DNA of 64,000 nt from Sinomicrobium soli (GTDB lineage: Bacteria > Bacteroidota > Bacteroidia > Flavobacteriales > Flavobacteriaceae): assembly GCF_003285545.1 (NCBI RefSeq), contig NZ_QLNV01000021.1, positions 1 through 64,000 on the forward strand, given 5' to 3'. Position numbers and translations under genes: made by a program. Below the pieces are notes generated by a model. The model did not search any database. It worked only from the letters and a program-made list of their open reading frames with translations, and was not told the DNA's origin. Of the stretch, positions 1-64,000 are shown one piece after another; position 1 is the first letter of the stretch, and each line of letters begins with the position of its first letter.

Positions 1-124
1 TGATTGCGATTACAAGAATATCAAAGAACTAAAAAATAATCAATTGAAAATCAATGGGTTTTAAGTGCCCACTAATGTCATTTTATCTATACTAAAGTAC
101 TGAATTGATATAAATCATGTTTAT

Positions 125-153
125 TTGAGAATTTAAAATTAATTTTACTTTCG
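125..153 (+). promoter_or_regulatory. candidate promoter of the response regulator gene
   Basis: TTG at 125-127 is followed after 18 bp by TACTTTCG at 146-153, one mismatch from the Bacteroidota -7 consensus TAnnTTTG. It would leave a leader of about 90 nt before the start at 249. The rest of 1-248 is AT-rich and I see no gene in it. Confidence 0.35.
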
Positions 154-248
154 TATTGTCATTGATGCGCATATATAAAAAACGATAATGAGACCTCCCC
201 CTTAGTTTTAATCTTGATTAGTAAATCATCCTAACCAAACAACCGTTT

Positions 249-866
249 ATGATTAAAATTTTACTCGCCGATGACCACGTCGTAGTCAGAGAGGGCTTAC
301 GGCTTATTCTTTCCAGGTTTTCCGACATTATGGTAGTAGCTGAAGCCGGAGACGGCAATGAGGCTGTGGAAAAGATCAGGCATTACCAGCCGGATGTGGC
401 ATTCCTGGATATCACCATGCCGCATATGGACGGGTTTGAGGTCATGAAGGTGTTAAACAGGGAAAAGTCTGATACCAGATTTATAGTGCTTACCATGCAC
501 GATTCCATATCCTATTATGAAAAGGCCATGAAAGCCGGGGCATCTGCCTACCTGGTAAAGGGCTGTAGCACGGAGGAATTCAAAGCGTGTATAGAGGCCG
601 TTTGCAGGGGAGAGAACTATGTGTCGACTGAAATCCGTAAACAGCTGGACCAGGCAGATAATGAATCGCATACACTAACCCCGAGAGAAATAGAGGTATT
701 GAAGCTCATGGTAGAGGGAAATACCAATAAAAGCATAGCCGGGGTATTGTGTTGCAGTGAGAAGAATGTGGAAAAGCTGAAGACGAATATCAGGAAGAAA
801 CTCGATCTGCCTTCACATTACGGGGCGCTGCTTTCATGGGCCATCCGCAACAAGGTTTTTTTGTAG
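249..866 (+). CDS. NarL/FixJ-type response regulator (REC-LuxR)
   Basis: A cytoplasmic two-component response regulator that should bind DNA when phosphorylated. The 205-residue protein has an N-terminal receiver domain (about residues 2-118) with the acidic pair D8-D9, the phospho-acceptor D54 in FLDITMP, the Thr in VLTMHD and the Lys in AYLVKG. A C-terminal LuxR-type helix-turn-helix begins at LTPREIEVLKLM and runs through the SEKNVEKLKTNIRKKL recognition region. This is the standard length for the family. No histidine kinase lies next to it within the window; the upstream side is cut by the window edge, so a partner could lie to the left. The target genes cannot be read from the sequence. 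The next gene is on the opposite strand, so it is transcribed alone here. Confidence 0.93.
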   Translation: MIKILLADDHVVVREGLRLILSRFSDIMVVAEAGDGNEAVEKIRHYQPDVAFLDITMPHMDGFEVMKVLNREKSDTRFIVLTMHDSISYYEKAMKAGASAYLVKGCSTEEFKACIEAVCRGENYVSTEIRKQLDQADNESHTLTPREIEVLKLMVEGNTNKSIAGVLCCSEKNVEKLKTNIRKKLDLPSHYGALLSWAIRNKVFL

Positions 867-897
867 CCCGTCACTGTCTTCCTGACTGCAGTGGCCT

Positions 898-980
898 GTC
901 ATCCCGAGCATAGTTGAGGGATTTCCGGGTTTTTGGTGATGCTGTTGAATATCCTTTAGTCCGGGGTGGAGATTCTTTCC
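898..980 (-). repeat. dispersed GTCAT-type intergenic repeat, copy 1 (reverse orientation)
   Basis: Read on the minus strand this stretch runs from AAAGAATCTCCACCCCGG through ATTCAACAGCATCACC to a GGGATGAC end, and it closely matches the copies at 9718, 31309 and 43989. It lies between two convergent genes and may act as a bidirectional transcription end. A further short inverted repeat (CCGACC...GGTCGG) lies just downstream at about 980-1000. Confidence 0.6.
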
Positions 981-1080
981 CCGACCAAGGGAAGGGTCGG
1001 GACGGGGCTTCGCTACCCATGACGTGTCTATGGTAAGTTGCTCCATATAACAGGGTGTTGTTCCGGGGTCCGGCCTGTGG

Positions 1081-3894
1081 TCAGAAGGCCCTGCGGTAAC
1101 GTCCTCTTCCTTCACGTCTTCCCGGACCGCGTTCCTGCTTTGACGACCCGCCGAACTTGTCGAGTTTTACATTCAGGGAGAACATGAAATAGCGTTTCAG
1201 TACCGTGTTCTCGACGTCCTGGATATACGATTCGGAAATGTTCCGCATGGTGCCTACATTCTGGTCGAGCAGATCGTATACCTTGATCTTGAACGTCATT
1301 TTATCCTTGTAGAAATTATACCCGATACTGCTGTTCCAGAGCCAGAACGATTTCCGGAACCCGTCGGCTATATTGGAATTGTAGGTATACCCGAAGTCGT
1401 TCCCGAAAACCACATTTTCAGGCCAGTAGGAAGTGGTCTGTATCCTGAAGTTGTGACGGAAGTTGGACGTCCGGTCTATGTTGTAATTGGTGTAGGACGA
1501 CTGGTTGTAATTAAAATTATAGGAGGGTTCGACAGTCAGCAGTTCGCCGTATTCCCAGGCAAGGGAAGTAGACGGGCTCAAAGAGAGGTTCCTTGACTTG
1601 AACCCTTCGTTATTGGTGATCCCCTTGTTCAGGCTGAGGTTTGCACGTGCCCCCAACCGGTATTGAAAAGTGCTTTCCCCTTTTTTATACGATTTGCTCC
1701 AGAAAGCACCCAGGCTGGAGTTGTAGGTGCCGTCTATGTTCTTATAGGTCGTCGTACTTTTATAGTTTTCGTCGTATTCGGTGACTGATACGATATTGTT
1801 TTCGTCATAGTTAAACCGCATGAAGGTGAATATTCCCCTTCTTTTGGCAAAGTCATAATTGTTGAACCCGAAGTTGATGGAATGTGACCTGGTAGGGTCC
1901 AGGTCCGGATTACCTATAGTGGTCCTCAGGGGGTTGGAAAGGTCTTCCACGGGTAACAGCTGGGATGCCGGGGGAGGGGAGACATTGTAGTTGTAGTCCA
2001 TGTTCCAGGTTTTTCCCTTGCCTGTTTCATACCTGAGGTTACCGCGGATTTCCGGGTAGATATACTGTTCTTTCAGTTTTATTTCCTCTCCCATATAGAG
2101 GGAAGCATTGTCGTATTGTGTAAAGTTCATCCCCAGGTTCAGCCGCCCCCTCAGGTTGTGTTTTCTCAGCTGAAAATTGACATAGGGATTGAGATCATTC
2201 TGCTTCGATGTAATGTAACGGGACAACTCGTCATTCCGGTCGGTAAAGTCGCCCGTACTTTCCTCGAAGTTGAATGTTTCGCGGTTTGTGGTATTTTTAT
2301 TGGTATTATAAGACATCCCGGCCGATGCCCTTATCGAATCGGTCAGGGGAAGGGTATACCTGAGGCTTAGGGAGTAGCGGTCTGTCTTGTTGTTGTTGAA
2401 CGTTCTCTGGTTCCGTATATCGTCGGGCTCGTCATTCTGGTGGAATACGGTAGACGACTGGTCGAAGCCTTCCGATTCGTTTTCAGAGTTGTTGTTGTTG
2501 AATCGGAAGTTGAGGTAATGCCCCTTTTTCCGGAACCGTTTGATGATAAACAGTCTCGAACCGAAATCGTTGTTGGTATTGTTCCTGTTACTGACCGATT
2601 CGCTTTCGTTGAGCAGGTCGCCGTTCTCGTCCGTGGAGACCGAGGTCTGGGACGAGCCGGAACTGGTTTCGGTCATGTTGATATCCGGAATGAACCCTAT
2701 GGTAGTCAGCGAGTCGAGATCAAATTCCAGGTTGGCATTAAAGGCATGGCTCCGGGATTCGTTTTCGGTATGGCTTTCGGAGTTGGTAATAAACTCTCCC
2801 TGGGGGGTGAGGTTGGTCTGTTCGGTACGATTGTCATTTTCCCGGTTGGTCTGGCTGTAAAAATAACTGCCGTCGGCTTCGAGCTTTTCTCCGAAAAAGT
2901 TATCGGCAAAGGTAATCCCGCCCATATGCGAGGTAGTGATTCCGGACCCGGTAGACCCGAAGGATATCCCGTTTATATTCACTCCGCCGTCTCCGCCGGC
3001 CCAGACATTACGTCCGCCGCCCATGGCATCGAATATTTCGTCCATGGAAAACCCGATACTGTTAATGTTGTTGGAACTTCCCAGTACGCTGATCCGCTGG
3101 TCCTCGTTGAAATAATTGAAGAACAGGTTGCCTTCATACCGGTCGTCCGTACCGTAACCGCCCGCCGCACGGCCGAAATATCCCTTGTTCTTGCCTTCCT
3201 TTATGGTCAGGTTTATCGTCTTGTTTTCCGAACTGGCCATTTCCCCGGAAAGCTCTTCTTCCTTGGTCTTGGTATCGGAGACCTGTATTTTTTCAATGAT
3301 GTCCGAAGGCAGGTTCTTGGTGGCTATTTTGCCGTCTTCCCCGAAAAATGCCTTTCCGTCTACCAGTACTTTATCTACCTCTTTGCCGTTTACGGTCATT
3401 TTTCCGTCTATATCGATCTCCACTCCCGGAAGCTGTTTCAGGAGCCCTTCTACATTGGCATCGGGTCGTACCTTAAAGGAAGCTGCATTGAATTCCAGGG
3501 TGTCCTGCTTTACCCTGATAGGAGGGGCTTCGCCCTGTACGACCACTTCATCCAGCCGGTCGGCGTTTTCCTGTAACTTTATGGTACCGAGATCTACGGA
3601 AGCATCTATCTTGTCCAATTGCCTGGAATACATGCGATAGCCTATAAAAGATATCTTGAGATAGGTCGGAACATCGGTTTTTCTGACTTCCAGGAGAAAC
3701 TCCCCGTTGCGGTTACTGGTCGTGTAATTGATCACGGTAGAATCTTTTACGGACGACAGGTATACGGTTGCGGATTCCAGGTCTGAATTGTCGGAGGCGT
3801 CGGTGATTTTTCCCCTGATTTCCACGGTGTTCTGAGACAGTACGGCATAGGTAGACAAAAGGGTGAGGGACAGTAAAAGTATTTTCTGGTGCAT
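1081..3894 (-). CDS. outer-membrane beta-barrel protein with carboxypeptidase-like domain
   Basis: A 937-residue protein of the TonB-receptor-like outer membrane beta-barrel family. It has a signal peptide (LLLSLTLLSTYAVLSQ), then a CarboxypepD_reg-like Ig-type domain (about residues 24-115, VEIRGKITDASDNSDLESATVYL), a plug-like region (about 115-225, DEVVVQGEAPPIRVKQDT, LKQLPGVEIDIDGKMTVNGKEV), a Gly-rich loop (AMGGGRNVWAGGDGG), and a long Asn/Thr-rich barrel similar to OMP_b-brl_3. The C-terminus is unusually basic (RGPGRREGRGRYRRAF) rather than ending in the aromatic residue typical of barrel proteins. There is no SusD partner, so it does not look like a glycan importer. Its ligand is unknown. 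The nearest gene upstream on the same strand is ggt, 263 bp away, so co-transcription is uncertain. Confidence 0.85.
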   Translation of the reverse strand: MHQKILLLSLTLLSTYAVLSQNTVEIRGKITDASDNSDLESATVYLSSVKDSTVINYTTSNRNGEFLLEVRKTDVPTYLKISFIGYRMYSRQLDKIDASVDLGTIKLQENADRLDEVVVQGEAPPIRVKQDTLEFNAASFKVRPDANVEGLLKQLPGVEIDIDGKMTVNGKEVDKVLVDGKAFFGEDGKIATKNLPSDIIEKIQVSDTKTKEEELSGEMASSENKTINLTIKEGKNKGYFGRAAGGYGTDDRYEGNLFFNYFNEDQRISVLGSSNNINSIGFSMDEIFDAMGGGRNVWAGGDGGVNINGISFGSTGSGITTSHMGGITFADNFFGEKLEADGSYFYSQTNRENDNRTEQTNLTPQGEFITNSESHTENESRSHAFNANLEFDLDSLTTIGFIPDINMTETSSGSSQTSVSTDENGDLLNESESVSNRNNTNNDFGSRLFIIKRFRKKGHYLNFRFNNNNSENESEGFDQSSTVFHQNDEPDDIRNQRTFNNNKTDRYSLSLRYTLPLTDSIRASAGMSYNTNKNTTNRETFNFEESTGDFTDRNDELSRYITSKQNDLNPYVNFQLRKHNLRGRLNLGMNFTQYDNASLYMGEEIKLKEQYIYPEIRGNLRYETGKGKTWNMDYNYNVSPPPASQLLPVEDLSNPLRTTIGNPDLDPTRSHSINFGFNNYDFAKRRGIFTFMRFNYDENNIVSVTEYDENYKSTTTYKNIDGTYNSSLGAFWSKSYKKGESTFQYRLGARANLSLNKGITNNEGFKSRNLSLSPSTSLAWEYGELLTVEPSYNFNYNQSSYTNYNIDRTSNFRHNFRIQTTSYWPENVVFGNDFGYTYNSNIADGFRKSFWLWNSSIGYNFYKDKMTFKIKVYDLLDQNVGTMRNISESYIQDVENTVLKRYFMFSLNVKLDKFGGSSKQERGPGRREGRGRYRRAF

Positions 3895-4001
3895 TATTAC
3901 GGTGATGTGATTTACGTGATTGTGATTGGCTATATTAATGGTATTCCTGAAGTATTCCTATTTCCTTATCATAATATTAATATTGTTTAACACAGTATTA
4001 G

Positions 4002-4055
4002 TGAACTCGTCTTGAGCGGCTTTTCGCCTGAATGGAACAACCCGGGACGAGTTCA
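4002..4055. repeat. intergenic inverted repeat (10-bp arms)
   Basis: TGAACTCGTC at 4002-4011 pairs exactly with GACGAGTTCA at 4046-4055. The 34-bp loop contains a small GCGGC/TTTT/CGCC hairpin. It lies between ggt and the barrel-protein gene, both on the minus strand, and could end ggt transcription or stabilise RNA. No T-run follows either arm, so it is not a classical intrinsic terminator. Confidence 0.5.
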
Positions 4056-4157
4056 GTGTTATCCGGTTGGCTTTGTTTAGACTTTACAATTTACGGCAGG
4101 TTTAAAGAGAGAGGTGATTTTAACATTATTTTAAATATCGGGAATGGTCTGCCCGCG

Positions 4158-5861
4158 TTAATATCCTGCGGCGGAATCGTCCCCCCTTTTATCGGCGCCC
4201 CCTTCCAGGGTATGGCCGGGAAGTATAAGGATGGCATCTACCTTGCCCAGTACGGGGGTGTATTCTTCGTTGATCAGGTACCCTTTTTGTTTCAGGCTGT
4301 CCAGTATCCCGGGAGAGAAGGCCCCGGGTTCGAAAGTAATGGTGTCCGGCAGCCACTGGTGGTGAAACCTGGGGGCATCGACAGCCTCCTGCATCCCCAT
4401 ACCGTATTCGTAGACATTGAGAATGGTTTGCAATACCGATGTTATAATGGTAGATCCTCCCGGGGTACCGACTACCATCCAGAGTTTACCGTGTTTTTCC
4501 ACTATGGTCGGGGTCATGGAACTCAGCATGCGTTTTTCGGGGGCTATACTGTTTGCTTCTGTACCGGTAAGCCCGAACATATTGGGTACGCCGGGTTTGG
4601 CACTGAAATCGTCCATTTCGTTATTGAGGAAAAAACCGAGTTCATCGCTGTACAGTTTGGAACCGTAGGCCCCGTTTAATGTGGTGGTGGCCGATACCGC
4701 ATTGCCAAAGGCATCCACTATGGAATAATGGGTGGTCTCATCACTTTCGGTAAGCTGTATTTCCCCGTGGCCCACATCTGATGATCTCGTGGCATGTTCA
4801 AAAGAAAAGTCCTGCATGCGCCGCTGCAGGTAGTGGCTGCTCAGCAGGCTGTCTTGTGGGATGTGTACAAAGTCCGGATCGCCGAGGAAATGGTTCCTGT
4901 CGGCGTAGGCCCTTCGTTCTGCCTCGGTAATGAGCTGTATGCTTTTTACCGAATTGTGCCCGAATTCTTCAAGGGGATAGGGGGCTATCATTTTCATGAT
5001 CTGTGCAAGGGTAATCCCCCCGCTGCTCGGCGGGGACATGGAGATTATCCTGAGGTCACCGTAATCAAAAGTAACGGGTGTCCGCCATGTGGCCTGGTAC
5101 CGGGCGAGATCCTCTTCGGTAATGATCCCTCCCGTATTCCGGATAAAAGCAGCCAGTTTCCGGGCTGTTTCCCCCCGGTAAAACCCGTCCCGGCCTTCTT
5201 TCTGTATCCGTTTCAGGGTCCGGGCCAGGGCAGGGTACTTTATGGTATCTCCCTGGTGAAAGGGCGTGGAAAAAAAGGTACTGTCGCCGTTTACTTCGAT
5301 AAACAGCTCCCGGTTCCTTTCGAGGTTTTTTTCCTGCTTTGCAGTGACTGCAACCCCTTTTTCTGCCAGGCGTATTACCGGTTCCAGGATCTCGTGAAAC
5401 GGCAGGGAACCCAGCTTCCGGTGTACCTCGGCAACCCCGGCCACCGTTCCGGGAACCCCGACAGACATTGCACCCAGGGTGCTTTTTCCGGGGATCACGT
5501 TGCCCAGGCTGTCCAGGTACATGTCCTTGTGTGCAGCCAGGGGGGCTTTTTCCCTGTAATCCAGGGCGCCGGTTTCTCCATCGGCCTTTCTGTATACCAT
5601 AAAACCGCCGCCTCCCAGGTTGCCGGCAAAGGGATAAGCCACGGCAAGAGCGAGTTCGGTAGCTACCATGGCATCGAAGGCATTGCCCCCTTTTTTCAGG
5701 ATCTCGACCCCAATGGCAGAGGCTTCTTCCCGGGCAGAGACCACCATGGCCTTTTCCGTGACCAGTCCGGAGGAAACATGCCGGGTCCTGCAACCCGCAA
5801 TAAGGAAAAAGATCGATAGGTAAAGAGCTACCTGCGAATATGTTTTTCTCATCCTGCTCAA
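4158..5861 (-). CDS. ggt: gamma-glutamyltransferase
   Basis: Cleaves or transfers the gamma-glutamyl group of glutathione and related peptides outside the cytoplasm. The 567 residues match the family. The N-terminus is a lipoprotein-type signal (LYLSIFFLIAGC), so it is probably anchored in the periplasm or outer membrane. The autoprocessing site is in DETTHYSIVD: by analogy with the E. coli enzyme the catalytic Thr is T376, which would become the first residue of a small subunit of about 190 residues. The large subunit contains the FAGNLGGGGFMVYR region and the small subunit SPPSSGG-like and GGSTI loops typical of the fold. It follows the acpH-like gene with a 2-bp gap, so the two form an operon. 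A cephalosporin acylase activity is less likely given the TTHYS motif. Confidence 0.93.
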   Translation of the reverse strand: MSRMRKTYSQVALYLSIFFLIAGCRTRHVSSGLVTEKAMVVSAREEASAIGVEILKKGGNAFDAMVATELALAVAYPFAGNLGGGGFMVYRKADGETGALDYREKAPLAAHKDMYLDSLGNVIPGKSTLGAMSVGVPGTVAGVAEVHRKLGSLPFHEILEPVIRLAEKGVAVTAKQEKNLERNRELFIEVNGDSTFFSTPFHQGDTIKYPALARTLKRIQKEGRDGFYRGETARKLAAFIRNTGGIITEEDLARYQATWRTPVTFDYGDLRIISMSPPSSGGITLAQIMKMIAPYPLEEFGHNSVKSIQLITEAERRAYADRNHFLGDPDFVHIPQDSLLSSHYLQRRMQDFSFEHATRSSDVGHGEIQLTESDETTHYSIVDAFGNAVSATTTLNGAYGSKLYSDELGFFLNNEMDDFSAKPGVPNMFGLTGTEANSIAPEKRMLSSMTPTIVEKHGKLWMVVGTPGGSTIITSVLQTILNVYEYGMGMQEAVDAPRFHHQWLPDTITFEPGAFSPGILDSLKQKGYLINEEYTPVLGKVDAILILPGHTLEGGADKRGDDSAAGY

Positions 5862-5863
5862 AA

Positions 5864-6484
5864 TTATGAAGTGCCGGGATCTCCCGTTTCCTTTTTAATA
5901 CCGGTTTCGCTTATCCGGGCCTGTGTGAACTCCATCAGCTCCTTAAAAAAGAGAGTGAATTCCTCTTCAAACAGCCTGTAGTGCCTTTTGAGGTCGCCGA
6001 TGGCCAGGTGCATCTGCGAGCGGTTTTTGGTCCTGCGGTTCATCTGTTCGAGGATATATCCCAGGCCTTCCGGTGAAGCGTAACTGCAGAGCCAGTTTTC
6101 CCGTATCATCACGGGCATCATGTTTCTCGTGCGTTCCGGGAGAATATCGTAGTGTTTTTCCAGGGTGTTATAGAAACCTTCCACAAAATCCTCGAGGGGG
6201 ATGGCGGAATAGTCTTTCCAATTGGCGGCCAGGAAATGATCGTAAAACATATCTACGATCACCCCGCTGTAATGGCCGTATCCCGGATGGAGCCGCCGTG
6301 TGCTCCGCCGCACTATGGGGTGCTGGTCGGTAAAGGTGTCTATATGGCGGTGCAGGAGTATTCCCTTCTGTACTCCCGGGGGAAACTCCAGGTATTTTCT
6401 ACCCTTGATGCCGTCGGCGATAAAGTTGCCGATACGGAGGAGTTCATCATCTCCGGAAAGATATATATGTGCGAGAAAATTCAT
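5864..6484 (-). CDS. acyl carrier protein phosphodiesterase (AcpH/DUF479 family)
   Basis: Family members remove 4'-phosphopantetheine from acyl carrier protein. From the ATG at 6484 the protein is 206 residues, the usual length, and begins MNFLAHIYLSGDDELLRIGN, the conserved start of the family. An upstream in-frame Met at 6538 would add 18 poorly conserved residues. Conserved features include GNFIADGIKGRKY, the HRHIDTFTDQHPIVRRS segment and the DMFYDHFLAANW segment, consistent with a metal-binding HD-like active site. It is the first gene of a two-gene operon with ggt (2-bp spacing). The two functions have no obvious pathway link. Confidence 0.88.
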   Translation of the reverse strand: MNFLAHIYLSGDDELLRIGNFIADGIKGRKYLEFPPGVQKGILLHRHIDTFTDQHPIVRRSTRRLHPGYGHYSGVIVDMFYDHFLAANWKDYSAIPLEDFVEGFYNTLEKHYDILPERTRNMMPVMIRENWLCSYASPEGLGYILEQMNRRTKNRSQMHLAIGDLKRHYRLFEEEFTLFFKELMEFTQARISETGIKKETGDPGTS

Positions 6485-6613
6485 TTTCCGAATATACGAA
6501 AAAAGCATTCCGGTTCCCGGTGATGGCAGAATTTTCACAGTACGGTAGGACAGGCGGGAAAAAAGATGTTAAAACGGATTAAAACAGTATGGGACATCCT
6601 GCGTATATAATTG

Positions 6614-6621
6614 TATATTTG
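6614..6621 (+). promoter_or_regulatory. -7 element before glmM
   Basis: TATATTTG fits TAnnTTTG exactly and lies 77 bp before the glmM start. No clear TTG is present 17-21 bp upstream, so the assignment rests on the -7 element only. Confidence 0.35.
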
Positions 6622-6697
6622 TTCCGTTTTGACGCAGTACAAGTTAAGGGGTTGTTCAGACAAGCTCTGATTAAAACATAAAAAAAGAAATTCAGAA

Positions 6698-8086
6698 ATG
6701 ACATTGATCAAATCCATATCCGGGATACGGGGCACCATAGGAGGAGTTCCGGGAGATAACCTTACCCCCATAGATACCGTTAAATTTGCCGCAGCCTACG
6801 GGACCTGGCTGAAGGGGGAGAACCCGGGGAAGGAAAAGCTCAAAGTGGTTATCGGCAGGGATGCCCGTATATCCGGCGAAATGATACAGGAACTGGTGAT
6901 CCGGACGCTTACCGGGCTCGGCATAAACGTGGTAAAACTCGACCTGTCTACCACTCCTACCGTGGAAGTGGCCGTACCCCTGGAACATGCCGATGGCGGG
7001 ATTATACTGACCGCCAGCCATAACCCCAAGCAGTGGAATGCCCTGAAACTGCTGAACCATAAAGGGGAATTCCTCAATGCGGCACAGGGGGCCAGGATAC
7101 TGGAACTCGCAGCGGCAGAGGAATTCGAGTTTGCCGATGTGGACCATCTCGGGAAGGTGAGCCTTAACGAAGCCTATATAGACATCCATATCGACGAGGT
7201 ATTAAAATTATCCCTGGTCAATGCCCCGGCCATAAAAGAAGCCCGGTTCAGGGTGGTGGTAGACGGGGTAAACTCTACCGGGGGGATTGTCATTCCGCGC
7301 CTGCTCGAAAGACTGGGAGTGGAAGTAATAAAGCTTTACTGCGAGCCCGACGGCCATTTTCCCCATAACCCGGAACCCCTGAAGGAGCACCTTACCGATA
7401 TTTCGGAACTGGTGGTAAAGGAAAAAGCCGACCTCGGTATTGTGGTAGACCCCGATGTAGACCGGCTGGCCTTTATGAGTGAAGACGGTGAAATGTTCGG
7501 GGAAGAGTATACCCTGGTGGCCTGTGCCGATTATGTTCTGGGCAGGACCCCCGGGAATACGGTATCCAATATGTCGTCGACCAGGGCCCTGAGCGATATT
7601 GCCCGGAAGCACGGGGGAAGCTATCAGGCCAGTGCGGTAGGAGAGGTGAACGTAGTGGCCCTGATGAAAGAGACCGATGCCGTTATCGGGGGCGAAGGCA
7701 ATGGCGGGATCATTTATCCCGAACTCCACTACGGGCGGGATGCCCTGGTGGGAGTGGCGCTCTTCCTTTCCCTGCTGGCAGAGAAAAAAGTAAAGGTAAG
7801 CGAACTGAGAGCGGGCTATCCTGCGTATTTTATGAGTAAAAAGAAAATAGAACTTACCCCGCAGATCGATGTGGACGCCCTTTTAAAGGAAATGGAAGCG
7901 CGTTATAAACACGAAAAGATATCGACCATAGACGGGGTCAAGATTGATTTTCCCGAAAACTGGGTACATCTCAGGAAGTCTAATACAGAGCCCATTATCC
8001 GTGTCTATACCGAAGCCAAAAGCCAGGAAGAGGCCGATGTACTTGCGGATAAGATCATCGCTGAGATCGGGGGCTTGGTCGGTTAA
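6698..8086 (+). CDS. glmM: phosphoglucosamine mutase
   Basis: Converts glucosamine-6-phosphate to glucosamine-1-phosphate for UDP-GlcNAc, peptidoglycan and LPS synthesis in the cytoplasm. The 462-residue protein has the alpha-D-phosphohexomutase layout: IRGTIGG at the N-terminus, the phosphoserine loop TASHNPKQWNALK with S107, the metal loop DPDVDRLAF, the sugar loop GGEGNGGIIYPELHYGRDA, and the phosphate-binding C-terminal segment LRKSNTEPIIRVYTEA. Bacteroidota GlmM proteins have this length. A phosphomannomutase or phosphoglucomutase specificity cannot be excluded from sequence alone, but the motifs fit GlmM best. It has its own upstream -7 element and is separated from the next gene by a 95-bp repeat-rich spacer. 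Confidence 0.9.
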   Translation: MTLIKSISGIRGTIGGVPGDNLTPIDTVKFAAAYGTWLKGENPGKEKLKVVIGRDARISGEMIQELVIRTLTGLGINVVKLDLSTTPTVEVAVPLEHADGGIILTASHNPKQWNALKLLNHKGEFLNAAQGARILELAAAEEFEFADVDHLGKVSLNEAYIDIHIDEVLKLSLVNAPAIKEARFRVVVDGVNSTGGIVIPRLLERLGVEVIKLYCEPDGHFPHNPEPLKEHLTDISELVVKEKADLGIVVDPDVDRLAFMSEDGEMFGEEYTLVACADYVLGRTPGNTVSNMSSTRALSDIARKHGGSYQASAVGEVNVVALMKETDAVIGGEGNGGIIYPELHYGRDALVGVALFLSLLAEKKVKVSELRAGYPAYFMSKKKIELTPQIDVDALLKEMEARYKHEKISTIDGVKIDFPENWVHLRKSNTEPIIRVYTEAKSQEEADVLADKIIAEIGGLVG

Positions 8087-8166
8087 TAGGTTAATAGGTT
8101 ATTTATTTCATGCGTACTGCCTGAATAACCCAGTAACCCAGTAACCGAATAACCCAATAACCCAAC
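8083..8166. repeat. GGTTAATA / TAACCCA repeat spacer
   Basis: Tandem GGTTAATA units (about 8080-8102) are followed by AATAACCCAGTAACCCAGTAACC-type units (about 8122-8166) that are partly complementary to them, so the spacer can fold on itself. It may end glmM transcription or be a simple expanded repeat. Confidence 0.45.
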
Positions 8167-8181
8167 AATAAAACAGGTATT

Positions 8182-9684
8182 ATGGTAACAACAGCAGAAG
8201 GATCCAAAATATTCCGCACCGAGCTGGAAGCGTATTTCAAACCCTTCCGGGACAATATCGTAGGGATCGACCAGGAATTCGAATCTCCTTACGGAACTAA
8301 ACGTATCGTGTATACCGACTGGACTGCGAGCGGGCGGTTGTATCGCCCCATAGAGGAAAAACTGCTGCGGGACTTCGGCCCTTATGTGGCCAATACCCAT
8401 ACCGAGACCACGGTATCCGGAACGGCAATGACCCTGGCGTACCACGAGGCCAGGCATATCATCAAGGAACACGTTAACGGCAGGGAAGACGATATACTCA
8501 TTACCTCGGGTAGCGGGATGACCGGGGTGATCAACAAGTTTCAGCGTATTCTCGGGCTTAAGGTGCCGGAGAACCTCCGGAAACATACGGAGATCCCTGA
8601 CGACATGCGCCCGGTGGTTTTTGTGACCCATATGGAACACCATTCCAACCAGACTTCCTGGCTGGAGACCATGGCCATTGTAGAGGTGATCCCCGCAGAC
8701 GGGGAGGGGCTGTTCTGTATGGACCACCTCCTGGAACTGCTGGACAAACACCGCGACCGGCCTTTAAAGATAGCCTCGATAACCGGCTGTAGCAATGTTA
8801 CGGGAATACAGACCCCTTACCACGATATCGCCAAGGTCATGCACCGCCACGGCGGGGTCTGCTTTGTGGATTTTGCGTGTTCTGCGCCTTATGTGGATAT
8901 AGACATGCATCCGGAAGACGAAGAAGCCTCGCTCGATGCCATCTTCTTTTCGCCCCATAAGTTTCTCGGGGGGCCCGGAACTTCGGGCGTTTTGCTGTTT
9001 AATAAAAAACTGTACAAGAACATGATCCCCGATTCTCCGGGTGGGGGTACGGTGACGTGGACCAACCCGTGGGGGGAACACAAATACATAGAAAACATAG
9101 AAGAAAGGGAAGACGGGGGAACTCCCGGCTTCTTACAGGCCATAAAAACGGCCCTCTCCATCCGGCTGAAAGAGCAGATGGGGGTAAGGAATATCCTGGA
9201 CCGGGAACACGAGATCCTGGAACAGGTATTTAATTTCCTTTCCGATATTCCCAATGTAAAGATACTGGCCCCGCAGCACAAGAACAGGCTGGGGGTGTTG
9301 TCGTTCTTTATCGACGACCTGCATTACAACCTCGGGGTCAAGCTCCTCAACGACCGTTTCGGGATACAGACCAGGGGAGGGTGCAGTTGTGCCGGGACTT
9401 ACGGGCATTACCTGCTGCACGTAGACCAGGAGACTTCCAGCAAACTGGTGGAGGAGATCAGCCTGGGCGACCTGATCAGGAAACCGGGATGGATACGTAT
9501 GTCCATCCACCCTACACTGAGCTGCGACGAAATACGGTATGTGTGCGAGAGTATCCGCGCTCTCGCGGAACATCACAGGGAGTGGGCGGAGGACTATGTC
9601 TACGATAAATCCAGGAATGAATTCCTTCACAAATCGCATGCCGCGGATACGGGAGGAATGGTGAAGTCCTGGTTTGAGTTTTGA
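8182..9684 (+). CDS. class V aminotransferase / cysteine desulfurase-like PLP enzyme
   Basis: A cytoplasmic PLP-dependent enzyme of the class V (NifS/Csd-like) fold, 500 residues. The PLP lysine is K260 in FFSPHKFLGGPGTSGVL. The ITSGSGMTGVINKF segment binds the cofactor phosphate and VDFACSAPYVDIDM carries the usual Asp. A Cys-rich loop RGGCSCAGTYG (C401, C403) sits where cysteine desulfurases have the persulfide Cys, so sulfur transfer is possible. It is about 90 residues longer than SufS or IscS, the length of a distinct flavobacterial class V family with no assigned substrate. No suf or isc genes are nearby. Exact substrate unknown. Confidence 0.85.
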   Translation: MVTTAEGSKIFRTELEAYFKPFRDNIVGIDQEFESPYGTKRIVYTDWTASGRLYRPIEEKLLRDFGPYVANTHTETTVSGTAMTLAYHEARHIIKEHVNGREDDILITSGSGMTGVINKFQRILGLKVPENLRKHTEIPDDMRPVVFVTHMEHHSNQTSWLETMAIVEVIPADGEGLFCMDHLLELLDKHRDRPLKIASITGCSNVTGIQTPYHDIAKVMHRHGGVCFVDFACSAPYVDIDMHPEDEEASLDAIFFSPHKFLGGPGTSGVLLFNKKLYKNMIPDSPGGGTVTWTNPWGEHKYIENIEEREDGGTPGFLQAIKTALSIRLKEQMGVRNILDREHEILEQVFNFLSDIPNVKILAPQHKNRLGVLSFFIDDLHYNLGVKLLNDRFGIQTRGGCSCAGTYGHYLLHVDQETSSKLVEEISLGDLIRKPGWIRMSIHPTLSCDEIRYVCESIRALAEHHREWAEDYVYDKSRNEFLHKSHAADTGGMVKSWFEF

Positions 9685-9717
9685 GGGGTGAAGTTCGAAG
9701 TCGAAAGTTTGGAAGCT

Positions 9718-9795
9718 GTCATTCAGAACGCAGTGAAGAATCTCCGACCCAGCCCAAAGGAACTTTAACAGCATAACGGAACCCCCGGAGATTTA
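9718..9795 (+). repeat. dispersed GTCAT-type intergenic repeat, copy 2
   Basis: Begins GTCATTCAGAACGCAGTGAA, then GAATCTCCGACCC, AAAGGAACTTTAACAGCATAAC and CCCCCGGAGATT, in the same order as copies 1, 3 and 4. The right end is degenerate. Downstream, about 9805-9855, are hairpins such as CCCGATGCTCGGG. The stretch separates two convergent genes. Confidence 0.6.
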
Positions 9796-9863
9796 ACTGT
9801 GTTGAGCCCTTCGGGGTTCTCCTATCCCGATGCTCGGGAGAATAACAACTCCCGACTTCATAA

Positions 9864-10283
9864 CTACGCTATAAATTTAGCCCTGAGTTCAGGAGTAGGG
9901 ATCATGCACTGCTCTTTTTTGCCGTACCATTTATACCTGTTTTTCGCTATAAAATTATAGAGCCTGTCCCGCAGCCCGGAAGGCAGCAGGTACCGGAATA
10001 TCCGGACGGAAGGCCATAGTCCTCCGAGCGAGGAGGCGATCCCGATAGCGGCCTCCGAGCGGGTGTAGTAGGCCACTCCGGGTTCTATAAGGACGATGGA
10101 ATCTGTTTCATCCTGGTCAATTCCCCGCTCGGCAAGCATCTTTTGCCCGGTGTCACTTTGCAGCGAGGCGAAACGGAAAATGTCTTTCCTGTCCCTTTTG
10201 ACGACAAACAGGACAGCGTTGTTGCACAGGTTGCACACCCCGTCGAACAGTATGATCTTTTTGCTGTTTTCTGATCCGTTCAT
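9864..10283 (-). CDS. DCC-family (DUF393) thiol-disulfide oxidoreductase-like protein
   Basis: From the ATG at 10283 this is a 139-residue protein that begins MNGSENSKKIILFDGVCNLC. It carries the DxxCxxC signature of the DCC/DUF393 family (D14, C17, C20), thought to be thioredoxin-like. A longer frame starting at 10346 would add 21 residues with no conservation. It has no signal peptide, so it acts in the cytoplasm. The role of the family is not settled; homologs are small stand-alone proteins of this size. It is transcribed alone on the minus strand, with a TATCTTTG -7 element just upstream. Confidence 0.87.
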   Translation of the reverse strand: MNGSENSKKIILFDGVCNLCNNAVLFVVKRDRKDIFRFASLQSDTGQKMLAERGIDQDETDSIVLIEPGVAYYTRSEAAIGIASSLGGLWPSVRIFRYLLPSGLRDRLYNFIAKNRYKWYGKKEQCMIPTPELRAKFIA

Positions 10284-10307
10284 ATTTATTCCGGCAAATT
10301 GCAAATA

Positions 10308-10315
10308 CAAAGATA
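10308..10315 (-). promoter_or_regulatory. -7 element before the DCC-family gene
   Basis: On the minus strand this reads TATCTTTG, an exact match to TAnnTTTG, 25 bp upstream of the chosen ATG at 10283. It lies inside the longer open frame, which supports the shorter protein start. No TTG sits at the usual distance. Confidence 0.4.
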
Positions 10316-10420
10316 CGGCAAAATAACGGCTACAGGCCTGTGGCAACCGACAGAATGAAAGCCGGGTCAGAATTCTGCTGCCGAATCCGGTATTCCTTAT
10401 TCCGAAATGGTAATTCTTCC

Positions 10421-10428
10421 TATCTTTA
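10421..10428 (+). promoter_or_regulatory. -7-like element before the DUF2911 gene
   Basis: TATCTTTA, one mismatch from TAnnTTTG, lies 47 bp before the start at 10476. No -33 element is evident. Confidence 0.3.
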
Positions 10429-10475
10429 GCGTGTTATTATAAACTAAGCATATTTAATTACCAAAAAACACATCC

Positions 10476-11324
10476 ATGAAAAAACAGATTATTTCCTTTT
10501 TCGGGTTTGCCCTGGCCTGTTTTACGGCAGCAGCACAGGTACAGACCCCCGCTGCAAGCCCTGCGGCAAAAATAGAACAGCAGGTAGGACTTACCGATAT
10601 TACCGTTTCATACTCCCGCCCGGCCATGAGGGGGAGGACGGTTTTCGGCAACCTCGTTCCTTACGGGGAGGTATGGCGGACCGGGGCCAACGAAAATACC
10701 CGGGTTACCTTTGGTGACGACGTGACCATAGGGGGGAAGTCTCTCAAAAAAGGAACTTATGCCCTGTATACCATTCCGGGAAAAACATCCTGGGAGGTCA
10801 TTTTCTATTCCGATACCGGCAACTGGGGAAACCCGCAGGAGTGGGACGAAAGCAAAGTAGCCCTTAAAACGACGGTAAGCCCTGATACGCTTCCCTTCGA
10901 TATCACCTCGTTTACCATTTTGCTGGGCGACATTACCAACAATTCGGCAGAACTGGGGATCATGTGGGAGAAAACCTATGTGGGGGTAACCATAGAGGTA
11001 CCCACCGAAAAGAAGGCGACAGCCAGTATCGAAAATACGCTTAACGGGCCTTCCGCCCGTGATTACATGTCAGCAGCCGTGTATTATATGGAGGCCGGCA
11101 AGGACATCGGCAAGGCAAAGGAGTGGATAGACAAGGCCGTATCCATGCAGCAGGATGTGCCGTACTGGATGTTGCGGCAAAAATCATTGATCTACGCGAA
11201 ATCCGGGGATAAGAATGGGGCTGTAGAAGCCGCAAAAGCCTCGCTGGAAGCGGCGAAAAAAGCCGGTAATCCGGACTATGTAAAGCTCAATACCGACAGC
11301 CTGAAGGAATGGGGAGCATTGTAA
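10476..11324 (+). CDS. DUF2911 domain protein, exported
   Basis: A 282-residue protein with a signal peptide (MKKQIISFFGFALACFTAAAQ) and an N-terminal DUF2911 domain (about residues 30-170). The domain is marked by VGLTDITVSYSRPAMRGRTVFGN-type sequence, YGEVWRTGANENTRVTF and GKSLKKGTYALYTIPG. The C-terminal part (about 185-282) is helical and resembles a degenerate tetratricopeptide stretch (AKEWIDKAVSMQQDVPYWMLRQKSLIYAKSGDKNGAVEAAKASL). DUF2911 proteins are common in Bacteroidota; their function is unknown. It is a single-gene unit followed by a strong bidirectional terminator. Confidence 0.9.
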   Translation: MKKQIISFFGFALACFTAAAQVQTPAASPAAKIEQQVGLTDITVSYSRPAMRGRTVFGNLVPYGEVWRTGANENTRVTFGDDVTIGGKSLKKGTYALYTIPGKTSWEVIFYSDTGNWGNPQEWDESKVALKTTVSPDTLPFDITSFTILLGDITNNSAELGIMWEKTYVGVTIEVPTEKKATASIENTLNGPSARDYMSAAVYYMEAGKDIGKAKEWIDKAVSMQQDVPYWMLRQKSLIYAKSGDKNGAVEAAKASLEAAKKAGNPDYVKLNTDSLKEWGAL

Positions 11325-11346
11325 GCTGAGCATTTCAATACAAAAT

Positions 11347-11390
11347 AAAATCCGTACCGGGCCCGGGACATGGGCTGGTACGGATTTTTT
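11347..11390. terminator. bidirectional intrinsic terminator
   Basis: AAAATCCGTACC (11347-11358) pairs perfectly with GGTACGGATTTT (11377-11388), with a GGGCCC-rich inner loop, an A-run before the stem and a T-run after it. It can stop both the DUF2911 gene and the convergent small membrane protein gene. Confidence 0.85.
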
Positions 11391-11410
11391 GTACCCGGGC
11401 AGAGCAGGGT

Positions 11411-11674
11411 TTAATTTTCCGGTTTTTTTCCGGGATCAGCATCATCCTCTATTTTATCCGCTTTTGGCAGGGGTGATCCGTTACCCATTGTATTATTCCG
11501 CGTTTGCCTACCCCCCCAGAAAAAATGAAATATAATACCAAAAAGCATTCCCTGGATAATATATCTGATTATGCTGTGCAGTTTGTCTTCCGAGAGATAG
11601 TCGAATAAAAACAGTATCCCGGCATATATACTTCCGATGAGGATGATAGATTTTAGTCTTTTTTTCCACTTCAT
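11411..11674 (-). CDS. small hypothetical membrane protein
   Basis: An 87-residue protein with two likely membrane segments, SIILIGSIYAGILFLFDYL (about residues 9-27) and IIRYIIQGMLFGIIFHFFW (about 36-54), a basic N-terminus (MKWKKRLK) and a polar tail rich in Asp, Glu and Lys (DKIEDDADPGKKPEN). I recognise no family. It is transcribed toward the strong terminator at 11347, and the frame is closed and compact, which supports a real gene. Function unknown. Confidence 0.6.
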   Translation of the reverse strand: MKWKKRLKSIILIGSIYAGILFLFDYLSEDKLHSIIRYIIQGMLFGIIFHFFWGGRQTRNNTMGNGSPLPKADKIEDDADPGKKPEN

Positions 11675-11905
11675 TGTATCATGTTTGTATAAATAGAAAT
11701 GAGGTTTAATACAGTATAATGATTAAGATTTATTCATGTTTGTTTCATTTCATAATTTGCAGCAAGTCCCGGCGGTTATACCGTTTTTGTACAGCGGGGC
11801 GGGAAAAGAAGGGCCGCCCCGTCATCTGAGGAGCAGCCCGGTTAAAATAAACTTAATAAAACATGAGAACAAAGTTTATTTTGGGGTAGTTATATATTTT
11901 TGCTG

Positions 11906-13291
11906 TTACTGTACGGCGGCATAAGTAGGGAACCTGACCGTGGCCCCGTCTGCAGCGATAAATGTATATACCTGGTTGCTGTAGGTGAATGTTTCGGGAA
12001 CCTGCTCCACAAATAAACCTTCACTGTTAAAGATCATCTGGTCTATGGGTGCGAGGGCTGTTTCCCTGCCGGGGTTAAAATTGAGATCATCCCATCCGTT
12101 GTCGCTGATCAGGATTTTCTGGTCAACCACTTCCCAGGTAAAATTGTGGTACAGGCTGAAGGAACTGGACCCGGAATAATAGAGATACCTTACGCGTCCT
12201 TCAGTTTCACTGTCGAACAATATTTCAAACCGGTATATTTCGCGCCCTCCCTGGGTAGCCGCAAAGTTATCTCTTGCTTCATTGAACAATTCTTTATAGG
12301 CCTCAGAGGTATATGGCGTCTCTGCCAGTGTATCGTCACGATAGCTGAACCTGTCGTGCCCGCCCCGGGCCATATCGTAGATCAGGAGATAATCGTCTGT
12401 AATAAATACCGGCCGGTCGAGAAATTTAATCTCGGCAGTTATTCCGGTATTGCCTTGAGATACAAATTTCTCCTCGGCCTCTTTCCATTCAAATTCCGAA
12501 AAAGTATCTTCTTCCAGTTCAAGTGAAGGTGAAAGGAGTAGTTTATCAGGGGCAAAGGCTACTCCGAAGGATTTATCCGTTATTTTTCCTTCCGAGGAAG
12601 TACCGGATATACTGACATATCTTCTCAGTTGATCGTAGGAGAACGGGTATAAGGTTTCTTCTCCGTTGGCCGTAATAACTACGCCCCGGAATACCGGGTC
12701 GGAAGGAATCCCTTCAAGCCTGACCCCGGTGTCCCGCCCGTTTTCAATGGCAGACTCCCAGTCTGCCGCATCTGCCCTGTGAAAGGTGATATTCTCATGT
12801 TCCTTGTCCCGGACAGACCTGAATACTACATTACTCTCTTCGTCCGTACCGTAGAACAGGAATTCTCCGCTTCCTTTGTATCCCGTTCCTCTCAGGGCTT
12901 CGGGGTAATAGGAATCGACCAGTTTATGGAGGTGGTTTTTGGTTGCAAAGTTCAGCTTTACCGTAGCCCCGTAATCGATATCGTAACTGCTCGTTACCAT
13001 ATCGGTATTTTCGTCGATGTCTGAAGTCATGTCTACCGTCCCGTCTGTATTGAATTTCATCAGGATGGTAAATCCCCCGAATTCGTCATCGGTGGGGAAG
13101 TATACCATTTTCCACCCGTTTTCGGCAGACAGCAGTGTTGTTCTGAGTTCGTTTTGCGCATTACTGATCCGTTCCGTCGTGTTGTCTTCGAAAAGATTAT
13201 CGGCTCCGTTATCATCATTACAGGATATTATAATCCCCCAGATGATCAGGGCATACCAGAGTTTGACCTGTAATTTGTTTGTCTTCATCAT
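11906..13291 (-). CDS. DUF4302 domain lipoprotein
   Basis: A 461-residue surface or periplasmic lipoprotein: the signal ends in GIIISC with the lipid-attachment Cys C24. The segment ISNAQNELRTTLLSAENGWK followed by YFPTDDEFGGFTILMKF is typical of DUF4302, a Bacteroidota family found beside SusC/SusD pairs. It is the last gene of the uptake operon that runs fecR, susC, susD, HExxH lipoprotein, DUF4302, starting 8 bp after the previous stop. Its biochemical role is unknown; association with outer-membrane import suggests substrate capture or processing at the cell surface. The protein has no recognisable catalytic motif. Confidence 0.85.
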   Translation of the reverse strand: MMKTNKLQVKLWYALIIWGIIISCNDDNGADNLFEDNTTERISNAQNELRTTLLSAENGWKMVYFPTDDEFGGFTILMKFNTDGTVDMTSDIDENTDMVTSSYDIDYGATVKLNFATKNHLHKLVDSYYPEALRGTGYKGSGEFLFYGTDEESNVVFRSVRDKEHENITFHRADAADWESAIENGRDTGVRLEGIPSDPVFRGVVITANGEETLYPFSYDQLRRYVSISGTSSEGKITDKSFGVAFAPDKLLLSPSLELEEDTFSEFEWKEAEEKFVSQGNTGITAEIKFLDRPVFITDDYLLIYDMARGGHDRFSYRDDTLAETPYTSEAYKELFNEARDNFAATQGGREIYRFEILFDSETEGRVRYLYYSGSSSFSLYHNFTWEVVDQKILISDNGWDDLNFNPGRETALAPIDQMIFNSEGLFVEQVPETFTYSNQVYTFIAADGATVRFPTYAAVQ

Positions 13292-13299
13292 ATTCCGGT

Positions 13300-14148
13300 T
13301 TAGTTTGTCAGTTCGATTAATTTCTGGAATGTAAGATCCTGCAGGTTATAGATATTTATCCCCCATTCCTTACTGAAGTATGTGGCTACGATATCTTCCT
13401 TTGCCCGGATGGCCGCACGGCCTTCATCGCTTTGAATACTGTTCAGGATGGCCTCGTATTCATCGTTGGAGTATGTAAGCATGATAGAGGTCATCTCGGC
13501 AAAGTCCTCAAAATCGTTCGATTTGGCATAATTGGTGATAAACCCCTGCTCCCTGGCTTCCTCCACGGTAAAGAGATGCCAGCTCCCGTCGTATCCTCCC
13601 GGTGTTATTTTACCGTACTCCGGGGTGTAAGGTTTGGTCTGATTTAATATATGGCAGTATTCATGCTGGATGGTCTTAAAGAAACGCCTGGTCTTTTCCT
13701 TGTCCTGCAGATCCAGTTCATCTACTTCGAAGAGAGTGATTTTCATGCCCGATTCGGCAAGCCCCAGCGTCCTGGTTCCGCTCGGGTTGACATTATGTCC
13801 GCCGACAAGAACAACCTGTCTCGGAGCCATTACTTTAACGAATTCGTCCCCTCCGAGCTCATTGTACGAATTGATCCAGATATCGAGGACAATTTCCATC
13901 AGGGGTTGTACATTGTTCTCGGTAGGAGGGTAAAGATATCTCCCACGGTCTACTTCGCCGTCCTCCCATTTGTACAGGACCTCGATATTATAGGGCCTTA
14001 TGTAGTTTTCCCTTATCCAGATGTCCAGCGGACTTAAGTCGGGGGTTTCGGTGTCGAGCTGACTTTCTTTTATGGGGGCCTCATTATCACAGGAAGTTGC
14101 CGAAAGTATGATAAGGAGGTATAGTATATAGGTGTTTAAAATTTTCAT
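13300..14148 (-). CDS. substrate-import-associated zinc metallohydrolase lipoprotein
   Basis: From the ATG at 14148 the protein is 282 residues. It begins MKILNTYILYLLIILSATSC, a lipoprotein signal with the acylated Cys at C20; the frame can be opened 16 codons earlier but that would spoil the signal. It carries the zinc-peptidase motif HEYCH (H162, E163, H166), and an acidic EDFAEM segment further on probably gives the third ligand. This matches the HExxH lipoprotein family that occurs with SusC/SusD pairs. It is probably on the outer membrane surface, cutting or remodelling the imported ligand. It lies between susD and the DUF4302 gene, with 55-bp and 8-bp gaps. Substrate unknown; the HExxH motif is intact. 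Confidence 0.85.
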   Translation of the reverse strand: MKILNTYILYLLIILSATSCDNEAPIKESQLDTETPDLSPLDIWIRENYIRPYNIEVLYKWEDGEVDRGRYLYPPTENNVQPLMEIVLDIWINSYNELGGDEFVKVMAPRQVVLVGGHNVNPSGTRTLGLAESGMKITLFEVDELDLQDKEKTRRFFKTIQHEYCHILNQTKPYTPEYGKITPGGYDGSWHLFTVEEAREQGFITNYAKSNDFEDFAEMTSIMLTYSNDEYEAILNSIQSDEGRAAIRAKEDIVATYFSKEWGINIYNLQDLTFQKLIELTN

Positions 14149-14203
14149 TTTTGATCGTGTTTTAATGAAATTAGCTGTATAAAACATAATGAACAAGGTT
14201 CTC

Positions 14204-15691
14204 CTATCTCGGATTAGCTTCCATGCCCAGGGCCTGCGCTATTTCCGGTATCTGTAGCTGTCGTCTGTTGTCATCTTTTGATAAGGTGTATTCATTTCCG
14301 TCGTAATCCAGATGGATGATCTCCATACCCAGTCTCTTGTTGTCGATCCACCGGATCCCTTCGTGAAGAAATTCACGCTGCCGGCAGTCTAAAACACATT
14401 TTATGAGGGGCAACTGGTTCTGGGCTATCGTATAATGGGGTGAGAACTGGTCCTGGGAAACTTTTGGCTGATAGAAACCGACCAGTTCATCCAGTGTTAA
14501 CATATCATTTTCCGGATCGTATTCCCTTGTCTTTTTCGACAGGTAGACATTGATGTCCTGTACGGCCGGTTCAAAATTGTTGAGCATGATGTTTGCTTCA
14601 ATCCGGTTCAGCAGTACCTCGTCGTAGGTGAATAGCACATTCATGGCATAGGGATACCCGATACCCGAGCTTATATTGGTGTATTTAAAGTATTCCTCAT
14701 ATTTCGGAATAAAATACCTGACCGAAGAATAGACAAAAATACTGTAAGCCCAGCTTTTGGAAAGCGGATGGGAGTTGCTGAACAGTTCATTGCGGACATC
14801 TATACTCGCTCCGTACCTTCCCGATGCCCATTGCCGGGCATAATATGAACTTGCTCCTACTATCAGCAGATTCGTAGGTTCTTCGCTGGATTGATGGCGC
14901 AGTTTGGTTTCGTCGAATGTAAGTGTCCGGTAATAATTCCAGTCCCGTATATTTTTGGCAGGGTTTCCTTCCAGGGTGCGGGTGGTATAATCAATCACCT
15001 TTTCCCATTCCCCTTTTACGAGATAGAATCGTGAAGCAAAAGCATACGCTGCATGTCTGGTAAAATGAAACTTGGGTTGTTCGTAATCATCCGTAACAAG
15101 CTCAAGCCCTGCTGTCAGGTCTTTTTCCACCTGTTCGTAGACTTCCGCTACGGTAGCTCTCTCATATTCTACCAGCACCGTTTTTTCAGGTTCGGTAATT
15201 ATGGGTACGCCAATATCAGACCCGGATGTTTCAGGGTCATAGGCTTTTCCGAAGAGTGTAACAAGCATAAAATGGGCATAGGCCCTGCAAAGTAAAGCTT
15301 CTCCCTTTTTACCATCCAGTGCTTCTCCGCCTTCCAGCTCTTCAATGGCCTGTAAAGCCTGGTTGGCCTGGGCAATGGCACTGTAACATGCATTCCAGTA
15401 ATGGGTAGGTGTATCTCTTCCGTCTTCAAAAGTGTCTTCCCAATAATACATCGTGGTGTTGAGGTCTATATTTGAAGTACCCGACGATCCTATATCGGTA
15501 GCATTATCGCTCATGCTTTCCGCGATCATAAAATATGAGGATTCGGGATAGGCCCCTGCCAGTAATTCCCCGATTTTTTCCGCGCTGTCTAATTCCGTCC
15601 GGTTATCAGGGACTTCGTCCAGGAAGGAGTCACAGGAAGTAAGCAATGCAACTCCGCATATCCATAACAGGTGTTTTTTATATATATTCAT
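14204..15691 (-). CDS. RagB/SusD family lipoprotein
   Basis: The 495-residue SusD-like subunit captures the ligand at the cell surface and forms the lid of the adjacent SusC channel. The lipoprotein signal MNIYKKHLLWICGVALLTSC ends with the acylated C20. Family features include FLDEVPDNRTELDSAEKIGELLAGAYP, the ALLCRAYAHFMLVTLFGKAYDP helix and the C-terminal RQREFLHEGIRWIDNKRLGM segment. It starts 12 bp after the susC stop, so the two are translated from one message. Tetratricopeptide-like helices are present but aromatic glycan-binding residues cannot be assigned from sequence. The ligand is probably not a simple glycan, since no glycoside hydrolase is in this operon. Confidence 0.93.
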   Translation of the reverse strand: MNIYKKHLLWICGVALLTSCDSFLDEVPDNRTELDSAEKIGELLAGAYPESSYFMIAESMSDNATDIGSSGTSNIDLNTTMYYWEDTFEDGRDTPTHYWNACYSAIAQANQALQAIEELEGGEALDGKKGEALLCRAYAHFMLVTLFGKAYDPETSGSDIGVPIITEPEKTVLVEYERATVAEVYEQVEKDLTAGLELVTDDYEQPKFHFTRHAAYAFASRFYLVKGEWEKVIDYTTRTLEGNPAKNIRDWNYYRTLTFDETKLRHQSSEEPTNLLIVGASSYYARQWASGRYGASIDVRNELFSNSHPLSKSWAYSIFVYSSVRYFIPKYEEYFKYTNISSGIGYPYAMNVLFTYDEVLLNRIEANIMLNNFEPAVQDINVYLSKKTREYDPENDMLTLDELVGFYQPKVSQDQFSPHYTIAQNQLPLIKCVLDCRQREFLHEGIRWIDNKRLGMEIIHLDYDGNEYTLSKDDNRRQLQIPEIAQALGMEANPR

Positions 15692-15703
15692 TTTTCTCTG
15701 TTT

Positions 15704-18700
15704 TTAGAATCCAACGTTAAGGGTTAAGGTGTACTGTCTGGTAATGGGGTAAGCTACCCCTCCGGATCTGAAAAACTCTGGGTCTTGTCCGTTGAGTGCA
15801 GAGTCAGAATATATAAGGAAAGGGTTGGTGGTCTGAAAGCGGAGCAAAAAGGTACGCATTCCCATTTTCTCTGTAAGACTTCGAGGGAAAGTGTAGGTAA
15901 GAGCAATATTTTTCATTCGTACGAATGATCCGTCCACAACCCTTTCCGTAGAATAATTGTAGGCATTATAGGCTCTGGACAGGTCCCTGTCGCTCCCGGT
16001 TTCGCTAAAATTCTGGAGTGTACGGCCATCCGGGAGTACCGGTATACTGGTCGTATTTTCATCTCCCGGGATAAGCCACCTGTTTTTGAATTCCCCGGGA
16101 AATACGGAGAGATCGTTATACGAAGAGGAGTATACAGGGGTTAACCTTATCTTGTTTCCCGCCTGCATGGTGATCAGCGAACTTAATTCCCAGTTTTTCC
16201 ATTTCAATGTGTTCGACAATCCTCCGGTAATGTTGGGTTCAACAGGTCCTTCATATTTGAGGTACTTCAGGATGTCCTGGGTTTCCTGAAAATTAGCATC
16301 TCTCAGGGGGTCTCTGTCGTCGTGATAATGGTATGTCGGAAGTCCGCTTTCATCCAGTCCGGCAAAATCAAAGGAGTAAATGGAATTTCGTTGTCGCCCG
16401 ACTACATTTCCTCCTACATCGCGAACCAGGTTGAATACGGAAGATTCGTTCTGAAGCCTGGTGATTTCCTGGTTAAACCAGGCAAAGTTTACCGTTGAAG
16501 TCCATTTAAAGTGGTCACTGCTGATGTTGTTGGTGCGGAGCGCGACTTCTATTCCCCTGGTCAGCATATCGGCATTGTTGGCCAGCTTGTATGCCTGGCC
16601 TCCTATGCCTGTGGTTCTTACATAATCAATAAGATCGAATGATCTCTTACGGTATACATCTACTGTCAGTGAAACATCATTATTCAGGAAACCTATATCC
16701 AGGCCGATATTGGCCTCGTACAGTTTTTCCCAGGTGAGTTCACTGTTTTCGAGTTCTTCTATATTGATTACATTTTCCCTGTCGTCTGCGTTGAACCTGT
16801 TGGTGATTTCATTCCGGAAAATGGCCAGGGCATTACTGGCAGATCCCAGTCCGGCAACCAATCCGTAACCTGCCCTGAGAGACAGGTTGGAGATCACATT
16901 CGAATCTTGCAGGAATTGCTCGTTGGAAACGTTCCATTTACCACTGATGTTCCAGGTGGGCAGCCATCGGGCACTTGTAGCCCTTCCCAGTTTGTTGGAC
17001 CCTTCATAGTTCCCGGTGGCGCTGATCACATAACGGTTGTCAAAGGCGTAGGTGCCCTGCATAAAAAAGGCAATTCCCCTTTCACGGTCTTCGGTCTTTC
17101 CGAAATAATCGAGATTGTCGATGATGTTTTTTTGCAAGATCCTGTAGTTGGTAAAGGGAATCCCTCCCCGGGTATACTGGTACCCGAAACCGGTAAAGAA
17201 GTTATTGTCCCGGTCGGTATGCCTGTATTCCTGGCCCAGATACAGCTTCAGGTCGTGTTTGTTGTCGAAAGTTTTGGAGAAATCCAGTGCATTCCTGAAG
17301 TAAAAACTCTGTAAATTGTCTTCATTCTTATTGTAGATACCTCCGTATGGCAGTGCGACCTGGGGGAGTGATGTGGGATTGTCCGGATCTTTAAAAAGAA
17401 AAATGTTCTGGTCGGCTACCACTTTGGTCTCATTAGCCCTGTACGCTGCAGCAACATTGGAGTTTTCCGTGATATTGTGCTCCTTGCTGCTTTTTACATA
17501 GCGCACAGAGCCCAGGAAGCTGTATTTCAGGTCATTGTTTAATTTTATCTGGAGATCACCCTGAAGCTTGAGATCGAGTACCTGGAGATCGGTAGTATTG
17601 TTCTTCTGCTCGTTGATAATATTGAAGGGAGCCCAGTTAAACCTGTAGTATTCCAGGTTCCCTTCGCTGTCTTCGGGCCGGAGTGTACGGCTTGTGTTCA
17701 ACGCATAGCTGAAAGGATTGATATCGAAATTCCGGGTATACTCCCCGTCTACCGTATTGGTCTGCCTGTTATAGGTACCTGGCGCTTTCTGCTCTCTTAT
17801 GGAACCCTGAACGAGAAGTCCGGCAGTGACCTTGTCGGATAAGTAATAGGTATTCCGGATATTACCGGTAATCCTTCTTATCCGGTCTGCAATACTCCAT
17901 CCGGGATCGGAAAAATATCCTATGGAAGCGTATTGGGAAGAACTCTCTCCTCCTCCTGAAAAACTCAGAGTATGATTTTGGGTGGGTAATGACCTGAACA
18001 GCACCTTGAACCAGTCGGTATTGGCCATTTCGTATTGTTGAAGAAATCTGTTCCTGGCCTCGGGGGTGTTTACCAGTCCGAAACCGTCTTCCGAATCATA
18101 GTTGTTGATCGCCCGGTACATGATATTATACACACCTCCGTATCTTCCCTGTGTGGTAGGGGCCAGCCTTAAAAAACCCTTGCCTTCCATTTCCTTGTAT
18201 ACGGCCATGGTCTCCTGTGAGTTGAGGAGGTCGTATTCTGAATACCGGGGGATGCTTCTGACGGTGTATTCCCCCTGGTAGGTTACCGTACTCTTGGTGT
18301 TTTTCTTTCCCCGTTTCGTCGTGATGATAACTGCCCCGTTAAGTGCCCTGGCACCGTAAAGGGAGAGGGCCGAGGCGTCTTTGAGGATTTCTATGGTTTC
18401 AATGTCGTTTGCATTCAGTCCTGCAATGGCTGAACTCACCAGGGTTGCGGCATCGCCGGAAACCAGCTGGTCAAAAGACAGGTTGACGATCTCTTCCTGT
18501 ACGGCCCCGTCTACCACCCAGAGGGGTTTGGTATCCCCGAATATGGACGACCCGCCCCGTATGGTGATTTTGGGCGCTGCCCCGAAGGTACCGGTCACGT
18601 TCTGTACATTGACCCCCGCGGCACGCCCTTCCAGCATCCGGCCCACATCGATAATACCGTCTATTTTCATTTCCTCCGCCTTGATGGTCTGGGAGGCCCC

Positions 18701-19342
18701 GGTAAAGACCTTTTTGTCGATGTCCTGGTAACCGGTAACTACAACACCCTCCAGTTCGGCAATATCTTCTTCGAGACTTACATTGATCTCCTCACCTTCT
18801 ACGGTAACTTTGCGGGTTTTCATCCCCACATACCGGAATTCCAGAATATCTCCCTGCTGGGCCAGGATGGTATAATTACCGTTAAAATCGGAAGTAACCC
18901 CGTTGGAAGTACCTTCTATGATAACGGTTACCCCGGGCAGGGGAACACCCTGTGCATCGGTAACCGTACCGCTTACCTGAAGCTGCTGGCCCGGGGCCGA
19001 TGCAGTATCCTGCTCCCGGGAGGGCAGGTGTTTCATCAGGTATATTCGTTTGCCCCGGATCTCAAAGGTTACCGGAAGGTTTCCGAAGATGGCATTCAGG
19101 GCTTCTTCGATCAGGGCATCCTTTACGTGAACGGAAACTTCGCGGTCGGGATCGAGAACATCTTCCCGGTAAAAAAAACTATAGCCTGTCCTGGCCTTGA
19201 CTTCAGACAGTACATTCTTGATGGGAACGTTGTCCAGGGCAAGGTCTACTTTCTGTCCGTACCCCGTATGGGCTATGATCTGAAAGACAGAAAACAACGC
19301 AAAAAATAGTGATAGCTTCACTTTCAGGTATTTTATTTTCAT
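15704..19342 (-). CDS. SusC/RagA TonB-linked outer-membrane receptor with STN domain
   Basis: An outer-membrane, TonB-dependent importer of 1212 residues, counted from the ATG at 19342 that opens the signal peptide MKIKYLKVKLSLFFALFSVF. Order of domains: signal; STN (secretin/TonB N-terminal) domain, about residues 30-105 (VDLALDNVPIKNVLSEVKAR); carboxypeptidase-like domain (QVSGTVTDAQGVPLPGVTV); plug with MLEGRAAGVNVQNVTGTFGA, IRGGSSIFGDTKPLWVVDGA and ILKDASALSLYGARALNGAV; barrel. The STN domain marks a signalling receptor: with FecR just upstream and an ECF sigma factor beyond it, ligand binding should activate transcription of this operon. It pairs with the SusD gene that starts 12 bp downstream. 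Confidence 0.95.
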   Translation of the reverse strand: MKIKYLKVKLSLFFALFSVFQIIAHTGYGQKVDLALDNVPIKNVLSEVKARTGYSFFYREDVLDPDREVSVHVKDALIEEALNAIFGNLPVTFEIRGKRIYLMKHLPSREQDTASAPGQQLQVSGTVTDAQGVPLPGVTVIIEGTSNGVTSDFNGNYTILAQQGDILEFRYVGMKTRKVTVEGEEINVSLEEDIAELEGVVVTGYQDIDKKVFTGASQTIKAEEMKIDGIIDVGRMLEGRAAGVNVQNVTGTFGAAPKITIRGGSSIFGDTKPLWVVDGAVQEEIVNLSFDQLVSGDAATLVSSAIAGLNANDIETIEILKDASALSLYGARALNGAVIITTKRGKKNTKSTVTYQGEYTVRSIPRYSEYDLLNSQETMAVYKEMEGKGFLRLAPTTQGRYGGVYNIMYRAINNYDSEDGFGLVNTPEARNRFLQQYEMANTDWFKVLFRSLPTQNHTLSFSGGGESSSQYASIGYFSDPGWSIADRIRRITGNIRNTYYLSDKVTAGLLVQGSIREQKAPGTYNRQTNTVDGEYTRNFDINPFSYALNTSRTLRPEDSEGNLEYYRFNWAPFNIINEQKNNTTDLQVLDLKLQGDLQIKLNNDLKYSFLGSVRYVKSSKEHNITENSNVAAAYRANETKVVADQNIFLFKDPDNPTSLPQVALPYGGIYNKNEDNLQSFYFRNALDFSKTFDNKHDLKLYLGQEYRHTDRDNNFFTGFGYQYTRGGIPFTNYRILQKNIIDNLDYFGKTEDRERGIAFFMQGTYAFDNRYVISATGNYEGSNKLGRATSARWLPTWNISGKWNVSNEQFLQDSNVISNLSLRAGYGLVAGLGSASNALAIFRNEITNRFNADDRENVINIEELENSELTWEKLYEANIGLDIGFLNNDVSLTVDVYRKRSFDLIDYVRTTGIGGQAYKLANNADMLTRGIEVALRTNNISSDHFKWTSTVNFAWFNQEITRLQNESSVFNLVRDVGGNVVGRQRNSIYSFDFAGLDESGLPTYHYHDDRDPLRDANFQETQDILKYLKYEGPVEPNITGGLSNTLKWKNWELSSLITMQAGNKIRLTPVYSSSYNDLSVFPGEFKNRWLIPGDENTTSIPVLPDGRTLQNFSETGSDRDLSRAYNAYNYSTERVVDGSFVRMKNIALTYTFPRSLTEKMGMRTFLLRFQTTNPFLIYSDSALNGQDPEFFRSGGVAYPITRQYTLTLNVGF

Positions 19343-19402
19343 AACTTTGAAAAGCTCTTTTAATGGTTTCGTGTGCAATTGTAAATCGTTGATCAGAGTG
19401 TA

Positions 19403-19431
19403 GGGAAATGTTGGCGCATTTCCCTTTTTTT
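19403..19431. terminator. hairpin with T-run between fecR and susC, opposite to gene direction
   Basis: GGGAAATG (19403-19410) pairs with CATTTCCC (19417-19424) and is followed by seven T. This is an intrinsic terminator for plus-strand transcription, but both flanking genes are on the minus strand, where the stem is preceded by seven A and not followed by T. On the operon message it could act as an RNA stability or processing stem between fecR and susC. Confidence 0.6.
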
Positions 19432-19523
19432 ATCGGTTCAGTTTTTTGTCATGGACATGTCGGTTTTAATGGTTTATATTTATTTGAAGATCGTCCGGAA
19501 AGCCGTCGTGGCAGGGGTGTATG

Positions 19524-20651
19524 TTATTTTTTTATGGTGACCAGGTCGTCTTTCAGGGTATATTCGAAAAATTTGATAATGGTAAAAGCCTTCAGTACAT
19601 CTTCCACGCTTTCGGTAGCGATGTTAAAGTCTCCGTAAAAGCGTACATCGTTGAGTTCCCTGTTTTCATTTGCGATCCTTACCCCGTAACTGCGTTCTAT
19701 TTTTTTGATGACCTCCGAAAAAGGTTCATCGATAAACACAAGCCGGTTCTCGGTCCAGGCTACATCATTTTCGATATCTATATCGGTGACCCGTATATTG
19801 TGACTCTCACTGTCATACGAGGCGGCTTCCCCGGGAGCGATGGTTACCGGTTCGGGTGATGATGCGGAGCTCACCTGTACCGCTCCCTCCTGCAAGGATG
19901 TTTTCACCAGCCGGTCTTCCTGATATGCCCTTACATTAAAGCGGGTACCCAGTACCTGTACGGTAACGCCGCTGGCATACACCCTGAACGGAAGGTCCGG
20001 GTCTTTGGCCACGGCAAAAAAACCTTCTCCTTCCAGGTAGACCTCCCTGGATTCCTGGCGGTCGAAACTGACGGGAAATTTCAGTGTGGAACCGGAATTC
20101 AGGAATACCTCGGTGCTGTCGGAAAGCAGGACGCTGAACCTCCTGCCTTTGGGAACGGTGAGTTCGTTGTAGGCCAGGCCGGGAGTCTCATGCCTTTTTT
20201 CCTTGCTGTAATTGATCCGGTTGTTCCGCTGGTTGATCACGATTTTTCCCCGGGGGTCCCTGATATTGTCGCTGCGCTCCGTCCGGAGTTCCTTAAGGGT
20301 ACCGTCGCTGAGCCTGAGGGTTACGGGATCGGGGGTGTAATCGAGCCTGTTTTCTACAGTACCGGTATACAGCGTATACCATATTCCCAGAGCAATGACC
20401 AGTACAGCGGCATATGGGAGCCATCGTCCGGGCCGGAAGCGATAACCGGATCGTCGGGTCTTTTTCAATATGGTATGGAGTTGTTCCGGCCCCGGTTTTC
20501 CCCCGCTCCATAATTCGGTAGTATAATCCTGCCGTACGAACTCCTTGAAATACGCTTCGTTCTTTTTGTCTTCCCGGAGCCATTGTTCCAGGCTGTCCAG
20601 TTCCTCATTACTGATGGTATTGTTTAAATATTTAATTATTATATTCTCCAT
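19524..20651 (-). CDS. FecR family anti-sigma factor
   Basis: A 375-residue inner-membrane regulator that links the STN domain of the SusC receptor to the ECF sigma factor. The N-terminal cytoplasmic part (residues 1-76, YLNNTISNEELDSLEQWLRE) should hold the sigma factor, one membrane helix spans about 77-96 (WLPYAAVLVIALGIWYTLYT), and the periplasmic part contains the FecR core (VPKGRRFSVLLSDSTEVFLN, then VYLEGEGFFAVAKD and VQVLGTRFNVRAY) and a C-terminal DUF4974 domain (IDEPFSEVIKKIERSYGVRI). It stands 181 bp before susC on the same strand and is divergent from the sigma gene (237-bp spacer). Normal family length. Confidence 0.95.
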   Translation of the reverse strand: MENIIIKYLNNTISNEELDSLEQWLREDKKNEAYFKEFVRQDYTTELWSGGKPGPEQLHTILKKTRRSGYRFRPGRWLPYAAVLVIALGIWYTLYTGTVENRLDYTPDPVTLRLSDGTLKELRTERSDNIRDPRGKIVINQRNNRINYSKEKRHETPGLAYNELTVPKGRRFSVLLSDSTEVFLNSGSTLKFPVSFDRQESREVYLEGEGFFAVAKDPDLPFRVYASGVTVQVLGTRFNVRAYQEDRLVKTSLQEGAVQVSSASSPEPVTIAPGEAASYDSESHNIRVTDIDIENDVAWTENRLVFIDEPFSEVIKKIERSYGVRIANENRELNDVRFYGDFNIATESVEDVLKAFTIIKFFEYTLKDDLVTIKK

Positions 20652-20888
20652 AAAATTTCTAAAAATGGGTATGGGTTTTAGGCTATGACTTAAAAATGAA
20701 GCAAAACCCTTAAAAAATTTTATTTTTTTTTAATCTTTGTCGAAAAGTGGAGGGTGATACCCTTTCCCGGATTGTTCTCCATACCTGCTTATGGAATGCC
20801 GGGAAAGCCCTTTTAGTAATGATGTCCCCGTGGTTTCTGAATGTGCGGAAATTTTTGCACATTTTGGTTTGGCAAAAAAATTAGACAA

Positions 20889-21485
20889 ATGAAAGGAAAG
20901 ACGAAATTACATTCCTTTTTGGCCCGTGGAGACGAGGACTCCTTTACAGCGGTGTTTCACAGTTATTACGGTCCGCTGTTAGCTTATATCACCACATATA
21001 CCCGCGACCGTAATCTTGCGGAAGACATTGTGCAGGCGAGTTTCGTGATCCTCTGGGAAAAGAGGAAAAAGCTCGATGTTCACACTTCCCTCAAAAGTTA
21101 TCTGTACCGGACGGCCTATAACCTCTTTGCAGATGAGTATAAGGAGGCCCGCAAGACCAGTGATTACCTGGAGGGACTCAGGAAAGAGGCCCTGGAAGAA
21201 GTAGATGACCTGGGTGAAGAGGAGCTGTTGCGGCAGGTAAAACTTCTGGAAGAAGCCATTGCGGAACTCCCTTCGAAATGCCGTAAAATATTTGAAATGA
21301 ATAAGAAAGAAGGCCTGTCTTATAAGGAGATTGCCGGCAGGCTCGGGATTTCGGTCAAAACCGTGGAAGCCCAGTTGCGTATTGCCATTATAAAGATCAG
21401 AAAAAAGTTGAGGGGCACCCCGCGGATTCTCCTGCTTATCCTGAAGAGAAAAAAACTTTTTTCCGGAGTTCTTCACGCGTCCTAA
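20889..21485 (+). CDS. ECF RNA polymerase sigma factor (Bacteroidota type)
   Basis: A 198-residue sigma-70 family factor from the ATG at 20889. An earlier in-frame start at 20841 would add a Cys/Phe-rich stretch not seen in the family. Region 2 contains DEDSFTAVFHSYYGPLLAYI and RNLAEDIVQASFVILWEKR; region 4 contains LPSKCRKIFEMNKKEGLSYK and EIAGRLGISVKTVEAQL. The C-terminal tail is basic and hydrophobic (RILLLILKRKKLF), common in this Bacteroidota group. It is read divergently from fecR and susC; the likely job is transcription of the fecR-susC-susD operon when the receptor is occupied. Confidence 0.93.
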   Translation: MKGKTKLHSFLARGDEDSFTAVFHSYYGPLLAYITTYTRDRNLAEDIVQASFVILWEKRKKLDVHTSLKSYLYRTAYNLFADEYKEARKTSDYLEGLRKEALEEVDDLGEEELLRQVKLLEEAIAELPSKCRKIFEMNKKEGLSYKEIAGRLGISVKTVEAQLRIAIIKIRKKLRGTPRILLLILKRKKLFSGVLHAS

Positions 21486-21598
21486 TATCGTTTTTAACAC
21501 GTTGTCTTTCCCGGCACCGGCCTCCCTGATATCCGGTATTTTCAGGTGTTTTGGCCGATATGTGCGTATAAGGGAACAGAAGGTGTACAGAAGTTTTA

Positions 21599-21606
21599 TA
21601 TTTTTG
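21599..21606 (+). promoter_or_regulatory. -7 element before the transglutaminase-like gene
   Basis: TATTTTTG is an exact TAnnTTTG match 67 bp before the ATG at 21673. It lies inside the longer open frame that could start at 21502, which supports the later start. No TTG at the right distance. Confidence 0.38.
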
Positions 21607-21672
21607 CATCCGGTTACGGGAAAGATATTTTTTTATATAAGAACACATTCACGTTCTGATTTTTTATATGTT

Positions 21673-23694
21673 ATGGAACAAGTGGCAAACGAAGAGAAGT
21701 ACAGGTTTGAGGCCCCGGATCACCGGGTGAACAGTCCGGATAACGGGCAGTTGATAAACCGGCTGGAAGAGACCGGGTTTTCAAAAAAACAGGTTGACGA
21801 GGGGCGGGATTACTGCTATTTTCTGGACAAGGTATTTTATACCGATGATGAGAAGGAGTCCGATTACGTCTGTATGGCCTATACGCTGAACGAACCTGCC
21901 AACCTGGAACAGGCTTCGGCCTATGACATGGTACTGGAGGATAATGAGACTTACCTGATACACCGCATCAGTGTGTACCGTGACGGACAGCTGGTCGACA
22001 AGATCCCCGATACCACCATAAAGGTACTGGACGAGGAAAACCGGAGCGGGGCGGGCATACTGAACAGCACCAAGAAGATCAATGTGACCATACGTGATTT
22101 ACGGTTGTACGACATCCTTATCCTCGAGGATTCGAGAACCAAGATATTTACGGATAACGACTTTCTGCGCAGGGAATACTGCCGGTACCTGTGGTTCGGT
22201 TCCAACAGTTACTGGGCATACGGGAAGTACCATTTCCGCTTTGTCAATAACAGGAAAAGCCCGGTGGTGTATAAGGAGAACTTTTTCCGGGATGAGGAAG
22301 GCAGGGTACAGTCCGGACATACGGATACGCTCCAAAGCGGGGAAACCTATGAGCTTGTGAGGGAAAACTATATCAACCCGACCGACAACAACAGGCAGAT
22401 AGCCCCGTTTGTAGATTTTGCCACGGAGAGCGACTGGAAGTCGCTTTCAGACTATATGTACCCCTTTTACGAAGAGGTATGGCAAAGAGAACCGCTCGGG
22501 TCTTTTGCCCCGGATCTCGCCGGGAAACTCGATGCGATGGCCACGACAGATGAGCGGTTGCAATATGCGCTGGACTTTGTGCAGAACCATGTGTATTACG
22601 TGTACAACGCCTATGAAATGAACGGGCATAAACCGCAGGCCCCTTCGGTGACCTACAGGAACAGGCAGGGCGACTGTAAGGCAAAGACCATGCTGCTCAA
22701 GGTTATCCTGGATTACCTGGGCATAACCTCGTCCATTGCCCTGGTAAACTACAATACCGATTTCTATTTTAAGTATTACCTGCCTTCGCTGCTCTCTTTT
22801 AATCATGTGGTGGTTAAAATAGACTATCAGGGGGCCACCTATTTTGTGGATGCTACCATGCGGGACGATTTTGGCAGGATAGAACACCGGAATTTTATAA
22901 ACTTCCTGTATTACCTCGAGATAAAACCGGGACAGGAGCTGGCGCAGCGGGAACCTCACCGTTACCCGGAGTTCTGTATTGACGAGAAAATAGATATTGG
23001 GGTGGAAGGCAATACGGGGACGCTCAATGTTACCTCCGTCTTCCGGTATAACCGGGCCAACAATATCCGGAGGTATTTTAAAAACACCAACAAGCGGGAG
23101 ATCGTCGATAACTGGAACAATATCATGTTCCACAACCTCAATTACAATAACGACCGCAACCAGCTCGATCCCAGGCAGGTATTCGGAGATGCCGCCATAG
23201 CCATCGTCAGGGACGACAAGGAGCTCAACGAAGTTACGGTGCACTATTCCGCGACGATAGAAAACCCTTATTTTACCGATAGCAGGGGCAATCGTTTTTT
23301 AATGTATTTCGACAGGAATGTCGTTAAGAATGTTGCCCGGGATTATCTCCACGAAGATATCACCTTCTGGCACAGCTTCGACAGCGAACGCTACGAGATA
23401 CATCTCCGTACCGATCAGAAGATCGATATGCAGGAGAAATATACGGTACAGGAGAGTTCCGTAGACAACAAGTATTTCACCTATCAAAGCCGTAAAAAAA
23501 TCACGAAAAACGGCGGGTCGGTATATATAGAATACCATCCGCTGGCAAACCAGGAGATCCCTTTTGAAGATTATGAAACCTTCCGGGATGCACATCACCT
23601 TATTGCCGACAGTAATTTCGGGCTGGGCATCGATATCCTGGAACCGGGACTGCTCAACCGGTTAAAGTACAGCCTGAGGAAAAATTTCGGGTAG
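21673..23694 (+). CDS. DUF3857/transglutaminase-like protein, no signal peptide
   Basis: A 673-residue protein chosen from ATG 21673 (MEQVANEEKYRFEAPD). The frame is open from 21502, but those 57 codons read like non-coding sequence and contain a -7 promoter element. A DUF3857-like beta-sandwich (about residues 40-230, SAYDMVLEDNETYLIHRISV) is followed by a transglutaminase-like core. The predicted triad is C335 in RQGDCKAKT, H378 in SFNHVVVK and D393 in YFVDATM. The C-terminal region (about 430-670) is beta-rich. Homologs are usually exported; this one shows no signal peptide or membrane segment, so it should be cytoplasmic. It may act as a cysteine peptidase or acyl transferase; substrate unknown. 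Confidence 0.85.
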   Translation: MEQVANEEKYRFEAPDHRVNSPDNGQLINRLEETGFSKKQVDEGRDYCYFLDKVFYTDDEKESDYVCMAYTLNEPANLEQASAYDMVLEDNETYLIHRISVYRDGQLVDKIPDTTIKVLDEENRSGAGILNSTKKINVTIRDLRLYDILILEDSRTKIFTDNDFLRREYCRYLWFGSNSYWAYGKYHFRFVNNRKSPVVYKENFFRDEEGRVQSGHTDTLQSGETYELVRENYINPTDNNRQIAPFVDFATESDWKSLSDYMYPFYEEVWQREPLGSFAPDLAGKLDAMATTDERLQYALDFVQNHVYYVYNAYEMNGHKPQAPSVTYRNRQGDCKAKTMLLKVILDYLGITSSIALVNYNTDFYFKYYLPSLLSFNHVVVKIDYQGATYFVDATMRDDFGRIEHRNFINFLYYLEIKPGQELAQREPHRYPEFCIDEKIDIGVEGNTGTLNVTSVFRYNRANNIRRYFKNTNKREIVDNWNNIMFHNLNYNNDRNQLDPRQVFGDAAIAIVRDDKELNEVTVHYSATIENPYFTDSRGNRFLMYFDRNVVKNVARDYLHEDITFWHSFDSERYEIHLRTDQKIDMQEKYTVQESSVDNKYFTYQSRKKITKNGGSVYIEYHPLANQEIPFEDYETFRDAHHLIADSNFGLGIDILEPGLLNRLKYSLRKNFG

Positions 23695-23701
23695 TTTTTT
23701 T

Positions 23702-23733
23702 AATGTGATAATGTGCCAATGTGATAATGTGGT
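23702..23733. repeat. AATGTGAT/AATGTGCC short repeat
   Basis: AATGTGAT is followed by AATGTGCCAATGTGAT (23710-23725) and AATGTGGT. The 16-bp unit is identical to one in the tandem array at 56570-56617, so this is a dispersed low-complexity repeat. Confidence 0.7.
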
Positions 23734-23825
23734 AATACGGGTTTGGGATGTTAGGGGGGGAAAGTCCCTGCCTTTTCTGTGGATATACGGATGTGTTAAA
23801 AAAGGGATTGTTATGCCCTGAAATT

Positions 23826-23855
23826 TTGCCGGTTTTATTCTACGGACTATTTTTG
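23826..23855 (+). promoter_or_regulatory. consensus Bacteroidota promoter before the cus locus
   Basis: TTG (826-828, within TTTTG) is followed after 19 bp by TATTTTTG (23848-23855), an exact match to the Bacteroidota housekeeping consensus. The predicted transcript start is near 23859, almost at the GTG start of the small protein gene; this favours either a leaderless message or translation from the ATG at 23902. Confidence 0.65.
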
Positions 23856-23859
23856 CAGG

Positions 23860-24231
23860 GTGTCCAGGATTAGTATTTACATACTCGTATTCGTATTGAA
23901 TATGAACAACTGCTTTTTTCAGCAATTGTTCAAGGTTCCTGTCCTGATCCAGCATTATACGGAACATCAGCAGAAATACCAGCTCGACTTTGTCGATTTT
24001 CTGACTATGCATTACTGGGGGCACGACCTGGATGACGACGATGATGACCGCGATATGCAGCTTCCCTTTAAGCAGGTAGATTACGGCGCTGCACATACCA
24101 TATATATCCCCGTCAAGTCTTTTAGCTTAAATTGCTTTGTTCCGGATATTCCCGGATGTAAGGCAAACGGGAGGAATAAACTGTATCCCGATCCGAATCC
24201 GGGAGAACTCTTCAGGCCTCCAATGGCATAA
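23860..24231 (+). CDS. small Asp-rich protein preceding the metal efflux genes
   Basis: A 123-residue protein from a GTG, or 109 residues from the ATG at 23902. With the GTG start it has a short hydrophobic N-terminus (ISIYILVFVL) that could export it. The middle carries a run of acids (HDLDDDDDDRDMQLPFK) in a region rich in His (QHYTEHQQ, MHYWGHD), a composition suited to metal binding. From memory, proteins of this type sit before CusA/CzcA genes in other Bacteroidota; I cannot name a family. It stands 176 bp before cusA on the same strand and under a consensus promoter, so a role in periplasmic metal capture for the efflux pump is a reasonable inference only. Confidence 0.7.
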   Translation: MSRISIYILVFVLNMNNCFFQQLFKVPVLIQHYTEHQQKYQLDFVDFLTMHYWGHDLDDDDDDRDMQLPFKQVDYGAAHTIYIPVKSFSLNCFVPDIPGCKANGRNKLYPDPNPGELFRPPMA

Positions 24232-24258
24232 CTTCTTCATATTTGATTTTTATTTTCA

Positions 24259-24377
24259 GGTAACGGGATGTCTTTTCCGAAAGGGTAATTACAGATCCGT
24301 TCGGTCAGGAAGTATACTGCTTTTTATACCCGGGCATCAAAATATGCGACGGATGTGAAAAAGGAATCCCCGTTACC
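24259..24377 (+). promoter_or_regulatory. structured leader before cusA (nested inverted repeats)
   Basis: Three nested complementary pairs occupy the gap before cusA: GGTAACGG (24259-24266) with CCGTTACC (24370-24377), ATCCGT (24295-24300) with ACGGAT (24349-24354), and GTATA (24312-24316) with TATAC (24325-24329). The outer pair ends 30 bp before the ATG. This could be an RNA control element or operator; no known riboswitch class is recognised. Confidence 0.4.
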
Positions 24378-24407
24378 GATATTTTAAATGATTAATGCAA
24401 TGAAGTT

Positions 24408-27400
24408 ATGCTCGATAAAATTATTCGGTTTTCCGTCAGGAATAAATTAGCTATAGGTTTGTTTATCCTGCTCTGGATTGCCTATGGCATCTACCAGGTT
24501 ACCCGCCTTCCCATAGATGCGGTTCCCGATATTACCAACAACCAGGTACAGATTATTACCACTGCACCTTCCCTGGGAGGGGAGGATGTGGAACGCCTTA
24601 TTACTTTTCCCATAGAACAGGCCCTGAGCAATATACCCGGGCTTCAGGAAAGCCGGAGTATTTCCCGCTTCGGATTATCGGTAGTCACCGTAGTATTTGA
24701 CGAAGATGCCGATGTATACTGGGCCCGGCAGCAGGTAGCGGAACGGCTCCAGCATATAGAGATCGCGGAAAATGCCAATACGCCCGAAATGACCCCGGTA
24801 ACTACCGGACTGGGAGAGATTTACCAGTACGTATTAAAACCGGAACCCGGCCATGAACATCGTTTTTCGCTTACGGAACTCAGGACCATCCAGGACTGGA
24901 CCGTAAAACGGCAGTTGCTGGGCACTCCGGGGGTAGCCGATGTATCTACTTTCGGAGGCAAGCTCAAACAGTATGAGGTTGCTGTCGATCCTTCGAGGCT
25001 GCAGGCACATGATCTTACCATCAGTGATGTTTTTAACGCCCTGGGCCGCAGTAACGAGAATACCGGCGGCGCGTATATAGAAAAAGGACCGTCTGTATTG
25101 TATATACGGAGTATGGGGCTGGCCGGGTCTATGGAGGATATCGGTCATATTGTGATCAAGAATACTTCCTCCGGCACCCCCGTACTGGTAAAACATGTCG
25201 CCGCAGTTTCGGAATCTTCTGCGATCAGGTATGGTGCGCTGACCACCGATGATACCGGTGAAGCTGTGGGAGGTATCGTAATGATGCTCAAGGGGGAAAA
25301 TGCCAATGAGGTGATCACTCACGTAAAACTGAGGGTGGAAGAAATACAGGGAATGCTGCCGGAAGGATTGAAGATAGTTCCCTTCCTGGACCGCACCAAA
25401 ATGGTGGATAATGCCATAGGTACGGTAGAAAAGAACCTGCTGGAAGGAGCTCTTATCGTTGTGCTGGTCCTGGTGCTTTTCCTCGGTAATCTCAGGGCAG
25501 GATTTATTGTGGCATCGGTAATTCCGCTGTCTATGCTTTTTGCCATAAGCATGATGAACGCTTTTGGGGTAAGTGGTAATCTTATGAGCCTCGGTGCACT
25601 GGATTTCGGCCTGATCGTGGACGGGGCCGTAATTATTGTAGAGGCTATCCTGCATCACTTGCATAGCTCTTCAAAATACAAAGGGACCATAGCGGCAGAG
25701 GATATGGACAAGGAAGTTTCGGGGGCTGCTTCAAGGATGATGAATGCCGCTGTATTCGGGCAGATTATCATTCTGATCGTCTATCTGCCCATCCTCTCCC
25801 TTCAGGGTATAGAAGGTAAAATGTTTAAACCCATGGCACAGACAGTGGCTTTTGCCATTCTGGGAGCTTTTATCCTGTCACTGACCTATGTGCCTATGGT
25901 TAGTTCCCTGTTTATAAGCCGGAAAATCAAGGATGTTCCCAATCTGTCTGACAGGGTGATGGCACGGTTGGAAGGTTTTTATGAAAAGTGGTTGTTAAAA
26001 GCCATGAAGATGCGCACGGGAATTATTGTGGTGGCCCTGCTGTTATTCGGTATAGCTTTCTGGATGTTCAGCAGGATGGGAGGAGAGTTTATACCACAGC
26101 TGGAAGAAGGAGACTTTGCCGTGGAAACCCGTTTGTTGCTCGGTACCAACCTTACCACTACGACGGCTACCATACAGAAGATATCTTCCGGACTGCGTGA
26201 AAAATACCCCGAAGTGGAACAGGTAGTGTCCCGTATCGGGAGTGCGGAGATCCCTACCGATCCCATGCCTATAGAAGGGGGAGACATGATTGTGGTATTG
26301 AAGGATAAATCGGAATGGACCAGTGCCTCTTCTTTCGAGGAGCTGGCCGGGAAAATGGCGAGGACAGCCCGGGAGATAGCGCCCGGGGTGACTACCGGTT
26401 TCCAGTTTCCGGTGCAGATGCGGTTTAATGAACTTATGACGGGGGCCAAGCAGGATGTGGTCTGCAAAATATACGGGGAAGACCTCGACAAGCTTGCGGC
26501 CTATGCTGAAAGACTCGGGGATATAAGCCGCACTGTAAGCGGGACGGCAGACCTCTATGTTGAGAAAGTTACGGGAATGCCCCAGATCGTCATAGACTAT
26601 CACTGGGCGGAGATGGCAAAATACGGGCTTTTTGTACAGGACATCAACCGTACCGTAAACGCTGCCTTTGCCGGAGCAGTGGCAGGGACCATTTATGAAG
26701 GGGAAAAACGTTTTGACCTTGTGGTACGACTGCAAGACGAGAAGCGCCGTCGTGTGGAAGATGTAAAGAATTTGCTGGTGGCTACACCTTCGGGTATGCA
26801 GGTACCGCTTTACCAGGTGGCGTCGGTGTCGGAAGTGGAAGGTCCTAACCAGATTCAACGGGAAAATACCCGGCGCAGGATCATTGTCGGTTTTAATGTG
26901 AGGGGACGTGATGTGGAAAGCCTGGTTGCGGAATTACAGGAAAAAGTGACCGGTGAAATGAAACTCGATCCGGGGTACTACATTACTTACGGAGGTGCCT
27001 TTGAGAATCTGAAGGCAGCGAAAAGCAGGCTGGGACTGGCGGTTCCCGTGGCACTCCTTATGATATTTGCCTTGTTGTACTTTGCCTTTGGCGCTTTTAA
27101 GGAAGGGATCATCATTTTTACAGCCATTCCCTTATCGGCCATAGGGGGCGTCTTTGCCCTTGGGCTCCGCGATATGCCGTTCAGCATATCTGCCGGGGTA
27201 GGGTTTATAGCGCTTTTCGGTGTGGCAGTACTCAACGGTATCGTATTGATATCGGAATTTAACCGTATCCGGAAACAGGGTGATATCACAGACCCGCTTC
27301 AGATTGTTCTGAAAGGGACCAGGACACGACTCCGGCCTGTACTTATGACTGCCGCAGTGGCCTCCCTGGGGTTCTTGCCCATGGCCCTGAGCAATGGTGC

Positions 27401-28775
27401 GGGTGCCGAAGTGCAACGTCCCCTGGCAACGGTGGTCATAGGCGGACTTATATCGGCTACTTTTCTCACGCTGTTTGTCCTGCCGGCTATTTATCTTATG
27501 ACCTATAATCTTAACAGTAAACCCGGAATAAAAAGGGGAAAAAAGTCCCTGATATTGTTTTTGCCGCTGTTGCTGACCCCCATAGCGGGGTTGTTTGCCC
27601 AGCACGATAATGCACTTCCCCTGGAAGAGGCGGAAAATCTTGCACTATCCAATAACCGGAGAATGCAGGCAGTCAGGCATGATGAAAATGCTGCCGGCCT
27701 GAAAACCGGGGCGGGATATACGGTTTCCAAAACGGTCGTGGATATGGATTACGGGCAGTTCAACAGTACATATAAGGATACCCGGTTCGGTATCAGCCAG
27801 ACTTTTGAATTTCCAACGGTATACACACGTCAGAGAAAGACATATGACTGGGAATACAAGGTGGCCGGGGTACATACCAGGCTGGCGGAAGCAGATATAA
27901 AGGCTGCGGTGCGGATACTGTATTATGAATGGTTATGGTTGCATGGCAAGGAAGAACTCCTGCATTACGCCGATAGTATATATCGTGAAATGGAAGAGAA
28001 ATCGCGATTGCGATTTGAGTTCGGGGAAACAGACATCATGGAAAAAAGTGCGGCGGAATCATCCCGGCAGTTCTACACCAACCAGCTGAATATGATCCGC
28101 CGGGATATGGAGGTGGTAGAAAATTCTTTTAATGCCCTGATACAGGACAGTATCCGGTATGTTCCCCGGGTAGAAAATATCAAAGCCAGCCGTTTTGTGC
28201 CCGATCGGGTAGAGACAGACAGTGTACCGGCGGTACAGCTCGCCGCATACGAGGCGAAGGCGGCCGGATGGAGATGGAAAACAGAGCGCGCCCGCCTGTT
28301 GCCTGATATTACCCTGGGATATAACAACCTCAGCATAATGGGGATGTATACTCCATCCGGTGGGGAAGAAGTTTTTTTGGACCGGGGACACCGGTTTGAT
28401 TATATCAGTGCCGGGCTTAGCATACCGTTGTTTTTTGGAAGCCAGAAGGCCAAAGCCCGTGCGGCAAGGGCGGAATGGGAGGCTTATAACTCAAGGGCCG
28501 AAGAGGCGAGAATTGAAATGATCGCCAGGACAGACAATGCCTATAAGGAGTTGTATAAATACGAGGAAAGCCTGGAATATTTCGAGAATCGGGGACTGGC
28601 AAATGCAGGGGATATACTTGATGCTGCCAACCGGAGATTGAGCAGCGGGGATATAGATTATCTGAAATGGGTTTTACTGGTCAACCAGGCCATAGCGATC
28701 AAAAATGACTATCTCGACACCGTAAATAATTATAATAAGGCAGTGATCGACATACTTAAACTCAATAATAAATAA
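24408..28775 (+). CDS. cusA: CusA/CzcA heavy-metal RND pump fused to a TolC-like domain
   Basis: A 1455-residue fusion. Residues 1 to about 1040 are a heavy-metal-efflux RND transporter of the inner membrane: PIDAVPDITNNQVQI at the start, LDFGLIVDGAVIIVEAILHH with the proton-relay Asp in the fourth membrane helix, and GGEFIPQLEEGDFAVETRLL in the second periplasmic loop. A hydrophobic stretch KSLILFLPLLLTPIAGLFAQ (about 1045-1064) looks like a leftover signal peptide, and residues about 1070-1455 form a TolC-type outer-membrane efflux protein (LEEAENLALSNNRRMQAVRH). Substrate is probably Cu/Ag or Zn/Co/Cd; the Met pattern alone does not decide. The adaptor gene follows after 2 bp. Confidence 0.93.
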   Translation: MLDKIIRFSVRNKLAIGLFILLWIAYGIYQVTRLPIDAVPDITNNQVQIITTAPSLGGEDVERLITFPIEQALSNIPGLQESRSISRFGLSVVTVVFDEDADVYWARQQVAERLQHIEIAENANTPEMTPVTTGLGEIYQYVLKPEPGHEHRFSLTELRTIQDWTVKRQLLGTPGVADVSTFGGKLKQYEVAVDPSRLQAHDLTISDVFNALGRSNENTGGAYIEKGPSVLYIRSMGLAGSMEDIGHIVIKNTSSGTPVLVKHVAAVSESSAIRYGALTTDDTGEAVGGIVMMLKGENANEVITHVKLRVEEIQGMLPEGLKIVPFLDRTKMVDNAIGTVEKNLLEGALIVVLVLVLFLGNLRAGFIVASVIPLSMLFAISMMNAFGVSGNLMSLGALDFGLIVDGAVIIVEAILHHLHSSSKYKGTIAAEDMDKEVSGAASRMMNAAVFGQIIILIVYLPILSLQGIEGKMFKPMAQTVAFAILGAFILSLTYVPMVSSLFISRKIKDVPNLSDRVMARLEGFYEKWLLKAMKMRTGIIVVALLLFGIAFWMFSRMGGEFIPQLEEGDFAVETRLLLGTNLTTTTATIQKISSGLREKYPEVEQVVSRIGSAEIPTDPMPIEGGDMIVVLKDKSEWTSASSFEELAGKMARTAREIAPGVTTGFQFPVQMRFNELMTGAKQDVVCKIYGEDLDKLAAYAERLGDISRTVSGTADLYVEKVTGMPQIVIDYHWAEMAKYGLFVQDINRTVNAAFAGAVAGTIYEGEKRFDLVVRLQDEKRRRVEDVKNLLVATPSGMQVPLYQVASVSEVEGPNQIQRENTRRRIIVGFNVRGRDVESLVAELQEKVTGEMKLDPGYYITYGGAFENLKAAKSRLGLAVPVALLMIFALLYFAFGAFKEGIIIFTAIPLSAIGGVFALGLRDMPFSISAGVGFIALFGVAVLNGIVLISEFNRIRKQGDITDPLQIVLKGTRTRLRPVLMTAAVASLGFLPMALSNGAGAEVQRPLATVVIGGLISATFLTLFVLPAIYLMTYNLNSKPGIKRGKKSLILFLPLLLTPIAGLFAQHDNALPLEEAENLALSNNRRMQAVRHDENAAGLKTGAGYTVSKTVVDMDYGQFNSTYKDTRFGISQTFEFPTVYTRQRKTYDWEYKVAGVHTRLAEADIKAAVRILYYEWLWLHGKEELLHYADSIYREMEEKSRLRFEFGETDIMEKSAAESSRQFYTNQLNMIRRDMEVVENSFNALIQDSIRYVPRVENIKASRFVPDRVETDSVPAVQLAAYEAKAAGWRWKTERARLLPDITLGYNNLSIMGMYTPSGGEEVFLDRGHRFDYISAGLSIPLFFGSQKAKARAARAEWEAYNSRAEEARIEMIARTDNAYKELYKYEESLEYFENRGLANAGDILDAANRRLSSGDIDYLKWVLLVNQAIAIKNDYLDTVNNYNKAVIDILKLNNK

Positions 28776-28777
28776 CG

Positions 28778-29917
28778 ATGAACAGTATATATATAACAGC
28801 AGGCATCCTGGTATTGTCTCTTTTGGGAGCCTGTAGCGAAAAAAAAGTAGAAAGAACCTCACGGCAACAGGAAAAAGAAAATGACAGCCTGATTGTACTG
28901 AGCCCGGAACAGGCGAAAAATGCCGGAATAGAGACGGGACATCCGCAGGAAAAAGAACTCAGCCGTACCATTCGGCTGTACGGTACGGTAACGGTATCTC
29001 CACAGCACATGATAGGGATTACTTTCCCTTTGGGAGGATATGTACGCGAGGTAAAAGTAGTGCCCGGGATGAGAGTGGGTAAAGGAGACCGGCTGGCAGT
29101 ACTGGAAGACCTGCAATATATACAATTGCAGCAGGATTATCTCAATGCCAGGGAAAAGTATTCCCTGGCCGAAAAGACATACCGGCGCTATAAAGAACTT
29201 AACCGTACCAAGGCCAGCAGTGATAAATTACTGGAGCAGGCAGAAACAGAAAGGGAAACACAGCGGATAAACATGGCCTCCCTTGCACAGAAACTCCGGC
29301 TTATAGGGGTTGCTCCTGATCGGTTATCAGCTTCCGGAATACAGCGGTCGGCACCTGTCCGGGCCCCGGAAAGCGGCGTAGTTACCAAGGTTAATGTACA
29401 TTCAGGGAAATATGTGGCTTCTTCGGAAACCCTTTTCGAAATCATCAATACGGATGATATTATGTTGACATTCAAGGTATTTGAAAAAGATGTCTCTTTG
29501 CTGAAAGAAGGGCAGGAGATTGCCGTATACTCCAATAATAATCCGGAAAAAAAGTATAAGACAACGATCGCTTATCTCAATAGAAGTTTTGACCGGGACC
29601 GTGCTGTTGAAGTCATTTGCCGGATGCCGGAACAGCAGGAACACGATCTGTTACCGGGTCTTTTTGTCAATGCCGACCTGGCTGTAAAAAGCGTTCGCAG
29701 CCTGGTATTGCCGGAAGAGAGTGTAGTGAGCTGGAAAGGAAAGAGCTATGTATATCTGGCTAAAGGAAATTATTTCGAAATGGTTCCCGTAACTACGGAA
29801 ATTGTACAGGATGGCTGGCAGCAGGTTTCTTCCGAAAAACTTTCCGACCGCTCCGAAGTGGTGGTGAAAAATGCTTATGCCCTGCTTATGAAAGCCATGA
29901 ACAGGGAAGAAGAGTAG
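28778..29917 (+). CDS. cusB: RND efflux periplasmic adaptor (CusB-like)
   Basis: The 379-residue membrane-fusion protein links the RND pump to the outer-membrane channel. The signal peptide ends in LLGAC with C19 as lipid anchor. The order is typical: first half of the lipoyl domain (GYVREVKVVPGMRVGKGDRL), an alpha-helical hairpin (about 115-185, LQQDYLNAREKYSLAEKTYR), the second lipoyl half (VRAPESGVVTKVNVHSGKYV), a beta-barrel (IMLTFKVFEKDVSLLKEGQE) and the membrane-proximal region. It starts 2 bp after the cusA stop. No metal-binding N-terminal Met cluster or C-terminal NosL/YHS extension is present. No regulator such as CusR or CueR is next to it. Confidence 0.92.
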   Translation: MNSIYITAGILVLSLLGACSEKKVERTSRQQEKENDSLIVLSPEQAKNAGIETGHPQEKELSRTIRLYGTVTVSPQHMIGITFPLGGYVREVKVVPGMRVGKGDRLAVLEDLQYIQLQQDYLNAREKYSLAEKTYRRYKELNRTKASSDKLLEQAETERETQRINMASLAQKLRLIGVAPDRLSASGIQRSAPVRAPESGVVTKVNVHSGKYVASSETLFEIINTDDIMLTFKVFEKDVSLLKEGQEIAVYSNNNPEKKYKTTIAYLNRSFDRDRAVEVICRMPEQQEHDLLPGLFVNADLAVKSVRSLVLPEESVVSWKGKSYVYLAKGNYFEMVPVTTEIVQDGWQQVSSEKLSDRSEVVVKNAYALLMKAMNREEE

Positions 29918-30060
29918 TGACGATATAAAGAAAAAAGTTTACGGGATACCGGTAATTTTCAGTCTGTCGTACCGGCAGGCCGGGTACAAAATAATTGTCT
30001 GGCAGGAAATTTGTGTGGTAATCGGGGAATTCTGATCATTAAAAGATCAACGGTTTGGCG

Positions 30061-30068
30061 TATCTTTG
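30061..30068 (+). promoter_or_regulatory. -7 element before msrA
   Basis: TATCTTTG, an exact TAnnTTTG match, lies 36 bp before the chosen msrA start at 30097. It overlaps an upstream in-frame TTG at 30055, which rules that TTG out as the start if the promoter is real. No -33 TTG at the usual spacing. Confidence 0.42.
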
Positions 30069-30096
30069 TGATGGTCAGCAGATAAAATTACGGAAG

Positions 30097-30750
30097 ATGA
30101 AATATGTAATGAAAACAGCGGCCTGGGTGGTCGTTCTTACCGGTATGGCTGTAATGCTCCCGGCCCGGGGCATAGCGGGAAAAGATAACCCCGGGGATAC
30201 GGGTGGAATGCTGGCGGACAGGGATACGGCAACCTTTGCGGCGGGATGTTTCTGGTGTGTGGAAACACAGTTCGAGCAACTTAAGGGAGTCAGGAAGGTG
30301 GTTTCGGGATATACGGGAGGTACGGTGGCAGACCCTACCTATAAACAGGTCTGTACCGGTACCACCGGGCATGCGGAAGCCTGTAATATCGTATATGATC
30401 CGGCGGTGATCAGTTTTGACGAACTCCTGGAGGCCTTTTTTGTCGCTCACGACCCTACCCAGCGCAACAGACAGGGGAATGATGTCGGTACGCAATACCG
30501 TTCTGCGGTTTTTTATCACAGTGCGGCGCAGAAGCAGAAGACAGAATACTATATCAGAAGATTAAACGAGGAGAAAGCCTACGACAGCCCCGTGGTTACC
30601 GAAGTTGCTCCGTATACCGTGTTTTACGAAGCCGAGGATTACCACCAGGATTATTACGACCAGAACAGGTCGGTACCTTATTGCCAGTACGTCATACAAC
30701 CCAAACTGGAAAAATTCAAAAAGGTTTTTAAAGACAAATTAAAACATTAA
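30097..30750 (+). CDS. msrA: exported peptide-methionine (S)-S-oxide reductase
   Basis: Reduces methionine-S-sulfoxide in damaged proteins. From the ATG at 30097 the protein is 217 residues. A signal peptide-like start (TAAWVVVLTGMAVMLPARGIAG) precedes the catalytic motif FAAGCFWCVE with C51 as the active Cys; GYTGGTVADPTYKQVCTG, GHAEACNIVYDP and EDYHQDYYDQN are the other conserved blocks. The signal suggests action in the periplasm. It is followed after 11 bp by msrB, also with a signal peptide, so the pair repairs both sulfoxide forms outside the cytoplasm. It stands just after the metal efflux genes, consistent with a copper/oxidant stress island, though it has its own -7 element. Confidence 0.95.
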   Translation: MKYVMKTAAWVVVLTGMAVMLPARGIAGKDNPGDTGGMLADRDTATFAAGCFWCVETQFEQLKGVRKVVSGYTGGTVADPTYKQVCTGTTGHAEACNIVYDPAVISFDELLEAFFVAHDPTQRNRQGNDVGTQYRSAVFYHSAAQKQKTEYYIRRLNEEKAYDSPVVTEVAPYTVFYEAEDYHQDYYDQNRSVPYCQYVIQPKLEKFKKVFKDKLKH

Positions 30751-30761
30751 ATTGTAGCGGT

Positions 30762-31283
30762 ATGTCGATGAGGAAGATGATAACCACCACGGCATTGATG
30801 ATATGCGTGATCAGTGCGATGGCACAAAAAGGAAAAAACATGGATACAAAACACGAGAACAATCCCTATTATTCCCGAACCGATACCTCTCACCTGGAGG
30901 TGAGCAATGCGGAGTGGAAGCAGATCCTCTCCCCGGAATTGTATTATGTGGCCCGGGAGCAGGGTACGGAAAGGGCATTTACGGGAAAATACTGGAATAC
31001 CGAAACCAGGGGTACCTATTACTGTGCCGTATGCGGGAACCTGTTGTTCCGTTCCGATGCCAAATTTGCCAGTAGTTGCGGATGGCCCAGTTTTTTTGAA
31101 ACGGAGAGGGAGAACAGTGTGATCTACAAGGAAGACCATTCCCACGGTATGCACCGTGTCGAAGTGGAGTGTGCCCGGTGTAATTCACACCTGGGACATA
31201 TTTTCGACGATGGCCCGCCTCCTACCTACAAACGGTTCTGTATGAATTCCGTATCCCTGGATTTCGAACCGGATGCTTTGTAG
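30762..31283 (+). CDS. msrB: exported peptide-methionine (R)-S-oxide reductase
   Basis: Reduces methionine-R-sulfoxide. The 173-residue protein has an N-terminal signal (MITTTALMICVISAMAQ), the four zinc Cys C88, C91, C137 and C140 (CAVC and CARC), the probable resolving C106 in ASSCGWPSFF, and the catalytic C160 in KRFCMNSVSLDF. All catalytic and metal ligands are therefore present. It lies 11 bp after msrA and is certainly in the same operon. Normal family length plus a signal. Confidence 0.95.
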   Translation: MSMRKMITTTALMICVISAMAQKGKNMDTKHENNPYYSRTDTSHLEVSNAEWKQILSPELYYVAREQGTERAFTGKYWNTETRGTYYCAVCGNLLFRSDAKFASSCGWPSFFETERENSVIYKEDHSHGMHRVEVECARCNSHLGHIFDDGPPPTYKRFCMNSVSLDFEPDAL

Positions 31284-31308
31284 TTGGTTGTTGGAATGAC
31301 AAAGCCCT

Positions 31309-31436
31309 GTCATTCAGAGCGGAGCGCAGCGGAGTCGAAGAATCTCAACCCCGGATCAAAGGAAATTCAACAACAGTACCGAAAGCCCGGAGATTCCCTG
31401 CCTGCCGGCAGGCAGGTTCACTGCGTTCTGAATGAC
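31309..31436 (+). repeat. dispersed GTCAT-type intergenic repeat, copy 3 (most complete)
   Basis: Runs from GTCATTCAGAGCGGAGCG to GTTCTGAATGAC, so its ends are inverted repeats of each other. Inside is a perfect 20-bp palindrome CCTGCCTGCCGGCAGGCAGG at 31397-31416. The internal order (GAATCTC, CCCCGGATCAAAGGAAATTC, CAACAGTACC, CCCGGAGATTCC) is shared with the other copies. It lies between the convergent msrB and hemN genes and probably terminates both. Confidence 0.75.
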
Positions 31437-31446
31437 ATTTTTTGAC

Positions 31447-31485
31447 AACTAAGAACTAACAACTAAGAACTACAAACTAATAACT
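31447..31485. repeat. degenerate AACTAAG heptamer array
   Basis: Units AACTAAG, AACTAAC, AACTAAG, AACTACA, AACTAAT follow each other directly after repeat copy 3. The same heptamer follows copy 4 at 44092. Confidence 0.7.
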
Positions 31486-31488
31486 CCA

Positions 31489-32853
31489 TTATACGGTAGC
31501 ACTGAAAAGGCGGGTATCCGGTTTTTTGCGTTGTAAGCGCAGGTCAAAGGCCATGCAGATATTGCGAACAAAGGGCTTTCCGGCCGGCGTTATCCGTATG
31601 CCGTGATCCAGAATTTCCACCAGGCCGTCCCGCACGGGTTCTTCCAGCCGCTCCACGATATATGCGAGCTGCGGAAGCCGCATGGCGGGTGATTCCCACG
31701 AGGTCCGGAAAGAGCACATCAGGTTCAGGATGTGTTTCCTGATCACCAGGTCTTCTTTATTGAGCAGGTGCCCCCTGAGCAATGGCAGCACGTCATTGTT
31801 TACCAGGGAAGTGTATTCTTCCACGCTTTTTACATTCTGGGCAAATCCGCTGCCGCTGTCGCTGATGGCCGATGCCCCGAGCCCTATAAGCAACGGGGTG
31901 TCCGTAGTAGTATACCCCATAAAGTTCCGGTGCAGGCTGCCGTTTTTCGCAGCCTTGAAAAGCTGGTCGCCTTCGAGGGCAAAATGGTCCATACCTATTT
32001 CTGCATATCCCGCGGCTTCCAGCATATGTCTCGCCGTTTCGTAGAGTATCCTTTTTTCCTTTCCGGAAGGGAGGTCGCCTTCGTTAAAACCCCGTTGCCC
32101 GTTGCCCGGTAACCAGGGCACATGGGCATAACTGTACAGGGCGATACGGTCCGGTTTCAGAGCTATGGTCTTTGCGGTGGTATCCCTGATATCTTCAAGG
32201 GCCTGGAAAGGCAGTCCGAATACCAGGTCGTGCGACACCGAGGAGAAACCCGATTCCCTGGCCTGCCGGGTGATGCTTCTCACCGTGTCGAAAGACTGTA
32301 TCCGGTTTATGGCCTTCTGAACATGAGGTGCATAATCCTGTATCCCGAAACTTACCCGGGTAAACCCGAGGGCATGCAGTGTATCGAGATGTGCTTCGGT
32401 GGTATTGTTGGGGTGCCCTTCGAAGCTGAATTCAGCCTCCGGTGTTCTTTCGGCATATCTGAAAATACCTGTTATCAGTTGTTCCAAGTGTTCCGGGGAG
32501 AAAAAGGTAGGAGTGCCCCCTCCGAGGTGCAGTTCCCGTATCCGGGGAATGCTTCCCAGCTTTTCCGCATAGAGCTTCCATTCCTTTAAAACCGTCTCTA
32601 TATAGGGTTCTTCCACTTCATGGCGCCTGGTGATCCGCTTGTGGCATGCACAGAACGTACACAGGCTTTCGCAGAACGGAAGGTGAATGTAAAGGCTGAT
32701 CTCCCTGGAATGATCCTTGTTTAAGAACGCTCCCTTTACCGAGGATATCCAGTCCCGGCACGAAAAGCTTTCAGGAACCCAGTAGGGCACTGTGGGGTAA
32801 CTGGTATACCTGGGGCCCGGAATATCGTATTTTCGGAAAAGGGAGTCGCTCAT
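31489..32853 (-). CDS. hemN: oxygen-independent coproporphyrinogen III oxidase
   Basis: A radical-SAM enzyme that makes protoporphyrinogen IX for heme when oxygen is low. From the ATG at 32853 it has 454 residues, the usual HemN length; a start at 32898 would add 15 residues before the conserved YDIPGPRYTSYPTVPYW opening and lies upstream of the predicted promoter. The iron-sulfur motif is C61-x3-C65-x2-C68-x-C70 in LPFCESLCTFCAC. GGGTPTFFSPEHL and SFGIQDYAPHVQKAINR are conserved SAM and substrate blocks. It is a single-gene unit on the minus strand, next to the hydroxyproline locus without an obvious link. Confidence 0.95.
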   Translation of the reverse strand: MSDSLFRKYDIPGPRYTSYPTVPYWVPESFSCRDWISSVKGAFLNKDHSREISLYIHLPFCESLCTFCACHKRITRRHEVEEPYIETVLKEWKLYAEKLGSIPRIRELHLGGGTPTFFSPEHLEQLITGIFRYAERTPEAEFSFEGHPNNTTEAHLDTLHALGFTRVSFGIQDYAPHVQKAINRIQSFDTVRSITRQARESGFSSVSHDLVFGLPFQALEDIRDTTAKTIALKPDRIALYSYAHVPWLPGNGQRGFNEGDLPSGKEKRILYETARHMLEAAGYAEIGMDHFALEGDQLFKAAKNGSLHRNFMGYTTTDTPLLIGLGASAISDSGSGFAQNVKSVEEYTSLVNNDVLPLLRGHLLNKEDLVIRKHILNLMCSFRTSWESPAMRLPQLAYIVERLEEPVRDGLVEILDHGIRITPAGKPFVRNICMAFDLRLQRKKPDTRLFSATV

Positions 32854-32871
32854 AGGTTTTTGGATTTGTGA

Positions 32872-32898
32872 CAAAGCTATGGGGATGGATCGGGACAA
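32872..32898 (-). promoter_or_regulatory. hemN promoter candidate
   Basis: On the minus strand TTG (complement of 32896-32898) is followed after 16 bp by TAGCTTTG (complement of 32872-32879), an exact -7 match with a slightly short spacer. The leader to the chosen hemN ATG would be about 15 nt. Confidence 0.45.
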
Positions 32899-33113
32899 AA
32901 TATGATATTGATCAGTTTTGGTAAAAATCTGTCCTTCGGTCCGGAGGCCCTCCTTAACCTTCCCGCCCCGGTCTTTATACGCCGGAACCGGTAATCGATG
33001 TATCCGTATTGTGTATTGTTTGATAAAAACCGGTTCAGGATGAATTTTTAATATATAATTATATCTTTTTGTGTTTTTTATTCCGGGTTTTGTGTTTTTA
33101 TGTGCTAATAGGA

Positions 33114-33176
33114 TAATATAGTGTAATCATCGGGTAATATTCGGATAAGTTCCTGTAGCCATAGCATATAATTTTA
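33114..33176 (+). promoter_or_regulatory. shared direct-repeat operator and promoter A (susC/susD)
   Basis: Half-sites TAATA at 33114 and TAATA at 33135 are 21 bp apart, and the -7-like TAATTTTA starts at 33169, 34 bp after the second half-site. The element shares TAATATAGTGTAA with site B (39021-39033) and GGATAATA plus GGGTAA with site C. Predicted transcript start near 33180, giving susC a leader of about 95 nt. Confidence 0.75.
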
Positions 33177-33277
33177 CAAGTGTTAAATAAACACTATATT
33201 CTTTTTTACTGTAAATGAACTTTTTACAATGCAGGCATACAGGAGAATGTACAAAATTAACCGGTAAAATTTTATTT

Positions 33278-36262
33278 ATGAAACACAAGAATCAACCTGG
33301 AATGAGTGTCAGTATCAGCAATTATACCTTGTGCTGTACACTGTTTTTTTTATTATGTACGCTGTGGTCCTTTGCGCAGGAAATTAAGGGTACGGTAACG
33401 GATGGGGCCGGGATTCCCATTGCCGGGGCATCCGTACTTGAAAAGGGAACAACCCATGGGGTGGTCACCGATTTTGACGGGAATTTTGAGATAGTGTTAG
33501 CCTCCGACGATGCTGTTCTTGAAGTGTCGTATATGGGGTTTAAGACTACCGAGGTCAATACGGAGGGCAGAGCAGTAGTGCAGGTGATACTGGAAGAGGA
33601 CCTTCAGGAGCTGGACGAGGTGGTGCTTATCGGTTTCGGGACCCAGAAAAGGGGCGATGTTACCAGCGCGGTGGCCTCGGTAAAGTCGGAAGATTTTATA
33701 CAGGGGAACGTCAGGGACGCAGCGCAGCTTATTCAGGGAAAAGTAGCGGGGTTAACGGTATCGACACCATCCGGAGACCCGACGTCCGACTCACAGATCA
33801 AGTTACGCGGATTGTCTTCGCTTACAGGGGGGACGGACCCGCTTGTTCTCATAGACGGAGTTCCGGGAAACCTGAATACCGTGGCTCCCGAAGATATCGA
33901 GTCCGTAGATGTACTTAAAGACGGCTCGGCTACGGCGATATACGGAACGCGGGGAACCAACGGGGTTATTATTATTACTACGAAAGGGGGAAATTATAAT
34001 ATGAAACCTACCATAGAATACAACGGCTACCTTTCCATGTCGGCCATAGCGAGAAAGCTCGATTTTATGGATGCTTCGGACCTCAGGAAAAGATGGGGAG
34101 AAGGATATGAATTTAACGGTGCCAATGTGGAAGATTTCGGGGCAGATACCGACTGGCTCGATGAAATTACCCGCAACGCATTTAGCCATGTTCACAACCT
34201 GACCTTCAGGGGAGGGAATGAGCAGACCAGTGTAACGGCTTCTTTAAACTACAGGGATATCCAGGGGATATTCCTGAAATCCGATAATAAAAAATATACG
34301 GGCAGAATAAACGTGGGGCACGCCATGTTCGACAATAAACTGAAAACCAATCTTGGGGTTATTGTCAGTGAACAGACCTATAATGCTTTGGGAGATGGCA
34401 CCAGTTTCAATCCGTATATCTACAGGCAGGCACTGATCAGGAACCCTACCGAACCGGTCAGGGATGCTGAGGGCAACTGGTTTGAGCGTGACGTTTATTT
34501 TTATGATAATCCTGTGGGCTATATAGAAGAAACCATAGGAGAAAACAGGTATAGGAATATGCGTTTTGATTTTAGTGTGAGCTATGATATAAATGAACAT
34601 TTTATTGTGAAAGGCTTGTACACCAGGAAAGGAAATTCCAATATCCGCGGGTTTTATCAAACAAAAAAACACGTCAGCACCGTGAAGTACGGGCAGGATG
34701 GATTTGCTTCGCGGGGAACTGACGATTATACGGGTAATTACGGGCAGGTAACGCTGGATTACAATCAGTCCTTTGGAAAACACAGGGTAACGGGTTTACT
34801 GGGATATAATTATGAAGATAACACCAATGAAGGGTTCTGGGCCAATAACCGGCGTTTTTCAACAGACGGTTTTACCTATAATAACATAGGAAACGGCCAG
34901 GGACTGGAACTGGGAGAGGCCGGAATGGGGAGCTATAAGGATTCGGATAAGCTGATCGCCTTCTTTACCCGGATCACCTATAACTTTGACGACCGTTATT
35001 TGCTGCTGGCCAGTTTGAGAAGAGAAGGTTCCTCCCGTTTTGGTGCCAATACCAAATGGGGTTATTTTCCGGGTGTTTCCGTTGGATGGCGTATCAACAG
35101 GGAGTCTTTCCTGGAACATAATAAATGGATGTACGATCTTAAACTCAGGGCAGGATTCGGGATCACCGGAACCAATGCCGGGGCTAATTACGAATCGCTC
35201 AGCGGACTTACCTATGGAGGGTATTTTTTTAATAACGGAAGCTGGGTGCGGGAACTGGTGCCGGCCAGGAATGCCAATCCGGACCTTAGGTGGGAGAAAA
35301 AGGAAGAGCTCAATTTCGGCCTGGATTACGGTTTCCTCGATGGCAGGATAAGCGGGACCATCGATTATTACAGCAGGAAGACCAAGGATGCACTGTATAA
35401 TTATGATGTGCCTACCCCTCCTTATTATTACGGTTCCATACTGGCCAATGTCGCACAGATAAAAAATTCGGGACTGGAGGTATTGCTGAACGTGATTCCG
35501 GTAAAGACCGATACTTTTGAATGGACGGCCGGTATGACGTATTCCACTAATTCGAATAAAATCGTTTCTCTGTCGAATGATCAGTTTCAGCTGACCAATG
35601 ATTTTTTTGATGAGGGGTATGCCAGCGAACCCATACAGGTAAGCACACACCGCATACAGGTAGGCCAGCCCATAGGCAATTTCTTCGGGTGGAAGAGCGT
35701 GGATATCACCGACGATGGTATCTGGCTGATCGAGACCCCGGACGGGGAGATAAAGCCGGCAACCGAAACGACCACAGATGACAGGCAGGTGCTTGGTAAC
35801 GGCCTCCCCAAATCGTATTTCAGCTGGAACAACTCGGTAAAATATAAAAACTGGGACCTCAATGTCAATATGAGAGGGGCATTCGGGTACCAGATCCTCA
35901 ACTTTTCAAGGATGTATTACGAAAACCCCACAGTAGATTACAACACGCTGAACACGGCCTATGACCCGGTCTACGGAAAAGCGGTTCTCAGTGATGTGCA
36001 ACGACTTGTGAGCTATTATGTGGAAGACGGTGATTTTCTGAAAATAGACAATGTGACCATAGGATATACCGTGCCCGCATCATTGCTCAAATTTATTCAG
36101 AATTGCAGGATATATGCCTCCGGGATCAACCTGGCTACCATTACCGGGTATAAGGGAATCGATCCCGAGGTCGATCGGGACGGCCTTGCTCCCGGTAACG
36201 ATGAACGGGACAAATACCCGTCTGTAAGAACATTCACATTGGGAATAAATCTAACCTTTTAA
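33278..36262 (+). CDS. SusC/RagA TonB-linked outer-membrane receptor (hydroxyproline locus)
   Basis: The outer-membrane importer of the hydroxyproline locus, 994 residues from the ATG at 33278, which opens a signal peptide ending in CTLWSFAQ. An in-frame ATG at 33215 would add 21 residues that spoil it. A carboxypeptidase-like domain follows (EIKGTVTDGAGIPIAGASVL), then the plug with LIQGKVAGLTVSTPSGDPTS, IKLRGLSSLTGGTDPLVLID and LKDGSATAIYGTRGTNGVII, then the barrel ending RTFTLGINLTF. There is no STN domain, so control is not through FecR and sigma; the promoter carries the shared direct-repeat operator instead. It pairs with the SusD 12 bp downstream. I infer that it carries hydroxyproline-containing (glyco)peptides. 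Confidence 0.95.
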   Translation: MKHKNQPGMSVSISNYTLCCTLFFLLCTLWSFAQEIKGTVTDGAGIPIAGASVLEKGTTHGVVTDFDGNFEIVLASDDAVLEVSYMGFKTTEVNTEGRAVVQVILEEDLQELDEVVLIGFGTQKRGDVTSAVASVKSEDFIQGNVRDAAQLIQGKVAGLTVSTPSGDPTSDSQIKLRGLSSLTGGTDPLVLIDGVPGNLNTVAPEDIESVDVLKDGSATAIYGTRGTNGVIIITTKGGNYNMKPTIEYNGYLSMSAIARKLDFMDASDLRKRWGEGYEFNGANVEDFGADTDWLDEITRNAFSHVHNLTFRGGNEQTSVTASLNYRDIQGIFLKSDNKKYTGRINVGHAMFDNKLKTNLGVIVSEQTYNALGDGTSFNPYIYRQALIRNPTEPVRDAEGNWFERDVYFYDNPVGYIEETIGENRYRNMRFDFSVSYDINEHFIVKGLYTRKGNSNIRGFYQTKKHVSTVKYGQDGFASRGTDDYTGNYGQVTLDYNQSFGKHRVTGLLGYNYEDNTNEGFWANNRRFSTDGFTYNNIGNGQGLELGEAGMGSYKDSDKLIAFFTRITYNFDDRYLLLASLRREGSSRFGANTKWGYFPGVSVGWRINRESFLEHNKWMYDLKLRAGFGITGTNAGANYESLSGLTYGGYFFNNGSWVRELVPARNANPDLRWEKKEELNFGLDYGFLDGRISGTIDYYSRKTKDALYNYDVPTPPYYYGSILANVAQIKNSGLEVLLNVIPVKTDTFEWTAGMTYSTNSNKIVSLSNDQFQLTNDFFDEGYASEPIQVSTHRIQVGQPIGNFFGWKSVDITDDGIWLIETPDGEIKPATETTTDDRQVLGNGLPKSYFSWNNSVKYKNWDLNVNMRGAFGYQILNFSRMYYENPTVDYNTLNTAYDPVYGKAVLSDVQRLVSYYVEDGDFLKIDNVTIGYTVPASLLKFIQNCRIYASGINLATITGYKGIDPEVDRDGLAPGNDERDKYPSVRTFTLGINLTF

Positions 36263-36274
36263 TACCAGCATATC

Positions 36275-37867
36275 ATGAAAACAAAACATATAGCCCCGTT
36301 CAGGTTAAAATTATGGGTATACGGTCTTACGGTCGCAGTGTTTCTGGCTGCATGTACCGATCTCTCCGAAGAAGTTTTCTCCGAAGTCACGGAAGATTCC
36401 TTTATTCCGGCTGATTCCGATGTCATAGCACTTATGGCCTCGGCATATACTCCGTTGCGTTTTGTCATGGACTGGCAGGGGTATTTCGACCTGCAGGAAG
36501 AACCGGCAGATGTTATTGTGACTCCTACGCGCCCCAACGGATGGGATGACGGGGGAATCTATAAAAGGATGCATTTTCACACCTGGACGAATACGGACTG
36601 GCAGCCCAGGAATACCTGGATTACCTGTTTTAACGGGATAAACAATATAAACAGGGTTATCCTGCAGATTACTTCGGGCGAATACCCTGTAGACGAAAGC
36701 CAGGTAGATTATATTATGGCGGAAATGAGGGGCTTACGGGCCTTGTATTATTCCATACTGATCGATACTCATGGCAATGTACCCGTCATATCCGATTATA
36801 CTGCAGAACTGCCGGTACAGCATACGCGGGAGGAGGTATACGATTTCATAGTCTCTGAACTCACCGAAGTTATTCCGCTGCTTACCGATGTGGTAGACCA
36901 ATCCACTTACGGACGTATGACCCGCTACGCAGCATGGCACGTACTGGCGAGGTTATATCTCAATGCCGAAGTGTATACGGGGACACCGCAATGGGATCAA
37001 TGTATCGCTGCCTGTGATGAGATCATCAATGACGGGAAATTCAACCTTTCCGAGAATTACAGGGCTATTTTCAGTACAAATAATGAAGACAACCCCGAAA
37101 TGGTTTTTGCCATCCCTTACGATCGTATTTACGCACCGCAATGGGGAGGTCACATGAAAATGCTTCTCCCGGATCACAGGTATGTATTCGGTATGGAAAC
37201 ACAACCCTGGGGAGGTTCGGGGGCCAACCCACAGTTTATAGACAGTTATCACCCGGAAGACAACCGTCTGAAAGATACCTGGCTTATGGGAGATCAACTC
37301 AATGCGAGTGACGGCACTGTGGTGATGACGTTGACCAAAGACATGCCCAGTATTTATGACTGCGAATTCACCGAAGGGTTCCGGTGCGGGAAATATGAAA
37401 TCGAGGAAGGGGCCACAGGATCTCTCAGCAATGATTTTCCCTTTTTCAGGTATACCGATGTACTGATGATGAAAGCCGAATCACTGTTGCGCACCGGGGA
37501 AAGTGCTGCCGCTGCACAGATAGTGACCGATGTGAGGAGGCGCTCTTTTGACAATCCGGCCGATGCAGAGGTTACCGGTACGGAACTGGAAGGGAATACG
37601 AATATGGCCTATGGTACCCTGGCCGTGGATGGCAGTATTGATGATCCGGGAGATCAGTCTCTGGTGCCTTACGGCCGTTTCCTGGATGAGCTGGGCTGGG
37701 AATTTGCCTGTGAAGCAAGGCGGAGGACAGACCTGATCAGGTTCGGGGTGTACCAAACCAAAAACTGGTATAACCATACCCCGAAGGGAGCACATACAGC
37801 CCTTTTTCCCATCGGGTATGAAGAGTTGAATACCAATGCCAATCTCAGGCAGAACCCGGGGTACTGA
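36275..37867 (+). CDS. RagB/SusD family lipoprotein (hydroxyproline locus)
   Basis: A 530-residue surface ligand-binding partner of the preceding SusC. The lipoprotein signal ends at LAAC with C27. Family features are SAYTPLRFVMDWQGYFDLQE near the start, IMAEMRGLRALYYSILIDTH in the helical core and FLDELGWEFACEARRRTDLI at the C-terminus. Many surface-exposed Trp and Tyr (TRPNGWDDGG, HTWTNTDWQPRNTW) could bind sugar or proline rings. It starts 12 bp after susC and ends in a strong terminator shared with the convergent araC gene. Ligand inferred from context only. Confidence 0.93.
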   Translation: MKTKHIAPFRLKLWVYGLTVAVFLAACTDLSEEVFSEVTEDSFIPADSDVIALMASAYTPLRFVMDWQGYFDLQEEPADVIVTPTRPNGWDDGGIYKRMHFHTWTNTDWQPRNTWITCFNGINNINRVILQITSGEYPVDESQVDYIMAEMRGLRALYYSILIDTHGNVPVISDYTAELPVQHTREEVYDFIVSELTEVIPLLTDVVDQSTYGRMTRYAAWHVLARLYLNAEVYTGTPQWDQCIAACDEIINDGKFNLSENYRAIFSTNNEDNPEMVFAIPYDRIYAPQWGGHMKMLLPDHRYVFGMETQPWGGSGANPQFIDSYHPEDNRLKDTWLMGDQLNASDGTVVMTLTKDMPSIYDCEFTEGFRCGKYEIEEGATGSLSNDFPFFRYTDVLMMKAESLLRTGESAAAAQIVTDVRRRSFDNPADAEVTGTELEGNTNMAYGTLAVDGSIDDPGDQSLVPYGRFLDELGWEFACEARRRTDLIRFGVYQTKNWYNHTPKGAHTALFPIGYEELNTNANLRQNPGY

Positions 37868-37887
37868 ACGTGATTTTCAGGAATATA

Positions 37888-37917
37888 AAAGGCGGATGCA
37901 ACAGGGCATCCGCCTTT
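37888..37917. terminator. bidirectional intrinsic terminator between susD and araC
   Basis: AAAGGCGGATGC (37888-37899) pairs perfectly with GCATCCGCCTTT (37906-37917) around a 6-base loop. A-rich and T-rich flanks fit termination from both sides. It begins 20 bp after the susD stop and abuts the araC stop at 37919. Confidence 0.88.
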
Positions 37918-37918
37918 A

Positions 37919-38788
37919 TTATTTCTGGTGCTGCATCCTGTACTGTGTAGGGGTAACCCCTTTCAGTTCTTTGAATTTCCGGTTAAAATTGGTGATATTC
38001 TGAAACCCGCACATTTCCGACACGATGGCTACGGGCATTTCCGGGTTGCGGTAGAGTAACTTACAGGCGTGTTCGATACGTATTTCAATGAGAAACTGGA
38101 AAAAAGTCTTGTTGGTCCGTTTTTTGAAATACCTGCAAAAAGCATTCTTGCTCATGTTGGCCTTCCGGGCTATGGTATCCAGCGAAATCACCTCGTTAAA
38201 GTGCTGCATGGCATGATTGAATACTGCATTCATCCGCTTTCCTTCGTCATCGGTATATTTTTTCCGGTATACAAAGGAAGAGAGCGCCTGTTTATCTGCA
38301 ATGATAATGAGGTGTATGATCTTGAGGAGTGTTCCGATACGTGAAATTTTGCCCTGTCCTTTGAGCTTGTTAAAATGTCTCACGATCTTTTTCCTGTCAG
38401 ACAGTACCGTGATCCCGTATTCCGATTCCTTGAAAAAGGTTTCGGTCCCGGCCATATCCGGGATGGTGAAAAATTCCCTGCCGAAAGAATTTTTGGCGAA
38501 AAAAAGCGTGTACATTACGGAACGGGGGGCAGCGTTAATATCACTTTTGAACACATGGGGGATGTTCTCACCGATCACGAGAATATCGCCGGCCTGATAG
38601 TGATTTATGGTGTCTCCCACAATGAGCGAGCCGGCGCCCTCCACGATATAGCTGATCTGTATTTCCTCGTGCTGGTGGAGCTGGTCATAAAATACGGTTT
38701 CGCAGTCCTCCTGGTATACCAGGGCTTCCTGCTCCGGTTTGGGTATTTTAAATGGCAGTACTTTCAAATGGTGCTGGTTTTTACTCAT
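37919..38788 (-). CDS. AraC family transcriptional regulator with cupin domain
   Basis: A 289-residue regulator from the ATG at 38788; longer frames up to 38884 would add a basic stretch without conservation. The N-terminal AraC-type cupin (about residues 20-100, HQHEEIQISYIVEGAGSLIV, YQAGDILVIGENIPHVF) should bind the inducer. The C-terminal pair of helix-turn-helix motifs spans about 185-285 (SLDTIARKANMSKNAFCRYF and VAIVSEMCGFQNITNFNRKF). It lies between susCD and the hydroxyproline operon, convergent with the former and divergent from the latter. The 21-bp direct repeats at three nearby promoters are what an AraC protein would bind, so it is the best candidate activator; hydroxyproline or an intermediate is the likely inducer. 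Confidence 0.93.
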   Translation of the reverse strand: MSKNQHHLKVLPFKIPKPEQEALVYQEDCETVFYDQLHQHEEIQISYIVEGAGSLIVGDTINHYQAGDILVIGENIPHVFKSDINAAPRSVMYTLFFAKNSFGREFFTIPDMAGTETFFKESEYGITVLSDRKKIVRHFNKLKGQGKISRIGTLLKIIHLIIIADKQALSSFVYRKKYTDDEGKRMNAVFNHAMQHFNEVISLDTIARKANMSKNAFCRYFKKRTNKTFFQFLIEIRIEHACKLLYRNPEMPVAIVSEMCGFQNITNFNRKFKELKGVTPTQYRMQHQK

Positions 38789-39100
38789 TAAGTGAGATTT
38801 GAAACGCTCCGACGCTTGCGTTGAAATTTTTTTTCGGGTTTCCCATGTATGCCTCATGGGTTTGCCCCGAGCTTGTTGACTCATCGGGTGCGGTTAAAAA
38901 TATCCTGATCCCTGCGCCGGAATATGTATCCGGTATTCCGGAACACAGGCCTAACGGGCTTTCTGCCTGGGATTATCGATTAAATTTACTAATAAAATAC
39001 AAATAGTTGCTTATATATGGTAATATAGTGTAAGTATACGCTAATAATGGTGAATTACCACGCCATTATTAACTATAATTTTGTTTAAAAATCAATCGAT
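38789..39100. other. divergent control region between araC and the hydroxyproline operon
   Basis: A 312-bp spacer without a gene. The araC-proximal half shows no recognisable promoter of its own. An extra TAATA at 38990 lies 31 bp before operator B, which occupies 39021-39083. The ATG of the first hydroxyproline gene is at 39101, only about 12 bp after the predicted transcript start. Confidence 0.6.
39021..39083 (+). promoter_or_regulatory. shared direct-repeat operator and promoter B (hydroxyproline operon)
   Basis: Half-sites TAATA at 39021 and 39042 are 21 bp apart; the -7 element TAATTTTG (39076-39083) is a perfect consensus and starts 34 bp after the second half-site. The second half-site is also the left arm of a perfect 9-bp inverted repeat, TAATAATGG (39042-39050) with CCATTATTA (39063-39071). 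No -33 TTG is present, as expected for an activator-dependent promoter. Confidence 0.8.
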
Positions 39101-40024
39101 ATGGCAATTCAATGGCAAGGCGTAATGCCGGCAGTGACTACCAAGTTTACAGCAGATGACAGGCTGGACATGGTAATGTTTGAAAAAAATGTAAAAGCAC
39201 AACTGGAAGCAGGCGTAAACGGGATCATTCTCGGGGGAACCCTCGGGGAAGCCAGTACGCTGACACAGGAGGAAAAGGAGACCCTGATCAGGGAAACCCT
39301 CGAAATCGTGGAGGGAAAGGTGCCGGTGATCATTAATATTGCCGAGCAGAGTACCCGCGATGCAATAGCAGTGACCAGGAGAGCCGAGGCATTGGGTGCG
39401 GACGGACTCATGGTACTCCCGCCCATGAGGTACAGGTCGACCGACAGGGAGACCGTAGTTTATTTCAGGGAAGTGGCAGGAAATACCGGTTTGCCGGTCA
39501 TGATCTACAACAACCCGACAGACTATAAGATAGAGGTTACCCTGGATATGTTTGCGGAACTGCTGGAACTGGACAATATCCAGGCCGTGAAAGAATCTAC
39601 CCGCGACATTACCAATGTGACCCGTATTCGCAATCGTTTCGGCGATCGCCTGAAAATACTTGGTGGGGTAGACACCCTGGCATTCGAAAACCTGGTGGCC
39701 GGGGCAGATGGCTGGGTGGCCGGCCTGGTTTGCGCCTTTCCTGCAGAGACCGTGGCTATATACAAGCTGATCAAGGCGGGAAGGATCCGGGAGGCCCTGG
39801 ATATATACCGCTGGTTTATGCCCCTGCTGGAACTCGACATAACACCCCAGCTGGTACAGAACATCAAGCTGGCGGAAGTAGCTACCGGCATCGGTACCGA
39901 AAATGTGAGGGCACCCCGGTTACCCCTCGAAGGAGCGGAACGGGAAAGGGTACTGGATATTATAGATACTGCCTTGAAAAACAGGCCGGAACTTCCCGAA
40001 TACAAGAATTTGGCACTTGTTTAA
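39101..40024 (+). CDS. 1-pyrroline-4-hydroxy-2-carboxylate deaminase (DapA family)
   Basis: Predicted to deaminate and dehydrate 1-pyrroline-4-hydroxy-2-carboxylate to 2-oxoglutarate semialdehyde, the third step of hydroxyproline breakdown. The 307-residue protein has the DHDPS/NAL fold: GTLGEASTLTQEEKE near residue 46, the catalytic Tyr Y136 in VMIYNNPTDYK, and the Schiff-base Lys K164 in QAVKEST. A lysine-synthesis role (DapA) is unlikely because the gene stands between a hydroxyproline-type regulator and three other enzymes of this pathway. It opens the operon and is followed by the aldehyde dehydrogenase after 33 bp. It starts on ATG with a very short predicted leader. Confidence 0.88.
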   Translation: MAIQWQGVMPAVTTKFTADDRLDMVMFEKNVKAQLEAGVNGIILGGTLGEASTLTQEEKETLIRETLEIVEGKVPVIINIAEQSTRDAIAVTRRAEALGADGLMVLPPMRYRSTDRETVVYFREVAGNTGLPVMIYNNPTDYKIEVTLDMFAELLELDNIQAVKESTRDITNVTRIRNRFGDRLKILGGVDTLAFENLVAGADGWVAGLVCAFPAETVAIYKLIKAGRIREALDIYRWFMPLLELDITPQLVQNIKLAEVATGIGTENVRAPRLPLEGAERERVLDIIDTALKNRPELPEYKNLALV

Positions 40025-40057
40025 ACAGTTGCTTATAACCCTAAAAAACAGTACGGT

Positions 40058-41626
40058 TTGATTACAGGAAAAAATCAGATAGCCGGAACATTTTCGGCAG
40101 AAGGACAGCAGACTTTCAGAACCACCGATCCCGCGGCGGATAAGGAGAATCCGCAGGAGTTTTTTGAGGCAACCCCGGCGGAGACAGACCGGGCGGTGAA
40201 CCTTGCTTCGGAAGCTTTCCGCATCTATAAAAAAACGAGTGGAACAGACCGGGCGGCATTCCTGGAAGCGATAGCTGCACGGCTGGAAGCTTCCGAAGAG
40301 GACATCATCAGTTGTTATATCCGCGAATCGGCGCTTCCGGAAGGCCGTGCCAGGGGCGAATTTGCCCGTACTACCGGGCAGCTTCGGGCCTTTGCGGTGA
40401 TGTTGCGCGAAGGCTCGTGGGTCGAGGCCATTATCAGCAACCCGGAAGGCAAACCCGATATCCGGAGGGTACAATGCCCGGTGGGGCCGGTAGCCGTGTT
40501 CGGGGCCAGTAATTTTCCGCTGGCTTTTTCCACGGCCGGTGGAGATACGGCCAGTGCCCTGGCTGCAGGGTGCCCGGTTGTTGTCAAGGCACATCCCATG
40601 CACGCTGCTACGGGCGAACTTGTAGCCCTCGCCATAGCCGATGCGGCCCGGGAAACCGGAATGCCGGAAGGCGTATTTTCCCACCTGAACGGCAAAAGCC
40701 TTGAAACGGGGCAACGGCTGGTAAAACACCCAAAGGTAAAAGCGGTAGGTTTTACAGGGAGTATTAGTGGTGGAACCGCCCTGTACCGCCTGGCGTGCAA
40801 CCGGGAAGAGCCCATACCCGTCTATGCGGAAATGGGAAGTGTCAATCCCGTTGTGGTCCTGCCGTCTGCCCTGGAAGACAAGAAAGACTTCTGGGCAGCA
40901 CAATACGCGGGCTCCATTACTGCGGGTACTGGGCAGTTCTGTACCAACCCGGGGCTCCTGCTGGGCATAGCCGGCAGGGAACTGGACAGTTTTACCGAAG
41001 CCCTCGGCAAGGCTATAGGACAGAAGGCAGCTTCGTGTATGCTCCACCCGGATATCAAGGCACAGTACCTTAAAAAGAGGGATGAGGTGTTATCGCAGCC
41101 GGGGTACTCGGTGGTTACGGCTCCGGAGCGTGAAGCGGACGGCAATTTTGCCCTGCCGCATGTGATTGCCGCAGATGCGGAGGTCTTTATGAAAAACGGG
41201 GTATACCACCAGGAAGTGTTCGGTCCCTTTTCGGTAGTGGTAAAATGCAGGGACAAGGCACAGCTTACGGAAGTACTGCAACACCTGGAAGGACAACTGA
41301 CAGGTACGGTACTTGCAGAAAAAGAACAGGAATTACAGGAATATGCTCCGGCCATAGATGCCCTGAAAGAACGGGTGGGGAGGCTTATCCTTAACGGGGT
41401 CCCCACCGGGGTGGAAGTTTGTGCCGCCATGATGCACGGCGGCCCCTTTCCGGCTTCTACAGACAGCAAGTTTACTTCGGTAGGGCTTACCGCGGTACAG
41501 CGGTGGGTACGTCCCGTAGCGTACCAGGACTGGCCCGATGCCCTGCTTCCGGATGCCCTCAGAAACAGTAATCCCTTAAATATTTTCAGGAATTTAAACG
41601 GTGTAATTACCAAAAACGCTGTATAG
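40058..41626 (+). CDS. 2-oxoglutarate semialdehyde dehydrogenase
   Basis: Predicted to oxidise 2-oxoglutarate semialdehyde to 2-oxoglutarate with NAD(P)+, the last step of the hydroxyproline route. The 522-residue protein belongs to the long aldehyde dehydrogenase group of about 510-525 residues known from hydroxyproline and sugar-acid pathways. The catalytic Cys is C295 in GTGQFCTNPG and the general base E258 in YAEMGSVNPVVV; FGASNFPLAFSTAGGDTASA is the cofactor loop. It starts with TTG at 40058; no ATG or GTG fits the conserved N-terminus (ITGKNQIAG). It lies 33 bp after the deaminase gene and 3 bp before the epimerase gene. Confidence 0.9.
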   Translation: MITGKNQIAGTFSAEGQQTFRTTDPAADKENPQEFFEATPAETDRAVNLASEAFRIYKKTSGTDRAAFLEAIAARLEASEEDIISCYIRESALPEGRARGEFARTTGQLRAFAVMLREGSWVEAIISNPEGKPDIRRVQCPVGPVAVFGASNFPLAFSTAGGDTASALAAGCPVVVKAHPMHAATGELVALAIADAARETGMPEGVFSHLNGKSLETGQRLVKHPKVKAVGFTGSISGGTALYRLACNREEPIPVYAEMGSVNPVVVLPSALEDKKDFWAAQYAGSITAGTGQFCTNPGLLLGIAGRELDSFTEALGKAIGQKAASCMLHPDIKAQYLKKRDEVLSQPGYSVVTAPEREADGNFALPHVIAADAEVFMKNGVYHQEVFGPFSVVVKCRDKAQLTEVLQHLEGQLTGTVLAEKEQELQEYAPAIDALKERVGRLILNGVPTGVEVCAAMMHGGPFPASTDSKFTSVGLTAVQRWVRPVAYQDWPDALLPDALRNSNPLNIFRNLNGVITKNAV

Positions 41627-41629
41627 CCT

Positions 41630-42631
41630 ATGGCGAGAAAAACCTTTTTTTGTGTGGATGCCCATACCTGCGGCAACCCTGTAAGAGTTGTTGCCGGGGG
41701 AGTTCCCTTCCTGCGGGGAGCCACCATGAGCGAAAAACGCCGGCATTTCATGGAGGAATACGACTGGATCCGCAGGGGGCTCATGTTTGAGCCCCGCGGG
41801 CACGATATGATGAGCGGCAGTATGTTGTTTGCCCCGTCCGATCCGCAGAACGATGCGGGCATACTTTTTATAGAGACCAGCGGCTGCCTCCCCATGTGTG
41901 GTCACGGTACCATAGGTACGGTAACCGTGATGATCGAAGAGGGACTGGTGACCCCCAGGGTCCCGGGAGAACTCCGGCTGGAAACCCCTGCCGGACTGGT
42001 AAGGGTCACATACCGCCGGGAAGGTAAAAGGGTAAGCTCGGTAAAACTCACGAATATCAAGTCGTATCTCGCTGCGACCGGTATTGAAGTACAGTGTCCG
42101 GAACTCGGGCCGCTGAAAGTGGATGTGGCCTACGGGGGAAATTTTTATGCCATAGTCGATGTACAGCCAGGTTTCAGGGGACTGGAACACTACCAGGCAG
42201 GGGATCTTATTTCCTGGAGCCGCGTGCTCCGGAGCCGTATCGGGGGACAATATGATTTTGTACATCCCGAGGATCCGTCCATCAGCGGCCTGAGCCATAT
42301 TTTGTGGACGGGTACCGTACTGGACCCGGGAAGTACGGCCCGGAATGCCGTGTTTTACGGCGACAAGGCCATAGACCGTTCTCCCTGCGGTACGGGCACC
42401 TCGGCGCGTATGGCGCAGTGGTACGCCAGGGGAAAACTGAAAAAGGGAGACGACTTTGTTCACGAAAGTATTATCGGAAGTGTCTTTACCGGGAGGATAG
42501 AAGAAGAAACCGAGCTGGACGGAAAGAAGGCCATAGTGCCCAGTATCGAAGGCTGGGCCCGGGTTACGGGGTATAACACCATTATCATAGATGACGACGA
42601 CCCCTATGCCCACGGTTTCCAGGTGTTGTGA
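41630..42631 (+). CDS. 4-hydroxyproline 2-epimerase
   Basis: Converts trans-4-hydroxy-L-proline to cis-4-hydroxy-D-proline, the first step of the pathway. The 333-residue protein of the proline racemase family has both catalytic cysteines, C90 in LPMCGHGTIG and C253 in DRSPCGTGTSA. Retention of the second Cys points to an epimerase; the related trans-3-hydroxyproline dehydratases have Thr there. It starts on ATG 3 bp after the aldehyde dehydrogenase stop, which suggests translational coupling. A proline racemase activity is possible but does not fit the neighbours. Confidence 0.93.
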   Translation: MARKTFFCVDAHTCGNPVRVVAGGVPFLRGATMSEKRRHFMEEYDWIRRGLMFEPRGHDMMSGSMLFAPSDPQNDAGILFIETSGCLPMCGHGTIGTVTVMIEEGLVTPRVPGELRLETPAGLVRVTYRREGKRVSSVKLTNIKSYLAATGIEVQCPELGPLKVDVAYGGNFYAIVDVQPGFRGLEHYQAGDLISWSRVLRSRIGGQYDFVHPEDPSISGLSHILWTGTVLDPGSTARNAVFYGDKAIDRSPCGTGTSARMAQWYARGKLKKGDDFVHESIIGSVFTGRIEEETELDGKKAIVPSIEGWARVTGYNTIIIDDDDPYAHGFQVL

Positions 42632-42653
42632 TCATATACTTAAATTTATTCAT

Positions 42654-43904
42654 TTGAAACACACAATAATCATAGGCGGGGGGATCAGCGGGTTGTGTAC
42701 GGCATACTATCTCGTAGAAGCCGGGCACCGGGTTACCGTAATAGACCGCGGGGATATTTCCGGCGGGGCCTCTTTTATCAATGCCGGGTACCTCACCCCC
42801 AGTCATTTTATATCCCTGGCGGCCCCGGGAATGGTTGCCAGGGGGCTTAAATGGATGTTCGACAGCCGTAGCCCGTTGTACATCAGGCCGAGATGGGATA
42901 TGGATTTTTTGCGCTGGGGACTGCTGTTCAGCAGGTCGGCCACCGCGAAAAAAGTGGAAGCTTCCATTCCCGTATTAAAAGCGCTTAACCTGAGAAGCCG
43001 TGAGCTGTATGAAGAACTGTACACCACGTCCGGTTTCGATTTTCAATACCACCGCGACGGAGTGCTCATGGTATATGCTACCGAAAAAGAAGGAAAAGAA
43101 GAGCTGAAGCTTGCCGAAAGGGCAGTACGGGAAGGGCTGGAAGTTAATAGCCTGGATGCGGGAGCACTCAAGGCACTGCAGCCTGTGTTCTCCGATAAGG
43201 CCCTTGGGGCCGTACACTACCTGTGCGACCGGCATATTACACCGAATGAGTTTATGGGAACCCTCCGGAAATGGCTGGAAGATAAGGGGGTAAGTTTTGT
43301 CCTGGGCCAGGAGGTAAAGGCCATAAGGGCCTCGGGTAACAGGATTACTGCAGTCCATACCACATCAGGCGGTTATACGGCGGAAAATGTGGTCCTGGCC
43401 GCAGGTAGCTGGACTTTTGAGCTGGCCCGGAAACTCCGCCTCTATATACCGGTGCAGGGAGGTAAGGGGTACAGTATGGACGTACGCCGTCCCACGGGGA
43501 TCTCCATACCGGCCATTCTTGCCGAAGCCAGGGTGGCGGTTACCCCCATGAACGGTTTTACCCGCTTTGCCGGAAGTATGGAATTTTCCGGAAATAACGA
43601 TATTATCAGGAAGGAAAGGGTACAGGCCATTGCCGATGCTGTCACACACTATTATAATGACATCGAAATATCGGAAGGGGAGAAATCACTTGCGACTTCC
43701 GGATTGCGCCCGGTATCCCCCGACGGGCTGCCCTATATCGGAAAGAGCAGGATCTATTCCAACCTGGTCGTAGCTACGGGGCACGCCATGATGGGGTTCA
43801 GTATGGGGCCCGTAACCGGGAAGCTGGTTGCCCAGGTGATCAACGGGGAGAAGACCGATATAGACCTGAAGCCATTGCGGCCCGAGCGGTTTCGTGGTTA
43901 TTGA
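42654..43904 (+). CDS. FAD-dependent cis-4-hydroxy-D-proline oxidase
   Basis: Predicted to oxidise cis-4-hydroxy-D-proline to 1-pyrroline-4-hydroxy-2-carboxylate, the second step. From the TTG at 42654 the protein has 416 residues and begins KHTIIIGGGISGLCTAYYLV, an FAD-binding GxGxxG fold (G8, G10, G13). A longer frame from 42591 overlaps the epimerase gene and adds nothing conserved. The DadA/DAO-type C-terminus includes SGLRPVSPDGLPYIGKS and TGHAMMGFSMGPVTGKL. A single-subunit oxidase or dehydrogenase fits better than the multi-subunit type because no partner subunits follow. It is the last gene of the four-gene operon, with a 22-bp gap after the epimerase. Confidence 0.9.
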   Translation: MKHTIIIGGGISGLCTAYYLVEAGHRVTVIDRGDISGGASFINAGYLTPSHFISLAAPGMVARGLKWMFDSRSPLYIRPRWDMDFLRWGLLFSRSATAKKVEASIPVLKALNLRSRELYEELYTTSGFDFQYHRDGVLMVYATEKEGKEELKLAERAVREGLEVNSLDAGALKALQPVFSDKALGAVHYLCDRHITPNEFMGTLRKWLEDKGVSFVLGQEVKAIRASGNRITAVHTTSGGYTAENVVLAAGSWTFELARKLRLYIPVQGGKGYSMDVRRPTGISIPAILAEARVAVTPMNGFTRFAGSMEFSGNNDIIRKERVQAIADAVTHYYNDIEISEGEKSLATSGLRPVSPDGLPYIGKSRIYSNLVVATGHAMMGFSMGPVTGKLVAQVINGEKTDIDLKPLRPERFRGY

Positions 43905-43988
43905 AGTATTGGGTTATTGGTTTTTTGGAGGGATGCCTGAATACTATCGTTGGTTTGCAAACGACGAAATGGTCGGGAGTCGGAAGTT

Positions 43989-44083
43989 GTCATCCAGACC
44001 GGAGGGAAGGATCTCTACCCACGAGCAAGGGAGCTTCAACAGCATAAAGGAAGCACCGGAGATTCCTCCTACGTCGGAATGAC
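43989..44083 (+). repeat. dispersed GTCAT-type intergenic repeat, copy 4
   Basis: Begins GTCATCCAGACCGGAGGG, contains GATCTCTACCC, GGGAGCTTCAACAGCATAAA and CACCGGAGATTCCTCC, and ends CGGAATGAC, which mirrors its start. Same order as copies 1-3 in a shorter form. Confidence 0.7.
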
Positions 44084-44091
44084 AGACTACG

Positions 44092-44123
44092 AACTAAGAA
44101 CTAAGAACTAAGAACTAAGAACT
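44092..44123. repeat. AACTAAG heptamer tandem repeat (4.6 units)
   Basis: Four perfect AACTAAG units and a partial fifth. A degenerate version follows repeat copy 3 at 31447-31485, so repeat and array seem to travel as one composite element. Confidence 0.85.
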
Positions 44124-44183
44124 GATTCCCCCAACAACAATCTTAAAATAACGTATTTTCCCTATTAATACTGTTAATACGGA

Positions 44184-44246
44184 TAATAAAGTACAGGTAT
44201 AGGGTAACATTTGCCAACAATGTTGCAGTAATTATTAATAGGTTTA
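44184..44246 (+). promoter_or_regulatory. shared direct-repeat operator and promoter C (peptidase operon)
   Basis: Half-sites TAATA at 44184 and TAACA at 44205 are 21 bp apart, and the -7-like TAGGTTTA (44239-44246) starts 34 bp after the second half-site. The distance from the second half-site to the ATG is 59 bp, exactly as at site B. A short inverted repeat AACATT/AATGTT (44206-44224) overlaps the second half-site. Confidence 0.75.
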
Positions 44247-44263
44247 TACCTTATTATACTGGT

Positions 44264-46507
44264 ATGAGAGACGCATTATTAAAAAGTGTTTTATTTACAT
44301 TTGTATTAAGCATATTCCAGGGGTACTCACAGGGTACGCCTGACGAATACCGGAGTGCCATAGCTGCCGATACGCTGTTTGCAAACAAGGTATACCGCGC
44401 TCCTTCGAAATTCTTCTGGCAGGGCGACAGCCTGTGCTGGTACAAAAACACCATCGGAAAGGGAGTGGAATATATTGTGGTGAACCCCGAAAAGGGAACC
44501 AGGGAGCCGGCGTTTGACCATCAGAAACTGGCGGTTTCCCTGGGAAGTGTCCTGGGAAAGGAAGTGGATGCCAGGAACGTCGGTATAGACGATTTGCATT
44601 TCCGGGAAAACGGTTTTTCCTTTAAAACGGACAGCCTTGAAATATTTTGCAGCTCCGGAAATTACGAACTGGAAATTGTGAAGCGCCCCGGTAACAAACA
44701 GCGGAAAAGGGGCTACTGGGGCGGTCGTTTTGATGAGACCGCAAACAAGCCGGTACAGTCTCCCGATAGCCTGTATGTGGCATTTATCAAAGATCACAAC
44801 CTGTATGTAAAGGAACGGGCTTCCGGTAAGGAAACCCGGCTGAGTTACGACGGGGCTCCCGGAAACTACTATTCGACCTATATGCAATGGTCGCCTGATG
44901 GCAGGTATATCATGGCCTATAAAGTACGCCCGGGCAGTGATCGCAAGATCCGTTTTGTACGTTCCAGTCCCAGGGACCGCTTGCAACCCGTACTGGAATC
45001 CCGGGATTACCTGAAACCCGGTGATGAACTGCCGTTCAGGAGCCCGCAGCTGTTTCACATCTCCACGGGAAAACATGTCGGGATCTCTACAGACCTGTTC
45101 CGCAGCCAGTACAGCCTTTCCGCATTCAGATGGAGAGACGACAGCAGTGCTTTTACCTTCGAATACAACCAGCGCGGGCACCAGGTATACCGGGTGCTGT
45201 CGGCAGATGCCGAAAGCGGGGAGGTAAGTGTTATTGTCGGGGAAACCAGTCCCACTTTTATAGATTACAGCGGTAAGAAATACCGTTACGATACCTCAGA
45301 CGGTAAAGAACTTATCTGGGCTTCCGAAAGAGACGGCTATAACCACCTGTATCTCTACGATGCCCGGTCGGGGAAGGTAAAGAACCGGATCACCCGGGGA
45401 GAGTGGCCGGTACGGGATGTCGTAAAGGTGGATGAAAAAAACAGGTATATTTATTTTACGGCCAGCGGTGTCGACAAAGGGCAGGACCCGTATCTGCTGC
45501 ACTATTTCCGCATCGGTTTTGACGGTTCCGGACTGTTGCGGTACACCCGGGAAAACGGTAACCACGAGGTGTTTTTTTCCGAAAACCACAAATATTATAT
45601 CGACCGGTATTCCCGTGTAGATGCCCCCCAGGTTACCGAGCTGAAACAAGCGGCAGGACAAAAGAAAATACTCACCCTGGAAAAAGCCGATATTACAGAC
45701 CTGCTGGCTACCGGGTGGAAAATGCCGGAAGTATTTCACAGCAAGGGAAGGGACGGGAAAACCGATATCTGGGGTATTGTAGTACGTCCCACAAACTTTG
45801 ATCCGGAAAAAAAATATCCCGTTATAGAATACATATATGCGGGGCCTCACAATTCCTTTGTTCCCAAAAGTTTCAGGTCGTTCTATTCGGGGATGAGCAG
45901 CCTTGCGGAACTCGGGTTTGTCGTGGTCCAGATAGATGGTATGGGTACTTCGAACCGTTCCAAGGCCTTTCACGATGTGTGCTGGAAAAACCTGAAAGAC
46001 GCGGGTTTTCCCGACCGCATGTTATGGATCAAAGCTCTGGCCCGGAAATATGCTTATATCGATGCAGACCGGGTCGGGATCCACGGCACTTCCGCCGGCG
46101 GGCAGAATGCCGGGGCAGCCGTGGTGTTTCACTCTGACTTTTATAAGGCGGCCGTAGCTTCCTGCGGATGCCATGACAACCGTATGGACAAGATATGGTG
46201 GAACGAACAGTGGATGGGGTATCCCGTAGGGCCGCATTACGCCGCCTGCTCCAATGTGGAAAATGCCGCCGGAATGAACGGTAAATTGCTGCTTATTGTC
46301 GGGGAAGTGGACGACAATGTCGATCCGGCCACCACCATGCAGTTTGCCGATGCCCTGATCCGGGAAGACAAGGATTTCGAACTGGTAGTCATTCCCGGAA
46401 TGGGCCACTCGTCAGGAGGGGATTACGGAGAGCGCAAGCGGCGCGATTTCTTTGTAAAAAGCCTGATGGACAAAGACCCCCCGGTCTGGGACGAAGTGTA
46501 CCGGTAA
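44264..46507 (+). CDS. DPP-IV-like S9 serine peptidase, exported
   Basis: A 747-residue S9-family peptidase; such enzymes release dipeptides ending in proline (and often hydroxyproline) from peptide N-termini. It has a signal peptide (KSVLFTFVLSIFQGYSQ), an N-terminal beta-propeller (DPPIV_N, about residues 60-480) and a C-terminal alpha/beta-hydrolase. The triad is S610 in HGTSAGGQ, D683 in GEVDDNV and H715 in GMGHSS. The loop around the nucleophile is GTSAGG rather than the common GWSYGG, so substrate choice may differ. It opens an operon under operator C. In this locus it would trim hydroxyproline-rich peptides in the periplasm or at the surface. Confidence 0.92.
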   Translation: MRDALLKSVLFTFVLSIFQGYSQGTPDEYRSAIAADTLFANKVYRAPSKFFWQGDSLCWYKNTIGKGVEYIVVNPEKGTREPAFDHQKLAVSLGSVLGKEVDARNVGIDDLHFRENGFSFKTDSLEIFCSSGNYELEIVKRPGNKQRKRGYWGGRFDETANKPVQSPDSLYVAFIKDHNLYVKERASGKETRLSYDGAPGNYYSTYMQWSPDGRYIMAYKVRPGSDRKIRFVRSSPRDRLQPVLESRDYLKPGDELPFRSPQLFHISTGKHVGISTDLFRSQYSLSAFRWRDDSSAFTFEYNQRGHQVYRVLSADAESGEVSVIVGETSPTFIDYSGKKYRYDTSDGKELIWASERDGYNHLYLYDARSGKVKNRITRGEWPVRDVVKVDEKNRYIYFTASGVDKGQDPYLLHYFRIGFDGSGLLRYTRENGNHEVFFSENHKYYIDRYSRVDAPQVTELKQAAGQKKILTLEKADITDLLATGWKMPEVFHSKGRDGKTDIWGIVVRPTNFDPEKKYPVIEYIYAGPHNSFVPKSFRSFYSGMSSLAELGFVVVQIDGMGTSNRSKAFHDVCWKNLKDAGFPDRMLWIKALARKYAYIDADRVGIHGTSAGGQNAGAAVVFHSDFYKAAVASCGCHDNRMDKIWWNEQWMGYPVGPHYAACSNVENAAGMNGKLLLIVGEVDDNVDPATTMQFADALIREDKDFELVVIPGMGHSSGGDYGERKRRDFFVKSLMDKDPPVWDEVYR

Positions 46508-46567
46508 CGTTCCGTACAAACCGGCAACCAGCAATTTGGAAAAAACACATAAAAGAACCTATAAAAA

Positions 46568-49500
46568 ATGATCTTACAGAAAATTACAGGAACACTGCTT
46601 ACCGGATTTTGCCTGGCCGTAGTATGGACGGGGCAGGTGTGGGCACAGGGCGACCAGATACTGGACGGGATCGGGGAGACGGGACTGATAGCCCGTTATG
46701 TATTTGACGGTGATGCCAGGGACTGGTCGCGGAATAACCTGCATGCCGGTATTCACGGGTCTGACGTGAAATTCATCAAGGACAGCCGCTTTGGAGAGGT
46801 GCTATCCCTTTCCGGCAGCGATGATGCCTTTATCACCCTTCCGGGAGAAGCCCTCGGCGGGATCGAATCGCTGAGTGTAACCGGGTGGATATACCTCCGT
46901 TCCGATCGGAAAGGACAGTGTTTTTTTGAGTTCGGGACCGGTAGCGGCACGTATCTTTCCCTGGCGCCTGCAGGTATGGGTAACGTTCCGGAATGTGTCG
47001 CTGCGATAACAGAAAACGGAAAACCCGCCGTCCGGACCGTTGCCCCGGTACCGGCCCGGAATAAATGGGTGCATGTGGCAGTGGTGATGGATGTTCCTTC
47101 CGGGTCGATGCGTTTGTATCTCGACGGGAAAAAGGCGGACGAAACAGGTAATATGGCATTTGTACCGGATGAGTACGATACCCTGTTTATAGGAAAGGGC
47201 AGGAATGCGGGAGATCCCGGGCTGGATGCTGCGGTACACGATTTTCGTCTTTACCGTGTCCCCCTGCAGGACAGGCAGGTAGCCCGTATTTATTTCAATG
47301 CACTGAAAAATGTGCGCCAGGACCTGGTAAAGATGGGGAAAGCAGAAGACGACCTGCAAAAGTTTGATGCCGGGACACCACAGTTGTATAACCGTTACCT
47401 CGTGGAGGTGGCCGGTATTGAGGCGGAAACCCGGACAGGGCATTTGCCGCGGCTGCCCCGGTATGTTCCCGGAACTTATGAAAAAGGGATGAGTGGCCCT
47501 GATGTACGGGTGATATGGCCGGCCCCCGCAGATAACAGCGATGTGCTGCAACCGGGGCAGTATACGGTTACCGGCAGGGTGCCGGGCACCGGTTTCCGGC
47601 CCGGGGCCGTGGTCACGGTAAAAGCCGGTAACCTGCCGGAACCGCCGGAGATCGGGCTGCAACCTTTTGCGCTGGACCAGGTAAGCCTGGACCCCGATAC
47701 ACAGGGAAACAGCACCCGGTTCATCGAAAACAGGGACAAGTTTATCCGTACCCTGGCAGAAACCGATCCGGATTCCTTCCTCTATATGTTCCGCAATGCC
47801 TTCGGACAGGAGCAGCCCGAAGGGGCCAAACCGCTGGGGGTGTGGGACAGCCAGGAAACCAAACTCAGGGGGCACGCCACGGGGCATTATCTCACGGCCA
47901 TTGCCCAGGCCTATGCGGGTACCGGTCATGACCCGGCGCTGCGCGAGAAATTCAGGCAGAAGATGGACTATATGGTAGAGGAGCTGTATGCCCTGGCCCG
48001 GTTGTCGGGAAGTCCCGGAAGGGAAGGGCAGGATTATGTGTCCGATCCTACGGCAGTACCTCCCGGCCCCGGAAAGGAAGATTACGATTCCGATCTCAGT
48101 GAAAGCGGTATACGTACCGATTACCGGAACTGGGGAAAAGGGTATATCAGTGCCTATCCCCCGGACCAGTTTATCATGCTGGAAAAGGGGGCGACTTATG
48201 GCGGGCAGGCCAGCCAGGTGTGGGCGCCCTATTACACCCTCCACAAGATCCTGGCAGGGCTTATGGATATCTATGAAGTGAGCGGTAATAAAAAAGCCCT
48301 TGATATTGCTTCCGGAATGAGCGATTGGGTCTATGCCCGGCTCAGCCGCCTGGAAGAAGAGACCCTGATCAAAATGTGGAACACTTATATCGCGGGAGAG
48401 TTCGGGGGGATGAACGAAGCGATGGCACGCCTGTACCGGCTTACCGGGGAAGAGCGTTATCTCAGGGCAGCACGGCTTTTTGATAATATCGATATGTTTT
48501 TCGGCGATGCCGGACATTCGCACGGACTGGCCGGAAATGTGGATACTTTCCGGGGGCTGCATGCCAATCAGCACATCCCCCAGATCGTCGGGGCCCTCGA
48601 GATCTACCGGGATTCCGATATGGCGGAGTACTATCGCGTGGCCGATAATTTCTGGAACAAGGCCACCGGCGATTATATGTATAGCATAGGCGGGGTAGCT
48701 GGGGCCCGGAACCCGGCCAATGCCGAGTGTTTTATCAGTGAGCCCGCTACCCTGTATGAAAACGGTTTCTCCGCCGGCGGGCAGAACGAGACCTGTGCCA
48801 CTTACAATATGCTGAAACTGTCCAGGAACCTCTTCCTGTTCGACCAACGTGCGGAACTGATGGATTATTACGAACGCGGACTCTATAACCATATTCTGGC
48901 CTCTGTGGCCGAAGACAGTCCGGCCAATACCTATCACGTACCGCTGAGGCCCGGATCGGTCAAGCATTTCGGAAATCCGCATATGACCGGTTTTACCTGC
49001 TGTAACGGCACTGCCATAGAAAGCAGTACCAAACTGCAGAATTCCATTTATTTTAAAAGCAGGGACAACAGTGCCCTGTACGTAAATCTCTATATCCCGT
49101 CTACGCTGAAGTGGAACGACCGCAATATCACGGTTGAACAGGCCACCGGTTTCCCCCGGGAAGATCATACCCTGCTTACCATAAGGGGAGAAGGGAAATT
49201 CGACCTGAAGGTGCGCGTACCGCAATGGGCCACCAAAGGTTTTTTTGTAAAGATCAACGGCCGGGAGGAAAAGGTTGAGGCCGTACCGGGAAGCTACCTC
49301 ACCATAAGCCGCAACTGGAAGGACGGCGATACCGTGGCCCTGCAAATGCCTTTTGCCTTTCGCCTGGAACCGGTGATGGACCAGCAAAATATTGCCAGCC
49401 TTTTCTATGGCCCGGTATTGCTGGCGGCACAGGAAAAGGAACCCCGGAAAGAGTGGCGAAAGGTGAGCCTGGATGCCGGTGACATCGGGAAATCGATAGA

Positions 49501-49606
49501 AGGGAACCCGGCTGCGTTGGAATTTACCATAGACGGCATACTTTTCAAGCCCTTCTATGACACTTACGGGCGCCATTCGGTATACCTGAATGTCGGCCTG
49601 GAGTAG
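46568..49606 (+). CDS. LamG-Big_4-GH127/GH146 beta-L-arabinofuranosidase
   Basis: A 1012-residue exported enzyme predicted to cut beta-L-arabinofuranosides. Order: signal peptide (LLTGFCLAVVWTGQVWAQ), a LamG/concanavalin-like domain (about 35-225, ARYVFDGDARDWSRNNLHAG), an Ig-like Big_4 domain (about 300-355, VRVIWPAPADNSDVLQPGQY) and an (alpha/alpha)6 catalytic domain (about 365-1010, LRGHATGHYLTAIAQAYAG). The zinc-cysteine site of GH127 is intact: E741 and C743 in NETCATYN and C811-C812 in FTCCNGTAIE, corresponding to Glu338, Cys340, Cys417 and Cys418 of the Bifidobacterium enzyme HypBA1. Beta-L-arabinofuranose occurs linked to hydroxyproline in plant extensins. It lies 60 bp after the peptidase gene. 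The exact split between GH127 and GH146 cannot be decided here. Confidence 0.92.
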   Translation: MILQKITGTLLTGFCLAVVWTGQVWAQGDQILDGIGETGLIARYVFDGDARDWSRNNLHAGIHGSDVKFIKDSRFGEVLSLSGSDDAFITLPGEALGGIESLSVTGWIYLRSDRKGQCFFEFGTGSGTYLSLAPAGMGNVPECVAAITENGKPAVRTVAPVPARNKWVHVAVVMDVPSGSMRLYLDGKKADETGNMAFVPDEYDTLFIGKGRNAGDPGLDAAVHDFRLYRVPLQDRQVARIYFNALKNVRQDLVKMGKAEDDLQKFDAGTPQLYNRYLVEVAGIEAETRTGHLPRLPRYVPGTYEKGMSGPDVRVIWPAPADNSDVLQPGQYTVTGRVPGTGFRPGAVVTVKAGNLPEPPEIGLQPFALDQVSLDPDTQGNSTRFIENRDKFIRTLAETDPDSFLYMFRNAFGQEQPEGAKPLGVWDSQETKLRGHATGHYLTAIAQAYAGTGHDPALREKFRQKMDYMVEELYALARLSGSPGREGQDYVSDPTAVPPGPGKEDYDSDLSESGIRTDYRNWGKGYISAYPPDQFIMLEKGATYGGQASQVWAPYYTLHKILAGLMDIYEVSGNKKALDIASGMSDWVYARLSRLEEETLIKMWNTYIAGEFGGMNEAMARLYRLTGEERYLRAARLFDNIDMFFGDAGHSHGLAGNVDTFRGLHANQHIPQIVGALEIYRDSDMAEYYRVADNFWNKATGDYMYSIGGVAGARNPANAECFISEPATLYENGFSAGGQNETCATYNMLKLSRNLFLFDQRAELMDYYERGLYNHILASVAEDSPANTYHVPLRPGSVKHFGNPHMTGFTCCNGTAIESSTKLQNSIYFKSRDNSALYVNLYIPSTLKWNDRNITVEQATGFPREDHTLLTIRGEGKFDLKVRVPQWATKGFFVKINGREEKVEAVPGSYLTISRNWKDGDTVALQMPFAFRLEPVMDQQNIASLFYGPVLLAAQEKEPRKEWRKVSLDAGDIGKSIEGNPAALEFTIDGILFKPFYDTYGRHSVYLNVGLE

Positions 49607-49767
49607 GGGAAGCCCGAAGTACAAAGTAGAGCATCCCCTCCGTGAATCTCTGAGGTGCTCTGTGCTTCTTTGTGGAATAACCGGTAAGGAGAGTTATGAG
49701 TTGAGAGTTATGAGTTCTGTCCAAACCTGTAACCTGCAACAAACAGTTTAATATAAATCAATTTCGA

Positions 49768-51459
49768 ATGAAACTACTAAATACCCTTATATTCCTCGTA
49801 TCGGTCTGTGGTATCGCACAGGCCGGGGAGCTTACTGATGTGGTCAGTACCTACCAGGCCGATAAGCAATCGCTTCGAAGTACCTATACCATCAGGGAAT
49901 CCGAAGAGTACTACCGGCGGTTCGGTACTTTTTACACCGGCTGGGAGAAAAAGCTGGGCCAACTGGATTTCAATACTCTTGACCAGGAAGGAAAGGCTGA
50001 TTATATCATGTTGTCCAATCTTATCGCCAGGGAACACTATCAATTACAACAACAGTATAAGGCCTTTAAGGAAGTTGCCCATGTAACCGGATTTGCAGGG
50101 GATATCTACGCCTTCGTCAAAGAACGCCGCCGCGGGGCTAAGCCCGACGCACCGGAACTTGCCAGGGCCTTTACACAGGTCTCCGAAAAGATCCGGGAAC
50201 AAATGGAAGTGCTGAAGGGGCAGCCCTTTGCCGACTGGGTACAGGCGGATAAGGCTGCGGCAGTGGTGACCTCACTGAGCAAGCCCTTGAAGGAGGCTTA
50301 CGCATTCTATTACGGTTACGACCCCGATTTTACATGGTGGATGGAAGGGCCCTATAAAAAACTTGCTGCTGCACTGGGAGAATACCGGGAGTTCCTCTTT
50401 ACCAATTACTCCGACCAGAGTACTAAGGACGATGGCAGCGGTATTATCGGTAAACCGGCAGGAAGGGACGGACTGATGAAGGAACTGGAATTCGAATTTA
50501 TTCCTTACACCCCCGAAGCACTTATAGCTGCTGCCCGAAAGCAGTTCGACTGGTGCAAGGAAGAAATGATACGGGCCTCTCGGGAACTGGGATATGGCGA
50601 CGACTGGAAAGCGGCCCTGGAGCATGTCAAGGAAACGTATGTGCCTGCCGGGGAACAGCCGGAAGCCATTTATGAGCTGTACAGGCAATCTGTGGATTTT
50701 ATCCGGAAACGCGACCTGATCACCCTGCCCGAACTCGCCGAAGAGACCTGGGGAATGATCATGATGACCCCCGAAAGGCAAAAGGTTAACCCTTTTTTTA
50801 CAGGGGGGTGGGAAATAAGTATTTCGTATCCTACTACCGGAATGTCGCAGGAAGACAAGCTGATGAGCATGCGCGGGAACAATCCTAATTTTTCCAGGGC
50901 TACCGTACAGCACGAATTACTGCCCGGCCATAACCTTCAGTTTTTTATGAATGCCCGTCACAAGACCTATCGCAGGGCGTTCGATACGCCTTTCTGGATG
51001 GAGGGATGGGCCCTGTACTGGGAGATTATTTTGTGGAACAAGGGATTTCCCCAAACTCCGGAACAGAAAATGGGAATGTTGTTCTGGCGTATCCACCGCT
51101 GTGCCCGTATTATCTTTTCACTCAAATACCATCTGGGCGAAATGACCCCGCAGGAATGTATAGACATGCTCGTAGACGAGGTGGGCCATGAGTACGCCAA
51201 TGCCGAAGCAGAAGTAAGACGATCCTTTGCCACTACTTATACGCCGCCCCTTTACCAGGTAGCCTATATGATAGGCGGATTGCAGTTTTATGCCCTGCGT
51301 AACGAACTGCTGGAAAAGGGATGGACCGAAAAACAGTTTCACGACAGGGTGATGAAGGAAAATTTCATGCCCGTTGAGATCCTCAGGGCAGTACTCACCG
51401 AACAGCCGTTAAAACAGAATTTTAAAACCCGGTGGAAGTTCTCGACAGAGTTTGAGTAA
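49768..51459 (+). CDS. DUF885 metallopeptidase-like protein, exported
   Basis: A 563-residue protein with a signal peptide (LLNTLIFLVSVCGIAQA) and a DUF885 domain over most of its length. The zinc-peptidase-like motif is HELLPGH (H382, E383, H388), followed by EGWALYWE with E412 as likely third ligand. DUF885 proteins are thought to be metal carboxypeptidases or dipeptidases but few have been tested. It sits 161 bp after the arabinofuranosidase gene in the same direction, with only GAGTTATGAGTT-type repeats between. Given its neighbours it probably acts on proline- or hydroxyproline-containing peptides; this is inference. Confidence 0.88.
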   Translation: MKLLNTLIFLVSVCGIAQAGELTDVVSTYQADKQSLRSTYTIRESEEYYRRFGTFYTGWEKKLGQLDFNTLDQEGKADYIMLSNLIAREHYQLQQQYKAFKEVAHVTGFAGDIYAFVKERRRGAKPDAPELARAFTQVSEKIREQMEVLKGQPFADWVQADKAAAVVTSLSKPLKEAYAFYYGYDPDFTWWMEGPYKKLAAALGEYREFLFTNYSDQSTKDDGSGIIGKPAGRDGLMKELEFEFIPYTPEALIAAARKQFDWCKEEMIRASRELGYGDDWKAALEHVKETYVPAGEQPEAIYELYRQSVDFIRKRDLITLPELAEETWGMIMMTPERQKVNPFFTGGWEISISYPTTGMSQEDKLMSMRGNNPNFSRATVQHELLPGHNLQFFMNARHKTYRRAFDTPFWMEGWALYWEIILWNKGFPQTPEQKMGMLFWRIHRCARIIFSLKYHLGEMTPQECIDMLVDEVGHEYANAEAEVRRSFATTYTPPLYQVAYMIGGLQFYALRNELLEKGWTEKQFHDRVMKENFMPVEILRAVLTEQPLKQNFKTRWKFSTEFE

Positions 51460-51506
51460 ACGGGAAGCCTGGAAAATGCCTGCATTGACCATTAAGGAAA
51501 ATTTTT

Positions 51507-54197
51507 ATGAGAAGACAATATTTGTTGTACATAGTACTGCTTCATTTCTCCGGAATGAATATTGCCGGGGCCCAGGAATACTGGAAGAGCATGGAGCGCA
51601 GACCTGCTACTCTGGGAGTGGAAAAGGGATATGTGGAAACGGGGACCTCAACATTCCGCCTGAGACTTTTAAAAACTTCGCAAACCGTTACAGGCCTGTC
51701 ACCGGCGGGAGAAGAAAGCTTCGACTTTACCCCGGGAGAAAGGCTAGACATCAGGGACAAAGACAGTGCCTACCACCTGGGGGATATTAACTTTTCACTT
51801 AAAATGCCGCAGGGCCGGTGGCAGCATTATGCCACGGCCTGGAAAAGAAAACCGGTAAAATCCCTCCCTGCAGAAGGCCCTGTCCTTGCCGCAGCCGATC
51901 TCACCCCCGCACTTCCTGCAGGGGTCCCGCTGCGTATTAAACGATATTACGAAGACAGGGACGGCGACCTGGTACTGCGGTTTGTCATAACCAATACTTC
52001 CGGCAAATCGGTAGAGATGGGAGCCTTTGGTGTTCCCCTGGTCTTCAATAACATCCTGGAAGGAAAATCGCTGGATAAGGCACATGCCGACAATGTATTT
52101 TCTGATCCCTATATCGGTATGGATGCGGGCTACCTGGAGGTAAAGCGACTCAGCGGAAAGGGGAGTGCACTGTTGGTGCTTCCCGAAAAGAACATGCCTT
52201 TTGAAGCTTACCGCCCGCTGCCGGATGATCCCACCCCGAGAAGCATCGTATTCGAAGGGTTCCACGAATGGATGGCGCTGAGCAGGGCCTATGCCGATAC
52301 CGAATGGCAAGGTGCGGAGCAGTGGAATACGCCCCGGAGTATGACATTGCAGCCCGGAAAAGACTACGAGTTTGCACTTCGCCTGGTGCTGGCCGAAGAT
52401 CTCAGGGCCGCAGAACAAACACTGGAAAACTACGGAAAACCCGTAGCCATAGGGATTCCGGGATATGTGTTGCCGGAGGATGTGGAAGGAAAATTATACC
52501 TGAGATCAGCGGTACCGGTAAAGCAGCTGGAGACGGAACCGGAGGGTAAGCTGACCGTTAGGAAAAAAGGGACCGTAAACGGGTATACCGAATACCGGGT
52601 AAAGGGAAAAACCTGGGGCCGCTCACGGTTGCGAATTACCTATGAAGACGGAAGCGTACAAACCGTAAATTATAAGGTTATTGCCCCGGAAAAAGAGGTT
52701 GTCGCTGCTTTGGGCCACTTCCTGACCACGGAACAATGGCTGGACGATCCCGGCGACCCGTTCGGGCGAAGCCCTTCCGTAATCTCTTATGACTACGAGA
52801 CCCGTTCCAGAGTAACCCAGGACAGCAGGGCGTGGATAGCGGGCCTCAGTGACGAGGGCGGGGCCGGGAGCTGGCTGGCGGCTGTGATGAAACAACTGGT
52901 GCAACCCGATAAAAAGGAAATGGAAAAGCTCAGCCGTTTTGTACACCAGACGCTGTGGGGCAGAATCCAGTATAACGAAGGGAGCCGTAAATACGGGGTC
53001 AGGAAAAGTGTGTTTTTTTACGAACCTGACAGCATGCCTTCCGGAACTTACAGCGATACCATCAATTATAAGACCTGGGCGGCCTGGGATAAAAAACATG
53101 CCGCCGATCCCGGCAGGTCATATAACTACCCGCATGTAACCGCAGCCTGGTGGGTGATGTACCGCCTGGCCCGTTATCACCAGGGGCTGGTAGAGGAAAA
53201 ACCGTGGAAATGGTACCTGGAACAGGCTTACCGTACCTCGCTGGCCATGACCTCCCTGGCCCCGCATTACGCGCAGTTCGGACAGATGGAAGGCACTGTT
53301 TTCCTGCTGGTTTTAAAGGACCTGCAACGCGAAGGGATGGACAAAGAAGCCCGCGAACTCGAAAAAGAGATGAAAAAAAGGGCAGAGCACTGGGCTTCCC
53401 TGAACTATCCTTTCGGCAGTGAAATGCCCTGGGATTCTACCGGGCAGGAGGAAGTGTTCATGTGGTCGGACTATTTCGGTTTCGACCGGAAAGCCGATGT
53501 TACCCTTAGCGCCATCCTGGCCTATATGCCTGTAATGCCTCATTGGGCTTACAACGGCAATGCCCGGAGGTACTGGGATTTTCTCTACGGGGGGAAGCTC
53601 TCCCGTATCGAGCGGCAGATACACCATTACGGTTCGGCCCTCAATGCCATTCCCGTATTGCAGGCCTATCGCAATACCCCGGACAATTTCCGTCTGCTCA
53701 GGATAGGGTACGGTGGTGTTATGGGCGGGATCGCCAATATTACCCGTGATGGTTTCGGGCCCGCAGCCTTTCATTCCTTTCCTTCGACCCTGGACATAGA
53801 CTACCTGTCCGGGGACTACGGTTCCGGTTTTTTCGGGTATGCGGTGAATTCGGCGACCTTTATTGCTAAAACCGATGATCTCGGATGGCTGGCCTTCGGC
53901 GGAAATTTAAAGCAGAAGGGGAAAAAGATCGAGGTGAGCCTGACCACGGCAGCCAGGAACCGTATATTCCTCGCCCCGGAAAAACTGGCCGTAAGCCTTG
54001 ATGCGGGGACCGTAAACAAGGTGGACTGGGATACGGGAAAACGGGTGCTTACCCTGCACCTCGATCCGGCCGGTGAATATACCTCTTATGCGTATCTCCG
54101 GATAGACCGGGAGGTGGAACTCCCTTACGAAATGGTAAACGGGGCCTATCGTATTCCGTTATCTGGAAGAGTACAGGAGGTAAGGGTCGTATTGTAG
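51507..54197 (+). CDS. DUF5695 protein, candidate glycosidase of the locus
   Basis: An 896-residue exported protein (signal RRQYLLYIVLLHFSGMNIAGAQ) that fits DUF5695. The N-terminal third is beta-rich (FRLRLLKTSQTVTGLSPAGE, VPLRIKRYYEDRDGDLVLRF). The centre and C-terminal half are rich in helices with aromatic residues (NYPHVTAAWWVMYRLARYHQ, LAPHYAQFGQMEGTVFLL, WSDYFGFDRKADVTLSAILA), the pattern of (alpha/alpha)6 glycosidases, and the C-terminus is again beta-rich (YTSYAYLRIDREVELPYEMV). No known catalytic motif is recognised. It lies 47 bp after the DUF885 gene. Next to a beta-L-arabinofuranosidase it could remove a further sugar from hydroxyproline; function unproven. Confidence 0.8.
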   Translation: MRRQYLLYIVLLHFSGMNIAGAQEYWKSMERRPATLGVEKGYVETGTSTFRLRLLKTSQTVTGLSPAGEESFDFTPGERLDIRDKDSAYHLGDINFSLKMPQGRWQHYATAWKRKPVKSLPAEGPVLAAADLTPALPAGVPLRIKRYYEDRDGDLVLRFVITNTSGKSVEMGAFGVPLVFNNILEGKSLDKAHADNVFSDPYIGMDAGYLEVKRLSGKGSALLVLPEKNMPFEAYRPLPDDPTPRSIVFEGFHEWMALSRAYADTEWQGAEQWNTPRSMTLQPGKDYEFALRLVLAEDLRAAEQTLENYGKPVAIGIPGYVLPEDVEGKLYLRSAVPVKQLETEPEGKLTVRKKGTVNGYTEYRVKGKTWGRSRLRITYEDGSVQTVNYKVIAPEKEVVAALGHFLTTEQWLDDPGDPFGRSPSVISYDYETRSRVTQDSRAWIAGLSDEGGAGSWLAAVMKQLVQPDKKEMEKLSRFVHQTLWGRIQYNEGSRKYGVRKSVFFYEPDSMPSGTYSDTINYKTWAAWDKKHAADPGRSYNYPHVTAAWWVMYRLARYHQGLVEEKPWKWYLEQAYRTSLAMTSLAPHYAQFGQMEGTVFLLVLKDLQREGMDKEARELEKEMKKRAEHWASLNYPFGSEMPWDSTGQEEVFMWSDYFGFDRKADVTLSAILAYMPVMPHWAYNGNARRYWDFLYGGKLSRIERQIHHYGSALNAIPVLQAYRNTPDNFRLLRIGYGGVMGGIANITRDGFGPAAFHSFPSTLDIDYLSGDYGSGFFGYAVNSATFIAKTDDLGWLAFGGNLKQKGKKIEVSLTTAARNRIFLAPEKLAVSLDAGTVNKVDWDTGKRVLTLHLDPAGEYTSYAYLRIDREVELPYEMVNGAYRIPLSGRVQEVRVVL

Positions 54198-54241
54198 TGA
54201 GCCGGGCCCGTAAAAGCCGGTATAAAAACGGAAGATTATTA

Positions 54242-54270
54242 TTGTGGGTAGTGGCTTACCCTTATCTTTG
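54242..54270 (+). promoter_or_regulatory. consensus promoter before the Xaa-Pro aminopeptidase gene
   Basis: TTG (54242-54244), 18 bp, then TATCTTTG (54263-54270): a full Bacteroidota consensus. It lies 86 bp before the start, so this gene can be expressed independently of operator C. Confidence 0.7.
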
Positions 54271-54355
54271 TATGGAATAGGGAACACGTATATATTATCC
54301 CCGTTCCGGGAAAAAATACGGTGCCCGTGACAACAGGAAAATAAAGATCATCTAT

Positions 54356-55747
54356 ATGTTTTCAGAAGAAACCTATACCGCAAGGCGACAGGCATTAAAA
54401 GAAGAAGCCGGAAAGGGCATATTGCTGTTTCCCGGAAACGGGGAAAGCGGCATGAACTACAGGGATAACTGGTATCCATTCCGGCAGGACAGTTGCTTTT
54501 TGTACTATACCGGGATCAATAATATTCCCGACCTGTTTTTTGTTATTGATGTCGACAACAATACCGAAATACTTTTTGGCGATGATGCCACCCCGGAAGA
54601 GATCGTATGGACCGGGACTGTGCCTCCCTTATCCGAACTGGCAGCGAAATCGGGGATTACCCGGGTAAGGCCGCTCCGTGAACTGGAGGGCTATCTTGGC
54701 AAACACCGGCAGTCGGGCAATGTGCTGCATTTTCTTCCGCCGTACCGCCCGGCAGTGACCATTCTCCTTGCCGGGCTGCTCGGTATCCCGGTGACACAGG
54801 TGGCGGAAAACAGCTCGTCGGCTTTGACCAGGGCGGTGGTAAGACAACGATCGGTAAAGACTGCGGAAGAACTGGAGGAGATCCGGAAGGCCGTAAACAT
54901 TACCGCCGCCATGCATACGCATGCCATTCGCAATGCGCGTGCCGGAAGGAGCGAAAAGGAGATCGCAGGCGAATTACAGGCCATAGCCATAGGAGGAGGG
55001 GGCAATATCTCTTTTCCCATTATCCTTACCCGTAACGGGCAGTACCTGCACAATCACGCTTCCGAAGCCTTATTGCGGGAAGGCGACCTGGTACTTTGCG
55101 ATTGCGGGGCCGAAACGGCCATGAATTATGCGGGAGATATGACCCGGACCTTTCCGGCAGGAAAGACGTATACCTCCCTGCAAAAAGATGTTTACAATAT
55201 TGTTCTCGATGCCCATAACACGGCGGTAGAAGCCCTGAAGCCGGGGGTATTGTTCCGGGATGTCCACCTGCTGGCCTGCAGCCGGCTTACCGAAGGGCTC
55301 AAAGCACTCGGGCTGATGAAAGGGGATACGGAAGAGGCTGTCGCCGCAGGGGCCCATGCGCTGTTTTTTCAATGCGGCCTGGGGCATATGATGGGGATGG
55401 ACGTTCACGATATGGAAAACCTGGGCGAAGCCTATGTAGGCTATACCGATACGCTGAAAAAGAGTACGCAGTTCGGACTGAAGTCGCTGCGTCTGGGCAG
55501 GGCCCTGGAACCTGGTTTCGTACTTACCGTAGAACCCGGTCTCTATTTTAATCCCTTCCTGATGGATGCCTGGAAGGCGGAAAAGAGACATGCCGGGTTT
55601 ATAAATTATGATGCTGTAGACCAATTCCGCCATTTCGGGGGAATACGTATAGAGGAGGATTTTGTGATCACATCTTCAGGGAAAGCGCTTCTGGGGGATC
55701 CCCTGGCCAAGACCCCGGAAGATATTGAGACCCTTATTGCGGGATAA
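54356..55747 (+). CDS. pepP: Xaa-Pro aminopeptidase (M24B)
   Basis: Removes the N-terminal residue from peptides with proline in position two; related enzymes accept hydroxyproline. The 463-residue protein has an aminopeptidase P N-terminal domain (residues about 1-140) and a pita-bread M24 domain. Dinuclear metal ligands are visible: D249 and D261 in DCGAETAMNYAGDMTRT, H344 in GLGHMMGMDVHD, and Glu in TVEPGLYFNP and GIRIEEDFVI. No signal peptide, so it works in the cytoplasm on imported peptides. It has its own consensus promoter and could be a housekeeping gene, but its place at the end of the hydroxyproline locus fits the final step of peptide breakdown. The next gene starts 22 bp on. Confidence 0.93.
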   Translation: MFSEETYTARRQALKEEAGKGILLFPGNGESGMNYRDNWYPFRQDSCFLYYTGINNIPDLFFVIDVDNNTEILFGDDATPEEIVWTGTVPPLSELAAKSGITRVRPLRELEGYLGKHRQSGNVLHFLPPYRPAVTILLAGLLGIPVTQVAENSSSALTRAVVRQRSVKTAEELEEIRKAVNITAAMHTHAIRNARAGRSEKEIAGELQAIAIGGGGNISFPIILTRNGQYLHNHASEALLREGDLVLCDCGAETAMNYAGDMTRTFPAGKTYTSLQKDVYNIVLDAHNTAVEALKPGVLFRDVHLLACSRLTEGLKALGLMKGDTEEAVAAGAHALFFQCGLGHMMGMDVHDMENLGEAYVGYTDTLKKSTQFGLKSLRLGRALEPGFVLTVEPGLYFNPFLMDAWKAEKRHAGFINYDAVDQFRHFGGIRIEEDFVITSSGKALLGDPLAKTPEDIETLIAG

Positions 55748-55769
55748 TTCCGGGAAAGCAGCTTTTTAC

Positions 55770-56507
55770 ATGGATGTACTGACATTTTATATTCTGGCCA
55801 TTGTATTTATCGCTACCCTGGTCCGTTCCACCTTTGGGTTCGGCGAGTCCCTGATAGCAGTTCCCCTGCTCGTTTTTCTGGTCCCTGTTGAAATTGCAGT
55901 GCCCCTTTCGGTACTGATATCCATACTGATCGCGGCGGTTATCGTCGTACAGGACCGGAAAAAAATACATTTTCACAGTGCAAAATGGCTGCTTGTCTTT
56001 GCGGTTATGGGAATTCCGGCAGGGCTCTTACTGCTTGTTTACGGCAATGAAAACCTGATAAAGTCTGTTCTGGGTATCATTCTTATACTCTATTCACTTT
56101 ATTCCCTGTTTTCAAAAAGCAGCTTCAAATTGAAAAAGGACAATATCTTCTGGCTTTTTATCTGTGGTTTTTTTTCAGGGGTATTTGGCGGGGCTTATGG
56201 CGTTAACGGTCCGCCGCTCGTTATATACGGCGATATGAGGAACTGGACGGCCGGGCACCTGAGGGCTACCTTACAGGCCTATTTTCTGCCGGCGAGCATT
56301 ATCGGGATGTCCGGGTACTGGTACAAAGGACTTTGGGATGCGGCGGTGACCCATTATTTCCTGGTCTCCGTTCCGGTCATTGTCCCTGCCATTCTTCTCG
56401 GAAGGTATTTTAATCACCGGCTCAGGGACGGGGCCTTTTTAAACTATGTGTATATGGGGCTTGCAGGTATCGGAATAGTGCTGTTGGCCCAGGTGCTTAT
56501 CTCCTGA
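55770..56507 (+). CDS. TauE/SafE (TSUP) family membrane transporter
   Basis: A 245-residue membrane protein from the ATG at 55770, with about seven to eight membrane segments (YILAIVFIATLV, SVLISILIAAVIVV, WLLVFAVMGIPAGLLLLVYG, IILILYSLYSLF). Family marks are FGFGESLIAVPLLVFLVPVE in the first half and GVFGGAYGVNGPPLVIYGDM in the second. TSUP proteins carry small anions such as sulfite, sulfoacetate or organic acids. It starts 22 bp after pepP and is the only inner-membrane transporter in the hydroxyproline region, so it might carry a pathway compound, but no family precedent for amino-acid uptake is known to me. Confidence 0.88.
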   Translation: MDVLTFYILAIVFIATLVRSTFGFGESLIAVPLLVFLVPVEIAVPLSVLISILIAAVIVVQDRKKIHFHSAKWLLVFAVMGIPAGLLLLVYGNENLIKSVLGIILILYSLYSLFSKSSFKLKKDNIFWLFICGFFSGVFGGAYGVNGPPLVIYGDMRNWTAGHLRATLQAYFLPASIIGMSGYWYKGLWDAAVTHYFLVSVPVIVPAILLGRYFNHRLRDGAFLNYVYMGLAGIGIVLLAQVLIS

Positions 56508-56569
56508 AGGAGGTTCGGAAGACATTACCGCAGAACTGGTCATCCACGAAGGGTTTGTTCCGTATGAAT

Positions 56570-56617
56570 AATGTGTCAATGTGATAATGTGCCGATGTGA
56601 TAATGTGCCAATGTGAT
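56570..56617. repeat. AATGTGCCAATGTGAT tandem repeat (3 units)
   Basis: Three consecutive 16-bp units, AATGTGTCAATGTGAT, AATGTGCCGATGTGAT and AATGTGCCAATGTGAT, then decayed copies to about 56645. The third unit also occurs at 23710-23725. Too short and spacer-free to be a CRISPR array. Confidence 0.85.
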
Positions 56618-56799
56618 AATTGGCGGATTAGCTGATGTGATAACGGGGGTGTGTTTCGGGTTTGCATGATATCGTTACCAGCTCCATAAACCCGTTAAGA
56701 TACTAAAAAATATCGGGATGGCCCCTGATTTTGGTAATGAGAATTGTGTGGTGTGATTACTTACTTTGCCTGAAAGTATAACGGAAAAACGTGAATATT

Positions 56800-57561
56800 A
56801 TGGCAAAGTTAGTGAACAAGGTAGCTGTGATCACCGGGGGGTCCGGTGCTATCGGCGCTGCTACGGCAAGATTGTTTTTGAACGAGGGGGCCAGGGTAGT
56901 CCTCGTGGATATCGATGGGGAGGCTCTTGAACGGGTAGCTTCGGAGCTGGATAGTCCCGATGTGAGTTATGTGACGGCCGACGTCTCGAAGGCGGCCGAT
57001 GTGCAGGAATATGTGGAGCATACGGTAAAGACCTTCGGAAAGATCGATGTCTTTTTTAACAATGCGGGAATTGAAGGAGTGGTAAAACCCGTTACCGAAT
57101 ATCCTGAAGAAGCGTTCGACAAGCTGATCAGTATTAATGTAAAAGGGGTATGGCTGGGACTGAAGTACGTACTGCCGGAAATGAATGACGGGGGAAGTAT
57201 CATCAATACCTCGTCGGTGGCCGGGCTGGCCGGATTTGAGTCCATGAGCGCCTATGTGGCCAGCAAACACGCGGTGATCGGGATTACCCGTACTGTTGCA
57301 TTGGAAACCGCGGGACGCGGTATTCGTGTAAATACCGTTCACCCTTCACCGGTAGATAACCGGATGATGCGTTCGCTGGAAGACGGATATGCCCCGGGAG
57401 AGGGAGCAACAGTGAAAAAGGGCTTTGAGGCATCTATCCCGATGAAGCGGTATGCCACCAACGACGATATCGCAAAAGGTGTTTTATTCCTGGCTTCTGA
57501 TGACAGCAAATTTATCACGGGAAGCAAACTCGTGGTAGACGGCGGAATGACCATGCATTAA
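56800..57561 (+). CDS. SDR-family oxidoreductase
   Basis: A 253-residue classical short-chain dehydrogenase from the ATG at 56800; a GTG nine bases earlier is possible. Cofactor motif TGGSGAIG (T12-G19) with D37-type Asp in VVLVDIDGEAL suggests NAD preference; NNAG follows, and the catalytic residues are the Ser in NTSSVAG, Y152 and K156 in SAYVASK. The C-terminus SKFITGSKLVVDGGMTMH matches glucose 1-dehydrogenase/3-oxoacyl-reductase-like members. Substrate not predictable. It is a single gene convergent with the ankyrin genes (60-bp gap) and separated from the transporter by the tandem repeat, so probably not part of the hydroxyproline locus. Confidence 0.9.
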   Translation: MAKLVNKVAVITGGSGAIGAATARLFLNEGARVVLVDIDGEALERVASELDSPDVSYVTADVSKAADVQEYVEHTVKTFGKIDVFFNNAGIEGVVKPVTEYPEEAFDKLISINVKGVWLGLKYVLPEMNDGGSIINTSSVAGLAGFESMSAYVASKHAVIGITRTVALETAGRGIRVNTVHPSPVDNRMMRSLEDGYAPGEGATVKKGFEASIPMKRYATNDDIAKGVLFLASDDSKFITGSKLVVDGGMTMH

Positions 57562-57621
57562 GTATGTGATTAATCTTCAGGTATTGGGGCCGAAACGTAC
57601 CTGGTTCTTATGCGATACGTA

Positions 57622-58965
57622 TCAGCTTTTCAGTATCTTTTGTTTCTGCTCAAGGAATTCCTCTTCGGTAATAATCCCGGCATCGAGGAGTTCCTTGAGA
57701 TCGAACAGCGCTTTTTTCTTTTCCGTCATATCTGTGGAGGAGACGGGGGAAGATGTGGTTGCTGGCGTTCTTGCTGTGACTTCTTCCACGGTACCGGCCG
57801 CAGCCCCGAAGTCTATCAGTAATGCGGTGATCTCGTTAAACCCTTTTATATTGGCATAATCGACAGGTTTCTGTTCCATTACATTTACCACCCCTGTTGT
57901 GGCTCCGTGTGTGAGGAGAAATCTGACCACATCCTTTTTGCCATACGCCGCACCGTAATGCAGGGCGGTATTGCCGGAGGCATCCTGTTTGTCTATATCG
58001 GCACCCTTGTCGAGCAGCAGTTTTACGAGGGACAGGTATCCGAACCTGGTAGCGGTATGTAACAGGGTTTCCCCGGCATAGTGCGGTTCGAATCCCAGGA
58101 TAAAGGTCTGTGTTCCGGTATTGGAGATAAGCCTGCTGATATAATGCCCGTCCTTTCCGTCCCAGGCATCGGTGCTTCGGGCATAATCGGGAGAAAGGCC
58201 CTTTTGCAAAAAGATGTTTACCAGTTCTTTCTGATTGGCGCTTACGGCATACCATACGGGAGAGATCCCTTCTTTGGATTCCGAGAAAATATTGGCGCCC
58301 TGTGCTATCAGTTTTTCTGCAATAATGCGGTTGCCGGACCGTGTAGCCAGCAGTAACGGACTTTCGTTGAGGTCATTGAGCAGGTTTACCGAAGCCCCGT
58401 GGTCCAGCAGCATATTCACTATGGGAACAGCGTTATTCCCGATGGCCAGCCCCAGGGCCGTATTTCCCGATGTATCGGTAAAATCTGCATCGGCACTGTT
58501 TTCCAGGAGTATCCTGACCAGTGGGGGGAACCCGTGTCGTACCGCGATAAGCAGGGGAGGGATACCGTCCTTGTTCAATGCGTTGACATCCAGTCCGGAT
58601 TCAATGAGTTTCAGTGCGATATCCTGCTGCCCGGTATGGGCAACGATATGCAGGAGGCTGTTGCCTTTAAAATCGTTGATCCCGGTTTTGGCACCGGCTT
58701 CCAGGAGCTGTAACGCGGTCTGTTTCTGCTTGCCGAGCACGGCAAAAAAAAGGGGAGTTTCGCCGTTGTGGTCTTCATAATCGATCGTGGCCCCGGCTGC
58801 AATGAGTTGTCCCGAAATACCGGTATACCCCTGGTAAGCAGCATAATGAAGGGCAGTGCGTCCCTTTTCGTCGGTATATTTTACATCTACCTGATCTTTT
58901 TCCAGCAGTATTTCGGCAATTTTCCTTTTCCCGCCCTCGCAGGCGATTAAAAATGACTGAGACAT
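57622..58965 (-). CDS. ankyrin-repeat protein with C-terminal SHOCT domain
   Basis: A 447-residue protein made of about ten to eleven ankyrin repeats (for example GRTALHYAAYQGYTGISGQL, GNTALGLAIGNNAVPIVNML, GNTALHYGAAYGKKDVVRFL) and a C-terminal SHOCT-type segment ALFDLKELLDAGIITEEEFL. It has no signal peptide; action in the cytoplasm by protein binding is expected. It is the second gene of a two-gene operon with another ankyrin protein, starting 10 bp after its stop. No effector domain is attached. Partner unknown. Confidence 0.9.
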   Translation of the reverse strand: MSQSFLIACEGGKRKIAEILLEKDQVDVKYTDEKGRTALHYAAYQGYTGISGQLIAAGATIDYEDHNGETPLFFAVLGKQKQTALQLLEAGAKTGINDFKGNSLLHIVAHTGQQDIALKLIESGLDVNALNKDGIPPLLIAVRHGFPPLVRILLENSADADFTDTSGNTALGLAIGNNAVPIVNMLLDHGASVNLLNDLNESPLLLATRSGNRIIAEKLIAQGANIFSESKEGISPVWYAVSANQKELVNIFLQKGLSPDYARSTDAWDGKDGHYISRLISNTGTQTFILGFEPHYAGETLLHTATRFGYLSLVKLLLDKGADIDKQDASGNTALHYGAAYGKKDVVRFLLTHGATTGVVNVMEQKPVDYANIKGFNEITALLIDFGAAAGTVEEVTARTPATTSSPVSSTDMTEKKKALFDLKELLDAGIITEEEFLEQKQKILKS

Positions 58966-58975
58966 GGCGGTATGT

Positions 58976-60163
58976 TTATCTTTCTAATAATACTTGAACT
59001 ATTTTGGCTTTTAGCTGGTCTTCCATGGCGTAATCTACGGCTTTTTTGTCTTCGTTGTTCTCCGTTTCGGGATCGGCTCCCCCTTTTAACAGCATTTTTA
59101 CTTTGCGGTAAGTGTCCTTTGCCCTGGATTCTTCATGGTTGCTGGGATAGGCACAGACTTTCATCAGCAAGGTAGTACCGTTATCATCGCGTGCATTGAC
59201 ATCTATATAATCGTGTTCCAGTAAAAAGGCCAGTAATTCAGGCGGTTTTTCGGCAACCCAGTCTATACCGGATTTGGGTCTGTGATAATATTCGGAAGTA
59301 TCGGTCAGCGATGCCCCGTTATCGAGCAGCAGTTTCAGGATATCCAGGGAAGAAGTGCCGGGTTGTACATATTTCAGAAAGGCATTGAGCATGTTTTCGT
59401 TATCGCTGTTCCGGCGGGTAAAATCGGGGGTGCCGTATTCCAGCAATAGTTTGAACATTTCCGCATTCTGAAGGTGTACGGCGGCAATATAAAACACCGT
59501 AAGGCCTTTGGTATCTGCCTGGCTGACGTCGGCCCCGGCTTCCAGCAGTTGTCTTGTTACGGGAATATGAGCACATTCCACGGCCTGGAACAATGCGGTC
59601 TTATGTGCTGTGGTCCGGGCATTGACATCGACCCCGTTGTCCAGTAAAAGCTGTACGACCTCCCCGGCATCCGGTCGTGGCATACGCAGTTTCTGGCAGC
59701 ACTGATACAGGTAAGACACACCGTACACGGACTGGTAATTCATGGATATCCCCGTATCTATAACGGCTTTCAGGATGGCGACCGGCGATTTGTTTTCGAT
59801 GGCATAAGACAACAGGTTATAACCGGCTACTTCTTCGTCGATATCTTCTATCCTGCGGAGAAAAGCATTGAACAGGGGTAAATAGGCCTGCCAGTCTTCT
59901 TCCCTGGAGAGGTTGGGTATCAGCATGGTGTGTACCGGGGTACGGGCAAACGACTCATATTCGAACAGGTCGGGTTCTGCGATATCGTTCTCGATACAGA
60001 ATTCCAGTGTTTTCCAGTACCTGTTCTGTACGATAGTCTGGAACAGCCGGTCCAGCTGCTCTGCAGGAATTTTTCCGTCGGGTTCCTTCAGATATTCCAG
60101 GAGCGCATGCTCGTCCCTGGAAAATAATATCCGGAAAAATGCATCTCTGTCAAAAGAAGCCAT
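58976..60163 (-). CDS. ankyrin-repeat protein
   Basis: A 395-residue protein. The N-terminal 100 residues are helical and not obvious ankyrin sequence (SFDRDAFFRILFSRDEHALL); the rest holds degenerate and typical ankyrin repeats (VNARTTAHKTALFQAVECAH, VSQADTKGLTVFYIAAVHLQ, VNARDDNGTTLLMKVCAYPS). It lacks a signal peptide. First gene of the pair; the second ankyrin gene follows after 10 bp, so the proteins are probably made together. Function unknown. Confidence 0.9.
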   Translation of the reverse strand: MASFDRDAFFRILFSRDEHALLEYLKEPDGKIPAEQLDRLFQTIVQNRYWKTLEFCIENDIAEPDLFEYESFARTPVHTMLIPNLSREEDWQAYLPLFNAFLRRIEDIDEEVAGYNLLSYAIENKSPVAILKAVIDTGISMNYQSVYGVSYLYQCCQKLRMPRPDAGEVVQLLLDNGVDVNARTTAHKTALFQAVECAHIPVTRQLLEAGADVSQADTKGLTVFYIAAVHLQNAEMFKLLLEYGTPDFTRRNSDNENMLNAFLKYVQPGTSSLDILKLLLDNGASLTDTSEYYHRPKSGIDWVAEKPPELLAFLLEHDYIDVNARDDNGTTLLMKVCAYPSNHEESRAKDTYRKVKMLLKGGADPETENNEDKKAVDYAMEDQLKAKIVQVLLER

Positions 60164-60702
60164 ATATTTTAATGTTTTTATACGATGGTAAAATTACACC
60201 GGAATGGCATACGGGCCTATACCCAGAATCCGTTAAAATTACAGCTTGCCCAACGTTAAACCCGGTGAAGAGCCTGTGAAGACTTACCCGTTTTGAAGGC
60301 TTTCCTGTTTGCCAACTACAACTACCGGATAACGGGAATCTTCCTCAGATCCCTTTCGGAGGGTTATAAGAGTACTTCTCCGCCCTGGTGCCTGATACAA
60401 AAGTGGCATGACCTGTTCGATTGGATTCCTTTCAGCTGCGGATGAAGGGAGAATTAAACCGGACACCGGAAATATTTTCAAAGGAGTGCTATATATGTAC
60501 AGGAAGTATTATTTTTAGAAACTGTTTTGATTTTGTTTTTGGAATATTTTATAGTGTATTTTTTTACCAGACGAGGGTATTTGGAGCCACATAGCCGTAG
60601 CTACGTGGGGAACAAATAGCCGAAGTATGGTAGAAAAAGACGCATAAAAGAACCGAAGGATAAAATTTAAACAGTTTCTTAATATCCGAAAAGAGAGAAA
60701 AT
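60164..60702. other. 539-bp intergenic region with a possible mobile repeat
   Basis: The left part (60164-60510) holds no gene I can support; short open frames there look random. The right part is bounded by the inverted repeat described separately (60517-60679). The DUF808 start lies 23 bp beyond it. Confidence 0.55.
60517..60679. repeat. 163-bp element with 11-bp terminal inverted repeats
   Basis: AGAAACTGTTT (60517-60527) and AAACAGTTTCT (60669-60679) are perfect inverted repeats. Between them lies CCACATAGCCGTAGCTACGTGG-like sequence with an internal palindrome. Size and ends resemble a non-autonomous mobile element, but no target-site duplication is evident. Confidence 0.45.
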
Positions 60703-61572
60703 ATGGCTTCAGGTATTTTTGCTGTTCTGGATGATATTGCTGCACTGATGGACGACATTGCAGTGACGAGCAAGGTGGCCACCCGGAAAACGGCAGCGAT
60801 ACTGGGAGACGACCTGGCGGTAAATGCCGAAAAGGCTACGGGTTTTTTATCGTCGAGGGAATTGCCGGTAATATGGGCCATTACGAAAGGGTCTTTTGTA
60901 AACAAACTGATCATTATCCCTATAGTCCTGGTGCTCAACATTTTTTTCCCCGCAGCCATCAGGGTCGTGCTGGTTATCGGGGGCTGCTACCTGGCGTATG
61001 AAGGCATGGAAAAAATAGTGGAATTTCTTTTTCACCGTAAAAAAGAAGCGCACGAGGTGGTCGAAGAAAAAGATAAAACGGATGCCACGGCGGAGCGTAC
61101 CAAAATAAAATCGGCCATAGTTACCGATTTTATCCTGTCTATAGAGATTGTCATCATTGCACTGAGTACCGTGCTGGACAAGAGTATTACCGTACAGGCC
61201 GTAACCGTAACGGTAGTGGCCTTTCTGGCTACCGTTGGAGTATATGGTATTGTAGCGCTTATAGTGCGTATGGACGATGCGGGATATAAACTGATCAGGT
61301 TTTCCCGCGACCGCGGTTTTTTGTCGTGGCTGGGACGCATACTGGTGCGGTCGCTCCCTGTGGTGATCCGCCTGCTGGGTATTATAGGTACCATAGCACT
61401 GATCCTGGTTTCGGGAGGGATTTTTGTACACAATATCGATGCCCTGCATCACTTGTTGCCCGATCTTCCCTTTGTAGTCCGGGAATTCGTAACCGGACTG
61501 GCGGCCGGGATAGTGATGGTGGTATTGATTACAGGGATCAAAAAGGTCGTTGCCTTTGTTAAGAGAGGTTAA
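60703..61572 (+). CDS. DUF808 family membrane protein (YedI-like)
   Basis: A 289-residue inner-membrane protein. The N-terminus MASGIFAVLDDIAALMDDIA followed by KTAAILGDDLAVNAEKATGF is diagnostic of DUF808. Six or so membrane segments are visible (IIIPIVLVLNIFFPAAIRVV, FILSIEIVIIALSTVL, VTVTVVAFLATVGVYGIVAL, VIRLLGIIGTIALILVSGGI, FVTGLAAGIVMVVLITGI). Function of the family is unknown. It is a single gene between the ankyrin operon (divergent) and the third susC. Confidence 0.92.
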   Translation: MASGIFAVLDDIAALMDDIAVTSKVATRKTAAILGDDLAVNAEKATGFLSSRELPVIWAITKGSFVNKLIIIPIVLVLNIFFPAAIRVVLVIGGCYLAYEGMEKIVEFLFHRKKEAHEVVEEKDKTDATAERTKIKSAIVTDFILSIEIVIIALSTVLDKSITVQAVTVTVVAFLATVGVYGIVALIVRMDDAGYKLIRFSRDRGFLSWLGRILVRSLPVVIRLLGIIGTIALILVSGGIFVHNIDALHHLLPDLPFVVREFVTGLAAGIVMVVLITGIKKVVAFVKRG

Positions 61573-61821
61573 AAAACGAAATGTTTCCCGTCCGGCAGCA
61601 CGGCCTCCGGAAGCATGTCGTATTGTTTTTTTCTGCAAAATATTGTGTATGAATTACACAGGAACAGGTATGTGTATAAAAATTCTACAGCGGTAAGAGG
61701 GGTTACCTGTCTTAAAAAAATCTTAAATTACTGGAAACCAGTTGTTTTTACGGTATGGCACATTATTACGTGTGCATGATGTTATATTCTGGCTATCAAT
61801 ATCTTGTAAAAAACGACTTCC

Positions 61822-64000
61822 ATGAACAACAATGTACTTTATTCCCTGTTTTTATTTTTCTTTACAGGCCTGGCCGCCGTTAACGGGCAGGAATGGCTGA
61901 TTTCGGGAACAGTGAGGGATACCACGGGACTGCCCCTGGCGGGGGCCAGCGTGGCGGAAAAGGGTACGGATAACGGGGCGCAGACCGATATGGACGGTGC
62001 GTTTACCCTGGAGGTGTCGGATGCCGATGCGGTGCTTGAAGTGTCTTTTATAGGGTTTGTGGCCAGGGAGATACCGGTAGACGGACAGGAGGAGATTACG
62101 GTAACCCTGGAACAGGACGTCACCGGTCTGGATGAGGTGGTGGTGATAGGGTATGGCAATGTAAAAAAGAGCGACCTTACCGGGGCGGTATCCCAGGTGA
62201 GTGCCGAAGAGGTCAGTGCCTTTCCGACAACCTCCGTCATGCAGTCGCTGCAGGGGCGGGCTCCCGGGGTTCAGGTATCCCAGAGTACCGGTGCCCCCGG
62301 CGCTGCGGTAAGTGTGAGGATCCGCGGTTCCAATTCCATACAGGGTAATAATGACCCGCTCTATGTGATAGACGGTTTCCCTTATTCCGGGGCGCCTACC
62401 AATATCAACAATGCCGATATAGAAAGTATAGAAGTACTCAAGGATGCCTCGGCTACGGCCATTTACGGTTCGCGCGGGGCAAACGGGGTAGTGATGATCA
62501 CAACCAAAAAGGGCCGGGAAGGGGCTACGCGGGTGGAGCTGGAAACCAGTTATTCCATGCAGTGGCAGACTTCAAAACTCGATCTGCTCAACGGCAGGGA
62601 ATATGCACTGCTGATGAACCTCCAGGCACAGAACGACAACCAGGCACCCTATTTCTCCGACAATGAGGTAAACGGTTTCGGAAGGGGCTTCGACTGGCAG
62701 GATTTTGTGTTTGGTGAAGGCGCTGTCAAATCGCATTCGATCACCGTAAGCGGGGGGAATGAAAAAACAAAATTCTCTCTCGGGGGAAGTATTTTTGACA
62801 ATGAAGGTATTGTAGAGGGCAGCGATTACAAGAGGTATTCCGGCCGGCTGAACCTGAGCCATGAGATCAGTGACAAGGTACGGGTAGAGTGGAATAATTC
62901 GCTGTCGTACCTGGAAACCTACAGGAAAGACAGCCGGGGCGGGAGCAGGGGAAACTCGCTTATCGGTGCGGCCATAGCCGCGGCGCCCATCTCTACGCCG
63001 TATAACGAGGACGGAAGTTACCGTGTGCTGGCGGACGAATACCCGTTTGTAGCGCCGGATATCGTGAATCCGGTCAATTTTATCAGGGAACAATCCAACA
63101 AGATCAAGGCCAATGTGGTGCTGAGCAACCTGGCTTTTGTGTTTAATCCGGTTCCCGAACTTACGGTCAGGATAGCCGGGGGTATTGAGAACAGGGACGA
63201 CCGGACGGATTCTTATACTTCCCGCAATTTTCACAATTCCAACGGTTCGGCCAGTGTAACGACTAACCAGGAACGAAGCCTGCTCAGCGAAAATACCGTT
63301 ACCTATGAAAAGACATTTAACGACGCCCACAGGCTTTCGGCCCTGGCCGGGTTTACCTATCAGAACTTCACCCGGGAGTACGTGGCCGGAAGCGGGGTAG
63401 GTTTTATCAGCGATGCTTTCGAATCGTACCAGCTTCAGGTATCGGAAACACCGGGAATTCCCTCTTCCGGGTATTCCGAATCTACGCTTCTGTCTTACCT
63501 GGGGCGGATCAATTACGCTTTTAAAGACCGGTACCTGCTCACCTTCAGTATGCGGAGGGACGGTTCTTCCCGTTACAGCGAGGGGAGCAAATGGGGGAAT
63601 TTTCCGTCGGCCGCCCTGGCATGGAGGGCCGGTGAGGAACCTTTTATAAAAAAGCTGAATTTCTTTTCCGACCTGAAGTTAAGGGGGAGCTGGGGACTGG
63701 TAGGAAGTCAGGCCATAGATCCCTATACCACGCTGAACGTACTGCTTTCCGGAAAAACGGTTTTTGACGATCAGCTGTACAATACCCTGGCCCCCGGTAC
63801 CCGGCTGCCCGGAGACCTGAAATGGGAAACGACGGAGCAGTGGGATGTGGGGATGGATATCGGTTTGCTGAATAACCGTATTTCACTGACCCTGGATTAT
63901 TACGTCAAGAATACCCGCGATCTGCTCAATACCGTTCCGTTGCCGAGTTCGATGGGCTATCTGTCTACTATCCGCAATGTGGGCGAGGTGCAGAACAAGG
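61822..64000 (+). CDS. SusC/RagA TonB-linked outer-membrane receptor, 5' part
   Basis: The first 726 codons of a third SusC-type importer; the frame is open to the window end, so the C-terminus lies outside. Signal peptide (VLYSLFLFFFTGLAAVNGQ), carboxypeptidase-like domain (ISGTVRDTTGLPLAGASVAE, about residues 25-110), plug with LQGRAPGVQVSQSTGAPGAA, VRIRGSNSIQGNNDPLYVID and LKDASATAIYGSRGANGVVM, then barrel strands. It has no STN domain. A SusD partner is expected just beyond the window. Ligand unknown; no regulator is adjacent within view and I see no copy of the shared hydroxyproline-locus operator in its 249-bp upstream spacer. Confidence 0.95.
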   Translation, partial: MNNNVLYSLFLFFFTGLAAVNGQEWLISGTVRDTTGLPLAGASVAEKGTDNGAQTDMDGAFTLEVSDADAVLEVSFIGFVAREIPVDGQEEITVTLEQDVTGLDEVVVIGYGNVKKSDLTGAVSQVSAEEVSAFPTTSVMQSLQGRAPGVQVSQSTGAPGAAVSVRIRGSNSIQGNNDPLYVIDGFPYSGAPTNINNADIESIEVLKDASATAIYGSRGANGVVMITTKKGREGATRVELETSYSMQWQTSKLDLLNGREYALLMNLQAQNDNQAPYFSDNEVNGFGRGFDWQDFVFGEGAVKSHSITVSGGNEKTKFSLGGSIFDNEGIVEGSDYKRYSGRLNLSHEISDKVRVEWNNSLSYLETYRKDSRGGSRGNSLIGAAIAAAPISTPYNEDGSYRVLADEYPFVAPDIVNPVNFIREQSNKIKANVVLSNLAFVFNPVPELTVRIAGGIENRDDRTDSYTSRNFHNSNGSASVTTNQERSLLSENTVTYEKTFNDAHRLSALAGFTYQNFTREYVAGSGVGFISDAFESYQLQVSETPGIPSSGYSESTLLSYLGRINYAFKDRYLLTFSMRRDGSSRYSEGSKWGNFPSAALAWRAGEEPFIKKLNFFSDLKLRGSWGLVGSQAIDPYTTLNVLLSGKTVFDDQLYNTLAPGTRLPGDLKWETTEQWDVGMDIGLLNNRISLTLDYYVKNTRDLLNTVPLPSSMGYLSTIRNVGEVQNK

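Follow-up and report, generated by a model that had tools for sequence, protein, structure and literature searches.

Hydroxyproline-rich glycoproteins are structural proteins in plant and green-algal walls, and to our knowledge little is known about who degrades them in soil and water. What is a bacterial locus for that places a glycan importer and an arabinofuranosidase next to peptidases and hydroxyproline enzymes? The locus lies in a window of 64,000 nucleotides (the whole stretch of DNA analysed, computationally throughout) of Sinomicrobium-group DNA. Profile searches recover every gene named in an earlier note on this DNA, intact and where it had been placed. The reading we prefer, with a probability of about 0.8, is that of a three-operon regulon for plant or green-algal hydroxyproline-rich glycoproteins, of the extensin type, arabinogalactan-proteins (AGPs) or both. 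It would join uptake, sugar removal, peptide cleavage and hydroxyproline catabolism in one regulon.

The first unit encodes import. The SusC TonB-dependent importer (33215–36262, + strand) scores 758 bits against TIGR04056 (cut-off 368), and the SusD surface lipoprotein (36275–37867, +) matches PF07980 and PF14322. Judged by eye, 33278 is a more probable susC start than the frame start at 33215. Profile matches thus give the locus the SusC/SusD pair and linked CAZyme that define a PUL. A SusC relative in S. weinanense is 88% identical and adjoins GH/DUF5695 and araD/araA. An AraC-family regulator (37919–38884, PF12833) follows on the − strand.

The second unit, on the + strand, encodes a DHDPS-family protein (39101–40024, PF00701), an aldehyde dehydrogenase (ALDH; 40058–41626, PF00171; nearest PDB entries 1eyy and 3v4c), 4-hydroxyproline 2-epimerase (HypE; 41630–42631) and an FAD-dependent dehydrogenase of the D-amino-acid dehydrogenase family (DAO; 42591–43904, PF01266). 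HypE is the sole one of the four above a family-specific NCBIfam cut-off (NF010578, 593 bits versus 376), and both of its Cys motifs are seen by eye. The other three belong to the right superfamilies in a conserved gene order and score below equivalog cut-offs (DAO reaches 250 bits against NF001933, cut-off 383). Family and gene context point to their presumed roles as 1-pyrroline-4-hydroxy-2-carboxylate deaminase, 2-oxoglutarate semialdehyde dehydrogenase and cis-4-hydroxy-D-proline dehydrogenase. Of the four-enzyme route from trans-4-hydroxy-L-proline to 2-oxoglutarate claimed for the locus, the epimerase stands by cut-off and the other three steps are presumed from family and context. The called frames of HypE and DAO overlap (42591 versus 42631), and the true DAO start is probably downstream of the HypE stop.

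The third unit (all + strand) begins with an S9 DPP-IV-like peptidase (44264–46507; PF00930, PF00326; nearest PDB entry 2d5l, dipeptidyl aminopeptidase IV) and a beta-L-arabinofuranosidase with LamG and Big_4 domains (46568–49606; PF07944, PF20736, PF13385, PF07532). The PF07944 catalytic domain of the latter scores 261 bits (cut-off 24.9). Its Cys3-Glu zinc site is complete: E741, C743, C811 and C812 are invariant in all 16 aligned PF07944 proteins and line up with the 5opj motifs ETC and CC. In HypBA1 the site is numbered 338/340/417/418. The residues given for Bll3HypBA1 are E723, C725, C804 and C805 (PMC10850190, available text). The enzyme had been called a GH127 with an intact zinc-cysteine site; the site holds and the family does not. 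Among solved structures the enzyme is closest to GH146 BT0349 (5opj, 223 bits, E 5.6e-65), versus only 40 bits for GH127 HypBA1 (3wkw). The GH127 C-terminal domain PF20737, present in true GH127-type proteins of two relatives' loci (L108 and L112), gives no match in the window enzyme in a profile search. On these grounds GH127 sensu stricto is rejected, and by sequence the enzyme is GH146-like, not HypBA1-like.

Downstream lie a DUF885 putative metallopeptidase (49768–51459; PF05960; PDB 3u24, E 3e-13; HELLPGH motif seen by eye), a DUF5695 protein (51507–54197; PF18951, 1285 bits) and an M24/AMP_N Xaa-Pro aminopeptidase (54356–55747; PF00557, PF05195). The DUF5695 model (pLDDT 79, pTM 0.84) predicts a beta-sandwich, an Ig-like domain, an alpha-toroid and a second beta-sandwich, a polysaccharide-lyase-like arrangement. 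Its best Foldseek match is the lyase BACCELL_00875 (5no8, E 3.9e-23, TM 0.73 by target; with 5nok, E 2.1e-22, TM 0.73–0.74). Identity is 14–15%, and neither phmmer (E up to 1) nor a profile search (E up to 10) finds a sequence match to DUF5695 in the PDB; as modelled, the likeness is one of fold only, without sequence homology. We take BACCELL_00875 to act on AGP rhamnose caps, and since it has the nearest fold, AGPs would be as plausible a substrate as extensin. The target would thus be a hydroxyproline-rich glycoprotein, with extensin not singled out.

A narrower version, in which the substrate is mainly AGP, is tenable at somewhat less than even odds. DUF5695 would act like a lyase on acidic (glucuronate/rhamnose) ends, the arabinofuranosidase would take beta-Araf tips, GH42, GH43 and GH27 of relatives would trim galactan and arabinan, and hydroxyproline would come from the AGP core. 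Beyond the fold match, the presence of GH42 and GH43 in related loci (9 and 17 of 80, respectively) agrees with it, whereas galactanase and glucuronidase were not found among the locus proteins by profile scan and DUF5695 lacks sequence similarity to the lyase. The GH146 family itself points both ways in the available text of PMC10850190: some members cleave pectic arabinan and AGP, and an N-terminal LamG domain occurs on one for AGP beta-1,3-Araf, but XeHypBA1 and Bll4HypBA1, also GH146, cleave Araf-beta-Hyp. That the sugar set free is L-arabinose is supported by araA/araD genes that neighbour this arabinofuranosidase in four relatives (identified by Pfam in L060, and by clustering with L060 in L044, L062 and L069), with araB in three.

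The locus is more than a chance neighbourhood: other genomes repeat its gene order and content, and the combination is shared by many related bacteria. The order DHDPS-ALDH-HypE-DAO-S9-GH, followed by DUF885 and/or DUF5695, is observed in Sinomicrobium, Galbibacter and Flavobacterium, although DUF5695 is missing from L009 and L056, and DAO and S9 from L064 and L075. In Sphingobacterium it becomes a single co-directional run, DHDPS-ALDH-HypE-DAO-DUF885-permease-S9-GH, with intergenic gaps in L034 of 92, 21, 23, 15, 20, 73 and 44 bp; in L021, L035 and L067 the gap ahead of the GH is 242–657 bp. Related loci also hold GH27, GH51-type, amino-acid permease and M1/M24 peptidase genes.

Co-occurrence of this GH (the LamG/Ig/arabinofuranosidase type) with the hydroxyproline enzymes had been set beforehand as a check, and it is present in two families. 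Among 249 Flavobacteriaceae genomes, 134 have HypE and 12 have this GH; HypE is found in 12/12 genomes with it versus 122/237 without. For Sphingobacteriaceae the counts are 42/43 versus 42/158 (Fisher tests, uncorrected for kinship). Physical linkage is also strong: 8 of 12 copies of this GH (frames of at least 1000 aa) lie within 12 kb of HypE, versus 1 of 54 other PF07944 matches in the same bacterial family. Within Sphingobacteriaceae, other GH127/GH146-type enzymes lie within 15 kb of HypE in 26 further genomes, and among the matches listed a PF07944 gene is beside HypE in 38 of 84 HypE genomes (chance expectation 0.66 rows). On the other side, many copies of this GH do not adjoin HypE: 14 of 44 in Sphingobacteriaceae lie within 25 kb of it, and 24 of 80 related loci have HypE within the fetched flank. 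HypE is also common without any such GH. The coupling is weaker outside these two families. Of 40 genomes followed up from a wider scan, starting at loci without HypE, 11 have no HypE match and 2 only a 34–36% match; these 13 are mainly Bacteroidales-type.

Could these be two neighbours, a pectin/arabinan PUL made up of SusCD, GH and DUF5695 and an operon for free hydroxyproline, whose common regulator would serve nutritional signalling alone? The modules are indeed apart in many Sphingobacteriaceae, and the hydroxyproline operon is likewise detached from the SusCD-GH-DUF5695 locus in S. weinanense and two Galbibacter. However, they co-occur at the above frequencies in both families even when apart, 39 of the 80 loci with this GH contain an S9 match, and the operator-like element described below precedes both modules, so we consider this improbable. 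Use of collagen or gelatin peptides, with the arabinofuranosidase an unrelated pectin enzyme sitting between by accident, is very unlikely. Hydroxyproline operons do exist without this GH, some with S9-, M24- or DUF885-like genes, but here the GH lies within the S9 operon behind the element, the linkage is far over chance in two families, and the scan of window proteins (part of the window genes) turned up no collagenase family. Collagen is also not known to be beta-L-arabinosylated.

A 31-bp operator-like element precedes all three units on the + strand: at 33111–33141, 167 bp ahead of the likely susC start; at 39018–39048, before the hydroxyproline operon; and at 44181–44211, before the S9-GH operon. 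No further copy within three mismatches occurs in the 4.61-Mb assembly, nor any copy of the reversed pattern. When one site is left out, the other two recover it just behind themselves (22.6–25.9 bits, next best 13.8–16.9). Across 22 related loci, the element is upstream of DHDPS in 20 and of S9 in 17, and 39 of 41 strong matches precede DHDPS, S9 or SusC. It is less regular elsewhere. In S. weinanense and two Galbibacter (L141–L143) a weak element (12.9–15.4 bits) precedes the hydroxyproline operon; G144 and G154 have no strong element before the GH locus (L148, L149) or the hydroxyproline operon (L145, L146); and it is not detected with this matrix in Sphingobacterium loci L021, L034 and L060. 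The three-mismatch pattern search finds nothing in G100 or S. weinanense, but the matrix scores a site before SusC in each (20.2 and 21.6 bits). The idea of one regulator is thus backed by a common element, which the AraC protein presumably reads. Of 80 related loci, 23 contain an AraC-family match, which reaches just 30–31% identity in five.

All four enzyme families recur in the control hydroxyproline operons without this GH. Of 20 such operons, 15 have an AraC-family gene adjoining DHDPS and 6 have the element. The controls differ in lacking the susCD and S9-GH units as arranged in the window. Because the element also precedes some of these operons, hydroxyproline or one of its catabolites is the most likely inducer, and the glycan genes may have been captured by an older hydroxyproline regulon.

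With co-occurrence, the shared element and the araA/araD neighbours, the glycoprotein reading is supported in silico. Glycopeptides would enter through SusC/SusD; in the periplasm the LamG-GH146-like enzyme would remove beta-L-arabinofuranosyl residues and DUF5695 would remove or open another glycan group. The S9, DUF885 and M24 enzymes would cut the proline/hydroxyproline-rich peptide, and the freed trans-4-hydroxy-L-proline would be converted to 2-oxoglutarate by epimerisation, a first oxidation, deamination and a second oxidation, with the divergent AraC regulator binding ahead of each unit. We regard as evenly balanced the bolder proposal that a Bacteroidota hydroxyproline regulator repeatedly captured a glycan importer and an arabinofuranosidase-peptidase operon, with the core amino acid rather than the sugar as switch, and that DUF5695 forms a so far undescribed family of lyase-like or (alpha/alpha)-toroid enzymes specialised for glycans linked to hydroxyproline. 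The locus may be a case of a PUL sensing protein, not glycan, and it offers a substrate prediction for many GH127/GH146-type and DUF5695 genes without a known target.

The HypAA (GH43)/HypBA2 (GH121)/HypBA1 (GH127 or GH146) systems of Bifidobacterium longum and Xanthomonas euvesicatoria likewise direct a beta-L-arabinofuranosidase at hydroxyproline-linked arabinosides. However, the available accounts do not mention hydroxyproline catabolism for them, and Bifidobacterium uses an ABC importer instead of SusCD. GH43, the HypAA counterpart, occurs only in relatives of the window locus, and no GH121-like protein is recognised among its proteins with a profile library that possibly has no GH121 model. 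The arabinofuranosidase gene of Xanthomonas has a neighbour predicted to encode a prolyl oligopeptidase and reported as a pseudogene (PMC6085000, available text). A proposal for Latescibacteria (PMC4454575) similarly has extensin arabinose used via GH127 in silico, but is a whole-genome inventory whose available text mentions neither linkage to a hydroxyproline pathway nor a regulon. Bacteroidota PULs share the SusC/SusD pair, glycosidases and a linked AraC-type regulator; unlike them, the window locus adds peptidases and what would be the complete breakdown route of an amino acid from the protein portion, and its regulator looks like the hydroxyproline pathway's own. Two genes had escaped the earlier note, DUF5695 and a TauE/SafE-type membrane protein (55725–56507, +, PF01925); the latter is found in 0 of 80 related loci and is probably a passenger.

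All reading frames and families that the earlier note assigned in the window are found there, and none is interrupted. The 4-hydroxyproline 2-epimerase (HypE) passes the specific model NF010578 with 593 bits against a cut-off of 376, and the SusC assignment is supported by the specific model TIGR04056. The four-enzyme hydroxyproline pathway stands by specific model for the epimerase, while the deaminase (DHDPS family), the dehydrogenase (DAO family) and the aldehyde dehydrogenase (ALDH) are assigned only by superfamily and gene context. One gene, encoding a DUF5695 protein (51507–54197), had been missed. The arabinofuranosidase (46568–49606, hereafter GH) consists of LamG, Big_4, PF07944 catalytic and PF20736 middle domains. 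Its zinc-cysteine site is intact, as claimed; Glu741, Cys743, Cys811 and Cys812 are invariant in 16 aligned PF07944 proteins of four types. The accompanying identification as a GH127 enzyme of the HypBA1 type is not borne out and we reject it, since the closest solved structure is BT0349 of GH146 with 223 bits, far above HypBA1 with 40 bits. Passages of one study describe GH146 as spanning pectic and arabinogalactan-protein (AGP) enzymes together with XeHypBA1 and Bll4HypBA1, which release Araf from Araf-beta-Hyp (PMC10850190). In the gap between the GH and DUF885 genes, a 14-bp unit stands in two perfect head-to-tail copies (49689–49716).

A scan with the window arabinofuranosidase gave 80 related loci, the fetched flanks of which are often short. 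In these flanks, tblastn (E up to 1e-10) finds HypE in 24/80 loci, DHDPS in 25, ALDH in 28, DAO in 22, S9 in 39 (three at 23% identity), DUF5695 in 31, DUF885 in 26, M24 in 9, SusC in 27 (several at 24–33%), SusD in 17, AraC in 23 and TauE in none. Forty of the 56 loci without HypE were traced to whole genomes, and HypE is present at 64% identity or more in 27 of these, as a 34–36% match only in 2 and not at all in 11. In eight loci (L011, L012, L018, L025, L047, L060, L062 and L081) HypE is placed just past the fetched flank by coordinates, assuming identical contigs; such a position is confirmed for three of the eight (genomes G259, G267 and G268), 10.1–13.0 kb from GH. Ten of the 13 traced genomes without a good HypE score above cut-off for NF043068, the glycyl-radical hydroxyproline dehydratase, versus 49/149 genomes of one order (p 0.0045, a comparison confounded by taxonomy). 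The dehydratase is not linked to GH, and possibly serves as an anaerobic substitute for HypE in such genomes.

In Sphingobacterium, the arabinofuranosidase is encoded in a single co-directional run together with S9, the hydroxyproline enzymes, DUF885 and an amino-acid permease. All gaps of this run are 15–92 bp in locus L034; a gap of 242–657 bp precedes GH in L021, L035 and L067, and L027 has an additional gene at that place. Accessory genes across the 80 loci include the amino-acid permease (23), GH43 (17), M24 prolidase (10) and GH42 (9), and the sugar genes araA/araD occur in 4 and araB in 3. In Sinomicrobium weinanense (L069), close relatives of the window SusC and SusD (88% and 85% identical) lie between araD-araA and arabinofuranosidase-DUF5695, and hydroxyproline genes are absent from the fetched stretch. 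The hydroxyproline locus L119 of genome G061 encodes two distinct PF07944 enzymes of 1026 and 799 aa, along with S9, DUF885, a DUF6055-like protein and an end-truncated DUF5695. In four Bacteroidales-type loci (L033, L055, L077 and L026), small genes of unknown function accompany S9 and GH; their products include a protein of 188 aa, weakly DUF6144-like and below cut-off, and one of 278 aa with no family. The arabinofuranosidase of L020, 66% identical, stands on a contig of 3.8 kb in an Actinomycetota MAG and is probably binning contamination.

The conserved co-occurrence of GH with hydroxyproline enzymes that the earlier note anticipated is upheld in both families searched. HypE occurs in 134 of 249 Flavobacteriaceae and the window-type arabinofuranosidase in 12; all 12 have HypE, versus 122/237 genomes without the enzyme (Fisher p 5e-4, kinship ignored). 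In 201 Sphingobacteriaceae the corresponding counts for the LamG type are 42/43 and 42/158 (p 1.4e-18, kinship ignored). Physical linkage is seen as well. Among the 66 PF07944 matches in 29 of the 134 Flavobacteriaceae HypE genomes, 8/12 of the LamG type, defined by frames of at least 1000 aa, lie within 12 kb of HypE versus 1/54 of other types (p 7e-7, kinship ignored). In Sphingobacteriaceae, 14/44 LamG copies lie within 25 kb of HypE, where 0.5 is expected at random (kinship ignored); unlike in Flavobacteriaceae, other PF07944 types adjoin HypE too. Among the 150 matches of these other types listed for Sphingobacteriaceae, 103 are in HypE genomes; of these, at least 28, from at least 26 genomes, are found no more than 15 kb from HypE, against an expectation of 0.66 (kinship ignored). 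Those beside HypE include a GH146-like protein, nearest 5opj (L112:11721–14075), and GH127-like proteins, nearest 6ex6 (L108:5539–7548 and L112:9304–11703). In two Sphingobacteriaceae loci, L108 (5539–9781) and L110 (10135–14534), the DHDPS-ALDH-HypE-DAO operon directly adjoins genes for a GH27-type (Melibiase_2) enzyme and a short PF07944 enzyme, the latter GH127-like in L108. On a HypE tree of 69 sequences, the bootstrap of which is not fully settled, the linked LamG label needs five changes, of which supported branches force at least four; the linkage of GH with HypE was thus gained or lost more than once.

A 31-bp operator-like element, the presumed target of the AraC regulator, is common to the stretches upstream of susC, DHDPS and S9 (+ strand in each case, at 33111, 39018 and 44181). 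When each site is left out in turn, a matrix of the other two ranks it third, behind those two, with 22.6–25.9 bits, and the next best match has 13.8–16.9. Across the 4.61-Mb assembly, a degenerate pattern allowing up to 3 mismatches yields just these three sites. They fit the pattern by construction, and the informative result is that the assembly holds no other match and none to the reversed pattern. Six other genomes contain 7 sites in 4 and none in 2. At a threshold of 18 bits, the three-site matrix gives 41 matches in 22 related loci from Flavobacteriaceae, which are not independent because eleven are from Flavobacterium, compared with 1.15 per run in block shuffles. Of these, 39/41 lie within 250 bp upstream of DHDPS (20/22 genes), S9 (17/22) or SusC (2/3), and none in the 22 loci precedes GH, DUF885, DUF5695, DAO, ALDH, HypE or AraC. 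As a control we used 20 hand-picked hydroxyproline operons from genomes without a PF07944 match near HypE; 6/20 have the element at 18 bits or more within 250 bp of DHDPS, and a seventh has it at 274 bp. The occurrence of the element in operons lacking GH suggests that it is an element of the hydroxyproline regulator and predates the inclusion of the glycan unit in the regulon.

Two patterns count against a simple regulon picture. Two Galbibacter loci without hydroxyproline genes (L063 and L082) have the element upstream of SusC and S9, and the distant hydroxyproline operons of these Galbibacter show weak matches only (12.9–14.1 bits). In genomes G144 and G154 there is no strong element before the genes of either module (L145, L146, L148 and L149). 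The matrix does not find the element in Sphingobacterium L021, L034 and L060. A 28-mer common to the susC and DUF5695 upstream regions of L060 and L062 (23 and 22 of 28 positions; at most 20 in 30 shuffles) is no more than suggestive. The generic Bacteroidetes -33/-7 promoter pattern has no match in the window between 31 and 58 kb.

The predicted model of DUF5695, built from 25 sequences (pLDDT 79, pTM 0.84), contains an N-terminal β-sandwich, an Ig-like part, a helical toroid (residues ~453–743) and a C-terminal β-sandwich, as named from its secondary structure. Its fold comes closest to that of BACCELL_00875 (two chains, E 3.9e-23 and 2.1e-22; TM 0.73–0.74 by target), which bears the title of a polysaccharide lyase. 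BACCELL_00875 removes rhamnose caps from AGPs. The next matches, mostly phosphorylases, have E values around 1e-5 and low TM. By sequence, DUF5695 finds nothing in the PDB and has no detectable relation to BACCELL_00875. A remote kinship with GH127 is rejected, as profile comparison gives a probability of 0.5% and no relation to arabinofuranosidases.

On the simplest account of these parts, a glycoprotein, possibly extensin and/or AGP, would be imported and deglycosylated, its peptide would be cut and the hydroxyproline oxidised. A periplasmic stage would fit the N-termini of GH, DUF5695, S9 and DUF885, which by eye resemble signal peptides. Collagen as the main use of the locus becomes less probable. 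Parts of this scheme are known elsewhere: passages of PMC6085000 report that HypAA, HypBA2 and HypBA1 of Xanthomonas euvesicatoria act on hydroxyproline arabinosides and that their genes adjoin one for a prolyl oligopeptidase, described there as a pseudogene. GH121 is described, in the relevant part of PMC7263609, chiefly from bifidobacteria and Xanthomonas, and extensin use by Latescibacteria was proposed from GH127 in a passage of PMC4454575. Among the matches listed from open-licence literature, none describes a Bacteroidota locus that combines a beta-L-arabinofuranosidase with hydroxyproline catabolism, and the name DUF5695 turns up in one listed paper.

Elsewhere in the window, the stretch 11906–20651 on the - strand looks like a separate uptake locus: it encodes a second SusC/SusD pair, a zinc peptidase of the Peptidase_Mx1 family and a DUF4302 protein, and a FecR-type gene precedes them. 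A CusA/CzcA heavy-metal RND pump is encoded at 24408–28775 (+); its C-terminal part (residues ~1274–1416) gives a weak TolC-type match (30.5 bits, far below cut-off), suggesting a putative pump-channel fusion. Beside the arabinofuranosidase locus, at 57622–60163 (-), lie two adjacent genes for ankyrin-repeat proteins, and the one of 447 aa ends in a SHOCT domain.
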